Shown here: positions 1 to 64,000 of the stretch, one piece after another
Layout: every line of letters begins with the position of its first letter
Numbering within the stretch: the stretch's first letter is position 1
From: Actinomycetes bacterium
Lineage (GTDB): Bacteria > Actinomycetota > Thermoleophilia > Solirubrobacterales > 70-9
Direction of reading: 5' to 3'
Length of the DNA: 64,000 nt
NCBI GenBank assembly: GCA_016861045.1
Contig: BOKP01000001.1
Location: forward strand, 251,529 to 315,528
The notes under the pieces: model-generated
The model's database searches: none
What the model was told of the DNA's origin: nothing
What the model saw: the letters and a program-made list of their open reading frames with translations, nothing else
Made by a program: the position numbers and the translations under genes

Positions 1-182
1 CGGCGCCCTTCCTCGATCTCGTCCTCGCGATCGGCGATCGGGTCAGCCGTATCGCCGAGCCGGCCGACGACGACTACTACCCGATCCGCAGCGGCGGGCG
101 GGTGCCGCTCCCGGGCGAGCCCGGCTACGAGGGCGACGGCGGCCTGCCCGAGCGGTCGGCCTCGCCCGGGAGCGGTGGCTGA
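1..182 (+). CDS. C-terminal fragment of an unrecognised protein
   Basis: An open frame enters from the left edge and stops at TGA 180-182, giving 59 residues. It begins with a hydrophobic/amphipathic stretch (APFLDLVLAIGDRVSRI) and ends in a Gly/Pro/Ser-rich tail, which looks like a disordered C-terminus. I do not recognise the family, and the start lies outside the window. Frame and codon bias (G/C third positions) support coding. Confidence 0.5.
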   Translation, partial: APFLDLVLAIGDRVSRIAEPADDDYYPIRSGGRVPLPGEPGYEGDGGLPERSASPGSGG

Positions 183-233
183 CCCGGCGCGGCGGCGATC
201 CGGCCTGCCCGCCTAAGATGGTCGCCCGCAGCC

Positions 234-1112
234 GTGACCGTGGATGAACGCAATGAAGAAGCCGTGGCGCAGGAGACCGAGCGCTCCCTCGCGATCGCGA
301 TCGGCACCGTCGTCGGGATCTTCGCCGTCCTCGCCGGCAACGTCGTCCAGGCTTCCGGGCTGACCGTCGACGCCGACGAGGCGGAGCAGCTTCTCGAGCG
401 CTCCGATGCGTTCGGCCAGATCCTCGCCGGGTCCATCATCAGCGGGCTGGGCTTCGTGTTGCTGGGCTTGACGCTCCGGTTCCTGTTCGCCGCAGTCCGG
501 CGGCGCAACTCGGCGGTCGCGCCCGTCTACAAGCCGCTGGCGGTGGTCGGCCCCGCGCTGATCCTCGTCTCGAACGTGCTGACGACGTTCGGCTACGACT
601 CGGCGGCATCGGACTTCGCTGCCGCCGGAACGACCTCCGGCGACGAGGCGGTCGAGCTCGCCAAGCAGATGATCAGCGATTCGTCGGTCCTTCAGGTCGG
701 GCTCTTCATGGGCCTGGCCGGTGTGCTCGCGTTCGCGGCCGGGGTGATCTACACGTCGCTGCAGGCGATGCGCGTCGGCCTGCAGACGAGGTTCTGGGGG
801 ACTCTCGGCATGGCGTTCGGGGTGGCCTTCCTGCTTTCGATGTTCCTCGGCCCGCTCGGCCTCTTCGGGGTCCTCGTCTGGTTCCTCCAGGTCGGGCTGC
901 AGCCGCGCGGCAAATGGCCGGGCGGGCCGCTCCCCGCATGGGAGCGGGGGGTCGCCGTCCCCTGGCCCGACTCGCGGTCGGCGCCCCCGTCGAGCGAGCC
1001 CGAGCCCGCCGAGCCGGCCGACTTCGAGGGGGTCGCGACCGAGCTCGGGCCGGAGTCCGAGCCGGCGGCCGGGGCCCCGCCGCGCCGGCGCAAGCGCAAG
1101 CAGCGGGACTAG
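234..1112 (+). CDS. Multi-pass membrane protein, unknown function
   Basis: 292 residues from a GTG start. About five hydrophobic segments are visible: near residues 18-40 (AIAIGTVVGIFAVLAGNVV), 60-85, 97-115, 150-175 and 180-215. The C-terminal ~75 residues are a Pro/Glu-rich tail ending in a basic cluster (RRRKRKQRD), probably cytoplasmic. The next gene starts immediately after its TAG, so the two are probably co-transcribed. I do not recognise the family. An ATG at 218 is rejected because its frame stops after nine codons. Start confidence is moderate; no clear Shine-Dalgarno sequence is present. Confidence 0.65.
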   Translation: MTVDERNEEAVAQETERSLAIAIGTVVGIFAVLAGNVVQASGLTVDADEAEQLLERSDAFGQILAGSIISGLGFVLLGLTLRFLFAAVRRRNSAVAPVYKPLAVVGPALILVSNVLTTFGYDSAASDFAAAGTTSGDEAVELAKQMISDSSVLQVGLFMGLAGVLAFAAGVIYTSLQAMRVGLQTRFWGTLGMAFGVAFLLSMFLGPLGLFGVLVWFLQVGLQPRGKWPGGPLPAWERGVAVPWPDSRSAPPSSEPEPAEPADFEGVATELGPESEPAAGAPPRRRKRKQRD

Positions 1113-1553
1113 ATGACCCCGCTCGGCGCACCGCGCGCCGCCTTCCGGGTCATCCTCGGCTTGCTCGCGGCGGTGCAGGCCGTGGACGGGGTCTACGCGC
1201 TGCTCGCGCCGCGGTCCTTCTACGAGGACTTCCCGGCCGGCCGGGGCTGGGTCGAGGCGCTGCCCGCCTACAGCGAGCACCTCGTTCGCGACGTCGGCGG
1301 GCTGTTCCTCGCGACTGCGGTCGTCCTCGCCGCCGCCGCGATCTGGCTCGAGCGTCGCCTCGTGCTGGTCGCGCTCGTGTCCTTCCTCGCCTTCTCGGTG
1401 CCGCACACGACCTATCACCTGTTCAACCTCGACGGGATCTCGACCGGAGACGCAATCGCCGAGGCGGTCTCGCTGCTGCTCACGGTGATCGGCCCGCTCG
1501 TCCTGCTCGTCGCGATGCTGCGCGCGGCGCGCGGCCGATCCGGGGCCGGCTGA
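1113..1553 (+). CDS. Small four-helix membrane protein, unknown function
   Basis: 146 residues beginning with ATG directly after the stop of the upstream gene. Four hydrophobic helices are visible: residues ~10-30, 62-80, 84-102 and 115-138. A short conserved-looking HTTYH motif follows helix three. The residues between helices one and two (YEDFPAGRGWV) probably form a periplasmic loop. It forms a two-gene unit with the preceding membrane protein. It ends only three bases from the stop of the convergent permease gene. Function is not known to me. Confidence 0.65.
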   Translation: MTPLGAPRAAFRVILGLLAAVQAVDGVYALLAPRSFYEDFPAGRGWVEALPAYSEHLVRDVGGLFLATAVVLAAAAIWLERRLVLVALVSFLAFSVPHTTYHLFNLDGISTGDAIAEAVSLLLTVIGPLVLLVAMLRAARGRSGAG

Positions 1554-1556
1554 GGC

Positions 1557-2510
1557 TCAGAGCAGGCTCGCCGCGAGGGCCACTGCGACGACGATCGCGG
1601 TCGTCCACGTCACCGCCTCCGCGGTCGTCGCGAGGTCGAGCCCGTAGGCGTGGGCGACGATCATCGAGTTGAGCCCGCTCGGCATCAGCGCCATCAGCAG
1701 GTAGGTGTCGGGGAGCTCGATCAGCGGCAGCGCCAGCAGGCAGAGCAGGCCGGGCAGGAGGACGAGCTTGCCCCCGATCACCAGCGCGGTCGAGCGGGTC
1801 AGCGGCGGCGGCAGCCGCAGCCCGGCGGCGCCGGCGTCCTCCTTCAGCGCCGCCCCGACCGCGAAGAAGCCCACCGGCAGGATCGCGATCACGATCACCC
1901 GCGAGATCTCCACGAGCACGTCGGGCGCGAGCGAGGCGGGCGCGAGCAGGGCGATGATCGCCGCGTAGAGGGGCAGGTTGCGGGCGAAGAAGGCTCCGGT
2001 GCGCTGCCGTGCCCCGACCCCGGCCTTGGTCCCGAAGGCGGCGCCGGCGCCGAACGCCCCGATCAGGAGCGCCGGGGCGCCGACGGCGACGTCGAAGGCG
2101 ACCGCTTCGCCGAGCTGGTCGCTGCCGAGCAGCGCGATCGTCAGCGGGTAGCCGAGGTAGGCGGTGTTGGCGACGAGGGTGCAGGCGATCGCGGCGCCGA
2201 CCTCGGGGCGGGGGAGGTCGAGGACGCGGGCGCCGACGAGCCAGACCGCCCCGGCGGCGATCGCGGTCGCGATCCAGGCCAGCCCGATGCCGCCGCCGAG
2301 GTCGGCGTCGAAGGAGACGCCGACGAGGTTGAAGAACGTGACCGGCGGCAGGACCAGGTAGAGGATCCAGACCAGCGCCCGCCGCGAGTCATGCCCGGCG
2401 CGCCCTGGCCAGCGCCGCTCCGCCGCGATGCCGGCGGCGGTGGCGAGGACGATGGCGGCGATGATGAGGATCAAGTGGCGCGCCCTGGGGTCGGGGCGGG
2501 GGTACGGCAA
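1557..2510 (-). CDS. AEC-family transporter (auxin efflux carrier/malate permease type)
   Basis: 317 residues, almost entirely hydrophobic, with about ten membrane segments. The pattern LPPVTFFNLVGV in helix two, the LVANTAYLGYPL segment near residue 115 and the late block LMALMPSGLNSMIVAHAYG are typical of the bile-acid:sodium/AEC permease fold, where broken helices cross in the middle of the protein. Known members move organic acids or amino-acid-like solutes across the inner membrane; the substrate here cannot be read from sequence. It stands alone, converging with the upstream membrane-protein pair. Confidence 0.8.
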   Translation of the reverse strand: MPYPRPDPRARHLILIIAAIVLATAAGIAAERRWPGRAGHDSRRALVWILYLVLPPVTFFNLVGVSFDADLGGGIGLAWIATAIAAGAVWLVGARVLDLPRPEVGAAIACTLVANTAYLGYPLTIALLGSDQLGEAVAFDVAVGAPALLIGAFGAGAAFGTKAGVGARQRTGAFFARNLPLYAAIIALLAPASLAPDVLVEISRVIVIAILPVGFFAVGAALKEDAGAAGLRLPPPLTRSTALVIGGKLVLLPGLLCLLALPLIELPDTYLLMALMPSGLNSMIVAHAYGLDLATTAEAVTWTTAIVVAVALAASLL

Positions 2511-2529
2511 GCGGCATCCTGACGAACGA

Positions 2530-2591
2530 GCGCCGGCACCCCGGGCGCGGGACGGTCAGGGGTTCCGATCCCGCGCCGGGGGTGCCGGCGC
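2530..2591 (-). terminator. Strong hairpin downstream of the alkaline phosphatase gene
   Basis: Two 23-base arms (2530-2552 and 2569-2591) are complementary with one mismatch and enclose a 16-base loop. The hairpin lies about 40 bases past the phosphatase stop codon and before the start of the AEC transporter gene on the same strand. No U-tract is visible, as is common in GC-rich actinobacteria. Confidence 0.6.
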
Positions 2592-2633
2592 CTGCTCGCG
2601 CGGCGGGGAGGGAAGGCCGCGCTTTCGCCCGAT

Positions 2634-3956
2634 CTACGGGGTGCCGTTGAGCACGTCGCTGGCGACCTCGTGGACGAACGTGTTCGGATGGACGCCGGAG
2701 AAGCGCTCGGCTCCGGGCCCGGCCGCCGTCACCGGAACCATCAGGCCGGTGTGGCCGGGGGTCGTCCAGTCGACCTTGAACTTCGCGTCCTTGCCCTTGA
2801 CCTTGAACGGGCCCGACCGCTTCGGCGTCTCACCGCCGGGGAGCGGCACGTTCTGCGGCGTGCCGTAGGCGGGGACGTCGCCGTCGGGGCCGCTGTTGGT
2901 CGACTTCATCGCCGGCGTCTCGACCGTCATCCCGCCGGTCTCGTGGTCGGCGGTGACGATCAACAGCACGTTCGGGTTCGTCTCCCGGTACTCCTGGACG
3001 ACCTCGACCATCTTGTTGACGATCTGCCCCGACTGGATGATCGACTTGCCGTCATGCTCGTGGCCGGCGTCGTCGAGCTCGTCGACGTCGGCGGCGATGA
3101 AGAAGCCCTCGGGGTTCTGCCCGAGGATCTCGAGCGCCTTCTCCATCAGCACCGGCTCGGGCACGAAGTGCGGGTCCTCGTCCTTCTTGTAGCCCTTGAT
3201 CTCGTGGCCGCGGATGTAGGCGTCGTCCTGGACCAGCGCCAGCGCCTGCGGGCCGGTGAGCTCGTCGAACGTCTTCCGGTTCCACGCGTACTGGTAGCCC
3301 TGGTCGATCGCCTTCTTGACGAGGTTCTCACGACCGGTCGACTTGTCGTCGGAGATCACGTCCGGCAGCTTGCCCGGATGCCCCTCCGGGTACCAGACCT
3401 CCTCGCCGCCGCCGAAGATCACGTCGGGGTGGGTCTCCTCGAGGTACTGGCGCGCCGCCTGGGCCTTGTTGTCGCGGTTCTTGACGTGCGCGGCGAAGCC
3501 CATCATCGTCGCGTTGGTGACGTCGTGGTCCTCGACCAGGCCGGTCGACTTGCCGAGGCTCCGCGCCAGCTCGACCAGGTTCTCGAGCTTCTTGCCGTTC
3601 GGCGCGAGGCCCGCCTGGTTGTTCTTGACCTTGTGGCCCGTGCCCATCGCCGTCGCCCCCGCCGCCGAGTCGGTGACCGGGAGGATCGAGTTCGTCTTCA
3701 GCAGGCCGCCGGCCGGCAGCGCGTCCATCGGCTGGGTCTTGTAGCCGTACTTGGCGAGCTGGGTCGCGGTTCGCTGCGCGGGCCCCATTCCGTCGCCGCT
3801 GATGATCACGACGCTGTATCCGGTGGACGGTGCCGCGTCGGCCGAGCCGGGCCGCTCGGCGGCCAGGATCCCGGCCGCCAGGGCGGCCAGCGCGCCGGCC
3901 GCGATCAGCAGCCGGTTGCGAAGGCTGTGCTTGCCTTGGACGAGTTTCGATGCCAT
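2634..3956 (-). CDS. Secreted alkaline phosphatase, PhoA family
   Basis: 440 residues. A basic N-region plus a hydrophobic stretch (LLIAAGALAALAAGILA, ~16-33) forms a Sec-type signal. The metal/nucleophile motif VTDSAAGATAMGTG near residue 95 places the nucleophilic Ser. ADVDELDDAGHEHD (~290) and TADHETGGM (~335) supply zinc ligands, and TPGHTGLMVPV (~400) supplies the last His ligand. Members hydrolyse phosphomonoesters outside the cytoplasm. It is divergent from the class III aminotransferase at 4080, and the 123-base gap holds a GntR-type inverted repeat. That suggests control by the cluster regulator rather than, or in addition to, phosphate starvation; no obvious Pho box was seen. Confidence 0.9.
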   Translation of the reverse strand: MASKLVQGKHSLRNRLLIAAGALAALAAGILAAERPGSADAAPSTGYSVVIISGDGMGPAQRTATQLAKYGYKTQPMDALPAGGLLKTNSILPVTDSAAGATAMGTGHKVKNNQAGLAPNGKKLENLVELARSLGKSTGLVEDHDVTNATMMGFAAHVKNRDNKAQAARQYLEETHPDVIFGGGEEVWYPEGHPGKLPDVISDDKSTGRENLVKKAIDQGYQYAWNRKTFDELTGPQALALVQDDAYIRGHEIKGYKKDEDPHFVPEPVLMEKALEILGQNPEGFFIAADVDELDDAGHEHDGKSIIQSGQIVNKMVEVVQEYRETNPNVLLIVTADHETGGMTVETPAMKSTNSGPDGDVPAYGTPQNVPLPGGETPKRSGPFKVKGKDAKFKVDWTTPGHTGLMVPVTAAGPGAERFSGVHPNTFVHEVASDVLNGTP

Positions 3957-3978
3957 CTCTCAACCACCCCAGAAGGTA

Positions 3979-3995
3979 GAATTGTGGAACAATTC
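3979..3995. promoter_or_regulatory. Inverted-repeat operator, probable site for the GntR/FCD regulator at 9726
   Basis: GAATTGTGGAACAATTC is a perfect 7+3+7 inverted repeat, strikingly AT-rich for this genome. Its first 15 bases recur identically at 9721, at the start of the GntR regulator gene. GntR-family operators typically have GT...AC half sites, as here (TTGT-GGA-ACAA). On the minus strand a TANNNT -10 element (TACGAT, 4006-4001) would place the phosphatase transcription start inside the repeat. On the plus strand the repeat covers a possible -35 (TTGTGG, 16 bases before TATCGA 4005-4010). Both arrangements would allow repression. Confidence 0.7.
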
Positions 3996-4079
3996 CGCCA
4001 ATCGTATCGAACTTTCCCAAAAAAGGCGCCGGTTGCCGTGGGACGCGCCGACCAACCGGTCCGCGGACGGGCGGATCCC

Positions 4080-5464
4080 GTGACGCGCGCCGATAATCAG
4101 ATCGTGGCGTCTCCCGATCACGTGCCGGCCCCCGCCGTCAGGACCGCGCTCCCGGGCCCGCGGTCGCGGGCGCTCCTGGAGTCCGGCGAGGGGCTGCTCT
4201 ACGCCGGGCTGGCCGCCGACCTGGCGCCGCTCGTCCTCGATCGCAAGCGGGGCTACACGGCGACCGACGTCGACGGCAACGTCTTCTACGACCTCGCGTC
4301 CGCCTCGGCCTCGGTGCCGCTCGGCGCCTGCCGCGAGGACCTGATCGAGCCCGCGGTGGCGGCGATCCGCCGCTGGGGCAACGAGGACAGCCACGCCCTC
4401 TCCTCGCCGCCGATGTTCGAGCTCGCGCGCCGCCTCGTCGAGCTGGCGCCGGATTCGATCGACCGCGTCGACATCGCGCTGAACGGGACCGAGGCGGTCG
4501 AGACCGCGGTCCGGCTGATGCGGCGGGCCACGGGCCGCCCGCTGGTCCTCGCCTTTCACGGCGGCTACCACGGCGAGTCGACCGCGACCGCGACGCTCGG
4601 CGCCGAGGCGGCCTCGATCAGCGCCGGTGACCGCGCGCTCGGGACCGGCTTCTTCCACGCCCCCTACCCGAACCCGTATCGCTCGCCGCTCGCTCCCGCC
4701 CGTCCGGGCGGAAGCGGCGACGCCACCGTCGACTACATCCGTGACGAGCTCCTCTTCCACCTCGTCGACCCCGGCCTCGTCGCCGGCGTCGTGATCGAGC
4801 CGATCCTCGGGTCCGGCGGCTGCATCGCTCCGCCCGACTCGTTCTGGCGCGCCCTGACCGCGCTCTGCTCCGAGCACGGCTGGCTGCTCTGCGCCGACGA
4901 GGTCAAGACCGGCATGGGCCGCGGCGGGACGATGCTCGCCGTGGAGCGCTGGGAGGTCGAGCCGGACCTGATCTGCATGGGCAAGGCGCTCGGCGGCGGG
5001 GTGATGCCGATCGGCGCCGTCCTCGGCACCGAGGCGGTGCTCGGCGCCGTCGACGACCTCAGCACCGGCAGCACCTGGTCCTGGCTGCCGGGATCGGTCG
5101 CGGCCGCGCTCGCCACGCTCGATGCCTACGAGCGCGAGGACGTGCTCGGCAACGTCGCCGCGCTCGAGGCGGTGGCGGCCGAGAGGCTCGCCGGGCTCGC
5201 CGGCCGCCACGAGCGGATCGGGGACGTCCGCGCGATCGGCTGCTTTCAGGCGATCGAGTTCGTCCGCGACCGGGCGAGCAAGGAGCGCGACCCCGTCCTC
5301 CAGGGCGCCGTCGCCAGGCTGGCGCTCGAGCGGGGCATCCTCGCCGACTCCTCGACCGCGTCGCTGAACCTGCAGCCGTCGCTGCTGATGCCGCCGGAGG
5401 CGCTCGAGGTCGCCTACGACCTCGTCGCCGAGAGCATCGGCGCGGCCCTCTCGGGGGACGCCCG

Positions 5465-5468
<4 letters not shown>
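4080..5468 (+). CDS. Class III (GabT-like) PLP-dependent aminotransferase
   Basis: 462 residues if started at GTG 4080, chosen for the GGGCGG 8 bases upstream; GTG 4104 or 4122 are alternatives. Fold-type I signatures include LNGTEAVETAVRL (~140), HGGYHGES (~160, PLP stacking), the Asp of LLCADEVKTGMGRGG (~270) that contacts the pyridine nitrogen, and the Schiff-base lysine in MGKALGGGVMPIG (~300). The family moves terminal amino groups of omega-amino acids, diamines or similar compounds onto 2-oxo acids; a few members act as lyases on phosphorylated amines. It overlaps the downstream Kbl gene (GTGA), so the two products are translationally coupled. Its promoter carries the GntR-type repeat. 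Confidence 0.85.
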
Positions 5469-6655
<1,187 letters not shown>

Positions 6656-6713
6656 GCGCTCGACCGCGCCCGGGCGCTCCGACGCTAACGCCGCGCCCGT
6701 TGCCGAAGGTACG

Positions 6714-7916
6714 ATGGGTGCCGCGTTGGGCGGCAGCGGGAAGTCACCTCGGGCCGGCCGGGTCGCGGTCACGGTGCTCTTGGCCCTGGCGATCGCACCC
6801 GCGACCGCGATCGGCTCGCCGCGCTCGGTGGCGTTGCGCGCGGCGGACTTCATCCTCTCCGCGCAGGACCGGCATGGAGCGATCCCCGATTCGCCAAGGG
6901 CGAGGACGGTCAACGAGGACTCCAACATGGAGTACGCCCTGGTCGGGCTCGCCGCCGCCTACGGGGCGAGCGGCCGCGAGCGTTACCTCGCGGGCGTCGA
7001 GAAGGGGATCCGCTGGCTGGCGGCCCGCGAGGAGATGGACGACCCCCGCTGGCGCGGGAGCTGGCGCTACGCCTACTCGGCCAAGCCCCCGTATCGGCCC
7101 CTCGCGGTCTCGCCCGGTCGCGGGATCGCCGACGTGCGCGGCGTGGACGCCACCTCGTCGCTGTTCGTCTACCTCCTCGACCTCCACCGGCGCCTGGCGG
7201 GAAACGGCGCCCTCGCCGCCGAGCTCGAGCCGAATGCCCGTGCCGCGCTCGACTTCGTCCTCGCGAGCAACCGCCTGCGGAGCGGCTTCTTCGCCAGCTC
7301 GTGGCAGCTGCACGGCGATGCCTGGCGCCTGTGGCGCTTCCAGTACGCGGCCGATCAGGGCGACGTGCTGCTCGGCTTGCGAGCCGGCGCCCGTCTCTAT
7401 GGGCACCCGGGCTACGCGGATGCCGGGGCGTTTCTGACCCGCCGGATCCCGCGTGCCTTCTTCAGCTCCGCCCGGGGCCGCTACGCGCTCGGACGGGAGG
7501 GAAACGCGCGCGACATGAGCCGGGAGGGGTTCGACGGGATCTTCCCGCAGGGCTACCTGCCCTGGATCCTCGGGCCGGGCAGGGCCAGCCGGCATGCGTT
7601 CGCATGGCTCCGGGACGGGGTGAGGCGAAGCGGCGCGGTCGTCCCCTGGACCCCCGGGCGGGCCTACACGCTGAGCGCGGCGATGCTCGGGCTCGCCGCG
7701 CAGGGATCGGATCGGCGTTGGCCCGCGCGCTCGCGGCGCTGGCTGCTGCGGGTTCCCTTCGACCGCCGGACCGGCGGCTTCCGCGACACGGCCGAGGCGC
7801 GGTCTCCCCGGTATGTCAACGTGGCCGCCTTCGCGATCCTCTCGCTGCTCCGCTTCCGCCCCTGGCGAGGAGGTCCCGCCACGTCGCTCGAGCGGGCCGC
7901 CGCGGGCTCGACGTGA
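6714..7916 (+). CDS. Secreted protein with helical-toroid-like repeats, unknown function
   Basis: 400 residues from ATG 6714. A basic N-terminus followed by VAVTVLLALAIAPATAIG (~18-35) forms a signal peptide. The mature part shows repeated helix pairs such as SNMEYALVGLAAAYGASGRERYL, SSLFVYLLDLHRRL and DVLLGLRAGARLYG. These resemble the alpha/alpha-toroid of six-hairpin glycosidases and epimerases, with many Trp/Arg/Tyr residues (WRGSWRYAY, WQLHGDAWRLWRFQY). I cannot name the enzyme. It follows the Kbl gene by 58 bases on the same strand and converges on the cupin gene. Whether it belongs to the GntR cluster is unclear. Confidence 0.7.
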   Translation: MGAALGGSGKSPRAGRVAVTVLLALAIAPATAIGSPRSVALRAADFILSAQDRHGAIPDSPRARTVNEDSNMEYALVGLAAAYGASGRERYLAGVEKGIRWLAAREEMDDPRWRGSWRYAYSAKPPYRPLAVSPGRGIADVRGVDATSSLFVYLLDLHRRLAGNGALAAELEPNARAALDFVLASNRLRSGFFASSWQLHGDAWRLWRFQYAADQGDVLLGLRAGARLYGHPGYADAGAFLTRRIPRAFFSSARGRYALGREGNARDMSREGFDGIFPQGYLPWILGPGRASRHAFAWLRDGVRRSGAVVPWTPGRAYTLSAAMLGLAAQGSDRRWPARSRRWLLRVPFDRRTGGFRDTAEARSPRYVNVAAFAILSLLRFRPWRGGPATSLERAAAGST

Positions 7917-7964
7917 TGGCGACGCCGCGACGGCCGCCATGACGCGCCACCGGGCCGGGGCCCC

Positions 7965-8324
7965 TCACCCCGGCTCGTGGATCACGTAGACCTTGGTCAG
8001 CGCCTCGTGGATCGTCCAGCGGGTCTCGGCGCCGGCGGGGAGGACGCAGACGTCGCCGGGCCCGACCTCGTGGGCTGCGCCCGCATGCTCGATCGTCGCC
8101 CGGCCGGAGAGGACGACGAACGCCTCGTCCGATTCAACGTCGGTGACCGTCCCCTCGGTGCAGCGCCAGACGCCGGTCGCGAGGGCATCGCCTCCGGGCA
8201 GCGGCGACGTCGCGATCTCGCCCTCGTAGGTCCGCGGCGATCCGGAAATCACCGTGGCGGGATCGAGCTCGGACTCGGCGAGCGCGACCCCGCCGGGCCG
8301 GGCGACGACGATCGACCGGCTCAC
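7965..8324 (-). CDS. Small cupin-fold protein (COG3450-like)
   Basis: 119 residues from GTG 8324, overlapping the stop of the upstream aminotransferase (GTGA). A single conserved beta-barrel cupin is visible: GVWRCTEGTVTDVESDEAFVVLSGRATI, then GPGDVCVLPAGAETRWTIHEALTKVYVI. The pattern matches the small cupins annotated as ureidoglycine aminohydrolase/ethanolamine-utilisation-EutQ-like. The usual metal-binding His is replaced (ESDEAFVVL), so metal binding is not assured. It is probably co-translated with the PLP enzyme and may act on its product. The neighbouring frame reads through both genes, but the overlap and the cupin start make two proteins more likely. Confidence 0.8.
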   Translation of the reverse strand: MSRSIVVARPGGVALAESELDPATVISGSPRTYEGEIATSPLPGGDALATGVWRCTEGTVTDVESDEAFVVLSGRATIEHAGAAHEVGPGDVCVLPAGAETRWTIHEALTKVYVIHEPG

Positions 8325-9688
8325 GATCCGGCCGCCAGCTCGCCGGCGATCCGGTCGAACGCGGCGGTGTGGGCGTCGATCTGCTCGGTCGTCGTCGCCG
8401 GCGAGATCAGGGCCATCATGTGAAACGGGGTGAACAGGATCCCCTCGTTGAGCATGTAGAGGTGCATGAGCTCGTCGAGCGGCCCCCCGATCACCGCCGC
8501 CGCCTCGGCGCCGTTCCGCGGCGGCTCGGGCGCGAACATGTACTCGACCCGGCAGCCGAGCCGGACCGCGCTCCAGTCGAGCCCGTGGCGCTCGATCGCG
8601 TCGTTGACTCCGGCCTCGTAGCGCTCGCCGAGCCCGATCATCCGCTCGTAAGCCCCCGGCGTCAGGACCTCGCCGAGGGTTGCGCGGACGGCCGCCAGCT
8701 GCAGGGCGTTGCCGGCGAGGGTGCCGCCGACCCCGCCGACGTCGGCGGCGTCCCAGAAGGTGGAGCCGATGACCCGCTCGGCGAGCTCGTCGCTGAGCCC
8801 GTAGGCGCCGGTCGGGATGCCGCCGGCGATCGGCTTGCCCATCGTGAGCGCGTCGGGCTCGAGCCCGTGGGCGGCGCTGTAGCCGCCGGGACCGCAGCTC
8901 AGCGTGTGGGTCTCGTCGATGATCAGCAGCGTCCCCGTCTCGCGGGTGATCCGCCGCAGCTCGTCGTGGTAGCCGGGGTCGGGGAGGACGATGCCGATGT
9001 TCGTCAGCGCCGGCTCGACGAGGACGCAGGCGACGTCCTCGTGGGCGAGCTCGCGCGCGAGCGCCTCGACGTCGTTGATCTCGACGACGCGGGTGGTCTC
9101 GGCCGGGTCGACCGGCGGCCCGACGCTGCCGTAGCGCGGGACCGGCCCGCCGCCGGGCCCGATCTCGACGACGGTCTCGTCGACGGAGCCGTGGTAGCAG
9201 TGGTTGTGGACGAGGATCTTCGACCGCCCGCTGACCTGCCGGCAGAGGCGGACCAGGAACCGGTTGGCGTCGGTCGCCGAGACGGTGAACTGCCAGTGCC
9301 GCAGGCCGAAGCGCTCGGCCATCAGCCCGCCGACCGCGCCGGCGTCCTCGCTCGGCAGCATCGTCGTGATCCCGCGCTCGGCCTGCGCCGCGATCGCCGC
9401 GACCGTCGGCGCCGGCGCGTGCCCGCACATGGCGCCGGTGTCGCCGAGGCAGAGATCGACGTAGGCGTTGCCGTCGACGTCGACGACCTCGGCACCGCGC
9501 GCCTGCTGCACGTAGACGGGGAAGCGCCCGGGCCAGCGGGTCATCCAGTTCATCGGCACGCCGGAGAGCAGGTCCTCGGCGGCCGCCTCGTAGATCTTGC
9601 GGGAGCGCGGGTGGAGCTCCTCGAAGCGCTCGCGCTCGCGCTCGAGCAGCTCCCTCACGCGGCCGGTCTCAGCGGTGCTGACTGCCAT
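8321..9688 (-). CDS. Class III aminotransferase-fold PLP enzyme, GSA-aminotransferase-like
   Basis: 455 residues from ATG 9688, which has GGTGAGG upstream; GTG 9697 is the alternative. Motifs: GAEVVDVDGNAYVDLCLGD (~68), VSATDANRFLVRL (~136), NHCYHGSVDE (~163), LLIIDETHTLSCGPGGY (~250) and the PLP lysine in MGKPIAGGIPTGAYG (~275). The ATDANRF and DETHT variants separate it from the GabT-like enzyme at 4080, so the two PLP enzymes probably do different steps. Related genes are usually annotated only as aspartate aminotransferase family. It is divergent from the GntR gene across only 37 bases and is coupled to a cupin, so it is very likely part of the same regulon. Confidence 0.85.
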   Translation of the reverse strand: MAVSTAETGRVRELLERERERFEELHPRSRKIYEAAAEDLLSGVPMNWMTRWPGRFPVYVQQARGAEVVDVDGNAYVDLCLGDTGAMCGHAPAPTVAAIAAQAERGITTMLPSEDAGAVGGLMAERFGLRHWQFTVSATDANRFLVRLCRQVSGRSKILVHNHCYHGSVDETVVEIGPGGGPVPRYGSVGPPVDPAETTRVVEINDVEALARELAHEDVACVLVEPALTNIGIVLPDPGYHDELRRITRETGTLLIIDETHTLSCGPGGYSAAHGLEPDALTMGKPIAGGIPTGAYGLSDELAERVIGSTFWDAADVGGVGGTLAGNALQLAAVRATLGEVLTPGAYERMIGLGERYEAGVNDAIERHGLDWSAVRLGCRVEYMFAPEPPRNGAEAAAVIGGPLDELMHLYMLNEGILFTPFHMMALISPATTTEQIDAHTAAFDRIAGELAAGS

Positions 9689-9713
9689 CTGCCTCACCCT
9701 TCCGTTTCTGTGC

Positions 9714-9719
9714 TATCGT
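9714..9719 (+). promoter_or_regulatory. Probable -10 element of a leaderless promoter for the GntR operon
   Basis: TATCGT fits the actinobacterial TANNNT -10 pattern. Its last base is seven bases before the GTG start at 9726, the spacing expected if transcription starts on the first base of the start codon. No Shine-Dalgarno sequence precedes the GTG, consistent with a leaderless mRNA. Confidence 0.5.
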
Positions 9720-9720
9720 C

Positions 9721-9737
9721 GAATTGTGGAACAATCT
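9721..9737. promoter_or_regulatory. Inverted-repeat operator overlapping the start codon of the GntR regulator
   Basis: GAATTGTGGAACAATCT contains the perfect ATTGT-GGA-ACAAT repeat and shares its first 15 bases with the site at 3979. The GTG start codon of the regulator lies inside it (9726-9728). In a 37-base divergent promoter region it could control both the regulator operon and the aminotransferase-cupin pair, making the regulator autoregulated. Confidence 0.7.
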
Positions 9738-10454
9738 ACCACTCCCGAGGACTCCGACCCGCCCGGCGCGCCCGCCCGGCCGCCCGGCCGCGAGATCCGC
9801 CTCCGCACCGTATCGGTCGTCGAGGCAGCGGCCGACGCGCTCCGCGAGATGATCCTCGACGGCACGATCGAGCCCGGCACGCGCCTGCGCGAGACCGAGT
9901 TCGCGGGCCGGCTCGGCATCGCCCGCCACACCTTCCGGGCGGCCGCCCAGATCCTGATCAACGAGGGGCTGTTGCGCCGGTCCCCGAACCGCGGCGTCCA
10001 GCTGTCGGTCCTCGACGCCGGCGACATCGTCGACATCTTCCGCCTCCGCGAGGCGCTCGAGATCGAGGCGACGCGACTCGTGGTCGAGGCCGGCGCCGAG
10101 ATCCCCGACGCCGCCCTCGCCGTCGAGCGCTTCAACGCGCTCGACGACGATGCCTCGTGGCGGACCGTCGTCGACCTCGACATGGACTTCCACCGGGCGA
10201 TCATCGACGCCACCGGCAGCGAGCGGATCAGCCGCGCCTACGCCGGCGTGCAGTCGGAGATCCTGCTCTGCATGGCCCAGCTTCGCCCCCACTACGACCG
10301 GCCCGACGAGGTCGCCGCCGAGCACCGCGAGCTGCTCGAGGCGCTGCAGGCGGGCGAACCCGACGAGGTCGAGAAGCTGTTCCGGCGGCATCTCGGCGAT
10401 GCCAGCGAGAACCTGACCAATGCGCTTCAGGCGCGAGAGGAGGTGACCGCGTGA
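9726..10454 (+). CDS. GntR-family transcriptional regulator, FCD (FadR) subfamily
   Basis: 242 residues from GTG 9726. The N-terminal winged helix covers ~25-90, with the family-typical block ALREMILDGTIEPGTRLRETEFAGRLGIARHTFRAAAQILINEGLLRR. The C-terminal all-helical FCD ligand domain follows (DIFRLREALEIEATRLV, DMDFHRAIIDATGSERI, EHRELLEALQAGEPDEVEKLFRRHL). The D..H...H pattern of FCD metal sites is visible (DLDMDFHRAI, EHRELL, RRHL). Such proteins sense small carboxylates or amine-derived metabolites and usually repress catabolic genes. Its stop overlaps the enolase-like gene, making it the first gene of a nine-gene operon. The frame extends upstream of 9726, but that extension covers the divergent gene and is not real. 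Confidence 0.9.
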   Translation: MEQSTTPEDSDPPGAPARPPGREIRLRTVSVVEAAADALREMILDGTIEPGTRLRETEFAGRLGIARHTFRAAAQILINEGLLRRSPNRGVQLSVLDAGDIVDIFRLREALEIEATRLVVEAGAEIPDAALAVERFNALDDDASWRTVVDLDMDFHRAIIDATGSERISRAYAGVQSEILLCMAQLRPHYDRPDEVAAEHRELLEALQAGEPDEVEKLFRRHLGDASENLTNALQAREEVTA

Positions 10455-11725
10455 GCGGTCTCGAGATCACTTCGATGCGGGCCCGCGAGGTCCTGGACTG
10501 CCGCGGCCTGCCGACGGTGCAGGTCGATGTCGTCCTCGCCGGCGGCGCCCGCGGGCGGGCCGACGTCCCCTCCGGCCGCTCGACCGGCTCGAACGAGGCG
10601 CACGAGCGCCGCGACGGCGGCGACCGCTTCGGCGGCTTCGGCGTCCGCGATGCCGTCGCGGCCGTCAACGGCGAGATCGCCACCGCGCTCGGCGGCTTCG
10701 ACGTCTCCTCCCAGCGGGCGCTCGACGCGGCGCTGATCGAGCTCGACGGCACCGCGAACAAGGGAAGGCTCGGAGCCAACGCGGTCCTCGGCGTCTCGCT
10801 CGCCGCCGCCCGCGCCGCCGCCGCCGCCGCCGGGCAGCCGCTCTACGCGCACCTGAACGGGAACGGCCACGTCCTGCCGGTGCCGCTGGTCAACCTGATC
10901 AACGGCGGCAAGCACGCCTCCAACGACCTCGACTTCCAGGAGTTCATCGTGATCCCGGTCGGGGCCGACTCGATCCTCGAGGCGCTGCAGATCTCGACCG
11001 AGGTCAACCTGGCGCTGGCCGAGATCCTGCTCGAGCGCTACGGCAAGAGCGCCCTCAACACCGGCGACGAGGGCGGCTACGCGCCGGCGATCTCGAGCCC
11101 GCACGAGGCCCTCGGCCTGCTCCACGAGGCCGTCGCCGACGCCGGCCACGGCGGCCGCTTCCGCTACGGGCTCGACTGCGCGGCGACCCACTACCACGAC
11201 GGCGGCAACTACGCGCTCGCCGGCGAGACCCGCGACACCGAGGCGATGATCGAGCTGTACCGGGAGCTGATCCGCGACTACGACGTCGTCACGATCGAGG
11301 ACCCGCTCGACGAGAGCGACTTCGAGGGCTTCGCCGAGCTGACCCGCGTCTCCGGGATCCAGATCGTCGGCGACGATCTCTTCGTCACCAACCCAGAGCG
11401 GCTCGCCGAGGGGATCGAGGCGGGCGCGGCCAACTCGCTGCTGTGGAAGGTCAACCAGATCGGCACCCTTACCGAGGCGCTCGACGCCGCCGAGCTCGCG
11501 CATCGCAGCGCCTACACGGTCGTCGTCTCCGAGCGCTCGGGCGAGACCGAGGACCCGATCATCGCCGACCTCGCGGTGGCGCTGAACGCCGGTCAGATCA
11601 AGACCGGGGCACCGGTCCGGGGTGAGCGCACCGCGAAGTACAACCGCCTGATCGAGATCGAGGAGCGGCTCGGCGCGACGGCCGCCTATCCCGGCGACGT
11701 CTTCCGGGCTCCCGTCGCCGCCTGA
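10451..11725 (+). CDS. Enolase paralogue with altered active site
   Basis: 424 residues, GTG start overlapping the regulator stop. Overall it is a full enolase: NLINGGKHASNDLDFQEF, NTGDEGGYAP, IEDPLDESDF, VGDDLFVTNP, LLWKVNQIGTLTEA (catalytic Lys ~333) and QIKTGAP (Lys ~384). The three acidic magnesium ligands are kept. Deviations are specific: the near-invariant SHRSGETED is SERSGETED (His to Glu at ~361), the mobile loop SGASTG is SGRSTG with the following His changed to Asn, and DSRGNPTV is DCRGLPTV. The Arg-Ser phosphate-binding pair is kept. It lies directly before a glycerate 2-kinase, whose product is enolase's substrate. I infer dehydration of a phosphorylated hydroxy acid, not necessarily 2-phosphoglycerate. 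Confidence 0.85.
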   Translation: MSGLEITSMRAREVLDCRGLPTVQVDVVLAGGARGRADVPSGRSTGSNEAHERRDGGDRFGGFGVRDAVAAVNGEIATALGGFDVSSQRALDAALIELDGTANKGRLGANAVLGVSLAAARAAAAAAGQPLYAHLNGNGHVLPVPLVNLINGGKHASNDLDFQEFIVIPVGADSILEALQISTEVNLALAEILLERYGKSALNTGDEGGYAPAISSPHEALGLLHEAVADAGHGGRFRYGLDCAATHYHDGGNYALAGETRDTEAMIELYRELIRDYDVVTIEDPLDESDFEGFAELTRVSGIQIVGDDLFVTNPERLAEGIEAGAANSLLWKVNQIGTLTEALDAAELAHRSAYTVVVSERSGETEDPIIADLAVALNAGQIKTGAPVRGERTAKYNRLIEIEERLGATAAYPGDVFRAPVAA

Positions 11726-11726
11726 G

Positions 11727-13154
11727 ATGGACCCGGCCCCGGCCGCTGAGATGGAGGCGTCCCGGGTGGGAGCCGCGGCGACGCTCGATCCACCCGCGAT
11801 CCGCAACCGCGCCGAGCTGCTCGACCACGGCCTGCACGCCCCCCGGGAGCTCGCCCTGCGGGTGGCAGAGGCTGGGCTCGCGGCATGCGACCCGGGCCTC
11901 GCGGTCGAGCGGATGGTCGCGGTCGAGGGTGACGAGCTCGTCGTCGCCGGCCGCCGCCACGCCCTCCATCCGGACGGCCGGATCGTCGTCCTCGGCTCCG
12001 GCAAGGCGACCCTGAAGATCGCGCTCGCGCTCGAGCGGATCCTCGGCGAGCGCCTCCACGGAGGCACCGTCGTCGTCCGCGAGGGCAGCGCCGCGGCCCG
12101 GCCCGAGCGGATCGAGCTGCTGGAGGCGGCGCATCCCATCCCCGACGAGCGCAGCGTCGCCGCGGCGGTGCGGCTGCTCGAGCGGGCCGGCGAGCTCGGC
12201 GAGCGCGACATCGTCATCGCCTGCTTCACCGGCGGCAGCTCGGCCCTGACCAGCCTGCCGCCGGCGGGCGTCTCGGCCGCCGACAAGGGCGATCTCCATC
12301 GGCTCCTGCTCGGCGCCGGCCTGCCGATCTCCGAGATCAACACCGTCCGGAAGCAGGTCTCGGGCTTCAAGGGCGGTCGCCTGGCGATCGCCGTGGCTCC
12401 GGCGAGGCTGATCAACCTGACCGTCTCCGACGTCGCCGGCGACGCCCTCGACGCGATCACCGACCCGAGCGTCCCCAACGACTCGACGCCCGCCGACGCG
12501 ACCGCGATCCTGCGCAGCCGCGACCTCTGGGGTGACGTCGCCGCCGGCATCCGCGCCCACCTCGAGAGCCCCGAGCTCGAGGTCCCGGACCTGAGCGCGG
12601 TCGAGATCCACTCGGTCCTGCTCGTCACCGGCGAGACGGCATGCGAGGCGATGGCGGCCGAGGCGCGGCGCGCCGGGGCCGAGCCGGTCATCCTCTCGAC
12701 CGGGCTCGAGGAGGAGGCCGGGCCGATCGGTCGCCTGCTCGCGCGGCTGGCGTTCGAGAGCGCCGAGCTCGGCCGGCCGTTCGCGCCGCCGGCGGTGCTG
12801 ATCGGCTGCGGCGGCGAGAGCACGGTCAGGCTCGGGCCGGGTGACGAGTTCGGCAGCGGCGGCCCCAACCAGGAGGCGGCGCTCGCCGCCGCGCCGGGGC
12901 TGGCCGGCAGCGACGTCGCCGCGGCCTTCATCGACACCGACGGCTCCGACGGCGGGACCGAGCTGGCGGGGGCGATCGCCGACGGGCTCACCGCCGAGCG
13001 GGCCGCCGCCGCCGGCATCGACCTCCGCTCGACGCTCGCCGGGCACCGCTCCGGCGCGGCGATCGCGGCGCTCGGCGACGGGATCGACACCGGGCCCACC
13101 CACACGAACGTCAACGACCTGTTCGCGGTCGCGATCGGGGGCGGTGCCCGCTGA
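11727..13154 (+). CDS. Glycerate 2-kinase, MOFRL/GckA family
   Basis: 475 residues, ATG one base after the enolase stop; ATG 11751 is an alternative start. VVLGSGKATLKIA (~95), EAAHPIPDERS (~134), CFTGGSSALTSLPP (~168), INTVRKQVSGFKGGRLAIA (~205) and the C-terminal TGPTHTNVNDLFAVAIG match the D-glycerate/hydroxypyruvate-type kinase family that makes 2-phosphoglycerate with ATP. It is cytoplasmic. The adjacent enolase-like gene suggests a short route glycerate to 2-phosphoglycerate to phosphoenolpyruvate, or an analogue of it. Its TGA overlaps the ATG of the ABC ATPase (TGATG). The N-terminal extension of ~25 residues before the first conserved helix may be non-coding if the second ATG is used. 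Confidence 0.88.
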   Translation: MDPAPAAEMEASRVGAAATLDPPAIRNRAELLDHGLHAPRELALRVAEAGLAACDPGLAVERMVAVEGDELVVAGRRHALHPDGRIVVLGSGKATLKIALALERILGERLHGGTVVVREGSAAARPERIELLEAAHPIPDERSVAAAVRLLERAGELGERDIVIACFTGGSSALTSLPPAGVSAADKGDLHRLLLGAGLPISEINTVRKQVSGFKGGRLAIAVAPARLINLTVSDVAGDALDAITDPSVPNDSTPADATAILRSRDLWGDVAAGIRAHLESPELEVPDLSAVEIHSVLLVTGETACEAMAAEARRAGAEPVILSTGLEEEAGPIGRLLARLAFESAELGRPFAPPAVLIGCGGESTVRLGPGDEFGSGGPNQEAALAAAPGLAGSDVAAAFIDTDGSDGGTELAGAIADGLTAERAAAAGIDLRSTLAGHRSGAAIAALGDGIDTGPTHTNVNDLFAVAIGGGAR

Positions 13155-14254
13155 TGGCGGCGATCGCCGAGCCGATGATCCGGCTGGAGCGAATCAGCAA
13201 GCGCTTCGGCGAGGCGCCGGCGGTCGACGACGTCTCGATCGGGATCGCCCGCGGCGAGTTCTTCTCGATGCTCGGCCCGAGCGGCTGCGGGAAGACGACG
13301 ACGCTGCGGATGATCGCCGGATTCGAGGAGCCGACGACCGGACGGGTGCTGCTCGACGGCGAGGACGTGACACTCGTCTCGGCCCGCCATCGCAACGTCA
13401 ACATGGTCTTCCAGGACTACGCGCTGTTCCCGCACATGTCGGTGGCCGAGAACGTCGGCTTCGGCCTGAAGCTGAAGCGCGTCCCGCGGAATGAGGCGCG
13501 GTCCCGGATCGAGGAGATGCTCGCGGTCGTCCGCCTCGAGGGGCTCGGCGAGCGGCGGCCGGCCGAGCTCTCGGGCGGGCAGCGGCAGCGCGTCGCCCTC
13601 GCGCGGGCGCTCGTCAACCGGCCGGCGGCGCTGCTGCTCGACGAGCCGCTCGGGGCGCTCGATCTGAAGCTCCGTCGCGAGATGCAGCTCGAGCTCAAGC
13701 GGATCCAGAAGACCACCGAGACGACGTTCGTCTACGTCACCCACGATCAGGAGGAGGCGCTGACGATGTCGGACCGGATCGCCGTGATGGACGGTGGCCG
13801 GGTCCAGCAGCTCGCCGACCCGAAGACCCTCTACGAGCGTCCCGACACGTCGTTCGTCGCCGACTTCATCGGCACCTCGAACGCCCTCGCGCTCAGCGTC
13901 GACCGGCGCGAGGGCGAGCTCGCGATCATGGAGCCCGGTCCCGGCGTCCGGGTCGCGGTCGCCGCCCCGGCCGCGGTCGGCGAGACGCTGCAGATCAGCA
14001 TCCGACCCGAGAAGATCTCGATCGTCGCGGGTGGCGACGGTGACGGCGGCGACTGCCGGGTCGACGGCGTCGCCGTCGAGCGGGTCTACCTCGGGTCGGT
14101 GTCGCAGACGGTGGTCGAGCTCCCGGGCGGCGAGCGCCTCGCGGTCCATGAGCTCAACGACGATGACGTATCGTCGATCGAGCCCGGGGACGCCGTCACC
14201 CTCAGCTGGCCGGCCCGCCACAGCCTCGTGGTCGGCGAGGAGGGAGGGCGATGA
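13154..14254 (+). CDS. ABC transporter ATPase, polyamine (PotA) type
   Basis: 366 residues. Walker A is GPSGCGKTT (~43), Q-loop FQDYALFPHMSV (~88), signature LSGGQRQRVALARAL (~140), Walker B LLLDEPLGALD (~163) and the H-loop THDQEEAL (~196). A C-terminal regulatory TOBE-like region (~245-366) includes ISIRPEKISIV, as in PotA and related importers. It powers the permease pair at 16409 and 17341. It starts on the last base of the glycerate-kinase stop and overlaps the first binding-protein gene (ATGA). Polyamine, 2-aminoethylphosphonate and iron importers share this architecture, so the substrate is not fixed by sequence alone. Confidence 0.92.
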   Translation: MAAIAEPMIRLERISKRFGEAPAVDDVSIGIARGEFFSMLGPSGCGKTTTLRMIAGFEEPTTGRVLLDGEDVTLVSARHRNVNMVFQDYALFPHMSVAENVGFGLKLKRVPRNEARSRIEEMLAVVRLEGLGERRPAELSGGQRQRVALARALVNRPAALLLDEPLGALDLKLRREMQLELKRIQKTTETTFVYVTHDQEEALTMSDRIAVMDGGRVQQLADPKTLYERPDTSFVADFIGTSNALALSVDRREGELAIMEPGPGVRVAVAAPAAVGETLQISIRPEKISIVAGGDGDGGDCRVDGVAVERVYLGSVSQTVVELPGGERLAVHELNDDDVSSIEPGDAVTLSWPARHSLVVGEEGGR

Positions 14255-15333
14255 CGCCGCGGCCGGCCCTCGCCGCCCTCGCGGCGATCGCCGTGGCGGC
14301 GATCGCCGGCTGCGGCGGCGCAGGCGGCGACGCCGAGCCCGCCCCGGCACCGTCCGACCCCGACGCGCCGGTGAGCGGGACGCTGACCGTTTTCGCCTAC
14401 CAGGACACGATCACCGACGAGATGCTCGATCCGTTCCGCGAGGCGAATCCCGAGCTCGAGGTGAAGACGGCGAGCTTCGGCTCCAACGAGGAGGCGGCCG
14501 CGAAGATGGCGGGTGGCTTCGAGGCCGACGTCGTCGAGGTCTGCCTCGACGAGATGAGCGCGCTCACCGACCGCGGCCTCCTGCGGCCGATCGACCCGGC
14601 CGGGATCGCCGACTGGGATCAGCTCGTGTTTCGCGACGCCGACGGCGTCCGCGACGGTGACGACGTGATGCTCGTGCCGCTCTCGGCCGGGCCGCAGGGG
14701 CTGATCTACGACGCCGAGGAGATCGCGCCGGGCGAGATCGACTCATTCGCCGACCTCTTCGACCCCGCCTACGCCGATCGCACCGCTCTCGAGGCCGACT
14801 ACCCGCTGCCCGCGATCGCCGAGACCGCGCTCGCGCTCGGCTTCGACGATCCGATGAGCCTGACGCCGGAGCAGCTCGAGCAGGTCAAGCAGAAGCTGAT
14901 CGACAGCCGCGACCAGTTCCGCTCCCTGTGGCGCTCCGACGCGGACGTCGTCAACCTCTTCAAGTCGAACGAGATCGCGCTCGCCGACGGCGGCCCGGGA
15001 CTGACGGAGCGGATCCGCGACACCGGCGTCGACGCTCGCTGGGTCGCGCCGGTCGAACGGCCGCTCTCCTGGGTCTGCGGCCTCGCGATCACGAGCGACG
15101 CAACCAACGTCGACGCGGCCTACAAGCTGATCAACTGGCAGGCCTCGCCCGAGGCGCAGGCGATCCGCGCTGCGAACGGCTACGTCGTCACCAATCCGAA
15201 GGCGATCCCGCTGGCCCCGCCGGGCGCCCGCAAGACTGCAGACCCGAGCTCGATCGACAACGCAATCGCAGAGACGGAGCCCCCCGACTACCAGGAGTGG
15301 GTCAGGGCGTTCCGGGAGTTCCAGGCACAGTGA
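14251..15333 (+). CDS. Substrate-binding lipoprotein 1, PotD-like
   Basis: 360 residues, ATG overlapping the ATPase stop. The signal ends in a lipobox (AAIAGC, Cys ~21), followed by a Gly/Ala/Pro linker. The mature domain has the polyamine-binding-protein layout: VSGTLTVFAYQDTITDEML, GGFEADVVEVCLDEMSAL, PLSAGPQGLIYDAEEI, DSFADLFDPAYADRTALE, WVCGLAITSDATNVDAAYKLINWQASPEAQ. It captures the imported solute outside the membrane. It is exactly the same length as the next gene and shares long blocks with it, so the two are tandem duplicates. Differences in the cleft segments (WVAPVERP against WISPGEGA) hint at different ligands or affinities. Confidence 0.9.
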   Translation: MTPRPALAALAAIAVAAIAGCGGAGGDAEPAPAPSDPDAPVSGTLTVFAYQDTITDEMLDPFREANPELEVKTASFGSNEEAAAKMAGGFEADVVEVCLDEMSALTDRGLLRPIDPAGIADWDQLVFRDADGVRDGDDVMLVPLSAGPQGLIYDAEEIAPGEIDSFADLFDPAYADRTALEADYPLPAIAETALALGFDDPMSLTPEQLEQVKQKLIDSRDQFRSLWRSDADVVNLFKSNEIALADGGPGLTERIRDTGVDARWVAPVERPLSWVCGLAITSDATNVDAAYKLINWQASPEAQAIRAANGYVVTNPKAIPLAPPGARKTADPSSIDNAIAETEPPDYQEWVRAFREFQAQ

Positions 15334-15350
15334 CCCGGGAGGAGGTCAGG

Positions 15351-16433
15351 ATGAGAAGACAGATGTTGGCGGCGCTCATGGCGGCAACGGCATTGATCGC
15401 GCTCGCCGGGTGCGGCGGTGGCGGCGGCGACACCGGGGTGGCTCCGGCGCCCGACGACCCGGACGCGCCGGTGAGCGGGACGCTGAAGGTGTTCGCCTAC
15501 GGCGACACCGTCCCCGACGAGATGATCGCGCCGTTCGAGAAGGCGAACCCCGACGTCGACCTCGAAACCGCGACGTTCGACTCGAACAAGGCGGCGGCCG
15601 CGAAGCTGGCCGGCGGGTTCGAGGCCGACGTCGTCGAGGTCTGCACCGACGAGATGGAGCCGCTGCTGGCTCGGGGGCTCCTGCGGCCGCTCGACGAGGA
15701 GGCGATACCGGCCTTCGACGAGCTCGCCTTCTCGGACGCGCCCGAGGTTCGCGACGAGAACGGCGACGTGCTCTTCGTGCCCGCCTCGGCCGGACCGCAG
15801 GGGCTGATCGTCAACAGCGACGAGGTCGATCCCGCCGACGTGACCTCCTGGCAGGACCTGTTCGACGACGCCTACGCCGGCCGGGCGGCGCTGGAGGCGA
15901 CGCCGCTGACCGCGATCGGCGCCGCCGCGCTGGCGATGGGGATGGAGGACCCGATGAGCCTCAGCGACGAGGAGGTCGAGGATGCGAAGCAGTACCTGCT
16001 CGACCACCGCGACAACTTCCGCGCGTTCGCCGAGTCGGACGCGTCGATGGTGAACCTGTTCAAGTCGGGCGAGGTGGTGATCGCCGACGGCGGCCGCGGC
16101 ACCACGCAGGCGATGGTCGACGACGGCGTGCCGGTCGAGTGGATCTCGCCCGGGGAGGGCGCGCTGTCGTGGGTCTGTGGCCTCGCGATCACGTCGAAGG
16201 CGCAGAACATCGACGCGGCCTACAAGCTGATCAACTACTACGCCTCCCCGCAGGCGCAGGCGATCTCGGGCGACATGGGGTTCGTCGCGATGAACCCGAA
16301 GGCGCTGTCGATGGTCAGCCCCGAGTTCAAGCGGAGCGCCGACCCGCGCAACCTCGAAAACGCGATCCCGCAGACCGAGCCCGACAACGCCGACGTCTAC
16401 GAGCGCGCATGGCAGGAAGTCCAGGCCGAGTAG
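15351..16433 (+). CDS. Substrate-binding lipoprotein 2, PotD-like, tandem paralogue
   Basis: 360 residues from ATG 15351, chosen for the strong GGGAGGAGG Shine-Dalgarno upstream and because it starts a good lipoprotein signal (LIALAGC, Cys ~22). Blocks parallel the first copy: DAPVSGTLKVFAYGDTVPDEM, AGGFEADVVEVCTDEMEPL, PASAGPQGLIVNSDEV, LFKSGEVVIADGGRG, WVCGLAITSKAQNIDAAYKL. It has its own ribosome binding site, whereas most genes around it rely on stop/start overlap, which suggests higher or separate translation. It sits between copy 1 and the permease genes. Confidence 0.92.
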   Translation: MRRQMLAALMAATALIALAGCGGGGGDTGVAPAPDDPDAPVSGTLKVFAYGDTVPDEMIAPFEKANPDVDLETATFDSNKAAAAKLAGGFEADVVEVCTDEMEPLLARGLLRPLDEEAIPAFDELAFSDAPEVRDENGDVLFVPASAGPQGLIVNSDEVDPADVTSWQDLFDDAYAGRAALEATPLTAIGAAALAMGMEDPMSLSDEEVEDAKQYLLDHRDNFRAFAESDASMVNLFKSGEVVIADGGRGTTQAMVDDGVPVEWISPGEGALSWVCGLAITSKAQNIDAAYKLINYYASPQAQAISGDMGFVAMNPKALSMVSPEFKRSADPRNLENAIPQTEPDNADVYERAWQEVQAE

Positions 16434-17341
16434 CGGCCGCGGCGCCGGCGCCGGCCCGCGACGCGGCGCCGGCGCCGGTCGTGCGCCCGCTCGCGCATCG
16501 GTTGCGGCGGCGACTGCCGGGCCTCGCCGGGGGGATTCTGGTCGCCTTCGTGATGGTGGTCCTGTTCGGCCCGGTGCTGATGCTGGCGCTGTTCTCGTTC
16601 AACGACTCCTCGATCATCTCGCTGCCCTGGGAGGGGTTCACGACCAAGTGGTACGAGGAGGCCTGGAGCAACGGCCAGGCCCGTGACGCGGTCGTCAACT
16701 CGCTGATCGTGGCGACGATCGTGATGGTGCTCTCGGTCGTCCTCGGGACGCTCGCCGCCTGGGGGCTGACGCGGCTGCGGTTCCGGGGCCGCGGCTTCAT
16801 CGCCGGGCTGAACGGGGCGGTGCTCGTCGTTCCCTGGCTGATCATCGGCGTCGCCGGGCTGATCTTCTTCAGCGAGATCGGGGTATCGCTGTCGCTCGAG
16901 ACGATCACGCTGATGCACCTCGTCGTCACCTTCCCGCTGGTCGTCGCGATCGTCTCCGCCGGGCTCGTCCGCTTCCAGCGCTCGCTCGAGGAGGCGGCGA
17001 TCGACCTCGGCGCGACCCAGCGGCAGATGCTGCGCTACGTCGTCCTGCCGCAGGTCGGACCGTCGATCGCCGCCGCGTCGATCTTCGCCTTCGCCTGGTC
17101 GTTCAACAACTTCGAGATCTCGTTCTTCAACGGCGGCTTCGAGCAGACGTTCCCGGTCTGGGTCTTCTCGATCCTGCGCCAGTCCGAGAACCTGCCGGTC
17201 GTCAACGCGGTATCGACCGTGATCGCGGCCGCGCAGATCCTCGCCGTGTTCGGCGCCTGGGCGTTGATGAAGCGGCTGACCCGGAGCGAGGGCGAGGGGA
17301 GCGAGACGCTGACCGGGCTGCTGACGGGCGGGGCGCGCTGA
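16409..17341 (+). CDS. ABC transporter permease, PotC type
   Basis: 310 residues from ATG 16409, which overlaps the binding-protein gene by 25 bases; GTG 16481 is an alternative start giving a shorter cytoplasmic N-terminus. Six membrane segments are visible, starting at LAGGILVAFVMVVLFGPVLMLALF (~40). The cytoplasmic EAA loop SLEEAAIDLGATQRQMLRYVVLPQV (~193) docks the ATPase. It pairs with the PotB-type permease, whose ATG overlaps its TGA. Confidence 0.88.
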   Translation: MAGSPGRVAAAAPAPARDAAPAPVVRPLAHRLRRRLPGLAGGILVAFVMVVLFGPVLMLALFSFNDSSIISLPWEGFTTKWYEEAWSNGQARDAVVNSLIVATIVMVLSVVLGTLAAWGLTRLRFRGRGFIAGLNGAVLVVPWLIIGVAGLIFFSEIGVSLSLETITLMHLVVTFPLVVAIVSAGLVRFQRSLEEAAIDLGATQRQMLRYVVLPQVGPSIAAASIFAFAWSFNNFEISFFNGGFEQTFPVWVFSILRQSENLPVVNAVSTVIAAAQILAVFGAWALMKRLTRSEGEGSETLTGLLTGGAR

Positions 17342-18240
17342 TGGAGTCGGCGACGATCCCCGCCCCCGCGCCGCGGCGCCCCCGCGCCCACCGTTGGCTG
17401 CGGCCGCTGGCCTTCCTCGGCACCCCTACGGCCCTGCTGCTCGTCCTCTTCCTCGGCCCGATGCTGGTCATGCTCGGGGTGGCGTTCGACCGCGGCCTCC
17501 TCGACGGAGGCCAGGGCGCGTTCAACCTGACGCTGACCAACTTCAGCGACGTGATCACCGACCCGCTCTACCGCGAGGTCGCCGTGACCACGTTCGAGAT
17601 CGCGACCGCGGCGATGCTCGCCCAGCTCCTCGTCGCGGTGCCGCTGGCCTATGTCATCGCCTTCAAGGCCGGCCGCTGGCAGCTGCCGATCCTGCTGTTC
17701 CTCGTCCTCGCCGACGAGCTCAACCCGATGGTCCGGATCTATGCCTGGCGGATGCTGCTCGGCCGCGAGGGGCTGATCAACGAGGGCCTGATGCGGATCG
17801 GGATCACAGACCAGCCGATCGACGCGCTCCTGTTCAGCCAGTTCGCGGTGACGCTGGTGCTCGCGACGAGCTACATCACCTACACGGTGATCCCGATCTA
17901 TGGGGCGATGAAGGCGATCGACGCCAACGTCTTCGAGGCGGCCCGCGACCTCGGCGCGGGCTGGTGGACGACGACGCGGCGGGTGCTCCTGCCGCTGATC
18001 GCGCCCGGGATCTTCGTCTCGCTGCTGCTCGTCTACATCCCCCTGTTCACCGACTTCGCGAGTCCGGCGCTGGTCGGCGGCACGAGCGGCTACATGCTCG
18101 GCAACGTCGTCAACGACCTCGTGCTCGAGTCGGGCGATCTAAACCGTGGCGCGGCGATGAGCATCATCATGCTCGTCCTCTCGGCGCTGTTCGCGCTCGT
18201 CGCCTACCGGCTCGCCCGGATCAACCGACTCGAGAGCTGA
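17341..18240 (+). CDS. ABC transporter permease, PotB type
   Basis: 299 residues, ATG overlapping the previous TGA (TGATG). Six hydrophobic segments; the EAA loop VFEAARDLGAGWWTTTRRVLLPLIAPGI (~200) is intact. The PotB-like feature VRIYAWRMLLGREGLIN follows helix three. With the PotC-type partner it forms the membrane channel. Gene order ATPase, binding protein, binding protein, PotC, PotB differs from the classical potABCD order. Confidence 0.9.
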   Translation: MESATIPAPAPRRPRAHRWLRPLAFLGTPTALLLVLFLGPMLVMLGVAFDRGLLDGGQGAFNLTLTNFSDVITDPLYREVAVTTFEIATAAMLAQLLVAVPLAYVIAFKAGRWQLPILLFLVLADELNPMVRIYAWRMLLGREGLINEGLMRIGITDQPIDALLFSQFAVTLVLATSYITYTVIPIYGAMKAIDANVFEAARDLGAGWWTTTRRVLLPLIAPGIFVSLLLVYIPLFTDFASPALVGGTSGYMLGNVVNDLVLESGDLNRGAAMSIIMLVLSALFALVAYRLARINRLES

Positions 18241-19877
18241 TGGGCGGCGGCGAGCGCTACGACGCCGTGATCGTCGGCGGCGGCCACAACGGGCTCGTGG
18301 CCGGGTTCTACCTCGCCCGCGCCGGCCTGCAGCCGCTCGTCCTCGAGCGCCGCGAGATCGTCGGCGGCTGCTGCGTCACCGAGGAGTTCGCACCGGGCTT
18401 TCGGGCCTCGACCGGGGCCTACGTGGTCAGCATGCTGCGGGAGCCGGTCTGGCGCGACATGCGGCTGGCCGAGCGCGGCATCCTGATCGACCCCGCTGGA
18501 CCGTCCCTGTACGGGTTCCCGGGTGGCGAGCGCCTGCTGCTCGGCGAGAGCATCCCCGCCTCCCAGGACGAGATCCGGCGCTTCTCGGCGGCCGACGCCC
18601 GCGCGCTGCCGGTGTTCGAGGCGGCTCTCGGACGCCTCGCCGAGGTCGTCGGGCCGCTGATGGACATGACGCCGCCCGACCCGGCGCGGGTGCGCCCCGG
18701 CGACCTGCCGGCGCTGCTGCGGCTCGCCGGCACCGCCCGCCGGCACCGAGCCCGGATCAACGACGCGCTCTACCTCTTCGCCACCTCCTGCACCCAGTAC
18801 CTCGGCGAGTTCTTCGAATCCGAGGTCGTCAAGGCGGCGATGGGATGGCACGCGATCAACGACTCGATCGCCGGACCGTCGACGCCGGGGACCGCCTACG
18901 TCCTCCTCCACGACCACGCCGCGGAGCAGGCCGGAGGCGGTCTGCGGAGCTGGGGCTTCGTCCGCGGCGGCATCGGCCGCGTCACCGCGGCGATGGCCGA
19001 CGCCGCGCGTGAGGCCGGGGCCGAGGTGCGGACCGGGGCCGAGGTCGAGCGTGTGGTCGTCGAGGGCGGACGCGCGACCGGGGTCGAGCTCGTCGACGGG
19101 ACCGTCATCGGCGCCGCGCGCGTCCTGTCCAACGCCGACCCGCTGCGGACGTTCTTCGACCTCGTCGGCGCCGAGCGGCTGCCGGCCGGCTACGTGGCTT
19201 CGCTCCGCAACTACCGCTGCGAGGGGACGAGCGTCAAGATCAACCTCGCCGTCGACCGCCTACCGGAGGTGGTCGGGATGCCGCCGGGTCGCGAGCCCTA
19301 CCTGGGCGGGATCATGGAGTTCGGCGGCTTCATCGCCGCCATGGACCGCGCCCAGCACGAGGCCCGCTCGGGGATGCTCGGCACGGACCCGCACGTCGAG
19401 GCGTGCATTCCGACCTTCCACGATCCGAGCCTGGCCCCCGAGGGCAAGCACGTGATCACGATCGACGTCAACTCCCAGCCCTACACGCTCGCGCCCGACC
19501 AGGGAACCTGGGATGAGCACCGCGACGCCGTCGCCGACCGCGCCATCGCCACCCTCGACGGCTACATGCCCGGCCTCGCCGACTCCATCCTCGCCCGCCA
19601 GGTCCTCAGCCCGGTCGACCTCGAGTCGCTGCTCGGGATCAGTGGCGGCCACGCCCTCCACGGCGACATGTCCTTCGACCAGCTCTTCACCCTGCGCCCG
19701 GTTCGCGGCCACGCCGACTACCGGACGCCGATCGAGGGGCTCTACCTCTGCGGCGCCGGCACCCACCCCGGCGGCGGCGTCAGCGGCGCCAACGGGCGAA
19801 ACTGCGCCCGCGAGGTGTTGCGCGACGCCCGCTCGCCGGCCGGCCGCCTCCGCGCCCGCGCCGCCCGCCGATCCTGA
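18240..19877 (+). CDS. FAD-dependent oxidoreductase, phytoene-desaturase/PYROXD2-like
   Basis: 545 residues, ATG overlapping the permease stop (TGATG). The N-terminal dinucleotide fold is YDAVIVGGGHNGLVAGFYLARAG, followed by the ERR-type ribose-binding motif LVLERREIVGGCC. The C-terminal FAD contact is GLYLCGAGTHPGGGVSGANG (~510). The long middle region (SKxx-type substrate domain) is similar to the CrtI/COG1233 amine- and carotenoid-oxidoreductase group. No carotenoid genes are nearby, and its position as last gene of a transporter operon suggests it oxidises the imported compound or a product. A long signal peptide is absent, so it is probably cytoplasmic or membrane-associated. Confidence 0.85.
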   Translation: MGGGERYDAVIVGGGHNGLVAGFYLARAGLQPLVLERREIVGGCCVTEEFAPGFRASTGAYVVSMLREPVWRDMRLAERGILIDPAGPSLYGFPGGERLLLGESIPASQDEIRRFSAADARALPVFEAALGRLAEVVGPLMDMTPPDPARVRPGDLPALLRLAGTARRHRARINDALYLFATSCTQYLGEFFESEVVKAAMGWHAINDSIAGPSTPGTAYVLLHDHAAEQAGGGLRSWGFVRGGIGRVTAAMADAAREAGAEVRTGAEVERVVVEGGRATGVELVDGTVIGAARVLSNADPLRTFFDLVGAERLPAGYVASLRNYRCEGTSVKINLAVDRLPEVVGMPPGREPYLGGIMEFGGFIAAMDRAQHEARSGMLGTDPHVEACIPTFHDPSLAPEGKHVITIDVNSQPYTLAPDQGTWDEHRDAVADRAIATLDGYMPGLADSILARQVLSPVDLESLLGISGGHALHGDMSFDQLFTLRPVRGHADYRTPIEGLYLCGAGTHPGGGVSGANGRNCAREVLRDARSPAGRLRARAARRS

Positions 19878-19909
19878 ACGCTCGTCCGGCAGCCGCTCCG
19901 CCCGCCGCC

Positions 19910-20018
19910 GAGGGTGGGGCATTCTCCGGCCGCATACGGTGCTCAGAATGCCCCACCCTCCTCGTAGCCCTGAGGTGGGGCAATCTCCGGCCGCATACGG
20001 TGCTCAGAATGCCCCACC
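19910..20018. repeat. Two tandem 45-base hairpin repeats between convergent genes
   Basis: Two copies (19913-19957 and 19974-20018, period 61) are identical apart from one base. Each is an inverted repeat: GGTGGGGCATTCT pairs with AGAATGCCCCACC around a 19-base loop. In copy 1 the stem extends to 16 perfect pairs (19910-19925 with 19945-19960); copy 2 has one stem mismatch (CAATCT). The element lies between the operon end and the acs stop codon. It may be a bidirectional terminator or a REP-like dispersed repeat. Confidence 0.75.
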
Positions 20019-20024
20019 AGCTCG

Positions 20025-21986
<1,962 letters not shown>

Positions 21987-22022
21987 CGCGCTCCCTCCGG
22001 TCGATCCGCCGCTGACCGGCCT

Positions 22023-22028
22023 AACTTA
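22023..22028 (-). promoter_or_regulatory. Possible -10 element for acs
   Basis: On the minus strand TAAGTT fits TANNNT and lies about 36 bases upstream of the acs ATG, leaving a short leader that includes the GGAGGGAG ribosome binding site. It is one of few AT-rich spots in this gap. No convincing -35 was found. Confidence 0.35.
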
Positions 22029-22108
22029 GCCAACCGGCCGCAGCTTTCGCCGGGCCGCCGTGTTCGATGTTCCAGCGACGCCGGTCCGCCGCCGCCGTCC
22101 TGAACCCG

Positions 22109-23119
22109 ATGAGCCGCTCACGACCGACACGAGCCACGCTGGCCGCCGCGCTGCTTCTGGCGATCGCGCTCCCGGGCGCCGCCGAGGCATCCCCGGCGCT
22201 GCTGCAGAACCCCGGATCGGCGGCCGCGATCCGCGACTACTGGACCAAGGATCGGATGCGGGAGGCGCGACCCCTGGCGCCGCCGGCGCCGCCGGCAACG
22301 CTGGCCGGGCCGGCGGAGCCGGCGGGCGCGCCGAGCTACGTCGCCCCTGCCGCCCCGGGTCGATCATCGACGCCGCGGCTGCGGAGCGGCGTGACGGCGA
22401 GGGGCGCGATCGCCGGCCGCGGAGCCGTCGCCGTCGCCGATCCGGCGGCAAGCGACGTCCGCGCCCACGGCAAGGTCTTCTTCACCGTCACCAAGGGCAA
22501 TGCGCCCGGCGACTACGTCTGCTCGGGAACGGCGGTCAACAGCCGCAACCGCAGCCTCGTCTGGACAGCGGGCCACTGCGTCTTCGACCACCACGACCGC
22601 GGCGGCCGGGTGGTGAACTTCGCGTTCGTCCCCGCCTACGACCGCGGTGAGACGCCGTACGGGACCTGGCCTGCGAGGAAGCTCGCGACGACGGGGCGCT
22701 GGCGCCGCGACGGCAACCTGCGCTTCGACGTCGGCGCCGCGATCGTGCGGCGCCGCGACGGCATCGCCCTGCAGGCGGTGGTCGGCGCCCGCGGGATCGG
22801 CTTCGACCAGCCGCGCAGGCGGGACTACTCGGTCTTCGGCTATCCGGCCATCGACCCGTTCGACGGCGAGCGCGAGTACCGCTGCGACAGTCGCTACCGC
22901 GGCGCCGATCTGCCCGGCGGTCCCGGGCCGAAGACCATGAGCCTCGGCTGCGACATGACCCGGGGGGCGAGCGGCGGCGGCTGGATCGCCGGGGGGACAT
23001 TGCTCTCGGTGACCAGCTACGGCTACAAGTCGGCCCCGGGCAAGCTCTTCGGGCCCTACATGTCGCGGACCGCGAAGAGGCTCTACAAGCGGGTGCGCGG
23101 CGCCGCCGTCCGTCGCTGA
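22109..23119 (+). CDS. Secreted trypsin/V8-like serine protease
   Basis: 336 residues from ATG 22109, chosen because it gives a clean Sec signal (MSRSRPTRATLAAALLLAIALPGAAEA); an in-frame ATG at 22067 would add 14 residues. A Pro/Ala-rich propeptide-like stretch (~60-100) precedes the protease domain. The triad is His in LVWTAGHCVF, Asp in RFDVGAAIVRR and Ser in MTRGASGGGWI. Two Cys pairs (VCSG..TAGHC and YRCDSR..LGCDM) probably form disulfides. The pattern is closest to glutamyl-endopeptidase/V8-type chymotrypsin-fold enzymes exported by actinobacteria. It stands alone between acs and the ThyX-like gene. Confidence 0.85.
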   Translation: MSRSRPTRATLAAALLLAIALPGAAEASPALLQNPGSAAAIRDYWTKDRMREARPLAPPAPPATLAGPAEPAGAPSYVAPAAPGRSSTPRLRSGVTARGAIAGRGAVAVADPAASDVRAHGKVFFTVTKGNAPGDYVCSGTAVNSRNRSLVWTAGHCVFDHHDRGGRVVNFAFVPAYDRGETPYGTWPARKLATTGRWRRDGNLRFDVGAAIVRRRDGIALQAVVGARGIGFDQPRRRDYSVFGYPAIDPFDGEREYRCDSRYRGADLPGGPGPKTMSLGCDMTRGASGGGWIAGGTLLSVTSYGYKSAPGKLFGPYMSRTAKRLYKRVRGAAVRR

Positions 23120-23192
23120 CGCCTCGCATCTCCGCATCCCCGCCGGCTCGCGGCCGAGGGCCGCTCGGCTTCCGCAGCCCCGATCCGCCCGG

Positions 23193-24803
23193 TCAGGGCC
23201 GCCCGGAGAGGGCCGCCCGCCTGCGGTGGGTGCGGATCTCGCTCATGATCCGCTCGAGCCTGGGCTCCGAGCTCGAGTCGACGTGGCGCATCGCGGCTCC
23301 GATCGCCGGGTGGACGGCGCTGATCTGCTCGTGCATGGCCTGTGCGACCGCGCGGTAGGTCGGATGGCCCTCGCGGCCGGAGCGGAGCTCGCAGACGTGC
23401 ATCGCCTCGCGTGCGTTCATGTCGAGGATGTAGCGGATCCGGTAGCCGAGACAGAGCGCGTAGGGCGCCTCCTCCTGCCTGCCCTCGTCCTCGAGCCGCT
23501 CGAACTCGGCGCGGGAGACCTCGAGCGCCCGCTCGTAGTCGCCGCCGGCGCCGGCGGCGACGACCTCGTCGGGCACGCCCGCCCCGAGATCCGGGGACAG
23601 CGACTGCCACTGACAGGTCAGCATCCGGTGCCGCTGCAGGTCGCGGAACCCGCCGTAGTCGGAGACGATCTCGAACCGGTAGCGAACCGCCTCCCAGCCG
23701 CGACCGGGCCGGTGCCGGCGGTTGCCGCGCCCGTCGGCCAGCTCGGCCAGGATCTGCTCGCGCTCGATCGGGTCGAGGGCGCCGATCCGGCGCGTGACCT
23801 CGGCCTCGGGGAGCCCGGTCGCCTCGTACAGCGAGGCGGCGAGGAGCAGGTCCTCGTCGCCGTCGACGTGGACGAGCTCGACCGCCGGCGCGTCGGGCCC
23901 CTCGCGGCGGTCGAGCCCGAGCCGCGCGACCCAGCGCTCGGTCGCCTCGCGGCGCCGCTCGAGATACGAGATCCACTCGCCGCCGCGCTCGGGGCGGCCG
24001 ACCCGCGAGATGAAGCTCGGGATCACCGCCGCGAGCTCCTCGTGCGCCATCGCACCGACCGCGCGGGCCTCCGGCAGCGGCGAGGCCGCGAGGCGGAGCA
24101 GGAGCTGCTCGTAGGCCTGACCCGAGGCGTAGATCCCGACGTGGGAGAGCGTCGCAGCCGGCAGCAGCCCGCGGAGCAGGTCGAGCGCCTTCGCCCTGAT
24201 CGACCGCTCCCATGCTGCCCGCGGCTCCTCGCCGCGCGGCCAGCGCCGCTCCGCCCAGGCCCCGACTCCGGCCAGCGTCCGCGAGTAGATCGTGAAGATC
24301 TCGTCCATCGCCCGCCCGAACGCGGGGCCGAGCTCCTCGTCGCGCCAGTAGCGCCAGCTCCCGGGCGAGCCGGGCTCGGCGCCGGGCTCGATCGGCGCGT
24401 CGTAGGGGATGTAGCGGGTGGACTGCTCGAGGTAGGCGGCGAGGCGGCCGCGCTGCAGCACCTTCGTGAGGACGTTGCTGACCCATTCGCAGGCGAGGTG
24501 GGCGCCGCCGAGCTGGGCCACCGAGTCGTCCCCGTAGCCGATGAAGACGCGCTCGTAGAGCTGCGCCGCGCGTTCACCCGCGGCGCCGTCGAAGGGCCGG
24601 CCGCCAGCCGGAACGTCGGCGGCGAACTCGTCGAGGTAGAGGCGTCGCAGCGTGCCCTGATAGCGCGAGTAGCGGGCGAACAGCGCCCCCTTCACCGTCT
24701 CCGGCAGGTTCGTGAGCGTGAAGACGGGCCGGTCGAGGTTGCTGAAGTGGGGCTCCAGCAGCAGCCGCTCTTCGTCGCTGAAGGTCTCGACCGGATAACG
24801 CAA
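23193..24803 (-). CDS. Two-domain ThyX-like (FAD-dependent thymidylate synthase fold) protein
   Basis: 536 residues, more than twice a normal ThyX. Two ThyX-type halves can be seen. The first (~30-300) has RGRLAAYLEQSTRY at 118-131, a copy of the ThyX signature RHRxxSxNExSxRY that keeps the EQSTRY end but has lost the His and Ser. The second (~320-520) has RHRMLTCQWQSL at ~391, which keeps RHR but has lost the NExSxRY end. It also carries ILDMNAREAMHVCELR (~460), like the ThyX LNARSLxHFLxLR block. The active-site signature is therefore split across the halves. It may make dTMP as a pseudo-tetramer, or be a flavoprotein with another role. Confidence 0.75.
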   Translation of the reverse strand: MRYPVETFSDEERLLLEPHFSNLDRPVFTLTNLPETVKGALFARYSRYQGTLRRLYLDEFAADVPAGGRPFDGAAGERAAQLYERVFIGYGDDSVAQLGGAHLACEWVSNVLTKVLQRGRLAAYLEQSTRYIPYDAPIEPGAEPGSPGSWRYWRDEELGPAFGRAMDEIFTIYSRTLAGVGAWAERRWPRGEEPRAAWERSIRAKALDLLRGLLPAATLSHVGIYASGQAYEQLLLRLAASPLPEARAVGAMAHEELAAVIPSFISRVGRPERGGEWISYLERRREATERWVARLGLDRREGPDAPAVELVHVDGDEDLLLAASLYEATGLPEAEVTRRIGALDPIEREQILAELADGRGNRRHRPGRGWEAVRYRFEIVSDYGGFRDLQRHRMLTCQWQSLSPDLGAGVPDEVVAAGAGGDYERALEVSRAEFERLEDEGRQEEAPYALCLGYRIRYILDMNAREAMHVCELRSGREGHPTYRAVAQAMHEQISAVHPAIGAAMRHVDSSSEPRLERIMSEIRTHRRRAALSGRP

Positions 24804-24870
24804 GGGCGTCGATGCTAAGGGTCGGGGCGGCGGGCGGGCACGACGGTGCTCGCCCGTCCCGCGCCGGGCC

Positions 24871-25818
24871 TCAGGCGTAGCCGAAGGCCCGGCGGTGGCG
24901 CTCGGTGGAGCGTCGCACGGCCTCGGCCTCCTCTGCGGTGAGGATCTCGCGCCAGCGCTCGTCGAGGACGATCTCGCTCGAGCTCGACAGGCGCATCCGG
25001 TTGCCGATGATGTGGTGCTCGCCGGCCAGGAACTCGTAGGGCCCGGGGAGCGGCTCGAGCCCGAGCAGCGCGCAGACCCGCCCGAACTCGCGCTCGGGAT
25101 CGGCGCACAGGTCCTCGTAGCGGACCCGCAGCCGGCGCTCGGGGGGCAGCGCCGCGAACAGCCGCTCGGCCTGGGCGCTGCGCCGGCTCCAGTAACGCGA
25201 GGCGTCGCCGACCCGCCCGGCCCGGGCGGCGCGGGCGCTCTTCCCGGCCCGGGACTTCTTCGAGGCGACGAACCCGAGCGCGTCGCGGACCAGATGGACG
25301 ACGTGGGGGGAGAGCGAGGTGGTGCGGTCGAGCTGCCGCGCCCGGTTGATGTTCTTCGAGGCGTCGACGAACACCGGCTTGCCGGTGATCGCCCGGGCGC
25401 TCGCCACCACCGCCTCGTTGCGGCGGGAGATCGCCCGGATCCGCTTGCCGAGGACCGGCGCGTGCTCGGCGACGCTGTCGCGGAGGGCGTCGGCGCGGTT
25501 GCTGCGCAGCGAGCTCGTGAGCGCCCGGCGGCTGAGGGCGTTCTCGGGGTCGAAGCGCAGGTCCCAGTGCTCGGGGTCGAAGCGCAGCCCGCGTCCGGCC
25601 ATCTCGACGCCCACCGCAGCCCAGAACGGGCACTCCGACAGCTTCGCCCCGCAGGAGCATGGGTACTCGCGGCGGTCGGTCACGCCGCGGAACGGGCCCG
25701 TCATCTCGCCGACCGCGACGATCTGCGGATGCAGGTTGAGGAGGAACGAGAGCAGGGTCGAGCCGGTGAAGGAGGTGCCGGCGATGTAGAGGAACCGCTC
25801 CGGTCGGCGGTCACTCAT
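24871..25818 (-). CDS. PAPS-type sulfotransferase family protein
   Basis: 315 residues. The N-terminal P-loop-like 5'-phosphosulfate-binding motif is LYIAGTSFTGSTLLSFLLNLHP (~10-30). The 3'-phosphate-binding region is VVHLVRDALGFVASKKSRAGK (~155). RVRYEDLCADPEREFGRVCALLGLEP (~225) is the usual late signature. The family transfers sulfuryl groups from PAPS to glycans, lipids or small molecules. A CSCG-type cysteine pair near residue 55 (YPCSCGAKLSECPFW) is an unusual insertion, perhaps a metal site. No PAPS synthesis genes are adjacent; the acceptor is unknown. Confidence 0.8.
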   Translation of the reverse strand: MSDRRPERFLYIAGTSFTGSTLLSFLLNLHPQIVAVGEMTGPFRGVTDRREYPCSCGAKLSECPFWAAVGVEMAGRGLRFDPEHWDLRFDPENALSRRALTSSLRSNRADALRDSVAEHAPVLGKRIRAISRRNEAVVASARAITGKPVFVDASKNINRARQLDRTTSLSPHVVHLVRDALGFVASKKSRAGKSARAARAGRVGDASRYWSRRSAQAERLFAALPPERRLRVRYEDLCADPEREFGRVCALLGLEPLPGPYEFLAGEHHIIGNRMRLSSSSEIVLDERWREILTAEEAEAVRRSTERHRRAFGYA

Positions 25819-25919
25819 GCGGCTCGGCCACGAGGCTCGGGGCTCTGCACTGGGCGGCCACTGTAACGGGGATCCGCGCGGCGCCGGCGCATTCGGCGCG
25901 CCGACGGGCCCCGGCCGGC

Positions 25920-25953
25920 GCGGGCCGGAGGAGGGGCGGAGGACCCGGCCCGC
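25920..25953 (-). terminator. Hairpin directly after nuoN
   Basis: GCGGGCCGG (25920-25928) and CCGGCCCGC (25945-25953) form a perfect 9-base stem with a 16-base loop. It abuts the nuoN stop codon on its downstream side and would end the nuoJ-N transcript before the sulfotransferase gene. Confidence 0.5.
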
Positions 25954-27516
25954 TCATCCGGGACCGAGCATCGACGCGAGCCCCTCGCCGGCGTGGGCGG
26001 AGAAGTCGATCAGCGGCGAGGGGACGATGCCGAACGCGACGGTGGCGGCCGTCGCCGCCAGGATCGCGCCGAGGACGAGCCAGCAGCGGCCGCCGCTCGG
26101 CGCGCCGCTCGGCGTTCGGCCCGGCTCGCCCGTGCGCCGGGGCAGCCCCGGCTCGCCCGCGGCTTCCGTCGACGCGCCCGCCATCGCCGGCGCCAGCCGC
26201 GGCGCCGGCCGCATCCAGATCGCGGCGACGACCCGCAGGTAGTAGACCAGCGAGATCATCGAGCCGACGACGATGAAGACGCCGAGCCAGGTGTAGTTGC
26301 CGGCGACCGCCGCCTCGATCAGGAACAGCTTGCCGATGAAGCCGGCGGTCCCCGGCAGGCCGGCGAGCGCCAGCATCGAGATCGTCAGCGACCACGCGAG
26401 CGCCGGGCGGTCCTTGCCGATCCCCTGGACGGCGGTGATGTCGTCGCCGTAGGCGGTCTCGCGCTCGCGGACCGCGATCACCGCGAACGCCGCCATGTTG
26501 ATCAGCATGTAGGCGGCCAGGTAGAAGACGAGGGCGTCGATTCCCTTGACGGTGCCGAGCAGGAGGCCGGTCAGCATGTAGCCGGCCTGGGCGACCCCGG
26601 AGTAGCCGAGCAGCCGCTTCAGCGAGTCCTGGCCGAGCGCGCCGACGTTGCCGACGACGATCGTGACCGCCGCGAGCGCCGCGAGCGCCGGCTGCCACTG
26701 GTCGGCCGAGGGGCCGAGGGCGGTGATGAAGAAGCGGGCGAAGACCGCGAACGCGGCGGCCTTGGTCGCGACCGCCATGAAGGCCGTGATCGGCGTCGGG
26801 GCGCCCTCGTAGACGTCCGGAGTCCACTGGTGGAAGGGGGCGATCGAGACCTTGAAGGCGAGGCCGACGGCGACGAGCGCGATCCCGATCAGGACGAGCG
26901 GGTCGTCGGCGAGGTCGGCGCCGATCCCCTGCGCGATCGCTGTGAAGTCGGTCGCCCCCCCGGAGCCGCCGTAGATGAACGCCGACCCGTAGAGCAGCGT
27001 CGCCGACCCGATCGAGCCGACGATCAGGTACTTGAGCCCCGACTCGAGCGACCTCGAGCGCGAGCGGTGCGAGCCGCAGAGCACGTAGAGCGGGATCGAG
27101 AGCAGCTCGAGGGCGACGAAGAACGAGATCAGGTTCTGCGCCTCGGCGAGCAGGAGCATGCCGAGCACGGACCCGAGCAGCAGCGTGTGGGTCTCGCCGA
27201 AGCCGGCCTCCTCGGCGGCCGGATCGCGGAGCTGCAGCGGCACGACGAGCGCCGCCGCGGCAACCACGATCAGCCCGATCGTGATCGAGAGGCCGTCGCT
27301 GCGAAGCGCCCCGGCGACGAGATCGGCGTCGGGCTCGCCGAGCTGCCAGACGAGCAGCCCCGCCGCCGCCGCCAGGGTCGCGAGCGTCAGCGCCGAGGAG
27401 AGCCCGCGGCGCCCGCGCGGCCCGATCAGGCCGACGAGGAGGACGACGCAGATCCCCGCGACCAGGGCGATGATCGGCGAGAGCGCGCCGTAGTCGATGG
27501 CGGGCGTCTCGATCAC
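25954..27516 (-). CDS. nuoN: NADH-quinone oxidoreductase subunit N
   Basis: 520 residues with about 14 membrane segments, an antiporter-like proton-pumping subunit of complex I. KYLIVGSIGSATLLYGSAFIYG (~155), the conserved KVSIAPFHQWTPDVYEGAPTPITAFMAVATKAAAF (~220-255), with the proton-path lysines, and LAGLPGTAGFIGKLFLIEAA (~410) are diagnostic. An inserted Pro/Arg-rich loop (~445-480) before the last helices is not typical. ATG 27516 overlaps the nuoM stop. It is the last gene of the J-N half of the split operon. Confidence 0.95.
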   Translation of the reverse strand: MIETPAIDYGALSPIIALVAGICVVLLVGLIGPRGRRGLSSALTLATLAAAAGLLVWQLGEPDADLVAGALRSDGLSITIGLIVVAAAALVVPLQLRDPAAEEAGFGETHTLLLGSVLGMLLLAEAQNLISFFVALELLSIPLYVLCGSHRSRSRSLESGLKYLIVGSIGSATLLYGSAFIYGGSGGATDFTAIAQGIGADLADDPLVLIGIALVAVGLAFKVSIAPFHQWTPDVYEGAPTPITAFMAVATKAAAFAVFARFFITALGPSADQWQPALAALAAVTIVVGNVGALGQDSLKRLLGYSGVAQAGYMLTGLLLGTVKGIDALVFYLAAYMLINMAAFAVIAVRERETAYGDDITAVQGIGKDRPALAWSLTISMLALAGLPGTAGFIGKLFLIEAAVAGNYTWLGVFIVVGSMISLVYYLRVVAAIWMRPAPRLAPAMAGASTEAAGEPGLPRRTGEPGRTPSGAPSGGRCWLVLGAILAATAATVAFGIVPSPLIDFSAHAGEGLASMLGPG

Positions 27517-29123
27517 GGCGCGACCCCCGCCGCGGCCGCGGGCCCGTAGCCCGTCCAGGCGTCAAATCCGCCGCGGCCGGCGACCGCCTCCGGCGCCGGC
27601 TCGGGCTCGATGCCCGGCGGGCAGTCGGCCTCGACGACCGCCGCGGGCTCCCCGGCGATCCCGTAGGGGTCCTCGCAGAGCGACGCGAGGCTGCGATCGA
27701 CCGAGTCCTGGCCGCGCGTGGTGATCAGCCCCGGGTAGAGCGCGAGGGCGACGATGCAGGCGACGAGCGGCACCAGCACGACTCCCTCGCGCAAGGTCAG
27801 CTCACGCGAGTCGGCGCCCTCGGGGAGCGGGTTGTGCATCGTCCGCTGGTACATCCGCAGCGCGTAGAAGGCCGCGAAGGCGATGCCGGAGGAGGCGATC
27901 AGCGCGATCGCGACCTTGGTCTCGAAGACCCCCTTGAGGATGAAGAGCTCGCCGACGAAGTTGGCCGAGCCCGGGATCGCGAGCAGCGCCATCGTGACGA
28001 CGATGAAGAGGGCCGCCAGAACCGGTGCCCGCTTCGCCATCCCTCCCATCGCGCGGATGTCCTCGGTGCCGGTGCGCTCGGCGAGCAGCGCGATGATCAG
28101 GAAGATCGGGGCGACGACGAGCGCGTGGTTGACCATCTGCAGCACCGAGCCGTCGCCGCCGGCGCCGCTGAGGCTGAAGATCCCAAGCGTGATGAACCCC
28201 ATCTGGGCGATCGAGGAGAAGGCGACGATGTCGCGCAGGCCGGTGCGGGTGAAGGCCATCGCCGAGCCGTAGAGGATCGAGGCGAGGCCGATGATCAAAA
28301 GCAGCTCCTGGAAGTGGATCGAGGCGTCGGGGAAGACCGGGATGACGATGCGCAGGAACCCGTAGGCGGCGACCTTCGAGAGGACGCCGCCGAGCAGGAT
28401 CAGCACGGGCAGCGGGCAGGAGCGGTAGGCGTCGACGACCCAGCCGTGGACGACGACGGCCGGCATCTTGACCAGGAAGGCGGCCGCGAAGAAGCAGAAG
28501 ATCCAGTACTGGGTGCCGTCGGCGAGCGGGAACCGGCGGAGGACCTCGAGCGAGAACGTGATCCCGCCGGTCGCGTCGGCGCTGAGCACCGCGGTCGCGA
28601 TCGCCCCGACCAGCATCAGGAGCGACCCGACGAGGGTGTAGACGATCATCTTGATCGTCGCCCGGATCCGATCGCCGGTTCCCCAGGCGCCGACCAGGAA
28701 GTAGAGCGGCACCAGCATCAGGTCGAAGCAGAGGACGAACAGCAGCAGGTCCTGGGCGAGGAAGCAGCCGAGCGTCGCGGTCTGCGCGAGCCCGAGCATG
28801 AAGAAGTAGTTGCGGGGACGGTCCGGAGCCTGTAGCGCCGACCACAGAACCGCCGCCGCCCAGAGCAGCGAGGTGAGCAGGACGAGGAAGACGCTGAGCC
28901 CGTCGACGCCGAGCTGGAAGCGGACGCCGAGCTGCGGGATCCAGCTCTCGTCGACGACGTCCCGCAGGACGCCGCCGGTCGCGTCGAAGCCGGCGACGAG
29001 GACGACCGCGAGGGCGAGCGACGCCAGCGCCCCGAGCGTCGCCCACCAGCCGACGATCCGCGCCGGCAGCAGGAACCCGATCAGGCCGACGGCGACGGGG
29101 ATGGCGAAGATCGCGACCAGCAT
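27513..29123 (-). CDS. nuoM: NADH-quinone oxidoreductase subunit M
   Basis: 536 residues from ATG 29123, which overlaps the nuoL stop (ATGA). Diagnostic stretches: LGVDGLSVFLVLLTSLLW (~77), LLLFVLCFDLMLVPLYFLVGAWG (~125), FLVKMPAVVVHGWVVDAYRSCPLPVLILLGGVLSKVAAYG (~215-255) and IPGSANFVGELFILKGVF (~395). It pumps protons in the membrane arm. The canonical HTWLPDAHTEAP after the helix-seven lysine is HGWVVDAYRSCP here, a divergent segment. The C-terminal ~60 residues after the last helix are hydrophilic, Pro/Glu-rich and unusually long. The upstream reading frame stays open through nuoL, but the overlap fixes the start. Confidence 0.95.
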   Translation of the reverse strand: MLVAIFAIPVAVGLIGFLLPARIVGWWATLGALASLALAVVLVAGFDATGGVLRDVVDESWIPQLGVRFQLGVDGLSVFLVLLTSLLWAAAVLWSALQAPDRPRNYFFMLGLAQTATLGCFLAQDLLLFVLCFDLMLVPLYFLVGAWGTGDRIRATIKMIVYTLVGSLLMLVGAIATAVLSADATGGITFSLEVLRRFPLADGTQYWIFCFFAAAFLVKMPAVVVHGWVVDAYRSCPLPVLILLGGVLSKVAAYGFLRIVIPVFPDASIHFQELLLIIGLASILYGSAMAFTRTGLRDIVAFSSIAQMGFITLGIFSLSGAGGDGSVLQMVNHALVVAPIFLIIALLAERTGTEDIRAMGGMAKRAPVLAALFIVVTMALLAIPGSANFVGELFILKGVFETKVAIALIASSGIAFAAFYALRMYQRTMHNPLPEGADSRELTLREGVVLVPLVACIVALALYPGLITTRGQDSVDRSLASLCEDPYGIAGEPAAVVEADCPPGIEPEPAPEAVAGRGGFDAWTGYGPAAAAGVAP

Positions 29124-31132
29124 CAGGACGCCGCCAGGAGGAAGTAGAGCCCGAGGCCGGCGAGGCCGGCGACGACGAGCAGCGCGTAGAAGCGGACGAA
29201 GCCGGACTGGGCGGTGCGGACGACCGTCCCGAGCCCGCCGACGCCGTCGCCGGCGCCGCGGACGATGCCGTCGACGACGACGCGCTCGAAGGTGCCGGAC
29301 GCGAACCGCCCGCAGGCGATCACCGGCCGGTAGGCGAGGGCGTTCAGCAGCTCGTCGAAGTACCAGCGGTTGAAGAGGAAGTCGTGCAGGCGGCGGAAGC
29401 GGTCGCGGAGCCGCAGGGTCGATCCCGGGGCGACCATGTAGAGGTAGAAGGCCGCGCCGATCCCGAGCAGCGAGCAGAGCCCGCCGACGGCCATGCCGAT
29501 GTAGGCGTCGGTGGTCGAGACGTGGACCGTGGCGGCGATCGGGGACGCCTCGAAGACCGGCTCGAGGAAGCTCTCGAGGACGTGGGTTACCCCGGGGATC
29601 TGGATCAGCCCGCCGAACAGGGCGCCGAAGGCGAGGACCGCCATCGCGACCTTCATCGGCCATTCGCGCTCGGCGATGTGGTGGTCGGGGCCGGGGAAGC
29701 CGACGTCGGTGTCCTCGACCTCGCCGGTCGCCGGGTTGACGGGCTCCGCGTGGGCGAGGTGGCCGCCCTCGAGCTCCTTCGCCTCCTCGCAGGGCTCGCC
29801 GTAGACGACGCGGAAGACGATCCGGAACGAGTAGAAGGCGGTCAGGATCGCGCCGATGTAGCCGCCGACCGCGAAGATCCAGTACATGCCGCCGCGGGTC
29901 GCGGCGAAGGCGAGGATCTCGTCCTTGCTGAAGAAGCCGGATGTGCCGGGGAAGCCGGCGAGCGCGAGGGCGCCGACGATCAGCGCCCCGCAGGTGAACG
30001 GCATCGCGCGCCGGAAGCCGCGCATCCGGTCGATGTCCTGGATCGCCGCCATCGCCGCGATGATCGAGCCGGCCGCCATGAACAGGAGCGCCTTGAAGAA
30101 CGCGTGGGTCATCAGGTGGAAGAGGCCGGCGCTGTAGGCGCCGATCGAGACGCCGACGATCATGTAGCCGATCTGGCTCATCGTCGAGAAGGCGATGATC
30201 CGCTTCAGGTCGGTGACGACGAGCGCGATCGTCGCCGCCATCAGCAGCGTGAACAGGCCGATGAAGGCGGCGACGTCGGCGGCGGTCGGGGCGAGGTCGA
30301 AGAGGGGGTAGGAGCGGGCGATCAGGTAGACGCCGGCGGTGACCATCGTCGCCGCGTGGATCAGCGCGCTGACCGGGGTCGGGCCCTCCATCGCGTCGGC
30401 GAGCCAGGTGTGAAGCGGCGCCTGCGCGGACTTGGCGATCGCCCCGACGATCAGCAGCAGGCAGATCGCGACCACCGTCCACTCGTTCGCGGTGAAGGCC
30501 TCGGGGGCGAGCTCGAAGACCGCGCCGTAGTCGGTCACGCCGAGCTCCTTGATCAGGAGGATCGCCGCGAAGACGAGCCCGATGTCGCCGATCACGTTGA
30601 TCACGAACGCCTTCATGCCGGCGTCGGTCGCCGTCCGCCGCCGGTACCAGAAGCTGATCAGGGCGTAGGAGGCGAAGCCGACGAACGCCCAGCCGACGAT
30701 CAGCAGCACGTAGTTGCCGGCGAGGACCAGGAGCAGCATCGAGAAGACGAAGAAGTTGAGGAAGGAGAAGAAGCGGCGGTAGCCGCGGTCGCTGCCCATG
30801 TAGGCGACCGAGTAGAGGTGGATCAGGGCCGAGACGCCGGTGACGACGAGTGCCATGAAGACCGACAGCGGGTCGACGAGGATCCCGAGGTCGAAGGGGA
30901 TCCCGGCGGCGCCGGCGTAGTCGTAGAGGGTGCTCGCGATCTCGCGCTGGTCGGCCGGCCGGTCGAGCAGCCCGAGCAGGGCGCCGACCGAGCAGGCGAA
31001 GGCGAGGGCGATCGCCAGTGTCCCGATCCACCCGGCGGCCTTCGCCGAGAGGACGCGGTAGAGCAGCGCGATCAGCAGCGACCCGGCGAGCGGGAACGCG
31101 AGGACGAGCCAACCCCAGGTGCTGATGCTCAC
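29123..31132 (-). CDS. nuoL: NADH-quinone oxidoreductase subunit L
   Basis: 669 residues with 16 or so membrane segments. Conserved core: DPLSVFMALVVTGVSALIHLYSVAYM (~60), AKSAQAPLHTWLADAMEGPTPVSALIHAATMVTAGVYLIARSYP (~230-275), the lysine-bearing discontinuous helix region, and GFPGTSGFFSKDEIL (~410). The long lateral amphipathic helix region and final helix expected for NuoL lie in the last ~150 residues. It is the distal proton pump of complex I. The gap to nuoK (112 bases) is the only sizeable gap in the J-N unit and contains a hairpin. Confidence 0.96.
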   Translation of the reverse strand: MSISTWGWLVLAFPLAGSLLIALLYRVLSAKAAGWIGTLAIALAFACSVGALLGLLDRPADQREIASTLYDYAGAAGIPFDLGILVDPLSVFMALVVTGVSALIHLYSVAYMGSDRGYRRFFSFLNFFVFSMLLLVLAGNYVLLIVGWAFVGFASYALISFWYRRRTATDAGMKAFVINVIGDIGLVFAAILLIKELGVTDYGAVFELAPEAFTANEWTVVAICLLLIVGAIAKSAQAPLHTWLADAMEGPTPVSALIHAATMVTAGVYLIARSYPLFDLAPTAADVAAFIGLFTLLMAATIALVVTDLKRIIAFSTMSQIGYMIVGVSIGAYSAGLFHLMTHAFFKALLFMAAGSIIAAMAAIQDIDRMRGFRRAMPFTCGALIVGALALAGFPGTSGFFSKDEILAFAATRGGMYWIFAVGGYIGAILTAFYSFRIVFRVVYGEPCEEAKELEGGHLAHAEPVNPATGEVEDTDVGFPGPDHHIAEREWPMKVAMAVLAFGALFGGLIQIPGVTHVLESFLEPVFEASPIAATVHVSTTDAYIGMAVGGLCSLLGIGAAFYLYMVAPGSTLRLRDRFRRLHDFLFNRWYFDELLNALAYRPVIACGRFASGTFERVVVDGIVRGAGDGVGGLGTVVRTAQSGFVRFYALLVVAGLAGLGLYFLLAAS

Positions 31133-31185
31133 GGGGACCCCGCCCGCCGCTGACGAGCCTCCGAGCCGCGGCCCGGAGCAGGCGT

Positions 31186-31211
31186 GGCCTCACCACCGCG
31201 GCGGTGAGGCC
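31186..31211 (-). other. Intercistronic hairpin between nuoK and nuoL
   Basis: GGCCTCACC (31186-31194) and GGTGAGGCC (31203-31211) form a perfect 9-base stem with an 8-base loop, inside the 112-base gap. It may act as an RNA-processing or attenuation element that adjusts the level of the large subunits L-M-N relative to J-K. No U-tract. Confidence 0.4.
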
Positions 31212-31244
31212 GCGGCCCCGGCCTGCGGCCTGCGCCCTGCGCCC

Positions 31245-31544
31245 TCACCCGCGCAGCTCCCGGGCCTCGTCGACGTCGAGCGGGATCCGGCGCCGGTACA
31301 TGGCGACGATCAGGCCGAGGCCGACGACGACCTCGCAGGCGGCGACGACCATCACGATCATCGCGAAGACCTGGGCGTCGGCGTTGCCGAGGTTGCGGCC
31401 GAAGGCGAGCAGGGCGAGGTTTGCGCTGTTCAGCATCAGCTCGAGGCAGAGCAGGATCACCAGCGGGCTCCGCCGGACGAGGACCCCGCCGGCGCCGATC
31501 GCGAACAGCAGCGCGCTCAGGACCAGGTACCAGGTGGTGCCCAT
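31245..31544 (-). CDS. nuoK: NADH-quinone oxidoreductase subunit K
   Basis: 99 residues from ATG 31544, overlapping the nuoJ stop (ATGA). Three membrane helices; LLCLELMLNSANLALLAFG (~33-51) contains the conserved Glu of helix two, and MIVMVVAACEVVVGLGLIVAMYRRR (~65-90) contains the second conserved Glu. Length is standard. The frame extends much further upstream through nuoJ, but that is a shadow. Confidence 0.95.
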   Translation of the reverse strand: MGTTWYLVLSALLFAIGAGGVLVRRSPLVILLCLELMLNSANLALLAFGRNLGNADAQVFAMIVMVVAACEVVVGLGLIVAMYRRRIPLDVDEARELRG

Positions 31545-32074
31545 CAGGCGGCGCCCCCGCGATCGACCGGCGCCGGCCTGCGGGCCGCGAGCACGACCGC
31601 TCCGACCGCGGCGATGAGGAGCAGGAGCGACGCCGCCTCGAACGGGATCAGGAAGCGCTCGAGCAGCAGGCGCCCGACCGCCTCCGGCGAGCCGAAGCCC
31701 GCGGGGATCACCTCGCCCTCGTCGCCGAGCGACTTCAGGCCGGAGCCGAGCACGGCGATCGAGAGCTCGATGAAGAGCGCCGCGCCGATGAGCGGGGCGA
31801 GGATGCGCTGGCCCGGGATCGCGTCCCAGAGCGGCTCCTCGACGCCTCCGACATAGGCGGCGACGAACACGTAGAGGACCATGACCGCCCCGGCGTAGAC
31901 GACGACTTGGGCGGCGGCGACGAACTCGGCGTGCAGCAGCAGGAACAGCCCCGCGAGCGAGAACAGGTGCACGACGAGGGCGAGCACGCTGTAGAAGGGG
32001 TTGCGCAGGGCGATCACCGCGATCGCGCCCCCCAGCGCGCCGATCGCCCCGGCGAAGAATGCGACCTGCTCCAT
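31544..32074 (-). CDS. nuoJ: NADH-quinone oxidoreductase subunit J
   Basis: 176 residues, five membrane helices. NPFYSVLALVVHLFSLAGLFLLLHAEFVAAAQVVVYAGAVMVLYVFV (~25-72) includes the helix three pi-bulge region typical of NuoJ. First gene of the J-N transcript, with ATG 32074 facing the divergent esterase gene across about 110 bases, so this half of the complex has its own promoter. Confidence 0.95.
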   Translation of the reverse strand: MEQVAFFAGAIGALGGAIAVIALRNPFYSVLALVVHLFSLAGLFLLLHAEFVAAAQVVVYAGAVMVLYVFVAAYVGGVEEPLWDAIPGQRILAPLIGAALFIELSIAVLGSGLKSLGDEGEVIPAGFGSPEAVGRLLLERFLIPFEAASLLLLIAAVGAVVLAARRPAPVDRGGAA

Positions 32075-32184
32075 TGCCGGGCATCCTAGGTAACTGCGCG
32101 ACTTGCAGCCCTCTGGGCCGCGCGGCCGCGCCGGCCGACGGGATCACGCCCCGGCGGCCCTCACCGGGCATAGAGTCCCCGGTG

Positions 32185-33114
32185 ATGGAAACGCTGATGC
32201 GGGCCGCCTCCAGGATCACGCTGCGGCTGCTCTTCCGGCCGGTGATCGGCTCGCGGCTGCCGATCGGGTTCCAGCGCCGGTGGGCCGCGGCGCTGACCCG
32301 GATCGCCGGCGGGCCGAGAGGGGTCGAGCGCAGCGAGATCTGGGCCGGCGAGCTTGCGATGAAGCGGCTGCGCCGGGCCGACGCCGGGGTCGGGCCGGTC
32401 GATCCGTCGGGCCGCGAGGCCGTCCTCTACCTGCACGGCGGCGGGTTCGAGATCGGCGGCGGCGAGATGTACGTCGGGTTCGCCTCAAGGATCGCGGCGA
32501 TCACGGGGGCCGACGTCTACCTCCCCGACTACCGCCTCGCGCCCGAGCACACCCAGCCCGCTCCCACAGACGACGCCTTCGCTGCCTACCGCGCGGTGCT
32601 CGAGCTCGGGCACGACCCCGGGCGGACGGCGGTCGTCGGCGACTCCGCCGGCGGCGGCATCGCGGTCTCGACGGTCCGGACGCTGCGCGAGATGGGCCTC
32701 CCGGGACCGGCGGCGATGGTCCTGATCTCGCCCTGGCTCGACCTGTCGCTCTCGGGGGCGAGCGTCGGGCTGGTCGGCCGCCGCGATCCGATGCTGCGGC
32801 GCGAATGGCTCGAGCGCGCCGCCCGCGGCCACGCCGCCGGCCTCCACCTCGACGACCCCCGCGTGTCTCCCCTGTTCGCCGACCTGCGAACGCTGCCGCC
32901 GACGCTCGTCCAGGTCGGCACCGACGAGATCCTGCTCGATGACTCGACCCGCTTCGCCGAGCGCGCCTACGCGGCCGGCGTCGAGGTCGAGCTGCAGCGC
33001 TTCGACGGCCTCTTCCACGACTTCCAGGTGTTCGCGCGGCTGCTGCCGACCGCCCGGGGCGCTCTCGACGACATCGCCTCCTTCCTGCGCCGGCGCCTGG
33101 CCGCCGGCGGTTGA
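32185..33114 (+). CDS. Alpha/beta-hydrolase, hormone-sensitive-lipase (family IV) esterase
   Basis: 309 residues from ATG 32185; GTG 32182 immediately before it is equally possible. The oxyanion motif is LYLHGGGFEIGGG (~77), the nucleophile elbow VVGDSAGGGIAV (~152), the acid DEILLDDSTRF (~250) and the His GLFHDFQVF (~280). Family IV esterases cleave short- to medium-chain acyl esters in the cytoplasm. It is the first gene of the plus-strand block that separates the two nuo halves. The 147 bases after it lead to the peptide transporter. Confidence 0.88.
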   Translation: METLMRAASRITLRLLFRPVIGSRLPIGFQRRWAAALTRIAGGPRGVERSEIWAGELAMKRLRRADAGVGPVDPSGREAVLYLHGGGFEIGGGEMYVGFASRIAAITGADVYLPDYRLAPEHTQPAPTDDAFAAYRAVLELGHDPGRTAVVGDSAGGGIAVSTVRTLREMGLPGPAAMVLISPWLDLSLSGASVGLVGRRDPMLRREWLERAARGHAAGLHLDDPRVSPLFADLRTLPPTLVQVGTDEILLDDSTRFAERAYAAGVEVELQRFDGLFHDFQVFARLLPTARGALDDIASFLRRRLAAGG

Positions 33115-33261
33115 GCTCCGGCGGCCGCCGCCGGGTGGACAGGGGTATGAGCCGGCCGGGCCGGGACGCCGACCCGTCCGCTCCGGCGCGCTACTGTGGG
33201 GCCGCCCGCAGGGAGGCCGCGAAGGCACGGCTCCGGGCCCGTCCAACCCGATTGGGGCAGA

Positions 33262-34275
33262 TTGGAAGCCAGCCAATTCCGTGAGGAGAGGGAAGCGCCG
33301 GTCGGTGGCTCCGCGGAGCTCGTCGGCTCCGACTTCGTCGTCCCGCTGAGATCGCCGTGGCGGCTCTTCTGGGACCGGTTCCGGGAGGACCGCCTCGCGC
33401 TGCTCTCGCTCGCCTTCATCGGCCTGCTCGTCCTCGTCGCGATCCTCGCCCCGGCGATCGTCTCGATCCTCGGCGCTCCCGACCCGAACGCTCGTGACAC
33501 CGCCGCCCTCGACCCGCTGTTCGCGACGCCGACCGGGCCGTCCGCCGACCACTGGTTCGGGATCGACCAGCTCGGACGCGACGTCTTCAGCCGCACCGTC
33601 TACGGCGCCCGCGTGTCGCTGGTCGTGGCCTTCGCCGCGACCGCGCTCGCGACCGTCTTCGGCGTCGTCGCCGGGCTGCTCGCCGGCTACTACCGGGGTT
33701 GGACCGACACCGTGATCTCGCGCTTCGTCGACGTCCTGCTCGCGATCCCCTACCTGCTGCTCGCCACCGGGCTCGCTGCCGCCTGCACCCTCGGGCAGAC
33801 CAGCGGCGGGGGCGGGGCCGGATGCCTCGGCGGGCTGATCGAGCCCGGGCTCGGCGTCGTCATCTTCGTCATCGCGTTCACGAGCTGGACCTACATGGCT
33901 CGGATCGTCCGCGGCCAGGTGCTGTCGCTGCGCGAGAAGGAGTTCGTCGAGGCGGCGCGCTCGATGGGCGCCTCCGACATGCGGATCGTGTTCCGCGAGC
34001 TGTTGCCGAACCTGACCGCCCCGATCATCGTCTACGCCTCGATCCTGATCCCCCAGGTGATCCTCTACGAGGCAGCCCTCTCGTTCCTCGGCGTCGGGGT
34101 CGGCTCCGACACGCCGAGCTGGGGCCAGATGATCTCCGAGGCGACCCCGGTCTTCGCCGACGCCTGGTGGTACATGCTGTTCCCCGGCCTCGCGCTCGTC
34201 TTCACGGTCCTCGCCTTCAACTTCGTCGGCGACGCGATGCAGGATGCCCTCAACCCGCGGAAGCGTCGGAGCTGA
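33262..34275 (+). CDS. Peptide/nickel-type ABC transporter permease, DppC type
   Basis: 337 residues if started at TTG 33262, which has GGGG a few bases upstream; GTG 33196 would add 22 residues. The first helix LLSLAFIGLLVLVAILAPAIV is preceded by the typical WRLFWDRFREDRLAL amphipathic stretch. HWFGIDQLGRDVFSRTVYGARVSL (~95) and the EAA loop EFVEAARSMGASDMRIVFRELLPNL (~235) are diagnostic of OppC/DppC. The transporter order is C, binding protein, B, D, F, which is not the usual A-B-C-D-F. A -10-like TACTGT lies at 33192-33197. Confidence 0.9.
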   Translation: MEASQFREEREAPVGGSAELVGSDFVVPLRSPWRLFWDRFREDRLALLSLAFIGLLVLVAILAPAIVSILGAPDPNARDTAALDPLFATPTGPSADHWFGIDQLGRDVFSRTVYGARVSLVVAFAATALATVFGVVAGLLAGYYRGWTDTVISRFVDVLLAIPYLLLATGLAAACTLGQTSGGGGAGCLGGLIEPGLGVVIFVIAFTSWTYMARIVRGQVLSLREKEFVEAARSMGASDMRIVFRELLPNLTAPIIVYASILIPQVILYEAALSFLGVGVGSDTPSWGQMISEATPVFADAWWYMLFPGLALVFTVLAFNFVGDAMQDALNPRKRRS

Positions 34276-34296
34276 TCGGGAGACTCGATGAAGCAG

Positions 34297-34356
34297 GAGA
34301 CGAAGGAGCCCATCTTGACCGAGACGAACGAGCCCACATCGACCGAGACGAACCCG
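34297..34356 (+). repeat. 24-base tandem repeat before the binding-protein gene
   Basis: Two and a half copies of a 24-base unit beginning GAGACGAA start at 34297, 34321 and 34345. In the frame of the binding protein it reads ETKEPILT / ETNEPTST / ETNPSRSK. It lies upstream of the preferred start at 34378 and downstream of an in-frame ATG (34288) with its own GGGAG. Confidence 0.6.
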
Positions 34357-34377
34357 TCGAGATCGAAAGGAACGACG

Positions 34378-36246
34378 ATGCGAGAGAAGGCCCTGATGGC
34401 CCTGACCTGCGGGGCGCTGCTGGTTGCGGCGCCGGTCCTCGCCGCCTGCGGCGGCGGGGACGGCACGAGCTCGGGCAGCGACGCGGCGAAGGCCCGGTAC
34501 GCGGCGCCGACCGAGGCCCCGTCCGACGCCCGGACCGGCGGCGAGCTGACCGTGATCGCGGCATCAGACGTCGACTACATCGACCCCGGCGCGGCCTATT
34601 ACCAGTTCACCTACATGATCACCTCGGCCACGCTCTCGCAGCTCGAGGGCTACGCGCCGGCCGACGTCGAGCACGCGACGCCGCAGCTGGCGACCGAGCC
34701 GCCGACCGTCTCCGACGACGGCAAGACGATCACCTACACGATCCACGACGACGTCGAGTACTCGCCGCCGGTGAGCCGGACGGTCACCTCCGACGACGTC
34801 AAGTACGCGATCGAGCGCTCGCTGTTGCCGGGCGTCCCGAACGGCTACGTCCAGACCTACCTGGCCGGCGTCGAGGGGATCGACAAGGCGATCGAGGAGG
34901 CCCAGGACGACCCGACAGGCGGCGCTCCCGACATCAGCGGGATAACGACGCCGGACGACACGACGCTCGAGATCAAGCTCGAGAACACGACCTCGATCGG
35001 CGTGATCGGCGCCCTGACCCTCCCGGTCAGCGCTCCGGTGCCGGAGGAGTACGCGAAGCAGTACGACGCCGAGAACCCCTCGACGTACGGTGAGCACCAG
35101 GTCGCGACCGGCCCGTACATGATCCAGAACGCCTGCGTCGACGACAGCGGCGAGGTGGTCGATCCGAAGTGCGACGGCGAGCTGACCGGCTACACGCCGA
35201 ACAAGGAGATCCACCTGGTCCGCAACCCGAACTGGGGCGGCGAGGCCGGATCGCCGCCCGATTGGGACTTCCGTCCCGCCTACCTCGACCAGATCACGAT
35301 CCAGGAGGGCTTCGCCGACACGGTGTCGGCCTCGAAGAAGGTGCTCGACGGAAGCGGCCTCGTGAACGGCGACTTCACGACCCCGCCGAGCGCGATCAAG
35401 CAGGCGGCGACGAGCGGCGAGGAGGGCCAGCTCACGCTGACCCCGAGCGGCGGCAACCGCTACGTGGCGCTGAACACGTCGCGGCCGCCCTTCGACGACG
35501 TCAACGTCCGCAAGGCGGTCGTCGCCAACGCCAACCGGACCGACCTGCGGAACACCCGCGGCGGCGAGCTGACCGGTCCGGTCGCAAGCCACTACCTGCC
35601 GCCGGAGTTCCCCGGGTTCGAGCAGGCCGGCGGGCTCGAGGGCCCCGACCTCGACTTCATGGCGAACCCGGACGGCGATCCCGAGCTGGCCGCGGAGTAC
35701 ATGAAGAAGGCCGGGTTCTCGAGCGGGAAGTGCGAGGGCTCGGAGTGCGAGATCACGATGGTCGGCGATGACTCGCCGCCGGGCTCGGACACCGCGGCGG
35801 TCGTCAAGGACCAGCTCGAGCAGCTCGGCTTCGAGGTCAACTTCCAGAAGGTGACCCACGACATCATGTACACGAAGTTCTGCAGCACCCCGTCGAACGC
35901 GCCCGAGGTGTGTCCGAACGTGGGTTGGCTGAAGGACTTCAACGACGGGCAGTCGATGCTCGATCCGACGTTCAACGGGCAGAACGTGATCCCGGAGAAC
36001 AACTCCAACTGGCCGCAGCTGGACGATCCGAAGATCAACGAGGCGATCGACGCCGCCACGTTGATCGACGATCCCGAGGAGCGGGCCCGGGCATGGGGCG
36101 ACGTCGATCGGATGATCACCGAGGTGGCGCCCGCGATCCCCTACATCTGGGACGACCAGGCGAACATCCAGTCGGCCGACGTCGCCGGCGTGATCAACAA
36201 GTTCAACGCCAACTGGGACCTGGCGTTCACCTCGTTGAAGCCGTGA
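34378..36246 (+). CDS. Peptide-type ABC transporter substrate-binding lipoprotein (SBP family 5)
   Basis: 622 residues from ATG 34378, chosen because it gives a clean lipoprotein signal (MREKALMALTCGALLVAAPVLAAC, lipobox Cys ~24) and has AAAGGA 7 bases upstream. An in-frame ATG at 34288 has a good GGGAG but would put 30 hydrophilic residues before the signal. Family 5 features: GGELTVIAASDVDYIDPG, PPTVSDDGKTITYTIHDDVEYSPP, the block GNRYVALNTSRPPFDDVNVRKAVVANANR, and a long second lobe ending NKFNANWDLAFTSLKP. It binds peptides or other solutes for the surrounding permeases. Confidence 0.9.
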   Translation: MREKALMALTCGALLVAAPVLAACGGGDGTSSGSDAAKARYAAPTEAPSDARTGGELTVIAASDVDYIDPGAAYYQFTYMITSATLSQLEGYAPADVEHATPQLATEPPTVSDDGKTITYTIHDDVEYSPPVSRTVTSDDVKYAIERSLLPGVPNGYVQTYLAGVEGIDKAIEEAQDDPTGGAPDISGITTPDDTTLEIKLENTTSIGVIGALTLPVSAPVPEEYAKQYDAENPSTYGEHQVATGPYMIQNACVDDSGEVVDPKCDGELTGYTPNKEIHLVRNPNWGGEAGSPPDWDFRPAYLDQITIQEGFADTVSASKKVLDGSGLVNGDFTTPPSAIKQAATSGEEGQLTLTPSGGNRYVALNTSRPPFDDVNVRKAVVANANRTDLRNTRGGELTGPVASHYLPPEFPGFEQAGGLEGPDLDFMANPDGDPELAAEYMKKAGFSSGKCEGSECEITMVGDDSPPGSDTAAVVKDQLEQLGFEVNFQKVTHDIMYTKFCSTPSNAPEVCPNVGWLKDFNDGQSMLDPTFNGQNVIPENNSNWPQLDDPKINEAIDAATLIDDPEERARAWGDVDRMITEVAPAIPYIWDDQANIQSADVAGVINKFNANWDLAFTSLKP

Positions 36247-36270
36247 CCGCCGGCGCACTGAGCGGCTGAA

Positions 36271-36306
36271 GGGCAGGGGGCCCGCCCGCGGGCGGGCCCC
36301 CTGCCC
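36271..36306 (+). terminator. 36-base perfect palindrome between binding-protein and permease genes
   Basis: GGGCAGGGGGCCCGCCCG (36271-36288) is followed at once by its exact complement, giving 18 uninterrupted GC-rich pairs. It lies 25 bases after the binding-protein stop and 37 bases before the next start. It is probably an attenuator or 3'-protecting hairpin that keeps binding protein above the membrane components. Confidence 0.6.
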
Positions 36307-36343
36307 CGACCGAACGCACCACCGACCAGACCCGAACCCGCAG

Positions 36344-37335
<992 letters not shown>

Positions 37336-37339
<4 letters not shown>

Positions 37340-38382
37340 GCGCGCCGCTGCTCGAGATCGACGACCTGCGGGTCCACTTCTCGACCGACGAAGGCGTCGT
37401 CAGGGCGGTCGACGGGGTCTCGCTCGAGATCGCGGAGGGTGAGATGCTGGGGATCGTCGGCGAGTCCGGCTCCGGCAAGTCGGTCGCGAGCCTGACGGTC
37501 CTCGGCCTCACCCGGGCCGCGAACGCGGAGATCACCGGCCAGATCAGCTTCGAGGGACAGGACCTGACCGCGATGGACGACGAAGGGCTGCGGCGGATCC
37601 GCGGCAACGGGATCGCGATGATCTTCCAGGACCCGCTCTCGGCGCTTCATCCGTTCTACCGGGTGGGCAACCAGCTCGTCGAGGCGATCCAGGTCCACCG
37701 GGACGTCGGCGACGCCGACGCCCGCGCCCGCGCCGTCGAGCTGCTGGAGCTGGTCGGGATCCCCGATCCCGGGCGGCGGATGGGCGAGTACCCGCACGAG
37801 CTCTCGGGCGGCATGCGGCAGCGGGTGATGATCGCGATGGCGCTCACCAACGACCCGAGGCTGCTGATCGCCGACGAGCCGACCACGGCCCTCGACGTGA
37901 CGACCCAGGCGCAGATCCTGCGCCTGATCGAGCGCCTCCGTCGGGAGCTCGGGATGGCGGTGATCATGATCACCCACGACCTCGGCGTGATCGCCGAGGT
38001 CGCCGACCGGGTGATGGTCATGTACGCCGGCGAGGCGGTCGAGGCGGGGACCCTGGAGCAGATCTTCTACGACCCCCAGCATCCCTACACGTGGGGATTG
38101 CTCGGGTCGCTGACGCGGGTCGACCAGCCGCGGCTCGCCCGGCTCGCCCAGATCGCCGGCCAGCCGCCGTCGCTGATCAACCCGCCGGGCGGCTGCCACT
38201 TCCGCGACCGCTGCCCGCACGAGTTCGCCAAGTGCACCGAGCACCCCGATCTCGAGCGGCGCGGCGGCGACGCCGGCCACCGGGACCGCTGCTGGCTGGC
38301 GCCCGATCGCAAGCGCGAGGCCAGGGTGATCGCGAGCACCGGCGCGATCGGGCTCGAGGCGGCGAAGGAGCCGGCCTCATGA
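37336..38382 (+). CDS. Peptide-type ABC transporter ATPase, DppD type
   Basis: 348 residues from ATG 37336. Walker A GESGSGKSV (~42), signature LSGGMRQRVMIAMAL (~156), Walker B LLIADEPTTALD (~175), H-loop THDLGV (~212). The C-terminal oligopeptide-transporter extension with CHFRDRCPHEFAKC and a fourth Cys is the Fe-S/Cys motif seen in DppD/OppD. It overlaps both neighbours by four bases. Confidence 0.93.
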
Positions 38383-39416
38383 GCAGCCTCGCCGAGAGCG
38401 GTCCGGTCCCGGCCGGCGCCGGGGTCGGCGCCGAGGGCCCGATCCTCGTCGTCGAGCGACTCGTCAAGCACTTTCCGATCAAGGCGGGGATCCTGATCGA
38501 CCGCCAGATCGGCGCCGTGCGGGCGGTCGACGACGTCTCGTTCTCGGTCGACCGGGGCGAGACGCTCGGGCTCGTCGGGGAGTCGGGATGCGGCAAGTCG
38601 ACGCTGGCCCGCTCGATCCTGCAGCTGATCGCGCCGACCTCGGGCTCGGTCCGCTTCGAGGGCCGCGAGGTCGCCGGGCTCGGCCGGCGCGCGGCGCGGG
38701 AGCTGCGAGCCGACATGCAGATGGTCTTCCAGGACCCGTACGCGTCGCTGAACCCGCGCAAGCGGATCGCGCAGATCATCGGCGATCCGATGCTCCTCCA
38801 CGGCATCGTCGAGCGCGGCGAGGTCAAGGCGGTGGTCCAGGACCTGCTCGAGACGGTCGGGCTCAACCCCGAGCACTACAACCGCTTCCCGCACGAGTTC
38901 TCCGGCGGCCAGCGGCAGCGGATCGGGATCGCGCGGGCGCTCGGGCTGCGGCCGAAGCTGATCATCGCCGATGAGCCCGTCTCGGCCCTCGACGTCTCGA
39001 TCCAAGCCCAGATCATCAACCTGCTCGAGGACCTCCAGGAGGAGTACCGGCTCACTTACGTCTTCGTCGCCCATGACCTCTCCGTCGTCCGCCATGTCGC
39101 CGACCGGATCGCGGTCATGTACCTCGGCAAGATCGTCGAGATCGGCCCCGCCGAGGCCGTCTACGACACCCCGATCCATCCCTACACCGAGGCGCTGCTC
39201 TCCGCCGTCCCGATCCCCGACCCCCGCGCCAACGCCGCCCGCAGGCAGATCGTCCTCGAGGGCGACGTCCCCAGCCCCGCCGATCCCCCGGCCGGCTGCC
39301 GCTTCCACACCCGCTGCCCGCGCGCGACCGACGTCTGCTCGACCGGGGAGCCGCTTCTGATCGACCACGGCGGCGGCCACCACGCCGCCTGCCACCACCC
39401 GCTCGACAGGGCTTGA
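38379..39416 (+). CDS. Peptide-type ABC transporter ATPase, DppF type
   Basis: 345 residues from ATG 38379 (ATGA overlap). LVKHFPIKAGILIDRQIGAVRAVDDVSFSV is the DppF/OppF start. Walker A GESGCGKSTL (~66), signature FSGGQRQRIGIARAL (~174), Walker B LIIADEPVSALDVS (~195), H-loop VAHDLSVV. The C-terminal CRFHTRCPRATDVC Cys motif is intact. With DppD it forms the heterodimeric motor. It ends the five-gene transporter unit; a small hairpin follows the stop. Confidence 0.93.
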   Translation: MSSLAESGPVPAGAGVGAEGPILVVERLVKHFPIKAGILIDRQIGAVRAVDDVSFSVDRGETLGLVGESGCGKSTLARSILQLIAPTSGSVRFEGREVAGLGRRAARELRADMQMVFQDPYASLNPRKRIAQIIGDPMLLHGIVERGEVKAVVQDLLETVGLNPEHYNRFPHEFSGGQRQRIGIARALGLRPKLIIADEPVSALDVSIQAQIINLLEDLQEEYRLTYVFVAHDLSVVRHVADRIAVMYLGKIVEIGPAEAVYDTPIHPYTEALLSAVPIPDPRANAARRQIVLEGDVPSPADPPAGCRFHTRCPRATDVCSTGEPLLIDHGGGHHAACHHPLDRA

Positions 39417-39433
39417 GGGTCGATCCCTCGACC
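39415..39433 (+). terminator. Small hairpin at the end of the peptide-transporter operon
   Basis: GGTCGA (39418-39423) pairs with TCGACC (39428-39433) around TCCC; the alternative GAGGG/CCCTC fold starts inside the stop codon. A modest stem with no U-tract, placed immediately after the DppF gene. The rest of the 165-base gap before 39582 holds no gene I can support. Confidence 0.35.
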
Positions 39434-39581
39434 ATGATCTCGGCGCGATGCGAGCGTCTGCTTGGATTCGCCGGGCATCGCCATGCGGTGACCCGTCCCG
39501 GCGCGCGATTCACCACGACTCGGTGTCAGATCGGCAACGAAGGCCGTGCGGAGCTCCCGCCCGATTAGGCTTGCCTGGCCG

Positions 39582-40736
39582 ATGGGACCGCTGGGCGGAG
39601 TGAAGGTCGTCGAGATCGCCTCGATCGGGCCGGGGCCGTTCGCGGCGATGATGCTGGCCGACATGGGCGCCGACGTGGTCCGGCTCGAGCGCGCCGGCGG
39701 CGAGAGGGGCCTCGGCTCGGGATCGTGGAACTTCATGCACCGCGGCCGCCCATCGGTCGCCTGCGACCTGAAGACGGAGGCCGGCCGCGGCCTCGCCCTG
39801 CGCCTGTGCGAGCGGGCCGACGCGCTGGTCGAGGGGTTCCGGCCGGGCGTGATGGAGCGGCTCGGGCTCGGGCCGGAGGACGTCGCCGCGAGCAACCCGA
39901 GGCTCGTGTACGGGCGGATGACCGGCTACGGGCAGGAGGGGCCGATGGCGGCGACGGCCGGCCATGACATCAACTACATCTCGCTGTCGGGCGCGCTCGG
40001 GTCGATGGCCCGGGCGGGGGAGCGCCCGCTCTTCCCGCTCAACCTCGTCGGCGATTTCGGCGGCGGCGGGATGCTGCTCGCGCTCGGAGTTCTCGCCGCG
40101 GTGATCGAGGCGCGCGAATCGGGGCGCGGGCAGGTCGTCGACGCCTCGATGGTCGAGGGGGCGTCGGTGATGATGACCCTGATCCACGCGTTGCGCGCGA
40201 TCGGGATGTGGAGCGGGACGCCGGGCACCAACCTGCTCGACTCGGGGGCCCACTTCTACGAGGTCTATGAGTGCGCCGACGGCGGCTTCATCGCGGTCGG
40301 CGCGCTCGAGCCGCAGTTCTACGCGAAGCTGCTCGAGCTGCTCGAGCTCGACCCGGCCGAGTTCCCGCAGATGGACCGGGCACGTTGGCCCGAGCTGAAG
40401 GAGCGCTTCGCCGCCGTCTTCCGGACGAAGACGCGCGACGAGTGGGCGGCGATCCTCGAGCCCGCCGAGGCCTGCGCCACCCCGGTGCTGAGCCTGGAGG
40501 AGGCGCCGAGCCATCCCCACAACCACGCCCGCGGGAGCTTCGTCACGGTCGGCGGACACCCGCAGCCGGCGCCGGCGCCCCGCTTCGGCCGGACCCCGCC
40601 CGACCCTCCCGCCCCGCCGCCGGAGCCGGGAGCGGACACCGGTGCGGCCCTCGCGGCGTGGGGGCTCGAGCCGGGGGAGATCGCCGCCTACCGCGCGGCT
40701 TGCGGCGAGGGGCCGGGGCGACCGCCGCTCCCTTGA
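39582..40736 (+). CDS. CaiB/BaiF CoA-transferase family, alpha-methylacyl-CoA racemase-like
   Basis: 384 residues from ATG 39582. [34 protein letters not shown] is the family start. [36 protein letters not shown] (~105-140) has the racemase His, and [21 protein letters not shown] (~150) the catalytic Asp. The C-terminal block [15 protein letters not shown] matches racemases more than formyl-CoA transferases. It would interconvert R and S 2-methylacyl-CoA esters before beta-oxidation, or transfer CoA. It is not overlapped with the transporter and has its own short leader. Confidence 0.88.
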
Positions 40737-40754
40737 CCCGGGCCGGTGCCCGGG
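40737..40754 (+). terminator. Hairpin after the racemase gene
   Basis: CCCGGGC (40737-40743) and GCCCGGG (40748-40754) form a perfect 7-base stem with a CGGT tetraloop, starting on the base after the stop codon. It separates the plus-strand block from the convergent nuoI end. Confidence 0.5.
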
Positions 40755-40808
40755 ACCGCCGGCCGCCGCTTTCCCGGAGCCCCCCGCGGAACGGCGCCGG
40801 GCGCCGGG

Positions 40809-41384
40809 TCACTCGCCCTCGTTGCGCAGCGGCGTCCTCACGATCGGCTCGGCGAGCAGCATCTCCTTGGTGAAGATCAGGTCGTTGCGGTTGTAGTCGG
40901 CCATCTCGTACTCGTGGCCCATCGTGATCGCGTCGAACGGGCAGGCGACCTCGCAGTAGCCGCAGAAGATGCAGCGCGCGAGGTTGATCTCGTAGACGGC
41001 GGCGTAGCGCTCGCCGGCCGAGACACGGTTGTCGGGGTCGTTCTCGGCGGCGACGACGCGGATGCAGTCGGCCGGGCAGGCGGCGGCGCAGAGCGAGCAG
41101 CCGACGCACTTCTCGAGGCCGGTGTCCTCGAAGCGGTGGAGCTTGTGGCGGCCGCGGAAGCGCGGGTAGACGGGGGTCTTCTCCTCGGGGTACTCGATCG
41201 TCACCGGCCCCTCGACGATCCTGGCCATCGTCGTCTTCAGCCCCCGCAGCGTCTCGCCGAAAGCCCGGTATGCGCCCCTGACCCCGCCCGGCTCGGGCCC
41301 GCGCTGGACCGACACGACCGAGTCGTCGGGCAGGTACGGGAACGACTCCCGGCCCTCGCTGCCCGCCGCCCGCCGCCCGCTCAT
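40809..41384 (-). CDS. nuoI: NADH-quinone oxidoreductase subunit I
   Basis: 191 residues from ATG 41384, overlapping the nuoH stop. Two 4Fe-4S motifs, [16 protein letters not shown] (~87) and [16 protein letters not shown] (~128), supply clusters N6a and N6b in the hydrophilic arm. [19 protein letters not shown] precedes them as usual. The N-terminal ~25 residues are poorly conserved. It is the last gene before the inserted plus-strand block. Confidence 0.96.
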
Positions 41385-42382
41385 GTCACGACCACCAGTA
41401 CTGCCGTGACGAGGACGTTCAGCGTCGCCAGCGGCAGCAGCACCTTCCAACCGAGGCTCATGAGCTGGTCGTAGCGGAGCCGCGGCAGGGTCGCCCGGAC
41501 CCAGATGAAGAGGCAGATCAGGACCATGATCTTGGCGAGCATCCAGATCGGCCCGAGCCAGTCGGGCCCGGGCCCGTGCCAGCCGCCGAGGAACATCGCC
41601 GCGGCGATTCCCGAGACGACGACCATCTCCATGTACTCGGCCATGAAATAGGAGCCGAAGCGCATGCCGCCGTACTCGGTGTTGTAGCCGGCGACGAGCT
41701 CGGCGTCCGCCTCGGGCAGGTCGAACGGAGGCCGGTTCGTCTCCGCGAAGCCGGCGACCATGAAGATCAGGAAGCCGACGAACTGGGGGATGACGTACCA
41801 GATGGTGTCGGCCTGGGCGTTGGCGATGTCGACGAGGCTCAGCGAGCCGGCCATCATGATCACCCCGAGCAGGGCCAGCCCCATCGAGATCTCGTAGCTG
41901 ATCAGCTGCGCGGCCGACCGCATCGCCCCCATGAAGCTGTACTTCGAGCCCGAGGACCAGCCGCCGAGCAGGAGCCCGTAGAAGGAGATGGACCCGAAGG
42001 CGAACGCGTAGAGGATGCCGATCGAGACGTCGATCCCGTAGAGGCCGACGTTGCCGTCGGCGACGTCGCCGAACGGGATGATCGCCAGCGTCGCCGTGGC
42101 GCTGAGGATGACCAGCGCCGGTGCGATCGCCCAGAGGATCGGCACCGCCGCATCCGGCTTGTACGCCTCCTTGCTGAGCAGCTTGACGACGTCGGCGAGC
42201 GGCTGCAGCAGGCCCTTGGGCCCGACCCGGTTCGGCCCGTAGCGGGCCTGGAAGCGGCCGAGCAGCTTGCGCTCCAGCAGCAGGATCATCGGCACGAGGC
42301 CGAGGATCACGGCGAAGATCACGAGCGATTTCACGACCATGATCCAGCTCGCCTCGGCGAAGCCGACGTCGGCCGCTACCAC
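41381..42382 (-). CDS. nuoH: NADH-quinone oxidoreductase subunit H
   Basis: 333 residues from GTG 42382, which has CGGGAG about 8 bases upstream and overlaps the nuoG stop by seven bases; a downstream ATG (MVVKSLVIF) is a less likely start. [38 protein letters not shown] (~38) is the quinone-chamber signature. [27 protein letters not shown] (~220) is the loop that contacts the peripheral arm. Eight membrane helices. It links quinone reduction to proton movement. Confidence 0.95.
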
Positions 42383-44939
42383 TTCACCGGCTCCCGCTTG
42401 GTGACGACGAGCGCCGGCGCCCCCGATCCCTCCCGGGCCTCGGCGGCGGCGCCATCCTCGGCGCTCCCGGCTCCCTCCGGCCCGGGCTCCTGCTCGGGCG
42501 CCGGCGCGACCTCGACCCGGCGGGCGCCGGCGAGCAGCCCGGCGGGCTCGGCGCCGGTCCCCTCGAGCAGGAACGCGGTCCCCGTGAGCATCCGCTCGCG
42601 GAGCGCGACGGTGGCGAGCAGCGAGCGCCCCCCGGCGCTGACCGCGACCGGGTCGCCGTCCCCGAGCCCGAGCCGCTCGGCGTCGGCGGGCGAGATCTCG
42701 AGCCGCTGGCGGGCGGCGAGGAAGCGCAGCGCCGGGTTCCGCTCGGCGACGTGATCGGCCCAGAGGTCGCGGTGGGTGCCGAGCCGCAGCCCGGCGCCGG
42801 CGACGTCGCCGGGCGCCCCGGCGGGCGCCTCGGCGGGCGCCTCGAGGCCGTCGAGGCGGAGGTCGTTGCGATCCTGCCAGCGCAGGCCGAGGCCGCCGAT
42901 CTCGTCGATCGTGATCCCCGCGTAGGGGGCGACGTCGGCGGCGAGCAGGTCGAAGACCTCGCTCGCGGTCCCGGCGCCCGGATCGGCGCCGAGACGGGCC
43001 GAGAGCTCGCTCAGCGCCTGCCACAGCGGGCGCACCGATCCCGGGCGCGGAACCGAGGGCCGGACCCGTTGCAGGCGCCCGTCCGGATGGGTGACCGTGC
43101 CCTCCTTCTCGGCGTCGCCCTCGGCCGGCAGGTGGACGTCGGAGGCCGCCGTCGAGGCGCCGTCGAACATCGAGATCGAGAGAGTGAAGCGGGCCGCCGA
43201 GAGCGCCCGCTTCCAGCCCTCGGGGTCGTCGAAGTCGCGGACCGGGTCGGCGTCGGCGAGGATCAGCGCGTCGATCTCGCCGGCCTCGAGCGCGGCGCGG
43301 ATCGCGTCCGCCGAGCGGCCCCGCTCGGCCGGGGCGTAGCCGGGGCCGATCCCCTCGGCACAGCCGGCCTCGCGGAGGCCGCGGCCGTTGGCGCTCAGCG
43401 GGATCTCGTAGAGGCCGGCCCCCGCGGCCCCGTCGAGGCCGAGGACGTCGGCGAGCCCGAGCAGCGCCTCCGCCACCTGCTCGCGATCGTCGCCGGCGAG
43501 GATGCGCTCGCCCCAGACGACCACGACCGGACCCGAGTCGCGGAGCGCCGCGGCGATCTCGCCGACGCCGCCGTCGCCGGAGCCCGCAGCGATCGCCGCC
43601 CGCAGCCCGGCGATGAAGGCGCCCGCCTCCCCGGGGGCGTAGCGATGAGCCTCCAGGCAGCCGTTCGATCCGATCGCGGCGCCGCCGTCGAGCGCCGTCG
43701 GCCGCTCGCCCGCGACGAGGAGCTTGGCGCCGCCCCTGCGCACCGCCTTGCGGATCCGTAGCTCGAGGATCGGCATCTCGTGCATCGGGTCGCAGCCGAG
43801 GACGAGGATCGCACCGGCGTCGTCGATCGCCGCCGTCGGGGCCGTCAGCCCGGGGTCGGCGAGGCGGGCGCGGGCGCCGCGGCTGAGGCCGGGGCGGGGG
43901 GTGGAGCAGATGTCGGCGGAGCCGAGGGCGCCCCGGACGAGGCGCTGGATCAGCCACCCCTCCTCGTTCGAGGTCGAGCCGCCGACGATCGCCGCCGTCC
44001 GGCCGATTGCCGGCGCCAGCCCGCGCGCCGCCGCCTCGAGCGCCTCCTCCCAGCTCGCCGCCTCGAGGCCGCCGCCGGACCTGACCCGCGGCCCGAGCGG
44101 GCGCTCCGGGCTCGCGAGCATCTGGAAGCCGAAGCGCCCCTTGTCGCAGAGCCAGCCGTCGTCGACCTCGGAGTTGTCGCGCGCGAGCGTCCGGACGACC
44201 TGCTCGTCGCGGACCGTGAGCTTGACGTTGCACTGGCTCGGGCAGAGGGTGCAGACCGAGCCCGCGTCCTCGATGTCCCAGGGGCGGGCCCGGAACCGGT
44301 AGGCCTGCGAGGTCAGGGCCCCGACCGGGCAGAGCTCGATGATGTTGCCGTGGAACGGGCCGATGTAGGGCCGGTCCTCATGGGTGCCGACGAAGGTCCG
44401 GTCGCCGCGCTCGAGAAGCTGCAGCTGCTCGTCCTCGGCGACCTCCTGGCTGAAGCGGACGCAGCGGTAGCACATGATGCAGCGCTCGCGGTCGATCCTG
44501 ATCAGCGGCGAGAGCGGCAGCGGCTTCTCGAAGTGGCGCTTGGGGTCGACGACCCGGCTGCGACCCGTCCCCCAGCCCGTCGAGATGTCCTGCAACGGGC
44601 ACTCGCCGCCCTTGTCGCAGACCGGGCAGTCGAGCGGGTGGTTGACGAGCAGGAACTCGACGATCGCGTTCTGGGCCTCCTTGACGCGGTCGTTCTGCGT
44701 GTAGACGACCATTCCGTCGCGGACCGGGGTCGAGCACGACGTCTGCAGCTTCGGGATCCCCTCGATCTCGACCAGGCACATCCGGCAGGCGCCGACCGGG
44801 TCGCCGAGCTTCGGCTCGTAGCAGAAGACCGGGATCTCGACGTCGCCGTGCTTGGCGGCGTCGACGAGCATCGTTCCCTCGACGGTCTCGATCTCGACCC
44901 CGTCGATGACGATCGTGATCGGCTTCGGGTCGGCGGCGC

Positions 44940-44943
<4 letters not shown>
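42376..44943 (-). CDS. nuoG: NADH-quinone oxidoreductase subunit G
   Basis: 855 residues from ATG 44943 (overlaps the nuoF stop). The N-terminal 2Fe-2S ligands are in [34 protein letters not shown] holds the His-Cys cluster N5 region; [14 protein letters not shown] holds N4. A CxxCxxxC-x27-C motif (CTLCPSQC ... [11 protein letters not shown], ~224-258) shows that the off-pathway N7 cluster is present. A molybdopterin-oxidoreductase-like domain follows (~260-650). The C-terminal ~60 residues are an Ala/Glu/Gly-rich extension. It passes electrons from NuoF/E to NuoI. Confidence 0.96.
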
Positions 44944-46262
<1,319 letters not shown>

Positions 46263-46503
46263 GCTTTCCTCCGGCTCCCGACACCCCGCGAAACCTACCG
46301 GAACCCGCTTCCGGAGCCACTTGGTGCGAATCGGCGCTATCGCTTTCGCCACCGCTCGGGGCCGGCCCGCCGGCAGCGCGATCGCCGATGTCGTGCCCGG
46401 GCCGGCAGCGGGGCGGGGCGGGGAAGGCCGGCGGGGGGCGGAGAGCGCGGCCGGGGGAACCCCCGCGCCGCGGGGAGGCGGCCGGGGCGCCGGGCGGGGC
46501 GGC
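46263..46503 (-). other. 241-base non-coding gap between nuoE and nuoF, G-rich on the plus strand
   Basis: No gene can be supported here. The plus strand has four G-runs between 46410 and 46438 (GGGG, GGGG, GGGG, then GGGGGG after nine bases), a possible quadruplex. A short hairpin, CGGGGGAACCCCCG, lies at 46452-46465. The only other large nuo gaps are the I/J insertion and the K/L gap. An attenuator after nuoE or a second promoter for nuoF are both possible. Confidence 0.5.
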
Positions 46504-47136
46504 TCAGCCGGAGCCGGCGACGCGGGGGTCGGGATCGCCGTCGGGGCCGCCGGCGAGCGGGCGCTTCGCCATCTCCCGGTCGGGAAGGACCTCGGCGCCG
46601 CTCCGGAGCGCGTCGACGACCGCCGCCGCGTCGGCGTCCTCGAGCGGGCCGTAGTAGCGCTCGTCGATCGAGGCCATCGGGGCAAGGTCACAGGCGCCGA
46701 GGCACTCGAAGCCGCTGACGTGGATCTCGCCGTCGGCGGAGAGGGCGCCGCCGTGGCCGGCGGCCTCGCGGTCGGCTCCGGTCGCCTCGCAGAAGGCGTC
46801 GAGGAGCTGATCTCCGCCCCGCATCCAGCAGGAGATGTTGGTGCAGACGAGGATCCGGTGACGGCCGGCCGGCTCGAGATGGAAGAGGTCGTAGAAGCTC
46901 GCGACCGACTCGAGGTAGGGGGCGCTCACCCCCATCACCGCCGCGGCCTGGCGGATCCCCTCCGGCGTGCACCACCCGTAGCGCCGCTGGACCGCGAACA
47001 GGGCGGGGATCGAGGCCGACCGCTTCTGCGGGTAGCGGGAGATGATCTCCTCGATCTCCGCCCGCAGCTCGGCGGGCACCTCGACCTCGTGGTCGGCCGG
47101 GGTCCCGACCGGGCCTCGGCCCGCCCCCTCGCTCAT
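46504..47136 (-). CDS. nuoE: NADH-quinone oxidoreductase subunit E
   Basis: 210 residues from ATG 47136 (overlaps the nuoD stop). The thioredoxin-like 2Fe-2S domain has Cys pairs in VCTNISCW (~110) and FECLGACD (~150), the usual CxxxxC...CxxxC ligands of N1a. The N-terminal helical part IEEIISRYPQKRSASIPALFAVQRRYGW is conserved. The C-terminal ~25 residues (Gly/Asp/Pro-rich) are extra. Confidence 0.95.
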   Translation of the reverse strand: MSEGAGRGPVGTPADHEVEVPAELRAEIEEIISRYPQKRSASIPALFAVQRRYGWCTPEGIRQAAAVMGVSAPYLESVASFYDLFHLEPAGRHRILVCTNISCWMRGGDQLLDAFCEATGADREAAGHGGALSADGEIHVSGFECLGACDLAPMASIDERYYGPLEDADAAAVVDALRSGAEVLPDREMAKRPLAGGPDGDPDPRVAGSG

Positions 47137-48434
47137 CGGTCGATCCCGCCGAGGATCGGGTCGAGCATCGCCAGGTTCGCGATCAGGTCGGCGACGTAGC
47201 CGCCGACGCACATCTCCCGCAGCGCCTGCAGGTTGACGAACGAGGGGTCGCGCATGTGGACGCGGGCCGGCTTCGCCGAGCCGTCGGCGACGAGGAAGAC
47301 CCCGTACTCGCCGCGCGGGCCCTCGACCGGGAAGTAGGCCTCTCCCGGCGGCACCCGAAAGCCCTCCGTGACGAGCTTGAAGTGCTGGATCAGGGCCTCC
47401 ATCGAGGTCGCTAGCTCGTGCCGCGGCGGCAGCACGACGTGGCGTTCGTCGGCGATCCACGACCCCTCGGGGAGCCCGTCGACCGCCTGCTCGATGATCC
47501 GCACCGACTCGCGCATCTCCGCGAGCCGCACCCGGTAGCGGTCCCAGTTGTCGCCGACGGTGCCGATCGGGACGTCGAACTCGAAGTCCGCGTAGGGCAG
47601 CGCGTGCTCGACCTTGCGCAGGTCCCAGGGCTCGCCGGCGGCGCGCAGCAGCGGCCCGGTGACGCCGAGCTCGAGCAGCCGCTCGCGCGGGACGATCCCG
47701 ACGTCCTTCATCCGCTGCAGGAAGATCTCGTTGTGGTCGAGCAGCGCCTCGTACTCGGCGATCCGCCCCGGCATCAGCGCGCAGAACTCCCGCACCTTGC
47801 GGGCGAAGCCGACCGGGATGTCCTCGGCGACGCCGCCGACCTGGAAGTAGCGGGTGTGCATCCGCTGGCCCGAGGACATCTCGAACAGGTCGAGGATCGT
47901 GTCGCGCTCGCGGAAGCAGTACCAGAACATCGAGATCGCGCCGAGGTCGAGGGCCGAGGTGCCGAGCCCGACCAGGTGCGAGTGGATCCGGTTCAGCTCG
48001 AGGTGGAGGATCCGCAACCAGGCGGCCCGCGGCGGGATCTCGAGATCGAGCAGCGTCTCGGCGGCGCCGCAGAACGCGGCCATGTTCGAGTAGTAGGCGA
48101 GGTAGTCCATCCGCTCGATGAACGGGATCGCCTTCCAGTAGCTCTTGTCCTCGCAGGACTTCTCGATCCCGGTGTGGACATAGCCCATCACCGGCTTGAG
48201 GTCGCGGACGACCTCGCCCTCGAGGCTGACGAGCAGCCGCAGCACCCCGTGCGTCGCCGGGTGATGCGGGCCCATGTTGATCGTGAACAGCTCCTCCTCG
48301 CGCTCGATCGCGGTCCGCTCGATCGGCGAGGTCCCGATCACCTGCGCCTCGGTCCGGCCGATCGCGTCGCGGCCGAGCTCCTCGGGCGTTCGGACCGTGT
48401 CGGCGTAGTCGGGAGCTCTCGTCGTCGGGTTCAT
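47133..48434 (-). CDS. nuoD: NADH-quinone oxidoreductase subunit D
   Basis: 433 residues. NMGPHHPATHGVLRLLVSLEGE (~52) is the quinone-site His motif. GYVHTGIEKSCEDKSYWKAIPFIERMDYLAYYSNM (~85) and the C-terminal PSFVNLQALREMCVGGYVADLIANLAMLDPILGGIDR are diagnostic. The N-terminal ~45 residues before the first motif are longer than in many homologues. It forms the quinone-reducing pocket with NuoB. Confidence 0.97.
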   Translation of the reverse strand: MNPTTRAPDYADTVRTPEELGRDAIGRTEAQVIGTSPIERTAIEREEELFTINMGPHHPATHGVLRLLVSLEGEVVRDLKPVMGYVHTGIEKSCEDKSYWKAIPFIERMDYLAYYSNMAAFCGAAETLLDLEIPPRAAWLRILHLELNRIHSHLVGLGTSALDLGAISMFWYCFRERDTILDLFEMSSGQRMHTRYFQVGGVAEDIPVGFARKVREFCALMPGRIAEYEALLDHNEIFLQRMKDVGIVPRERLLELGVTGPLLRAAGEPWDLRKVEHALPYADFEFDVPIGTVGDNWDRYRVRLAEMRESVRIIEQAVDGLPEGSWIADERHVVLPPRHELATSMEALIQHFKLVTEGFRVPPGEAYFPVEGPRGEYGVFLVADGSAKPARVHMRDPSFVNLQALREMCVGGYVADLIANLAMLDPILGGIDR

Positions 48435-48444
48435 CGCGCCGCCC

Positions 48445-48975
48445 TCACCGCGTCCAGCCCGGGACCGTGTCCTCGGTGGCGGTGAAGATCACCGGCTCGC
48501 CGCCGATCGGGAAGTCGCGTCGTTGCGGCCAGCCGACGTAGTCCTCCGGCATCAGGATCCGGCGCAGGTCGGGATGGCCGCGGAAGACGATGCCGAAGAA
48601 GTCGTGCGCCTCGCGCTCCTGGAAGTCGGCGGTCGGGAAGAGGTCGACGACCGAATCGAGCTCGGGCAGGCCGTCGTCGCCGGGATCCGCCAGCAGCGCC
48701 TTGACCCGCAGGCGCTCGACCCGCGGCATGTTGAGGAGCTCGTAGTGGACGGCGAAGCGCGGCGCGGCGGGCAGGTAGTCGGCACCATGGACGCTGGCGA
48801 GGAAGCGATAGGCGTGCGCGGGCTCGTCCCGGAGGAATCCCAGGGTCTCGCGGATCAGCCCGGGGTCGGCGAGCAGGACCGCCTGGCCGTGCTCGAACGC
48901 GGTGCCGACGATCGCGCCCTCGTGGCGCGAGTTGATCTCGTGGGCGATCAGCTCGAGGCCGGGGGCGTCAGGCAT
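48445..48975 (-). CDS. nuoC: NADH-quinone oxidoreductase subunit C
   Basis: 176 residues from ATG 48975, which has GGAGGG three bases upstream. [46 protein letters not shown] (~115-158) is the 30-kDa subunit signature. C and D are separate proteins here, not the fused NuoCD of enterobacteria. It overlaps the nuoB end by eight bases. Confidence 0.96.
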
Positions 48976-49822
48976 CGTCCCTCCATCCGACGGCCGGCCG
49001 CGGGCCCGCGGCCGGCTCGTCCTCCTCCGCCTCCTCGTAGGCATCGCGCGCCTCGTGCCCGGTCAGCTGTGGATGCCCGACCGGGGCGTCGAGCTGCGCG
49101 GCGCCCGGCTGCCCGTGGCCGGTGACGATCCCGGCCGCGGGAGCCGACCCGACCCGCTCGACCGGCAGCGCGCCCGCCTTCCAGGGCCGCCGACCCTCCT
49201 CGGTGCCCCCGGCGCGGTAGCGCTCGCGCCAGCCGAGGTCCGGGTCGCCGAAGACCTTGCGCTGCAGCTTCAGGATCCCGTAGATCAGCGCCTCGGGCCG
49301 CGGCGGGCAGCCGGGGATGTGGATGTCGACCGGAAGGAACTTGTCGGCTCCCTGGACGACGGCGTAGTTGGCGAACATGCCGCCCGAGGAGGAGCAGGCG
49401 CCCATCGAGAGCACCCATTTCGGCTCCAGCATCTGGTCGTAGATGCGGCGGACGACCGGCGCCATCTTGATCGAGACCCGGCCCGAGAGGATCAGCATGT
49501 CGGCCTGGCGCGGCGAGGCGCGAAAGACCTCGGCGCCGAACCGCGAGGTGTCGTAGCGGGCCGAGACCATCGACATCATCTCGATCGCGCAGCAGGCGAG
49601 CCCGAAGGTGGCGGGGAACAGGGAGTTGCCGCGCGCCCAGCTCTGGGCCCGCTCGAGCGTCGTCGTCAACACCCGCGATTCGACGTACTCGTCGAGGTCG
49701 GCGCCCTCGAGGTCGCCGCGCAGCATGTCCCGGGCCCTGAGCTGGCGCACCCGCAGCTCCGCGGGCGAGCGCGGCCGGTCGAGCGGGCTCAGCCCGCGCA
49801 GCTTCGTCCGCTCTACCTCCAC
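48968..49822 (-). CDS. nuoB: NADH-quinone oxidoreductase subunit B, extended at both ends
   Basis: 284 residues from GTG 49822, against roughly 160-200 in most species. The core (~55-200) has [23 protein letters not shown] and [17 protein letters not shown], which together ligate cluster N2. About 45 charged residues precede the core ([19 protein letters not shown]), and about 80 residues rich in Gly, Pro, Glu and Ala follow it ([20 protein letters not shown]). The tail looks disordered. An internal ATG ([11 protein letters not shown]) is a possible shorter start. Confidence 0.94.
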
Positions 49823-49829
49823 GCCGGCC

Positions 49830-50189
49830 TCATCGCCAGTTGAGGGCGCCGCGGCGCCAGACGTAGACGAACCCGACCAGCAGCAGGAAGACGAAGAGCG
49901 CGATCTCGACCAGGACGAAGACGCTGTCGGAGGCGTTGAGGAGGACCCCGACCGGGTAGAGGAAGACGACCTCGATGTCGAAGAGGATGAACAGCATCGC
50001 GACCATGTAGAAGCTGATGCCGAAGCGGAACGTGCGGGTCACCTCGGTCGGCAGCCCGCACTCGTACGGCTCGCTCTTGACCCGGCTCGGGCGCTTCGGG
50101 CCGAGCACGTGGTTGAGCGCGGTGAACGCGCCTCCGACGATGACGCCGAGGCCGACGAAGACGATCACGGGTAGGTAGCTCTGAAGCAC
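49830..50189 (-). CDS. nuoA: NADH-quinone oxidoreductase subunit A
   Basis: 119 residues, standard length. [42 protein letters not shown] (~38-80) is diagnostic, including the conserved acidic pair in FDIE. Three membrane helices. First gene of the A-I transcript. A TATAGA -10-like sequence on the minus strand (50234-50229) lies about 40 bases upstream, and a long palindrome sits further upstream. Confidence 0.96.
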
Positions 50190-50240
50190 GTCTGGGTCCC
50201 TGGGTCAGCCCGCTGACACCGCCGTCAATCTATACCCCGC

Positions 50241-50272
50241 CGCCGCCGCGCCGTGATCACGGCGCGGCGGCG
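50241..50272. promoter_or_regulatory. 32-base perfect palindrome in the divergent nuoA promoter region
   Basis: A perfectly self-complementary sequence centred on TGATCA; the right half-site reads TCACGGCGCGGCGGCG (50257-50272). It lies about 50 bases upstream of the nuoA start and 22 bases upstream of the divergent gene. Between divergent genes a terminator is not needed, so a binding site for a dimeric regulator is the better guess. Confidence 0.5.
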
Positions 50273-50294
50273 CCCTGCTATCAACCCCCCGCGG

Positions 50295-50726
50295 ATGCTG
50301 AGCCTCCACCTGATCGTCGGGATCGCGGTCCTCGCCACCAACCTCGCCGCCGGCCTCTGGGGCGCCGCGTCGTGGTACTCGCGCAGGCCCTCGGTCGGGT
50401 TCTGGTACCTGCTCCGGGTGGCCCAGGTGGCGGTGGTGGTCCAGGTCGCCCTCGGCGCGCTGCTGACGCTCGAGGGCCGCGAGGCGCCCGACGGCCTCCA
50501 CTACGTGTACGGCCTGCTTCCGGTCGTCGTCGCGCTGCTCGCCGAGGGCGCCCGTCTCGTCGCCACCGAGCACGAGCTCGAGGGGCTCGACTTCGACGCC
50601 CTGCCGCGCGACCGCCGGGCGGCCGTCGCCGCCGCGATCACCCGCCGCGAGACGGGGATCATGGCCGTCTCGGCCCTCGTCATCTTCGGGCTGGCGCTGC
50701 GGGCGGCATTCACCTCGCCGCTCTAG
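50295..50726 (+). CDS. Small membrane protein, unknown function
   Basis: 143 residues from ATG 50295. Four hydrophobic segments: LHLIVGIAVLATNLAAGLWGAASW, WYLLRVAQVAVVVQVALGALL, LHYVYGLLPVVVALLAEGARLV and TGIMAVSALVIFGLALRAAF. A conserved-looking RRETGIM motif precedes the last helix. It is divergent from nuoA. Its topology suggests a cofactor-free membrane protein, and its closeness to complex I may reflect shared control. I do not recognise it. Confidence 0.7.
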   Translation: MLSLHLIVGIAVLATNLAAGLWGAASWYSRRPSVGFWYLLRVAQVAVVVQVALGALLTLEGREAPDGLHYVYGLLPVVVALLAEGARLVATEHELEGLDFDALPRDRRAAVAAAITRRETGIMAVSALVIFGLALRAAFTSPL

Positions 50727-50768
50727 GGGCTGCGGCGCCCGCCGCGTCGCGCCCGGCGGCGGGAGCGG

Positions 50769-50790
50769 ATCGCCGCCCGTGGGCGGCGAT
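50769..50790. terminator. Bidirectional hairpin between convergent genes
   Basis: ATCGCCGCC (50769-50777) and GGCGGCGAT (50782-50790) pair perfectly around CGTG, and the stem extends weakly outward. It lies between the ends of the convergent membrane-protein and flavin-reductase genes. Confidence 0.5.
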
Positions 50791-50807
50791 GCTCGCTCGC
50801 CGGGCAT

Positions 50808-51311
50808 CTAGGCGAGCGGCCGGTAGGCGCCCGCGTGGAAGACGAGCGGGTCGCCCTCGCGCTCGTCGACCCCGATGACGTCGCCGGTGACGATCACGTG
50901 GTCGCCGCCGGAGATCACGTCGCGGAGGGCGCAGCCGATCCAGACGATCGCCGCGTCGAGCTGCGGGATGCCGTCGCGCTCGCGCCAGCCGACGCCGTTC
51001 CACTTCTCCTCGACGGGGATCTTCAACGCCATGCCGGCGGCGAGCTCGGCGTGGCCGGCCCCGAGCACGTTGACGCCGAACCGCCCCGCCTCCTCGAGAG
51101 CCCGCAGGGTCCGCGAGCCGCGATCGAGGCAGGCCAGCATCAACGGCGGCTCCAGCGACAGCGAGTTGACGGCGTTGGCCGCGAGTCCGGCCGGGCCGGC
51201 GCCGGTCAGCGCCGTGATCACGGTCACTCCGGTCGGCAGGCGCGACATCGCCTCGCGAAAGCGCCGCGGCCCGGGCGCGGCGGGAGATTCGGGTGGATCG
51301 GTCGCAGCCAT
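50808..51311 (-). CDS. Flavin reductase-like (FMN-binding split barrel) protein
   Basis: 167 residues from ATG 51311. REAMSRLPTGVTVITAL (~20), GLAANAVNSLSLEPPLMLACLDRGSRTL (~45-72), FGVNVLGAGHAELA (~83) and the late GDHVIVTGDVIGVDEREGDPLVFHAGAYRPL match the HpaC/flavin reductase family, which supplies reduced FMN to a monooxygenase. No monooxygenase gene is adjacent. It is divergent from the cytochrome c gene across 31 bases. Confidence 0.88.
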   Translation of the reverse strand: MAATDPPESPAAPGPRRFREAMSRLPTGVTVITALTGAGPAGLAANAVNSLSLEPPLMLACLDRGSRTLRALEEAGRFGVNVLGAGHAELAAGMALKIPVEEKWNGVGWRERDGIPQLDAAIVWIGCALRDVISGGDHVIVTGDVIGVDEREGDPLVFHAGAYRPLA

Positions 51312-51342
51312 GCCGTGCGGCTGAAAAGTATGATGCCGACCC

Positions 51343-51756
51343 GTGCGCCGACTCCTGGTCCCGATCGCCATCGCCGTCGCGGCCCTGCCGCTGGCCTCCT
51401 GCGGAACCGAGGACGTGTCGGTGACGAGCCCCGACGACGAGGCCGGGGCGGTGCTGTTCGCAGATCACTGCGCCGGCTGTCACACGCTCACCCCCGCCGG
51501 GACGCAGGGCTCCGGCAACCGGTCGCTGCGCGTCCAGGGCCCGAACCTCGACCAGCGCGCCGTCCCCTACGAGGACGCCCTCTTCGCGATCCGCAACGGC
51601 GGCGCCTCCGGCGCGGTCATGCCGCAGAACATCGTCGTCGGCGACGACGCCGACGCGGTCGCCCGCTTCATCGACGAGTACTCGGGCACCGAGGTCGAGG
51701 ACCTTCCGCAGCCCTCGTCGCAGGGCGGTGGCGGCTCGACCGCCGGCGGGTCCTAG
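51343..51756 (+). CDS. Cytochrome c-type lipoprotein
   Basis: 137 residues from GTG 51343. The signal ends in a lipobox (LPLASC, Cys ~20), anchoring it outside the membrane. One CAGCH haem-binding motif (~46-50) and a later Met in GAVMPQN (~92) give a mono-haem class I cytochrome c. The C-terminus is a Gly/Ser-rich tail. It probably shuttles electrons to a terminal oxidase. It lies two bases before the apparent start of serS. Confidence 0.88.
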   Translation: MRRLLVPIAIAVAALPLASCGTEDVSVTSPDDEAGAVLFADHCAGCHTLTPAGTQGSGNRSLRVQGPNLDQRAVPYEDALFAIRNGGASGAVMPQNIVVGDDADAVARFIDEYSGTEVEDLPQPSSQGGGGSTAGGS

Positions 51757-51758
51757 CC

Positions 51759-53033
51759 CTGCTCGACCTCAGGCGCATCCGCGAGGACCCGGCGCCGATC
51801 CGCGCGGCCCTGGCCCGCGTCGGCGCCGCGGGCGATCTCGATCGCCTGCTCGAGCTCGACGCCCGCAGGCGCGAGCTGCTGCCCGAGGTCGAGGGCCTGC
51901 GAGCCGAGCGCAACGCCGCCTCGGACGCGATCGGGGCGGCCAAGCGCGGGGGTGGAGGGGATGACGATGCCGACGCCGCGATCGCCCGGATGCGCGAGGT
52001 CTCGGCCCGGATCAAGGCGCTGGAGTCCGAGCTCGAGGCCGTCGAGGCCGATCGCTCGGAGCTCGCCGCGACGATCCCGAACCCGCCCGACCCGGAGGCG
52101 CCGGACGGCGACACCGAGGAGGACGCGGTCGTCCTCCGCGAGGTCGGCGAGCGCCCCGCGCTCGACTTCGAGCCCCGCGACCACCTCGAGATCGGTCGGG
52201 CGCTGGGCCTGATCGACACCGAGAGGGCAGCCGCCGCCTCCGGCTCCCGCTTCGCCTACCTGCTCGGCGATCTCGTCCTCGTCGAGCTGGCGCTGATCCG
52301 CTTCACCGTCGAGCTCCTCGCAGCCGAGGGGCTCGTGCCGGTCGTGCCGCCGGTGCTGGTCCGCGAGGGCCCGCTGTTCGGGACCGGCTTCTTCCCCGGG
52401 GAGCGGGAGATGATCTACGAGGTCCCCGCCGACGAGCTCTTCCTCGTCGGCACCTCCGAGGTCAGCCTCGCCGCTCTCCACGCCGACGAGATCATCGAGC
52501 CCGGAGCGCTCCCGCTGCGCTACGCCGGGATCTCGACCTGCTTCCGCCGCGAGGCCGGCGCCGCGGGCAGGGACACCCGCGGGATCTTCCGCGTCCACCA
52601 GTTCGACAAGGTCGAGATGTTCTCGTTCGTCGAGCCGGACGCGGCCCGCGAGGAGCACCTGCGGCTGCTGGCGCTCGAGGAGCGGATCCTCGGCGCGCTC
52701 GAGATCCCCTATCGCGTCGTCGACATCGCGGCCGGGGACCTCGGTGCCCCAGCGGCCCGCAAGTTCGACTGCGAGGGGTGGATCCCGAGCCAGGGGCGGT
52801 ACCGGGAGCTGACCTCGACCTCGAACACGACCGACTACCAAGCGCGCCGCCTCGGCTGCCGGTTCCGTCCGGCCGACGGCGCCGCTCCCGAGCACGTCAG
52901 CACCCTGAACGGGACCGCCGTCGCGGTCGGCCGGACCCTGGTCGCGATCATCGAGAACGGGCAGCGCTCCGACGGCAGCGTCGCGATCCCGCCCGCGCTC
53001 GTCGCGGCCGGCGCCCCCGGCGAGCTTCGCTGA
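51759..53033 (+). CDS. serS: Seryl-tRNA synthetase, apparent CTG start
   Basis: 424 residues if translation begins at CTG 51759, where the conserved LDLRRIREDP N-terminus begins. No in-frame ATG, GTG or TTG lies nearby; the next ATG is inside the coiled coil (RMREVSARI, ~80). The N-terminal helical arm (~25-100) binds the long variable arm of tRNA-Ser. Class II motifs: FRREAGAAGRDTRGIFRVHQFDKVEMF (motif 2) and LNGTAVAVGRTLVAIIENGQ (motif 3); TSEVSLAALH binds serine. A frame open far upstream is a shadow over the flavin reductase and cytochrome genes. Confidence 0.93.
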   Translation: MLDLRRIREDPAPIRAALARVGAAGDLDRLLELDARRRELLPEVEGLRAERNAASDAIGAAKRGGGGDDDADAAIARMREVSARIKALESELEAVEADRSELAATIPNPPDPEAPDGDTEEDAVVLREVGERPALDFEPRDHLEIGRALGLIDTERAAAASGSRFAYLLGDLVLVELALIRFTVELLAAEGLVPVVPPVLVREGPLFGTGFFPGEREMIYEVPADELFLVGTSEVSLAALHADEIIEPGALPLRYAGISTCFRREAGAAGRDTRGIFRVHQFDKVEMFSFVEPDAAREEHLRLLALEERILGALEIPYRVVDIAAGDLGAPAARKFDCEGWIPSQGRYRELTSTSNTTDYQARRLGCRFRPADGAAPEHVSTLNGTAVAVGRTLVAIIENGQRSDGSVAIPPALVAAGAPGELR

Positions 53034-53067
53034 GCGAGCGGCTCAGCGCCCGCTTCCAGGCAGGGAA

Positions 53068-53098
53068 GGAGGTGGCGTGCCGTTCCCACGCCACCTCT
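53068..53098. terminator. Hairpin terminator between serS and msrB
   Basis: GAGGTGGCGTG (53069-53079) and CACGCCACCTC (53087-53097) form a perfect 11-base stem with a 7-base loop, plus a G-U pair outside. It lies between two convergent genes and could serve both. Confidence 0.65.
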
Positions 53099-53113
53099 GG
53101 TTCCCCCTCCTGG

Positions 53114-53521
53114 TCAGGAGCCTCGCGCGCCCGCGGCGTCCAGCTCGAGGGCGCAAGAGTTGATGCAGTAACGGCGGCCGGTCGGCGCGGGTCCGTCGTC
53201 GAAGACGTGACCGAGGTGGCCGCCGCAGCGGGCGCAGACGACCTCGGTGCGCCGCATCATCAAGCTGTCGTCCGGCCGCGTCTCGACCGCGTCGCCGTCC
53301 GCGGGCTCGAAGAAGCTGGGCCAGCCGGACCCCGAGTCGAACTTCGTGCCGGAGTCGAAGAGGACGCTGCCGCAGCCGGCGCAGCGGTAGGTGCCGTCCT
53401 CCTTGCTCTCGACGTAGCGACCGCTGAACGGTCGCTCGGTGGCCTGGTTGCGGAGCACCTCGTACTGCTCCGTCGTGAGCTCCTCGCGCCACTGCTGCTC
53501 GGTTTTCTCGAGCTTCTCCAT
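53114..53521 (-). CDS. msrB: Peptide-methionine (R)-S-oxide reductase
   Basis: 135 residues from ATG 53521, preceded by GAGGG; in-frame ATGs upstream would add ~23 non-conserved residues. [32 protein letters not shown] is the family start. Two CxxC pairs (CAGC ~48, CARC ~97) bind zinc. [11 protein letters not shown] and [25 protein letters not shown] hold the active site, with the catalytic Cys in RYC. An extra Cys four residues later (INSC, usually INSA) might act in regeneration. It repairs oxidised methionine. Confidence 0.94.
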
Positions 53522-53543
53522 GTCCGGGCCCTCGTGCCTGGGT

Positions 53544-54419
53544 GTGGAAGCGACTTCCGGGTCCAGGATACTCCTGCCCATCGACGCCATTTCCCGACCT
53601 CCCCACGGCGATCGCGCAAGCTCGGCCTTCTACGTCCGCTCGGGCGAGGGGTTCGAGGCGACCGCGCTGACCCGCGGTCCCTGGGACGCCGGCGCTCAGC
53701 ATGCGGGGCCGGCGGCAGCGCTCGTCGGTCGCGCGATCGAGCGCCTCGACGGGGTCGGTCCGGAGCCGGAGCGACGCCTGGTCGGGCGAATCACGCTCGA
53801 GATCCTCGCCCCGATCCCGATCGCGCCGGTCGCCGTCAGCGCCGAGGTGGTGCGGCCCGGGCGCCGCATCGACCTCGTCGAGGCGACGATGCGGGACGCG
53901 GACGGACAACCGCTGATCAGGGCTCGCGGCTGGCGCCTGCTGCGGCGCTCGATCCCGCTGCCCGCGGGGCTCGCGCCGCGATCGCACCCCGAGCCGCCGC
54001 CGCCGGAAGGGCTCGAGCGGAACGACCGCTTCTTCCCGTCCGGGCACGACGTCGGCTACCACACCGCGATGGAGGGCCGGTTCGCCTCCGGCTCGTTCCT
54101 CGAGCCCGGCCCGGCGACGGCCTGGGTGCGGATGCGCCACCCGCTCGTCGCGGGCGAGGAGCCGACGCCACTGCAGCGGGTCCTGATCGCAGCCGACTCC
54201 GGCAACGGCATCTCCGCCGCGCTCGACTTCGAGCGCTGGATCTTCGTCAACGTCGATCTCACCGTCCATCTCAGCCGGATGCCGGACGGCGAGTGGGTCT
54301 GCCTCGACTCCGTGACGGTCCCGGGGCGCGAGGGCATCGGCCTCACCGACACCGTCCTCCGCGACGAGCGCGGCCCGATCGGGCTGGCGGCGCAGACGCT
54401 CCTGGTCGCGCCGCGGTAG
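53544..54419 (+). CDS. Acyl-CoA thioesterase-like double-hotdog protein
   Basis: 291 residues if started at GTG 53544; the conserved region begins only at [21 protein letters not shown] (~28), so the true start is uncertain and no good ribosome site is visible. [16 protein letters not shown] (~57) marks the first hotdog helix. [40 protein letters not shown] follows. The second hotdog has [16 protein letters not shown] and [23 protein letters not shown]. It resembles TesB-like proteins of actinobacteria that hydrolyse acyl-CoA. It is divergent from msrB with almost no gap. Confidence 0.75.
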
Positions 54420-54779
54420 GGCGTCGGCGAGGTTCGCGCGTGTCGCAGGTCTGCACGTGCCCGTGCGTTCGACGTGCCTGGGGGCTTGGGAAAGGGATGG
54501 GCTTCGGCGTCGCGAGGCTGGGGTGGGCCTTGCGGTGGTCTGCCTCTCCGATGTCCGAAACGTGGATCTCGAGCTTCGCGGCAACTCGAGGTCCACGAAA
54601 GGGGTGCATAGGGACCCGTTCGTTGATCTCGGCAGTCCGGCGCCGTCGAGTGCAACGAAAGGGACGGTCGAGACCCGTTCCGCCGATCCTTCCCTGCAAT
54701 CGCGCTTTCGTGGGACGCCGGGGCGGCCTCCCACGCGGCCCTCAACTGGCTGGTGTGCCCTGAGGTCCGTCGGCGTCGG
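54420..54779. repeat. Non-coding gap with two degenerate 60-base repeats
   Basis: No gene can be supported in these 360 bases. Two blocks (54589 onward and 54649 onward) align with a period of exactly 60: each has TCGAG, then ACGAAAGGG (54595 and 54655), eight spacer bases, GACCCGTTC and a GAT. Each block can fold back through the AAAGGG/ACCC segments. All six frames give low-complexity products. It may be a remnant of a dispersed intergenic repeat. Confidence 0.45.
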
Positions 54780-55718
54780 TCAGCGCCGAACTGGCGTCGC
54801 CGCCGGCCGCGCCCGGGCGGCGTTGGCGGCGATCGCGTCGGTGATCCGCGGCCACAGCTCCCGCGGCAGGTCGTGCCCCATCCCCTCGATCAGCTCGATC
54901 CGGGCGCCGGCGATCTCCCGGGCAACCGCCTCGCCGGCGCGCGGCGGCATCAGCTTGTCCTCGCGGCCGTGGATGACCAGGGTCGGGCAGTCGATGCGGC
55001 GGAGCTCGGCGGTGCGGTCGCCCGAGGCCATGATCGCCATCAGCTGGCGCGCCGTCCCCGTCGGGTAGTGGCAGCGGTCGTACATCAGAAGCGACCGCTC
55101 GCGGAGCCGCTCACGGTCGGCCGGAAAGGCGGGTGAGCCGATCCGCGCGAACAGCCGCGCCACGAAGTCGGCGTAGGCCTCGCGCTCCCGGGGCGGCCGC
55201 GCCAGCAGCGCCCCGATCGCGCTCGGGCGAGGCATCACGCTCGGACGCCGGCCGCCCGGACCCGACATGATCGAGCACAGCGAGAGGACCCGGCTCCGAT
55301 GACGCGCGGCGAGGGTCTGGCCGATCATGCCGCCCATCGAGGCGCCGACGACGTGGGCCCGCTCGACCTCGAGCCGATCGAGCAGGGCGACCGCGTCCCC
55401 GGCCATGTCGGCGAGCGTGTAGCGCGGGGATCCGGTCAAGCCGAGCGCCCCGGCGAGCACGTTCGGAGTGCCGCCGCCGACCTTCGTCGAGAGGCCGATG
55501 TCGCGGTTGTCGAAGCGGACGACGCGGAACCCGCGATCGACGAGCCGCTCGCAGAGCTCCTCGTCCCAACCGAGCATCTGCATGCCGAGCCCCATCATCA
55601 GGAGCATCGTCGGATCCGAGGGCCGGCCGAAGCTCTCGTAGGCGATGCCGATGCCGCCGCCGGCGTCGGCGATCCGGACACGGTCGCGGGTGCGGTCCTC
55701 AACGATCATCGTGGCCAT
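54780..55718 (-). CDS. Alpha/beta-hydrolase
   Basis: 312 residues. LLMMGLGMQMLGWDEELCERLVDRGFRVVRFDNRDIGLS (~38-75) gives the oxyanion region. The nucleophile elbow is VVGASMGGMIGQ (~122), the acid CPTLVIHGREDKLMPP (~248) and the His GMGHDLPRELWP (~285). The family includes many esterases and epoxide or lactone hydrolases; the substrate is open. Its start overlaps the SRPBCC gene by 20 bases, making it the last gene of a four-gene operon. Confidence 0.88.
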   Translation of the reverse strand: MATMIVEDRTRDRVRIADAGGGIGIAYESFGRPSDPTMLLMMGLGMQMLGWDEELCERLVDRGFRVVRFDNRDIGLSTKVGGGTPNVLAGALGLTGSPRYTLADMAGDAVALLDRLEVERAHVVGASMGGMIGQTLAARHRSRVLSLCSIMSGPGGRRPSVMPRPSAIGALLARPPREREAYADFVARLFARIGSPAFPADRERLRERSLLMYDRCHYPTGTARQLMAIMASGDRTAELRRIDCPTLVIHGREDKLMPPRAGEAVAREIAGARIELIEGMGHDLPRELWPRITDAIAANAARARPAATPVRR

Positions 55719-56160
55719 TCTCCAGCAGCGCCTGCAGGCGGGTCAGCGTCCGCCGCGCCTCGCGGTCGCCCGACACCGCGTTGAACGCGCTCGCTGCGAG
55801 CCTGCCGACCCTGCCGGCGGGCAGCGCGAAGCGGTTCTCGTAGTCGAAGCGGGTGCCGCCGGCGACCTCGCTCAGCTCGTAGACGATCTCGGCCGTCGCT
55901 CCGGCTCCCGCCTCGCCGTGCCAGCGGGCCCGACGCGGCCGCCGGCATTCGACGACCTCCCAGCGGACCTTCAGCGGCACCCCGCGCAGCCGGAGCCGTT
56001 GCCGGAACCTGCTGCCGGCCTCGAGCTCGCCCGCCGGCAGGTCGCTGACCGCCCGGTGGATCGTCACCCACTCGCCGAGCCGCCGGGGATCCATGATCAG
56101 GTCCCAGACGGACTCGATCGGGGCATCGACGACGATCGATCGGCGGACGACGTCAGACAT
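55699..56160 (-). CDS. SRPBCC (START/polyketide-cyclase fold) protein
   Basis: 153 residues. RRSIVVDAPIESVWDLIMDPRRLGEWV at the start and VYELSEVAGGTRFDYENRFALPAG (~90) are typical of the SRPBCC hydrophobic-pocket fold. Such proteins bind or modify hydrophobic ligands, and the role here is unknown. It overlaps both neighbours (8 and 20 bases), so it is co-translated with the NAD(P)-binding protein upstream. Confidence 0.85.
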   Translation of the reverse strand: MSDVVRRSIVVDAPIESVWDLIMDPRRLGEWVTIHRAVSDLPAGELEAGSRFRQRLRLRGVPLKVRWEVVECRRPRRARWHGEAGAGATAEIVYELSEVAGGTRFDYENRFALPAGRVGRLAASAFNAVSGDREARRTLTRLQALLENGHDDR

Positions 56161-57085
56161 CGGTCTCCTCCTCCGCGAGAGCGCGCTGGATCGCTACGTT
56201 GAGCGGCTCCGGGCGGATGTCGAAGAGCTCGGCGCCGCCGCGATCGCCGACCGACGTCTCGACGGCGAGTCCGCGGCTGATCTCGGCGGCCACCTCGGCG
56301 GTCCCGGTGGTGACCGCCGCGGCTCCGGCGGCGACGACGCCGGGGCTGACGATCCGGCCGGGCAGCGGCACCGCGAGCGGCGGCCGGCGCCCCGCCTCCC
56401 GGCTGAAGCGGGCGATGACGTCGAGGTGGCGGAGGACGTCGGGCCCGCCGATCTCGATCTCGCGCCCCGCCGCCGCGGCGGTCCGGGGCGCCGCGCGGAG
56501 ATAGGCGATCACGTCGCGGATCCCGATCGGCTGGGTGTGCGAGCGCAGCCACTCCGGCTCGGGAACGGCGGGCAGCCGTGCCGCGATCGACCGCAGCAGC
56601 TCGTAGGACTCGCTCTCGGGCGCGATGATCATCGCGGCGCGGAAGTAGGTCAGCGGCGGTCCCCACCGGCGCAGCGCCGCGGCCGTGCGATGACGGCTGT
56701 CGAGGTGCGGGGAGCCGCCCTCGTCGGGCCCGAGCCCGCCGAGGTAGACGAGGCGCTTGACGCCGGCGGCGGTGGCGGCCCTGGCGAACGCCTCGGCCGC
56801 GGCCTCCTCGCGACGCGCGTAGTCGCCGCCGGGGCCGAGCATGTGGACGAGGAAGTAGGCGGCTTCCACCCCGTCCATGGCGGCGCTCAGGTCCGGCTCC
56901 CGGTCGAGGTCCGCCTCGTGGAGCTCGACGTCGGGGCCGAGGATGGCGCGGGCGCGGGCGCGGTCGCGGACGAGCGCGCGGACGGCGGCGCCGTCGTCGA
57001 GGAGCGCGGCGGCGAGGCGCCGGCCGACGACGCCGGTCGCGCCGGCGACCAGGTAGGTCGGCGCGGCGTCGCCCGCCGCCGTCAC
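56153..57085 (-). CDS. NAD(P)-binding atypical SDR protein (NmrA-like)
   Basis: 310 residues. YLVAGATGVVGRRLAAALLDDGAAVRALVRD is the N-terminal dinucleotide motif (GATGxxG), and ADLDREPDLSAAMDGVEAAYFLVHML follows. The classical YxxxK catalytic pair is not evident, as in NmrA-like and complex-I-assembly relatives. HTQPIGIRDVIAYL (~175) is a family block. It may act on, or sense redox by, NAD(P)H. Its ATG overlaps the upstream stop (ATGA). Confidence 0.85.
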   Translation of the reverse strand: MTAAGDAAPTYLVAGATGVVGRRLAAALLDDGAAVRALVRDRARARAILGPDVELHEADLDREPDLSAAMDGVEAAYFLVHMLGPGGDYARREEAAAEAFARAATAAGVKRLVYLGGLGPDEGGSPHLDSRHRTAAALRRWGPPLTYFRAAMIIAPESESYELLRSIAARLPAVPEPEWLRSHTQPIGIRDVIAYLRAAPRTAAAAGREIEIGGPDVLRHLDVIARFSREAGRRPPLAVPLPGRIVSPGVVAAGAAAVTTGTAEVAAEISRGLAVETSVGDRGGAELFDIRPEPLNVAIQRALAEEETDV

Positions 57086-57705
57086 GCCGCCCCCGACGGG
57101 AGGCCGGAGCGATCGATCGCGGGGAAATCGAGGCGTGGCAGCGAGCGCAGGTAGGCGTTGCAGACGAGAACGTGGATCCGCAGCTGCGTCTGCTCGTAGA
57201 GCCGGGCGCCGAAGCGCGAGAAGCGGCCGCGGCCGCGCAGCCCCGGGTAGAAGCTCTCGACCTCGACGCGGGCGATCAGGCGCACGCGGCCGCTCGCCGA
57301 GTCGGCCCCGTCGCGGTCGAGGCGCTCGACCGACACCCGCAGCGATCCCCGTCCCCGTCCCTCCCGGGCGACGAGGATGCCGCTCTCGATCGGCCAGGTG
57401 ACCCGGCCGTGCCCCTCGCCGGTCTCATACAGCGGCGTCCCGAAGCGGAGCAGCGGGATCCGCCCGAACGCCGTCACCGTGCGTGCCGTCGCCGAGTAGT
57501 GGACGCGGATGACCCCGAGCGACATCCGGCGCAGGAACGCCCAGTAGGCGCGCGCGAGCAGCTCGAGGTTGTCGGGGCCCCAGATCCGGTCGAGGACGTC
57601 GCGGCCGACGACGATCTCGGCCTCCTGAACGGAGCTGACGGCGCCGCGGGGGCGCACCTCCTCGGGATCCGGACGGAGGATCGAGACCCGTGGCGCCCCG
57701 GTCAT
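57082..57705 (-). CDS. Conserved protein of unknown function
   Basis: 207 residues, first gene of the four-gene minus-strand operon. No signal peptide; one weak amphipathic region (DNLELLARAYWAFLRRMSLGVIRVHYS). Beta-rich middle (RIPLLRFGTPLYETGEGHGRVTWPIESGILVAREGRGRGSLRVSVERLDRDG) and a C-terminus with YEQTQLRIHVLVCNAYLRSLP. I do not recognise the family; the tight link to an NAD(P)-binding protein suggests a shared complex or pathway. Confidence 0.7.
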   Translation of the reverse strand: MTGAPRVSILRPDPEEVRPRGAVSSVQEAEIVVGRDVLDRIWGPDNLELLARAYWAFLRRMSLGVIRVHYSATARTVTAFGRIPLLRFGTPLYETGEGHGRVTWPIESGILVAREGRGRGSLRVSVERLDRDGADSASGRVRLIARVEVESFYPGLRGRGRFSRFGARLYEQTQLRIHVLVCNAYLRSLPRLDFPAIDRSGLPSGAA

Positions 57706-57856
57706 GCGCTCGCGCCCGGGTGTCGCGACCGGCCGGAGCCGCCGTTGGCCCGGGCGGTCGGGCGGGGGTCGGTGGGCGGCTGGTTGTCGCTCATCGCGAC
57801 CCGGAAGTGTGACGGAGCGGGCGGGGCGGAACCGGCCGCGGGACGCCGGAACGGGG

Positions 57857-57894
57857 AGAGGGCCGCCCCGGGGTCGGTCCCGGAACGGCCCTCT
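57857..57894 (-). terminator. Hairpin downstream of the NlpC/P60 gene
   Basis: AGAGGGCCG (57857-57865) and CGGCCCTCT (57886-57894) form a perfect 9-base stem around a GC-rich 20-base loop that can fold further (CCCCGGGG). It lies about 35 bases past the stop at 57928. The rest of the 222-base gap shows nothing else. Confidence 0.55.
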
Positions 57895-57927
57895 GGGGGA
57901 GGGTGCCCGCCCGAGGGCGGCCGGTCG

Positions 57928-58464
57928 CTAGAGGCCTCTCGGGTGGCGCACCTTGAAGCTGCCGGAGGTGGAGCGCTTGCTGCGGCTCCAGCCCGGGCCG
58001 TTGCCGGGGGTGTTGGAGGTGTCGAAGCGGAGGCCGGCGACGACCATGTACGCGTGGCCGGGGTTGCCGTAGACGCTGATCCACTGCCCCTTGCCCCTGC
58101 TCCCGTAGCGGGACAGGCCGGTCGAGTCCAGCGGCGTGTCGAGCAGCCCGCCGCCGTGGAGCGCGTAGCTGACCGCGCCCGAGCAGTCGTAGCCCCTGTC
58201 CCTCCAGTCGCCGTGGCCGCCGCCCCACTTGTAGGGCTTGTTGCGGATCCGGTTGGCGGCCGCGATCACGCGCTGGACGCGCCGCGGGGCGTCGGCGGGA
58301 GCGATCGCCCTGCCGTCCACGAGCTTCGCCTTCGACCCCTTCACCGTCTCGCTGGGCATGGTCGAAAGGCCGCCACCGGCGGTCGCGGTGGCGGCCGGAA
58401 GCAGCGCCAGCGCCGCCAGGACGGCCAGCACGGCCATCCGCGGGAAAGTGATGTGTGAGCGCAC
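57928..58464 (-). CDS. Secreted NlpC/P60 cell-wall hydrolase
   Basis: 178 residues from GTG 58464, with AAGGAG upstream. The signal is MAVLAVLAALALLPAATATAGGG. The catalytic domain has NKPYKWGGGHGDWRDRGYDCSGAVSYALHGGGL, with the nucleophilic Cys in DCSG, and the His in NPGHAYMVVAGLRFDTS. Such enzymes cut peptide bonds of peptidoglycan stems during growth or separation. The mRNA leader carries a c-di-AMP riboswitch, which fits the known link between this signal and wall hydrolases in actinobacteria. Confidence 0.9.
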   Translation of the reverse strand: MRSHITFPRMAVLAVLAALALLPAATATAGGGLSTMPSETVKGSKAKLVDGRAIAPADAPRRVQRVIAAANRIRNKPYKWGGGHGDWRDRGYDCSGAVSYALHGGGLLDTPLDSTGLSRYGSRGKGQWISVYGNPGHAYMVVAGLRFDTSNTPGNGPGWSRSKRSTSGSFKVRHPRGL

Positions 58465-58481
58465 GTAGGACTCCTTCTTCG

Positions 58482-58623
58482 GCCTACGGGGTTAGCTGAC
58501 GGGCTGGCGCTAAAGGAGCTTGCGCCTCCGCTGTCTGCGGATTCGCCCCAACTCTTGGTTCCCCCGCTCCCGCCTCTTCGATGGACGGGACTCGGCATTA
58601 CCAATTTCAGGGTTCGCGCAGGC
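58482..58623 (-). ncRNA. Cyclic di-AMP riboswitch (ydaO-yuaA class)
   Basis: On the minus strand the leader carries the ydaO hallmark segments in order: GGGGGAACCAAGAGTTGGGG, GCGAATCC, a variable stem, CTCCTTTAGCGCC, then CCCGTCAGCTAACCCCGTAG. The closing helix is GCCTGCG (58623-58617) with CGTAGGC (58488-58482), all seven positions pairing (one G-U). The ribosome site AGAAGGAG begins four bases after it, so folding can hide or expose translation of the NlpC/P60 gene at 58464. The class senses c-di-AMP and usually turns expression off. Confidence 0.88.
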
Positions 58624-58806
58624 TACACGATCCCCTCCCCGGATGAAGTCCTGCTCACAGAATCCTTGCAGTGCGCTCTCGCCGGTGTGGGCCTCCGGCG
58701 GGCTCCGCGACGGCCGCGGTCGGCCTCGAGCGGCGCTTCGAGGGGTCGCGACTAGGATGCGCGGCAGGTGCGCTCGCCGGCCGGCGGCGGGCGGGAGAGG
58801 AGGAGG

Positions 58807-59544
58807 ATGTTCGATCTCGAGCCGCTCTACGCCCCGGCGGAGCGACTCGACCACCTGCTCGGCTCGCTGCTCGACGGGGCCGGCCTGGGCCTCGTGCTCG
58901 TGGCCGCGCTCGCGCTCGGCATGCGCCATGCCTCCGACCCCGACCATCTCGTCGCCGTCACCTCGCTCGTCGCCGGCGACGGCGGCGCGACGCGCGAGGC
59001 CGCCCGGCTCGGCGCCTGGTGGGGTTTCGGCCACGGTGCGACGCTGATCGCGCTCGGGGTGCCGCTGATCGTCCTCGGGGCGCGGCTGCCGGCGTGGCTG
59101 GAGGGCGGGGCCGAGAAGGCGGTCGCGCTCGTGATCGTGGCCCTCGGGCTTCGCGTCGTCTGGCGCTGGCTCCGGGGCGGCTACTCGGTCTCGGCCCACG
59201 CGCACCCGCCCGGCGGCGAGCACCGTCACGTCCGGCGCGATCGGGTGCACGGGCATCGGCGCCGCACCCCGGGGCAGGCGTTCGCGATCGGGGCGCTCCA
59301 CGGGCTCGCCGGCACCGGTGCGGTCGTCCTACTGCTCCTGGCGGCGCTTCCCGGCACCGCCGAGGCGGTCGTCGCGCTCGCCGTCTTCGCGCCCGCGTCG
59401 GTGATCTCGATGACGGCCTGCACCGCGGCCCTGACCTGGTTTCTGACCAGGCCGCGGCTCGAGACGGCCTACCGGCGCGTCCTCCTGCCGACGCTGGGAG
59501 TCGGCGCCGTCGCGTTCGGAATTGCGTTCGCCGGGGCCGGCTGA
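58807..59544 (+). CDS. Nickel/cobalt-type transporter (UreH/NiCoT-like)
   Basis: 245 residues from ATG 58807, with an exceptional GAGAGGAGGAGG ribosome site. About six membrane helices. LGMRHASDPDHLVAVTSLVAG (~40) has the H-x4-DH motif of NiCoT permeases, and LGAWWGFGHGATL (~73) the matching second-helix motif. A His-rich loop (SAHAHPPGGEHRHVRRDRVHGHRR, ~140) is a likely metal-binding hinge. FAIGALHGLAGTGAVV follows. It would move Ni, Co or another divalent metal. No urease or hydrogenase genes are nearby. Confidence 0.82.
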   Translation: MFDLEPLYAPAERLDHLLGSLLDGAGLGLVLVAALALGMRHASDPDHLVAVTSLVAGDGGATREAARLGAWWGFGHGATLIALGVPLIVLGARLPAWLEGGAEKAVALVIVALGLRVVWRWLRGGYSVSAHAHPPGGEHRHVRRDRVHGHRRRTPGQAFAIGALHGLAGTGAVVLLLLAALPGTAEAVVALAVFAPASVISMTACTAALTWFLTRPRLETAYRRVLLPTLGVGAVAFGIAFAGAG

Positions 59545-59581
59545 GCCGCGGCGGCCGTTCGGGGGCCGCGCCGGCCTGGGG

Positions 59582-60259
59582 TCAGGCCTCGACCGGCTTG
59601 TGGCCGGGCTCGGGCACGATCCGGATGTAGGGCAGCGGCGACTCCCAGCCGTCGGGCCAGAGCTCGCGCGCCTCCTCCTCGGACACCGAGCCGGAGATGA
59701 TCACGTCGTCGCCGGGCTGCCACTGCGCCGGCGTCGACACCTTGCTGCTCGCGGTCAGCTGCAGCGAGTCGATCACCCGCAGCACCTCGTCGAAGTTGCG
59801 GCCGGTCGTCATCGGGTAGACGAGGATCAGCTTGACCTTCTTGTCGGGCCCGATCACGAACACGTTGCGGACGGTCGCGTTCTGCGCGGGCGTCCGCTCG
59901 GTGGGATCGCCCTCGACGTCGGCCGGCAGCATCCCGTACGCCTTCGCGACCGCGTACTCGGGGTCGGCGATGATCGGGTAGTTCGGCGCCGTGCCCTGCG
60001 ACCGCTCGATGTCCACCGCCCACCTCCGGTGGTTCTCGATCGGATCGACCGAGATGCCGATGATCTTCGTCCCGCGCTCGTCGAACGACGGCTTGATCGA
60101 GGCCATATAGCCGAGCTCGGTCGTGCAGATCGGCGTGAAGTTGCGCGGGTGCGAGAACAGCACCGCCCAGGAGTCGCCGATCCAATCGTGGAAGCTGATC
60201 GTCCCCTCGGTGGTCTCCGCCTCGAAGTCCGGGGCGGTGTCTCCGATCCTCAAGCTCAT
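59582..60259 (-). CDS. Peroxiredoxin, 1-Cys (Prx6) type
   Basis: 225 residues, the Prx6 length with the C-terminal extension. VLFSHPRNFTPICTTELG (~33-50) holds the peroxidatic Cys in PxCTTE; Asn replaces the usual Asp before FTP. GISVDPIENHRRW (~70), RNVFVIGPDKKVKLILVYPMTTGRNFDEVLRVIDSLQL (~125-162) are family blocks, and no resolving Cys is present. It reduces peroxides and phospholipid hydroperoxides in the cytoplasm. It is monocistronic, downstream of the copper operon on the same strand. Confidence 0.94.
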   Translation of the reverse strand: MSLRIGDTAPDFEAETTEGTISFHDWIGDSWAVLFSHPRNFTPICTTELGYMASIKPSFDERGTKIIGISVDPIENHRRWAVDIERSQGTAPNYPIIADPEYAVAKAYGMLPADVEGDPTERTPAQNATVRNVFVIGPDKKVKLILVYPMTTGRNFDEVLRVIDSLQLTASSKVSTPAQWQPGDDVIISGSVSEEEARELWPDGWESPLPYIRIVPEPGHKPVEA

Positions 60260-60316
60260 GTCTGCTGCTCCTTCGCTCGCGGTACACGGACAGGGTAGCT
60301 AATCGCGCAATTCCGG

Positions 60317-60330
60317 ACCCGCTTTCGGGT
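60317..60330 (-). terminator. Small hairpin after copA
   Basis: ACCCG (60317-60321) and CGGGT (60326-60330) form a 5-base stem with CTTT loop; an outer imperfect AATT/AATT arm may extend it. It lies about 40 bases past the copA stop and upstream of the peroxiredoxin promoter. Confidence 0.35.
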
Positions 60331-60366
60331 AATTGATCGCGGTGGGTCGCGCCCGTCGCGACCGGA

Positions 60367-62616
60367 TCAGCGCCGCGGGCGGAACCCGCGCAGCCGCAGC
60401 GAGTTGCTGACGACGAAGATGCTCGAGAGCGCCATCGCGGCGGCGGCGACGATCGGGTTCAGGTAGCCGCTCATCGCCAGCGGCAGCGCCGCCACGTTGT
60501 AGGCGAATGCCCAGAACAGGTTGCCCTTGATCGTGGCCAGCGTCCGTCGCGAGAGCCGGATCGCGTCGCCGGCGGCGCGCAGGTCGCCGGAGACGAGCGT
60601 CAGGTCGGAGGCCTCGATCGCGACGTCGGTCCCGGTCCCGATCGCCAAGCCGAGGTCGGCGCGGGCGAGGGCGGGCGCGTCGTTGACCCCGTCGCCGACC
60701 ATCGCGACCGTTCGGCCCTCCGCCTGGAGCCGGGCGACCACGTCCGCCTTCCCGGCGGGCAGGACCTCGGCGATCACCTCGTCGATCCCGACCTCGGCCG
60801 CCACCGCCTCCGCCGTCGCGCGGTTGTCGCCGGTGAGCAGGATCGGGCGCAGGCCGAGGTCGCGGAGGCCTGCGACGGCGCCGGCGGACGTCGGCTTCAG
60901 CGTGTCGGCAACGACGATCACCGCCCGCGCCTCGCCGTCCCAGCCGGCGAGCACGGCGGTGCGGCCGGCGCGCTGCGCCTCCTCGACGACCGCCGTGAGC
61001 GGATCGGGGATGCCCAGCCCGCGATCGGCGAGCATCGCGGGCCGGCCGGCGACGACGTGGCTGCCGGCGACGATCCCCTCGACCCCGAGCCCCTCGCTGC
61101 TCGCGAACCCCTCCGGGGCCGCCAGCGCGCCGACCCGCTCGCGGGCGTGCTCGGCGATCGCCCTGGCGATCGGATGCTCGGAGGCATCCTCGAGCCCGCC
61201 GACCGCTCGCAGCACCTCGTCCTCGCCGAGGCCGGACGCCGGATGGACAGCCGCCACGCTCATCGCGCCGGTCGTCACCGTCCCCGTCTTGTCGAGCACG
61301 ATCGTGTCGACGCGACGGGTCGACTCGAGGATCTCCGGCCCCTTGATGAGAAGCCCGAGCTGCGCCCCGCGCCCGGTGCCGACGAGCAGCGCCGTCGGGG
61401 TCGCGAGGCCGAGCGCGCACGGGCAGGCGACGATCAGCACGGCGACGGCGGCGGTGACCGCGTAGGCGGTTCCGGCACCGGCGCCGAGCCAGAAGCCGAG
61501 CGTCGCCACCGAGAGGGCGATAACGATCGGCACGAAGACGGCGGACACGCGGTCGGCGAGGCGCTGCACCTCGGCCTTGCCGCTCTGCGCCTCGGTGACG
61601 AGGCGCGCGATCTGCGCGAGCGCCGTCTCCGAGCCGACCCGGGCGGCACGGACGACGAGCCGCCCGCCGGCGTTGACAGTGGCGCCGCTGACCTCGTCGC
61701 CGGGGCCGACCTCGACCGGCACCGACTCGCCGGTGAGCACCGACGCGTCGACGGCCGAGCGCCCGACCTCGACGACCCCGTCGGTCGCGATCTTCTCTCC
61801 CGGCCTGACGACGAACCGGTCGCCGACCCGGAGCTTCTCCACCGGAACCCGCGTCTCGGTCCCGTCGTCGGCGAGGACCGCCACGTCCTTGGCGCCGAGC
61901 TCGAGCAGCGCCTCGAGCGCCGAGCCGGCGCGGCGCTTCGCCCGCGCCTCGAAGTAGCGGCCGGCGAGGATGAAGGTAGTCACCACGGCCGCAATCTCGA
62001 GGTAGATCTCGCTCGTGCCGGCTCCCTGCTCGGGCAGCAGCGTGAACTCCATCCGCATGCCGGGAACGCCGGCTCCGCCCAGGAACAGCGCATAGACCGA
62101 CCAGGCCCAGGCGACCAGGGTTCCGAGCGAGATCAGCGTGTCCATCGACGCCGTCCCGTGGCGCAGGTTGCGCCAGGCGACCTCGTGGAAGCCCCGCCCG
62201 CACCAGAAGACGACCGGGGTCGCGAGCAGCAGGCTCAGCCACTGCCAGTAGTCGAACTGGAGCGGCGGGACCATCGACAGCAGCAGGACCGGCGCCGACA
62301 GCGCTGCCGCCACGACCAGGCGGGTCCGTGGCCGGCGCAGCTCGAGCTCCGCCGCGCCCGGCTCGGGACGGTCGTCGACGGCATCGGCTTCGCCCACGGC
62401 CGGCAGCCGGGCCGAGTAGCCGGCGGCCTCGACCGCTCCGAGCAGGTCGCCCTCGCTCGTCTCCGCCGGGTCGAACTCGACGCTCGCGTGCTCGGTCGCG
62501 AGGTTGACGCTCGCGGCGACCCCGTCGAGCGCGTTCAGCTTGCGCTCGATCCGGCTCGCGCAGGAGGCGCAGGTCATCCCCTCGAGCTCGAGCTCGACCT
62601 TCGCCGCCTCAGCCAT
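60367..62616 (-). CDS. copA: Copper-exporting P1B-type ATPase
   Basis: 749 residues. An N-terminal heavy-metal domain has [15 protein letters not shown] (~13). Eight membrane helices; helix six carries [18 protein letters not shown] (~400), the Cu(I) site of the CPC class. Phosphorylation is at [15 protein letters not shown] (~445), the HP locus is [16 protein letters not shown] (~484), and [20 protein letters not shown] (~645) is the hinge. The closing [27 protein letters not shown] holds further copper ligands. It exports Cu(I) from the cytoplasm. It is preceded by a small membrane protein overlapping it by eight bases, then copZ. Confidence 0.96.
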
Positions 62617-62800
62617 CGGGCATCTCCGCGAAGCCCGCGATCCGGAGGCTCCGATCCGGGCGCCACGTCCCGCTCGGCTCCCCGTGCTCGTTCTCCTGCG
62701 CGCCGACGTCGGGATCGACCGCCGCCCCGACCAGGAACGCGGCCGCGAAGAGCGCCGCCAGCACGAGCACGAAGGCGGCGAGCCGAACCGGGGCGCTCAT
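62609..62800 (-). CDS. Small single-pass membrane protein between copZ and copA
   Basis: 63 residues. One transmembrane helix near the N-terminus ([24 protein letters not shown], ~5-28), then a short soluble tail with EHGEPSGTW and no Cys; the His and two Met could touch metal. Its start directly abuts the copZ stop and its end overlaps copA, so it is clearly translated with them. Short proteins of this kind occur in some actinobacterial copper operons, but I cannot name it. Confidence 0.65.
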
Positions 62801-63022
62801 CTATACGGCGCCGGCGGCGACCGTGTACCCGGCGGCCTCGACGGCGTCGACGATCGCGTCGTCGTCGAGCGCCTCGCCGCTGACCACGAGCCGGCCCGAC
62901 GGAAGGTCGACCTCGACGCTCAGCACGCCGGCGACGGCGCTGACCTCCTCGTGCACTGCCGCACGGCAGTGCCCGCAGGTCATGCCCCTGACCTCGTAGA
63001 TCCTGGTCTCCGGCTCGCTCAT
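62801..63022 (-). CDS. copZ: Copper chaperone, heavy-metal-associated domain
   Basis: 73 residues, a single ferredoxin-like HMA domain with RGMTCGHCRAAVHEEV (~12-27), whose CxxC binds Cu(I), and DDDAIVDAVEAAGYTV at the end. GGAGG lies 8 bases upstream of the start. It carries copper to CopA. First gene of the copper operon, directly under the CsoR-type operator. Confidence 0.93.
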   Translation of the reverse strand: MSEPETRIYEVRGMTCGHCRAAVHEEVSAVAGVLSVEVDLPSGRLVVSGEALDDDAIVDAVEAAGYTVAAGAV

Positions 63023-63066
63023 CTCGTCTGCCTCCGATGCGGAAGGGGTCCGTCCCGGCTCACCCT

Positions 63067-63094
63067 ATCATACCCCCGGGGGGTAGCAGGCCAA
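63067..63094 (-). promoter_or_regulatory. copZ-copA promoter with CsoR-type operator
   Basis: TACCCCCGGGGGGTA (63071-63085) is a near-perfect G/C-tract palindrome, the shape of known CsoR operators. On the minus strand it overlaps a -10 TATGAT (63072-63067), with a possible -35 TTGGCC (63094-63089) 16 bases upstream. CsoR bound here would block transcription until Cu(I) releases it. No csoR gene is inside the window. Confidence 0.75.
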
Positions 63095-63106
63095 TACGGC
63101 GCCGGA

Positions 63107-64000
63107 TCAGGCGTCCGGTCGCGGCGGCGGCGGCGAGCGATAGGAGACCGGGGTGGCCGAGAGCCCGATCGGGTTCCGGGTCAGCCGCGTGGCATAGCCG
63201 TCCCCGCGCGGGACGGCGACGATCGGCTCGAGGCCGAGCTCCTCGGCGAGCGCGAACGCCGCGGCGACGTCGTTGACGGTCCCGGCCGGGACCCCGCGCG
63301 CGGTCAACTCCTCGGCCCAGTCCCGGGCGGGGCGGCCGGCGAGCGCCGCCTCGAGCTCCGCGCGCAGCTCCGACCGCGCCTCGACGCGCAGCGCGTTGGT
63401 CGCGAAGCGCTCGTCGCCGGCCAGCCCGGGACGGCCGATCACGGCGCAGAGATCGGAGAACTGGCGCTCGTTGCCGACCGCGAGGACGAGCTCGCCCTCG
63501 GCGGTGGCGAGGAGCTCGTAGGGGGCGATGCTCGGGTGCGCGTTGCCGAGCCTTCCGGGGACGGCGCCGGCGATCGTGTAGGCGCTGCCCTGATTGACGA
63601 GCGCGGCGAGCAGCGAGGTGAGGAGGTCGATCTCGACCCGTTGCCCCCGGCCCCCGCCGGCGTCGCGGTGGTGGAGCGCGGCGAGGATGCCGGTCGTCGC
63701 GAACAGCGCCGCCAGCACGTCGACGAGCGCGACTCCGACCTTCTGCGGCTCGCCGTCCGGCTCGCCGGTGATGCTCATCAGCCCGCCGAGCGCCTGCAGC
63801 AGCAGGTCGTAGCCGGGCAGTCCGGCGCCCGCGCCGCTGCCGAAGCCGCTGATCGAGCAGTAGATGAGCCGTGGGTTGAGCGCCGCCGCATCCTCCCAGC
63901 CGAGCCCGAGCCGGTCCATGACCCCGGGCCGGAAGTTCTCGACGAGGACGTCGGCGGCGGCGACCAGCTCGCGGGCGGCGGCGAGCCCGGCGGGGTCGCG
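63107..64000 (-). CDS. CaiB/BaiF CoA-transferase, N-terminus beyond the window
   Basis: At least 297 residues; the frame is open to position 64000, so the ATG at 63919 is internal. ADVLVENFRPGVMDRLGLGWEDAAALNPRLIYCSISGFG is the family core. LPGYDLLLQALGGLMSITGEPDGEPQKVGVALVDVLAALFATTGILAALHHRD contains the catalytic Asp. GNAHPSIAPYELLATAEGELVLAVGNERQFSDLCAVIGRPGL matches formyl-CoA or succinyl-CoA:acid CoA-transferases. It would transfer CoA between carboxylic acids. It lies upstream of the copper promoter on the same strand. Confidence 0.9.
   Translation of the reverse strand, partial: RDPAGLAAARELVAAADVLVENFRPGVMDRLGLGWEDAAALNPRLIYCSISGFGSGAGAGLPGYDLLLQALGGLMSITGEPDGEPQKVGVALVDVLAALFATTGILAALHHRDAGGGRGQRVEIDLLTSLLAALVNQGSAYTIAGAVPGRLGNAHPSIAPYELLATAEGELVLAVGNERQFSDLCAVIGRPGLAGDERFATNALRVEARSELRAELEAALAGRPARDWAEELTARGVPAGTVNDVAAAFALAEELGLEPIVAVPRGDGYATRLTRNPIGLSATPVSYRSPPPPRPDA

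What the first reader, a model, noticed from the sequence alone, without database searches (positions are those of the whole stretch)
2634..19877. Candidate undescribed catabolic cluster under one GntR regulator
A 17 kb block combines a secreted alkaline phosphatase, two different class III PLP enzymes, a Kbl-type synthase, a cupin, an aberrant enolase, glycerate 2-kinase, a PotABC-like importer with two binding proteins and an FAD oxidoreductase. I know of no described pathway with this set. Polyamine-type importers are also used for 2-aminoethylphosphonate, some class III PLP enzymes act on phosphorylated amines, and both the phosphatase and the altered enolase point to phosphorylated substrates. 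An amine-phosphate or phosphonate-like compound ending in PEP and acetyl-CoA/glycine is a hypothesis. A plain polyamine or amino-acid route is the main alternative.
Basis: partly seen in the sequence, partly recalled or inferred. Interest (0 to 1): 0.8.

Follow-up and report, generated by a model that had tools for sequence, protein, structure and literature searches.

The report
Altered enolase–kinase pair for unknown amine
An uncultured bacterium carries a gene set under one switch, built around a modified glycolysis enzyme and its own kinase partner, that probably turns an unusual amine-bearing acid (perhaps isoserine) into a central metabolite; the same odd enzyme pair recurs, with different neighbours, in many bacterial phyla.

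Summary
The gene block is real and looks like one regulon. The palindrome ATTGTGGAACAAT lies in both divergent intergenic regions (3981-3993, 9723-9735); ATTGTNNNACAAT occurs nowhere else in the 2.7 Mb genome. The block recurs in relatives, four of which have a similar site upstream of a phosphatase gene.

Its core is an enolase paralogue with its own glycerate-2-kinase-type partner. The His that in a cyanobacterial enolase binds the water near C3 of PEP is Glu; loop Ala is Arg; metal ligands and catalytic lysines are kept. The kinase lies within 1.6 kb, same strand, in 63 of 77 loci; 39 of 41 genomes have a second enolase.

In three Bacillota genomes the pair shares an operon with a PreA-like reductase, dihydropyrimidinase, carbamoyltransferase and carbamate kinase. 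I infer isoserine + ATP to 2-phosphoisoserine, then ammonia elimination to PEP. This is untested; other contexts (lactate-racemase-like, TRAP importer, hydroxyacid dehydrogenase) fit a glycerate-like acid equally well. The window's own external substrate is unresolved, probably a phosphorylated, non-polyamine amine.

The parts
2634..3956 (-). probably secreted alkaline phosphatase (PhoA-type, PF00245)
   Evidence: operator at 3981 in its promoter region; similar site upstream of AlkP in G035, G391, G401 and of PhoX in G198
3981..3993 (.). operator ATTGTGGAACAAT (FadR-type TNGTNNNACNA palindrome, consensus recalled), copy 1
4080..5468 (+). AT1, class III PLP enzyme (racemase/aminotransferase-like; start uncertain, GTG candidates 3984-4122)
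5465..6655 (+). Kbl/BioF-family alpha-oxoamine synthase (PRK06939 451 bits, cutoff 460)
6714..7916 (+). protein with a signal-like N-terminus, no Pfam or NCBIfam match
7965..8324 (-). EutQ-like Cupin_3 protein
8321..9688 (-). AT2, class III PLP enzyme of PRK07046 (GSAM-like; alternative GTG start 9697)
9723..9735 (.). operator ATTGTGGAACAAT, copy 2, between AT2 and GntR (overlaps the GTG start candidate 9726)
9726..10454 (+). GntR-family (FCD) regulator
10451..11725 (+). variant enolase: C17, R43, H247, E361 (canonical S, A, E, H)
11727..13154 (+). variant glycerate 2-kinase (DUF4147 + MOFRL) of the clade paired with the variant enolase
13154..14254 (+). PotA-type ABC ATPase
14251..15333 (+). 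solute-binding protein 1
15351..16433 (+). solute-binding protein 2
16409..17341 (+). ABC permease 1
17341..18240 (+). ABC permease 2
18240..19877 (+). FAD oxidoreductase (Amino_oxidase Pfam; CrtO/CrtI-like in NCBIfam, below cutoffs)

Best explanation
The block is one catabolic regulon controlled by its GntR-FCD protein through two identical operators. A secreted phosphatase frees an amine-bearing compound outside the cell, the ABC importer takes it up, and PLP and FAD enzymes process it to a small 2-hydroxy acid carrying an amine at C3; the best candidate is isoserine (3-amino-2-hydroxypropanoate). The kinase of the pair phosphorylates the 2-hydroxyl. The variant enolase then removes the C2 proton with its conserved lysine and expels ammonia instead of water, the Glu that replaces the canonical His sitting at the leaving group, to give PEP. 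Shown by sequence: the two operators, the conserved block, the co-diverged enolase-kinase pair beside housekeeping copies, and the altered residues. Inferred: the regulator's action, the substrate, ammonia as leaving group, PEP as product, and every upstream step in the window.
For: (1) Regulon: ATTGTNNNACAAT twice in the genome, both in the two divergent promoters. (2) Pair: of 77 distinct loci with the variant enolase, 62 have the kinase on the same strand within 1.5 kb and 1 at 1.6 kb; 12 of the 14 without it have under 1 kb of sequence downstream. Apart from two further pair types in Dehalococcoidia (see noticed), no other enolase match listed for 41 genomes lies beside a kinase match (read off). 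(3) Not a replacement: 39 of 41 genomes have a second enolase match, 22 of 41 a second kinase match. (4) Altered sites: E361 65/65 (guaranteed by the search pattern); independently C17 62/65, R43 60/65, H247 62/65, against S 17/17, A 17/17, E 13/17 in canonical copies; base, metal and phosphate residues unchanged. His367 and Glu168 of a cyanobacterial enolase hold the water 3.5 A from C3 of PEP (passages of PMC8996150); His367 aligns with E361. (5) Kinase: paired copies split from the 14 unpaired copies analysed (support 0.998; paired clade 0.956, missing L077 and including the 3 T2 kinases), with near-fixed changes S168T (50/52), G171S (51/52), R380P (51/52), N440H (52/52). (6) Isoserine context: carbamoyltransferase-enolase-carbamate kinase-kinase-PreA-dihydropyrimidinase in three genomes, pyruvate kinase within two genes; two continue with corrinoid protein, URO-D protein, methyltransferase and a nucleobase-type permease. 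No aminotransferase was among the genes scanned there. Arginase family beside the pair in two Proteobacteria. PEP users near the pair: pyruvate kinase, PEPCK. (7) Binding protein 2 lacks PotD's acids.
Against: No enzyme assay exists. In 14 loci (Desulfobacterota, Synergistaceae and others) the neighbour is a lactate-racemase-like enzyme, with a TRAP binding protein in 8 and a 2-hydroxyacid dehydrogenase in 7 of them, and no amine-specific gene was recognised; a glycerate-like acid fits these as well. Dehalococcoidia neighbours (UxaA-like, phosphotriesterase-like, SDR) are not explained. In 39 of 65 variants His159, a conserved active-site position, is Leu, so the family may hold more than one activity. 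The substrate evidence comes from other phyla; in the window AT1, AT2, Kbl, cupin and FAD enzyme are not placed in a pathway. The carbamoyltransferase is below every NCBIfam cutoff listed, PreA just below its own. Monophyly of the variant enolases rests on weak support (0.698, one outlier). TTGTNNNACAA is no commoner than its backwards control in six genomes, so in the relatives only the position of the sites speaks for them, and G402 has none in its block.
Confidence: 0.42

Rival explanations
1. The pair is a specialised isozyme set for D-glycerate: kinase makes 2-phosphoglycerate, enolase makes PEP; the altered residues tune regulation or kinetics, not substrate.
For: Enolase scores 518 bits on TIGR01060 (cutoff 300), all metal and base residues kept. 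Neighbours in 14 loci are LarA-like racemases, with a TRAP binding protein in 8 and a 2-hydroxyacid dehydrogenase in 7, and aldehyde:ferredoxin oxidoreductase in 3 loci, all compatible with glycerate.
Against: A second enolase (39 of 41 genomes) and often a second kinase (22 of 41) coexist. The His that holds the substrate water is replaced, with two further lid residues, and the kinase changed in parallel. Reductive pyrimidine genes in the same operon do not lead to glycerate without a transaminase and a reductase, which were not among the genes scanned there.
Confidence: 0.25
2. The pair acts on another 2-hydroxy-3-X acid (X = methylated amine, ureido, guanidino or another group), with product PEP or a substituted PEP.
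For: Diverse contexts: arginase family, Dehalococcoidia with further enolase-kinase pairs that carry V or S at the same position, M20 hydrolases in G401 and G402 and near the pair in two Syntrophomonadaceae.
Against: Carbamoyltransferase plus carbamate kinase and arginase-family genes would remove carbamoyl or guanidino groups before the kinase step (inference from the gene sets). Glu at the leaving-group site suits a cation (inference).
Confidence: 0.22
3. A plain polyamine or amino-acid uptake and oxidation locus; the enolase and kinase are incidental passengers.
For: PotA subfamily score 380 (cutoff 355.6), class III PLP and FAD oxidoreductase genes.
Against: PotD acids missing in the second binding protein, and its Trp-x-Asp is Trp-x-Cys in both. 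Enolase and kinase are the part conserved across phyla. The operators lie in both divergent promoters of the block.
Confidence: 0.06
4. Phosphonate (2-aminoethylphosphonate-like) catabolism.
For: GntR protein's best NCBIfam match is phnR_burk (84 bits), the ATPase matches PhnT2 (343), AT1 matches PbfA (211).
Against: All below cutoffs (271.5, 457.7 and 525); no phosphonatase or C-P lyase family among the proteins scanned.
Confidence: 0.05

Closest known systems
Enolase (phosphopyruvate hydratase, TIGR01060)
   Same: Family profile, metal ligands, catalytic lysines, phosphate-binding Arg-Ser, lid Ser
   Different: SHRSGETED is SERSGETED, PSGASTG is PSGRSTG, loop-3 Glu is His, DSRG is DCRG; a second, canonical enolase is present; paired with a kinase gene
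Class II glycerate 2-kinase (DUF4147 + MOFRL; structures 1x3l, 2b8n)
   Same: Both domains; 268 and 213 bits to the two solved structures
   Different: SGGGSAL is TGGSSAL, RKH is RKQ, TGPTGTN is TGPTHTN; separate clade; below NCBIfam glycerate 2-kinase cutoffs
Reductive uric acid pathway ending in 2,3-diaminopropionate (PMC12507026; abstract, section 9 and passages seen)
   Same: Hydantoinase, PydA-like reductase (in C. difficile), carbamoyltransferase, carbamate kinase and M20 hydrolase logic, as in the Syntrophomonadaceae operon
   Different: Ends with the YgeX lyase on 2,3-diaminopropionate; a text search of the paper found no isoserine, enolase or glycerate
PbfA, (R)-1-hydroxy-2-aminoethylphosphonate ammonia-lyase (PMC8154272; passages seen)
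   Same: Removes ammonia from the phosphonate analogue of isoserine; class III PLP family like AT1
   Different: PLP chemistry, inactive on D,L-isoserine; AT1 far below its cutoff
3-Methylaspartate ammonia-lyase
   Same: Ammonia elimination within the enolase superfamily (recalled; only the listing of PMC7241714 seen)
   Different: No phosphorylated substrate, different subgroup (recalled)
PotABCD / PhnSTUV-type importers
   Same: ATPase, two permeases, binding-protein fold
   Different: Two binding proteins; the second lacks PotD's amine-binding acids

Membership tests
Canonical enolase | Family profile score | tested here: met
   TIGR01060 518.5 bits, cutoff 300
Canonical enolase | Metal ligands and catalytic lysines | tested here: met
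   D242, E283, D308, K333, K384 conserved 65/65
Canonical enolase | Active-site His of SHRSGETED and Ala of PSGASTG | tested here: not met
   E361 and R43
Canonical enolase | 2-phosphoglycerate dehydration | not testable with these tools
   no assay
Glycerate 2-kinase class II | DUF4147 and MOFRL domains | tested here: met
   211 and 87.6 bits
Glycerate 2-kinase class II | NCBIfam equivalog cutoff and conserved motif residues | tested here: not met
   170 of 550 bits; S168T, G171S, R380P, N440H
GntR/FCD regulator | GntR HTH plus FCD domain | tested here: met
GntR/FCD regulator | Operator of TNGTNNNACNA type at its own promoter (consensus recalled) | tested here: met
   binding itself not tested
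Polyamine importer PotABCD | Polyamine-binding acids of the binding protein (D168, E171, D257 of PotD; numbering recalled) | tested here: not met
   binding protein 2: FWMDSLAI aligns with SWVCGLAI, TDDAREVF with EATPLTAI
Aminoethylphosphonate catabolism | PbfA, PhnW, PhnX or PhnA genes | tested here: not met
   PbfA 211 of 525 bits; no phosphonatase family among the proteins scanned
Reductive pyrimidine route (relatives, not the window) | PreA-like reductase, dihydropyrimidinase and decarbamoylating step beside the pair | tested here: met
   L164, L165, L166; TIGR02033 481 bits (cutoff 393), arcC 403 (cutoff 358), PreA 311 (cutoff 335, just below), carbamoyltransferase 266.5 (cutoff 288, just below)
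Isoserine ammonia-lyase pair (proposed) | Activity on isoserine and 2-phosphoisoserine | not testable with these tools
   no assay

The most novel reading that the evidence does not exclude
Kinase plus enolase is a general, previously unrecognised way to expel C3 groups from lactate-type acids as PEP: ATP-driven 2-O-phosphorylation followed by enolase-type elimination, with the residue at the canonical His position (Glu here; Val and Ser in two further Dehalococcoidia pairs) setting the leaving group. The Glu type is an ATP-dependent isoserine ammonia-lyase that lets bacteria feed 5-hydroxy- or 5-methoxypyrimidine-type and other amine compounds straight into PEP.
Probability: 0.35. Interest if true: 0.87.

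Novelty: new variant of a known kind. Interest (0 to 1): 0.72.

Why it matters
Enolase is a textbook case of a single-function enzyme. A widespread clade with a changed leaving-group residue, its own kinase and amine-type operons would show that its chemistry was reused for ammonia release. It would also give a catabolic route for isoserine and for 5-oxy-pyrimidines; neither turned up in the paper searches made here. By profile score such genes would be named phosphopyruvate hydratase (the window's scores 518 against a cutoff of 300), which would mislead metabolic models.

Tried and rejected
Plain polyamine route: disfavoured by the binding-protein residues. Phosphonate route: marker families below cutoffs or not found. 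PbfA-like lysis of isoserine by AT1: PbfA itself is inactive on isoserine and AT1 is far below its profile. Identity of the carbamoyltransferase as YgeW: my first label, rejected (203 bits, cutoff 453; best match N-acetylornithine carbamoyltransferase 266.5, cutoff 288). Urate pathway as the source: it ends in 2,3-diaminopropionate, which has no 2-hydroxyl for the kinase. SAR202 enolase-superfamily expansion: the passage seen says nearly all are of the mandelate racemase family. Structure prediction was not run, since its stated output holds no coordinates for measuring distances.

Rows dropped before counts: five named loci (L037, L054, L055, L058, L068) that duplicate fetched unnamed regions, and L028, which has no enolase match; 5 of 70 variant enolases outside 380-480 aa were left out; of 21 sequences first taken as canonical, L139 proved to be a variant and L136, L142 and L143 other types, so 17 were used. 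Of 23 unpaired kinase matches, 14 were fetched for the tree. H361E is guaranteed by the search pattern and is not independent evidence. In one search the genome's own canonical enolase was read on the wrong strand; this was corrected. Gene calls in the loci come from a home-made caller and starts are approximate. Neighbour labels come from one or a few scanned members per BLAST cluster; DctQ, DctM and IclR were named by reading the sequence only.


Full report
OBSERVATION. The block 2634-19877 holds what the finding lists. Two divergent promoter regions organise it: phosphatase (-) against AT1-Kbl (+), and cupin-AT2 (-) against GntR-enolase-kinase-ATPase-SBP1-SBP2-permease-permease-FAD (+), the latter a tight same-strand chain. 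The window lies in a 2.7 Mb, five-contig genome, with 72% GC in the window.

REGULON. Each of the two divergent regions carries ATTGTGGAACAAT (3981-3993 and 9723-9735). With up to 2 mismatches the window has just these two matches, 0.04 expected. In the whole genome ATTGTNNNACAAT occurs twice, both here, with 0 for the backwards control. The shorter TTGTNNNACAA occurs at only these two places in this genome and at two in G198, both in its homologous block; the backwards controls (4, 9, 11, 18, 13, 17 in six genomes) show that its number alone is not above chance. Position is what counts: in G198 the sites lie between GntR and AT2 and upstream of a PhoX phosphatase, which is not homologous to the window's PhoA type; in G035, G391 and G401 a site lies just upstream of the PhoA-type phosphatase. 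G391 has no other site in 4.1 Mb, G401 one other and G035 four others; G402 has four, none in its block. G401, of another genus, has the set as AT2 / enolase-GntR-kinase-PotA-SBP-SBP-permease-permease-FAD-(M20 and cupin in one frame) / Kbl-AT1-phosphatase, the last three on one strand behind the site. The finding's claim of one regulator is therefore supported by sequence; expression and binding were not measured.

THE PAIR. The enolase is a paralogue: a canonical enolase (57% identical) lies on another contig. The variant motif was searched as DNA: 6 of 199 genomes of the class, control 0, 1 of 149 of the Citrobacter family sample, and 78 stretches in the named collection, with titles from Actinomycetota, Chloroflexota, Deltaproteobacteria, Synergistaceae, Bacillota, other Proteobacteria, Archaeoglobi and more. 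By protein search 6 of 37 sampled genomes of the family have it, so it is patchy. Of 77 distinct loci with an enolase match, 62 have the kinase on the same strand within 1.5 kb, one at 1.6 kb, and 14 none; 12 of these 14 have less than 1 kb of sequence downstream. Wider fetches found the kinase for four of them (L021, L051, L060, L093), with a permease between in Citrobacter. The two archaeal loci (L069, L084) lack an adjacent kinase. In 41 genomes, 39 have a second enolase match (the others: one 1.0 Mb genome, and one with only a contig-edge fragment) and 22 have two or more kinase matches. Apart from the T2 and T3 pairs of Dehalococcoidia, none of the other enolase matches lies beside a kinase match (read off).

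RESIDUES. In 65 variants against 17 canonical copies: S17 to C (62/65), A43 to R (60/65), E247 to H (62/65; canonical E 13/17), H361 to E (65/65, by construction); K333, K384, E164, E207, D242, E283, D308, R362, S363 and S44 are invariant in both groups. In the cyanobacterial enzyme the water 3.5 A from C3 of PEP is bound to His367 and Glu168, and the carbonyl of Ala46 binds the second metal (passages of PMC8996150). These align with E361 and R43 of the window protein. So the changes sit at the leaving group and in the lid, while the proton-abstraction and phosphate sites are kept. The paired kinases separate from 14 unpaired kinases of the same genomes (support 0.998; paired clade 0.956, without L077 and with the three T2 kinases), with near-fixed differences in the SGGGSAL and TGPTxTN motifs. 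The variant enolases group less firmly (0.698, without L077).

CONTEXT IN OTHER PHYLA. Three genomes (two Syntrophomonadaceae, one Clostridia; L164-L166) have carbamoyltransferase-enolase-carbamate kinase-kinase-PreA-dihydropyrimidinase on one strand, with pyruvate kinase close by on the other. In two of them the chain continues with a B12-binding protein, a URO-D-type protein, a pterin-binding methyltransferase and a nucleobase-type permease, and an M20 hydrolase gene stands beside the pyruvate kinase. In all, 9 of 77 loci (five of them Chloroflexota or Aerophobetes) carry at least one of these pyrimidine-type genes. A PreA-dihydropyrimidinase-decarbamoylase sequence makes a beta-amino acid (established knowledge of the reductive pyrimidine pathway); one with the 2-hydroxyl that a glycerate-type kinase needs, namely isoserine, would come from a 5-hydroxypyrimidine (inference). 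The methyl-transfer genes would fit a 5-methoxy- or N-methylpyrimidine (inference). An arginase-family gene precedes the pair in an Arenicellales and a Kiloniellaceae genome, again an amine-releasing step. ATP-type PEPCK lies beside the pair in one Bacillota genome, and pyruvate kinase in others. Against this, 14 loci have a LarA-like racemase (TRAP binding protein in 8, hydroxyacid dehydrogenase in 7), where nothing is amine-specific, and Dehalococcoidia have UxaA-like, phosphotriesterase-like and SDR neighbours that I cannot place.

THE WINDOW'S OWN SUBSTRATE. The second binding protein aligns with PotD but lacks its acidic ligand residues, the first matches only Lmo0810 at the threshold used, and the phosphatase is behind the same operator. 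I read this as uptake of a small amine freed from a phosphate ester. In G401 and G402 an M20 hydrolase joins the set, suggesting an N-acyl or N-carbamoyl form. How AT1, AT2, Kbl, cupin and the FAD enzyme connect is not resolved.

LITERATURE. Full-text searches for isoserine with catabolism, enolase, glycerate kinase, degradation pathway or gene cluster, for 5-hydroxyuracil/isobarbiturate and 5-methoxyuracil breakdown, and for enolase paralogues with kinases listed no paper whose title or abstract start describes such a pathway; among papers opened, only PMC8154272 tested isoserine, with PbfA, and found no activity (passages). The library lacks most subscription journals, so this is not proof of absence.

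Noticed in passing
L158, L161, L163 (Dehalococcoidia): A second type of enolase-kinase pair (T2): NRGRPTIRA and MSVRSGETE (Val at the catalytic His position, Asp for Glu211), next to a phosphotriesterase-like gene in two of the three; found in genomes that also hold the Glu type and a further enolase.
   Followed up: partly
L159, L160, L162 (Dehalococcoidia): A third, very divergent enolase-kinase pair (T3; about 40% identity, Ser at the aligned His position, several catalytic residues changed) beside ABC ATPase genes; unlikely to act on 2-phosphoglycerate.
   Followed up: partly
L173 (Citrobacter amalonaticus S646): Variant enolase - MFS permease - kinase - Ddl homologue - GntR - pyruvate kinase, downstream of what looks like gabDTP-csiR; 1 of 149 sampled genomes of its family has the motif.
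   Followed up: partly
L164, L165: B12-binding protein, URO-D-type protein and pterin-binding methyltransferase inside a pyrimidine-type operon: a possible anaerobic demethylase for a methoxy or N-methyl nucleobase.
   Followed up: partly
L011 against window and L012: Non-homologous replacement of the phosphatase (PhoX for PhoA type) behind a similar operator.
   Followed up: yes
window 6714-7916: 400-aa protein with a signal-like N-terminus and no Pfam or NCBIfam match, between Kbl and cupin.
   Followed up: no
window 22067-23119: Protein with TAGHC and GASGGG motifs like a trypsin/V8-type protease (read by eye) but no Pfam hit.
   Followed up: no
variant enolases as a group: His159 is Leu in 39 of 65; His in the AT2-linked Actinomycetota loci and the Syntrophomonadaceae, Leu in most others, hinting at two subgroups.
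   Followed up: partly

What the first reader, a model, noticed from the sequence alone, without database searches (positions are those of the whole stretch)
23193..24803. Two-domain ThyX-like protein with the catalytic signature split between halves
Half 1 keeps EQSTRY but has RGR in place of RHR and lacks the Ser; half 2 keeps RHR but lacks NExSxRY. ThyX active sites form at subunit interfaces, so the halves could complement each other as a pseudo-tetramer, or the protein could have a new flavin role.
Basis: partly seen in the sequence, partly recalled or inferred. Interest (0 to 1): 0.6.

Follow-up and report, generated by a model that had tools for sequence, protein, structure and literature searches.

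The report
Two-domain ThyX with shared active site
This gene encodes a double-length version of ThyX, the flavin enzyme that makes the DNA letter T; each half has lost the part of the active site that the other keeps, and in many bacteria it is the only thymidylate synthase that can be found.

Summary
In detail: ORF 23193-24803, minus strand, 536 aa, two Thy1 (PF02511) domains. One detail is wrong: half 1 keeps the catalytic Ser (S128 of EQSTRY). Both halves fold like ThyX (predicted models; Z 13 and 17). Published structures assign each ThyX site to three subunits: A gives RHR plus Arg174, C gives E86/S88/R90/Y91, B gives a Ser/Thr and Arg165 (T. maritima numbering). Across 95 two-domain homologues the C set is kept only in half 1; Arg78, His79 and Arg174 are constant in half 2 and His79 never occurs in half 1. 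B is mixed. The split holds even in phage and Bacillus-plasmid homologues at about 22% identity; half-to-half similarity indicates one ancient fusion. The host genome (97% complete) has no other ThyX, no ThyA, thymidine kinase or DHFR. All 28 further carrier genomes checked lack ThyA; in its class the two-domain and canonical forms exclude each other. Best reading: a genuine flavin-dependent thymidylate synthase working as a homodimer (pseudo-tetramer) with two composite sites instead of four. Databases already label it FAD-dependent thymidylate synthase. The quaternary arrangement is inferred. No held paper describes the split; Chlamydia ThyX may be a studied relative (memory only).

The parts
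23193..24803 (-). Two-domain ThyX-like gene, 536 aa, TTG start
   Evidence: two PF02511 stretches, E 1.2e-30; NCBIfam TIGR02170 thyX only 42.6 bits (cut-off 87.9)
23934..24803 (-). Half 1 (residues 1-290): ThyX domain carrying the C-subunit residues and the B-loop
   Evidence: Pfam E 3.4e-12 alone; hhalign to canonical ThyX E 2.9e-10; model pLDDT 87.6, Z 13.3 to M. tuberculosis ThyX, rmsd 3.3 over 197 residues
24522..24533 (-). GDDS (91-94), counterpart of GHxT/S (T. maritima G52-T55, M. tuberculosis S71), B-subunit loop
   Evidence: S94 constant in all homologues, in half 1 only
24411..24452 (-). RGRLAAYLEQSTRY (118-131): degenerate RHR followed by intact E126-x-S128-x-R130-Y131 (T. maritima E86, S88, R90, Y91; C-subunit set)
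   Evidence: C set weighted frequency 1.00/1.00/1.00/0.94 in half 1 versus 0.06/0.04/0/0 in half 2
23214..23906 (-). Half 2 (residues 300-530): ThyX domain carrying the A-subunit residues
   Evidence: Pfam E 2.4e-17 alone; hhalign E 2.7e-15; model Z 17 to ThyX structures, rmsd 2.3-2.5
23625..23645 (-). RDLQRHR (387-393): intact RHR (T. maritima R78-H79-R80), FAD/dUMP binding; no E-x-S-x-R-Y after it
   Evidence: R391 and H392 frequency 1.00; H79 counterpart in half 1 is 0
23382..23417 (-). NAREAMHVCELR (463-474): N163, R165 and the dUMP-activating R174 counterparts (R474)
   Evidence: R474 constant in all homologues

Best explanation
The gene encodes a fused, double ThyX that is the cell's thymidylate synthase: it makes dTMP from dUMP with methylenetetrahydrofolate, FAD and NADPH. 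After duplication and fusion, half 1 kept the dUMP-gripping and general-acid loop (E126, S128, R130, Y131) and half 2 kept the flavin-gripping RHR and the dUMP-activating Arg (R391, H392, R393, R474). In ThyX these two sets come from different subunits of one site, so two chains should assemble into a pseudo-tetramer with two complete composite sites and two dead ones. Shown: the domain content, the split and its conservation, the sole-synthase distribution. Inferred: enzymatic activity, homodimer, two sites per dimer. Which half supplies the third (B) subunit is open; half 1 is favoured because the GxxS loop is constant there, but N163/R165 sit in half 2 in the main clade.
For: Both halves are ThyX by sequence and predicted fold. 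Subunit map of one site: A = RHR + R199, B = S71 + R190, C = Q103/S105/R107/Y108 in M. tuberculosis (PMC6514825); S88 from one monomer and R182 (R174) from the other in the viral enzyme (PMC3498832). Residue table over 95 homologues shows the C set only in half 1; R78/H79/R174 constant in half 2. The split persists in jumbo phages and Bacillus/Paenibacillus plasmids. Each distant half scores best with its own half's profile: one fusion origin. Host genome: no second Thy1, no ThyA, no thymidine kinase, no DHFR. 28 of 28 carrier genomes across phyla lack ThyA and all their Thy1 matches are of the weak paired kind, G171 with several copies. In 150 class genomes: 60 two-domain only (1 with a ThyA match, partial), 73 canonical, 16 without Thy1 of which 12 have ThyA. 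Some carriers sit beside dCMP deaminase/dUTPase (phage) or dCTP deaminase. S88A, R90A and Y91A each impair T. maritima ThyX (PMC8316439), so half 2 alone should be poor.
Against: No activity, FAD binding or oligomer was measured. R80 and R174 counterparts are partly kept in half 1 too (0.58 and 0.60). The B-subunit residues N163/R165 do not follow one half consistently, so the geometry is unresolved. Absence of ThyA and kinase in the host rests on a 97% complete genome and PF00265/PF00303 searches only. Corynebacterium glutamicum ThyX is a known ThyX not required for dTMP synthesis (PDB title).
Confidence: 0.8

Rival explanations
1. A ThyX-derived enzyme with another uracil-nucleotide job, like the UMP/dUMP methylase PolB, rather than the housekeeping thymidylate synthase.
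For: PolB is among the structural matches (Z 14-15 for half 2); the NCBIfam thyX cut-off is missed.
Against: It is the only recognisable synthase in its host and in 28 of 28 other carriers and replaces canonical ThyX or ThyA in its class.
Confidence: 0.07
2. Only one half is catalytic and the other is a structural or regulatory remnant.
For: Pseudoenzyme halves are common after gene fusion; half 1 lacks RHR, half 2 lacks ExSxRY.
Against: Each half keeps the residues that the other lost; a remnant would not hold E126, S128, R130 on one side and R391, H392, R474 on the other constant.
Confidence: 0.07
3. The protein is inactive and dTMP comes from salvage or from an unknown synthase.
For: No activity data; host genome is 97% complete.
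Against: No thymidine kinase (PF00265) in the host; strong conservation and mutual exclusion with known synthases.
Confidence: 0.05

Closest known systems
Canonical ThyX (FDTS), T. maritima TM0449 and M. tuberculosis ThyX
   Same: Fold of both halves, RHR, ExSxRY, NxR and LR residues, expected FAD/dUMP/folate chemistry
   Different: About 220-260 aa homotetramer with four identical sites and all motifs in each chain; here one 536 aa chain with the motifs divided
Two-domain phage thymidylate synthases (Microcystis phage LMM01 gp020, PHROG 36506; jumbo phages BONAISHI, Yong, Tunturi_5)
   Same: Same two-domain layout and the same split of motifs; whole-length fold match
   Different: Very distant (20-30% identity); GHxS in place of GDDS, NxR in half 1 or absent
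Chlamydia trachomatis ThyX (Griffin 2005, cited in PMC8316439)
   Same: From memory only: also about 530 aa, with activity demonstrated
   Different: Sequence and paper were not available here, so membership in this family is untested

Membership tests
Flavin-dependent thymidylate synthase (ThyX, PF02511) | Thy1 domain above Pfam gathering score | tested here: met
   107.2 bits, cut-off 24.8; each half alone passes
Flavin-dependent thymidylate synthase (ThyX), canonical single-domain equivalog TIGR02170 | NCBIfam equivalog TIGR02170 cut-off | tested here: not met
   42.6 bits against 87.9; so it is not the canonical single-domain equivalog
Flavin-dependent thymidylate synthase (ThyX), canonical single-domain form | Whole RHRx7S..RY motif in one chain segment | tested here: not met
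   RGRx7S in half 1; in half 2 S401, seven residues after RHR, is variable in relatives and no R/Y follows; the full set exists only across halves
Flavin-dependent thymidylate synthase (ThyX, PF02511) | Catalytic set E86, S88, R90, Y91, R78, H79, R80, R174 present in the protein | tested here: met
   All present when both halves are counted
Flavin-dependent thymidylate synthase (ThyX, PF02511) | ThyX fold | tested here: met
   Half 1 Z 13.3, half 2 Z 17.4, well above unrelated rows
Flavin-dependent thymidylate synthase (ThyX, PF02511) | Tetramer with sites between three subunits | not testable with these tools
   No multimer prediction or coordinates
Flavin-dependent thymidylate synthase (ThyX, PF02511) | dTMP formation, FAD binding, rescue of thymidine auxotroph | not testable with these tools
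   Needs bench work
Classical thymidylate synthase ThyA (PF00303) | PF00303 match in the host genome | tested here: not met
   No match

The most novel reading that the evidence does not exclude
An entire ancient lineage of thymidylate synthases, spread over several phyla, plasmids and jumbo phages, works with half-sites: a fused chain whose two halves have divided the labour of one active site, with the two surrendered sites turned to another use such as allosteric nucleotide binding (the main clade keeps an invariant NRRHRPGR segment in half 2).
Probability: 0.2. Interest if true: 0.7.

Novelty: new variant of a known kind. Interest (0 to 1): 0.5.

Why it matters
It would be a clear natural case of active-site division of labour after gene fusion in an essential enzyme, and it would test which subunit supplies which residue in ThyX, a drug target. 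It also explains how many Thermoleophilia, Acidobacteria, Acidimicrobiia and Rokubacteria make thymidylate although the standard ThyX model misses this protein.

Tried and rejected
I first read H480 as the T. maritima H178 counterpart; profile alignment puts H178 on E478 and the residue is not universal, so it was dropped. The idea that the Vibrio Yong phages encode the halves as two genes was wrong: one 461 aa gene. The idea of independent fusions in the Bacillus/phage clade, from N163/R165 sitting in half 1 there, was rejected because each half scores best with its own half's profile. Conserved neighbours were sought: only lineage synteny (nuo genes in Solirubrobacterales, peptide deformylase in Acidobacteria), no functional partner. 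Griffin 2005 and Leduc 2004 are not held. Papers on two-domain ThyX: none found among those held.

Full report
The observation. The ORF at 23193-24803 on the minus strand encodes 536 residues from a TTG start. Pfam Thy1 (PF02511) matches it twice (E 1.2e-30), and each half alone passes the gathering score (47.0 and 63.8 bits against 24.8). NCBIfam's thyX equivalog is missed (42.6 of 87.9 bits), so this is not a standard ThyX. Half 1 reads RGRLAAYLEQSTRY, half 2 RDLQRHR with no ExSxRY behind it.

Both halves are ThyX domains. Profile comparison with canonical ThyX gives E 2.9e-10 for half 1 and 2.7e-15 for half 2. The model of the whole chain has mean pLDDT 85.5 and pTM 0.85; half 2 matches ThyX at Z 17.4 (rmsd 2.3 over 184 residues). 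Half 1, folded alone (pLDDT 87.6), matches M. tuberculosis ThyX at Z 13.3 (rmsd 3.3 over 197).

The split. In the published description of one ThyX site, subunit A gives the RHR motif and Arg199, subunit B Ser71 and Arg190, subunit C Gln103, Ser105, Arg107 and Tyr108 (M. tuberculosis numbering; PMC6514825); a viral ThyX agrees that Ser88 and the Arg174 counterpart come from different monomers (PMC3498832). Mapped on 95 two-domain homologues with weighting: the C set is 1.00, 1.00, 1.00, 0.94 in half 1 and 0.06, 0.04, 0, 0 in half 2. For the A set, R78, H79 and R174 are 1.00 in half 2 and 0.16, 0 and 0.60 in half 1; R80 is 0.88 in half 2 and 0.58 in half 1. So each half keeps what the other lost, and the line of division is the subunit boundary.

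How far it goes. Relatives at 46-88% identity occur in Solirubrobacterales, Acidobacteria, Acidimicrobiia, Rokubacteria and a Dehalococcoidia bin. More distant ones sit on plasmids (Euzebya, Miltoncostaea, a Parabacteroides record, Paenibacillus, Bacillus) and in large phages. Even those at about 22% identity keep the split. Every distant half 1 scores best with the main half 1 profile and every half 2 with half 2, which points to one fusion event.

It is the synthase. The host genome (2.70 Mb, 97% complete) has no other Thy1, ThyA, thymidine kinase or DHFR. In 150 genomes of its class, 60 have only the two-domain kind, 73 the canonical kind, one both, 16 none; 12 of those 16 have a ThyA match, while only one of the 60 does and that one is partial. 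The two-domain class was called by weak paired matches, and a few of the 60 showed only one match. In 28 other carrier genomes from several phyla ThyA was found in none, and their Thy1 matches were of the weak two-domain kind, with several copies in G171. A phage member lies by dCMP deaminase and dUTPase, a plasmid member by dCTP deaminase: enzymes that supply dUMP.

Mechanism. The simplest assembly is a homodimer that imitates the ThyX tetramer, with two complete sites made of half 2 (A) and half 1 (C), and two sites that cannot work. T. maritima S88A, R90A and Y91A mutants are impaired in the methylene-transfer step (PMC8316439), so neither half should suffice alone. Subunit B is unclear: its Ser/Thr (S94 here) is constant in half 1 in every homologue, which favours half 1, but N163 and R165 are in half 2 in the main clade and in half 1 in the Bacillus/Paenibacillus and some phage proteins. 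Assembly, activity and site number are inferred.

What is known. Public records already name these proteins FAD-dependent thymidylate synthase. I found no held paper that describes the division of the site. From memory, unverified, Chlamydia trachomatis ThyX, whose activity was studied by Griffin and colleagues in 2005, is also double length; if it belongs here, activity of the family is already shown and the novelty lies only in the recognised split.

Noticed in passing
L107, L108, L109 (canonical ThyX of three genomes of the class): Intein-like inserts of roughly 250-400 residues sit inside the RHRx7S motif: the insert starts at Cys just after RHR and ends VVHN before Ser.
   Followed up: partly
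Genome of L074 (G171, Dehalococcoidia bin): Seven Thy1 matches: three open frames of 538-603 aa each hold a pair of matches, i.e. several copies of the two-domain gene in one genome.
   Followed up: no
L062: Record titled Bifidobacterium breve MAG carries a two-domain ThyX close to the Acidobacteria-type relatives in rank (46% identity to the window protein); the bin name is probably wrong.
   Followed up: no
half 2, residues 359-368 (window 23700-23729): Segment RxNRRHRPGR is nearly invariant in the main clade although it replaces the canonical GHxT/S loop; possible new binding role of the surrendered site.
   Followed up: partly
L053 and other Acidobacteria-type loci: A peptide-deformylase-like gene (by eye, not searched) recurs next to the two-domain ThyX gene.
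   Followed up: no
window 22067-23119 (+) and 24871-25818 (-): Neighbours are a weak trypsin-like protein (below cut-off) and a sulfotransferase; nothing linked to thymidylate.
   Followed up: yes
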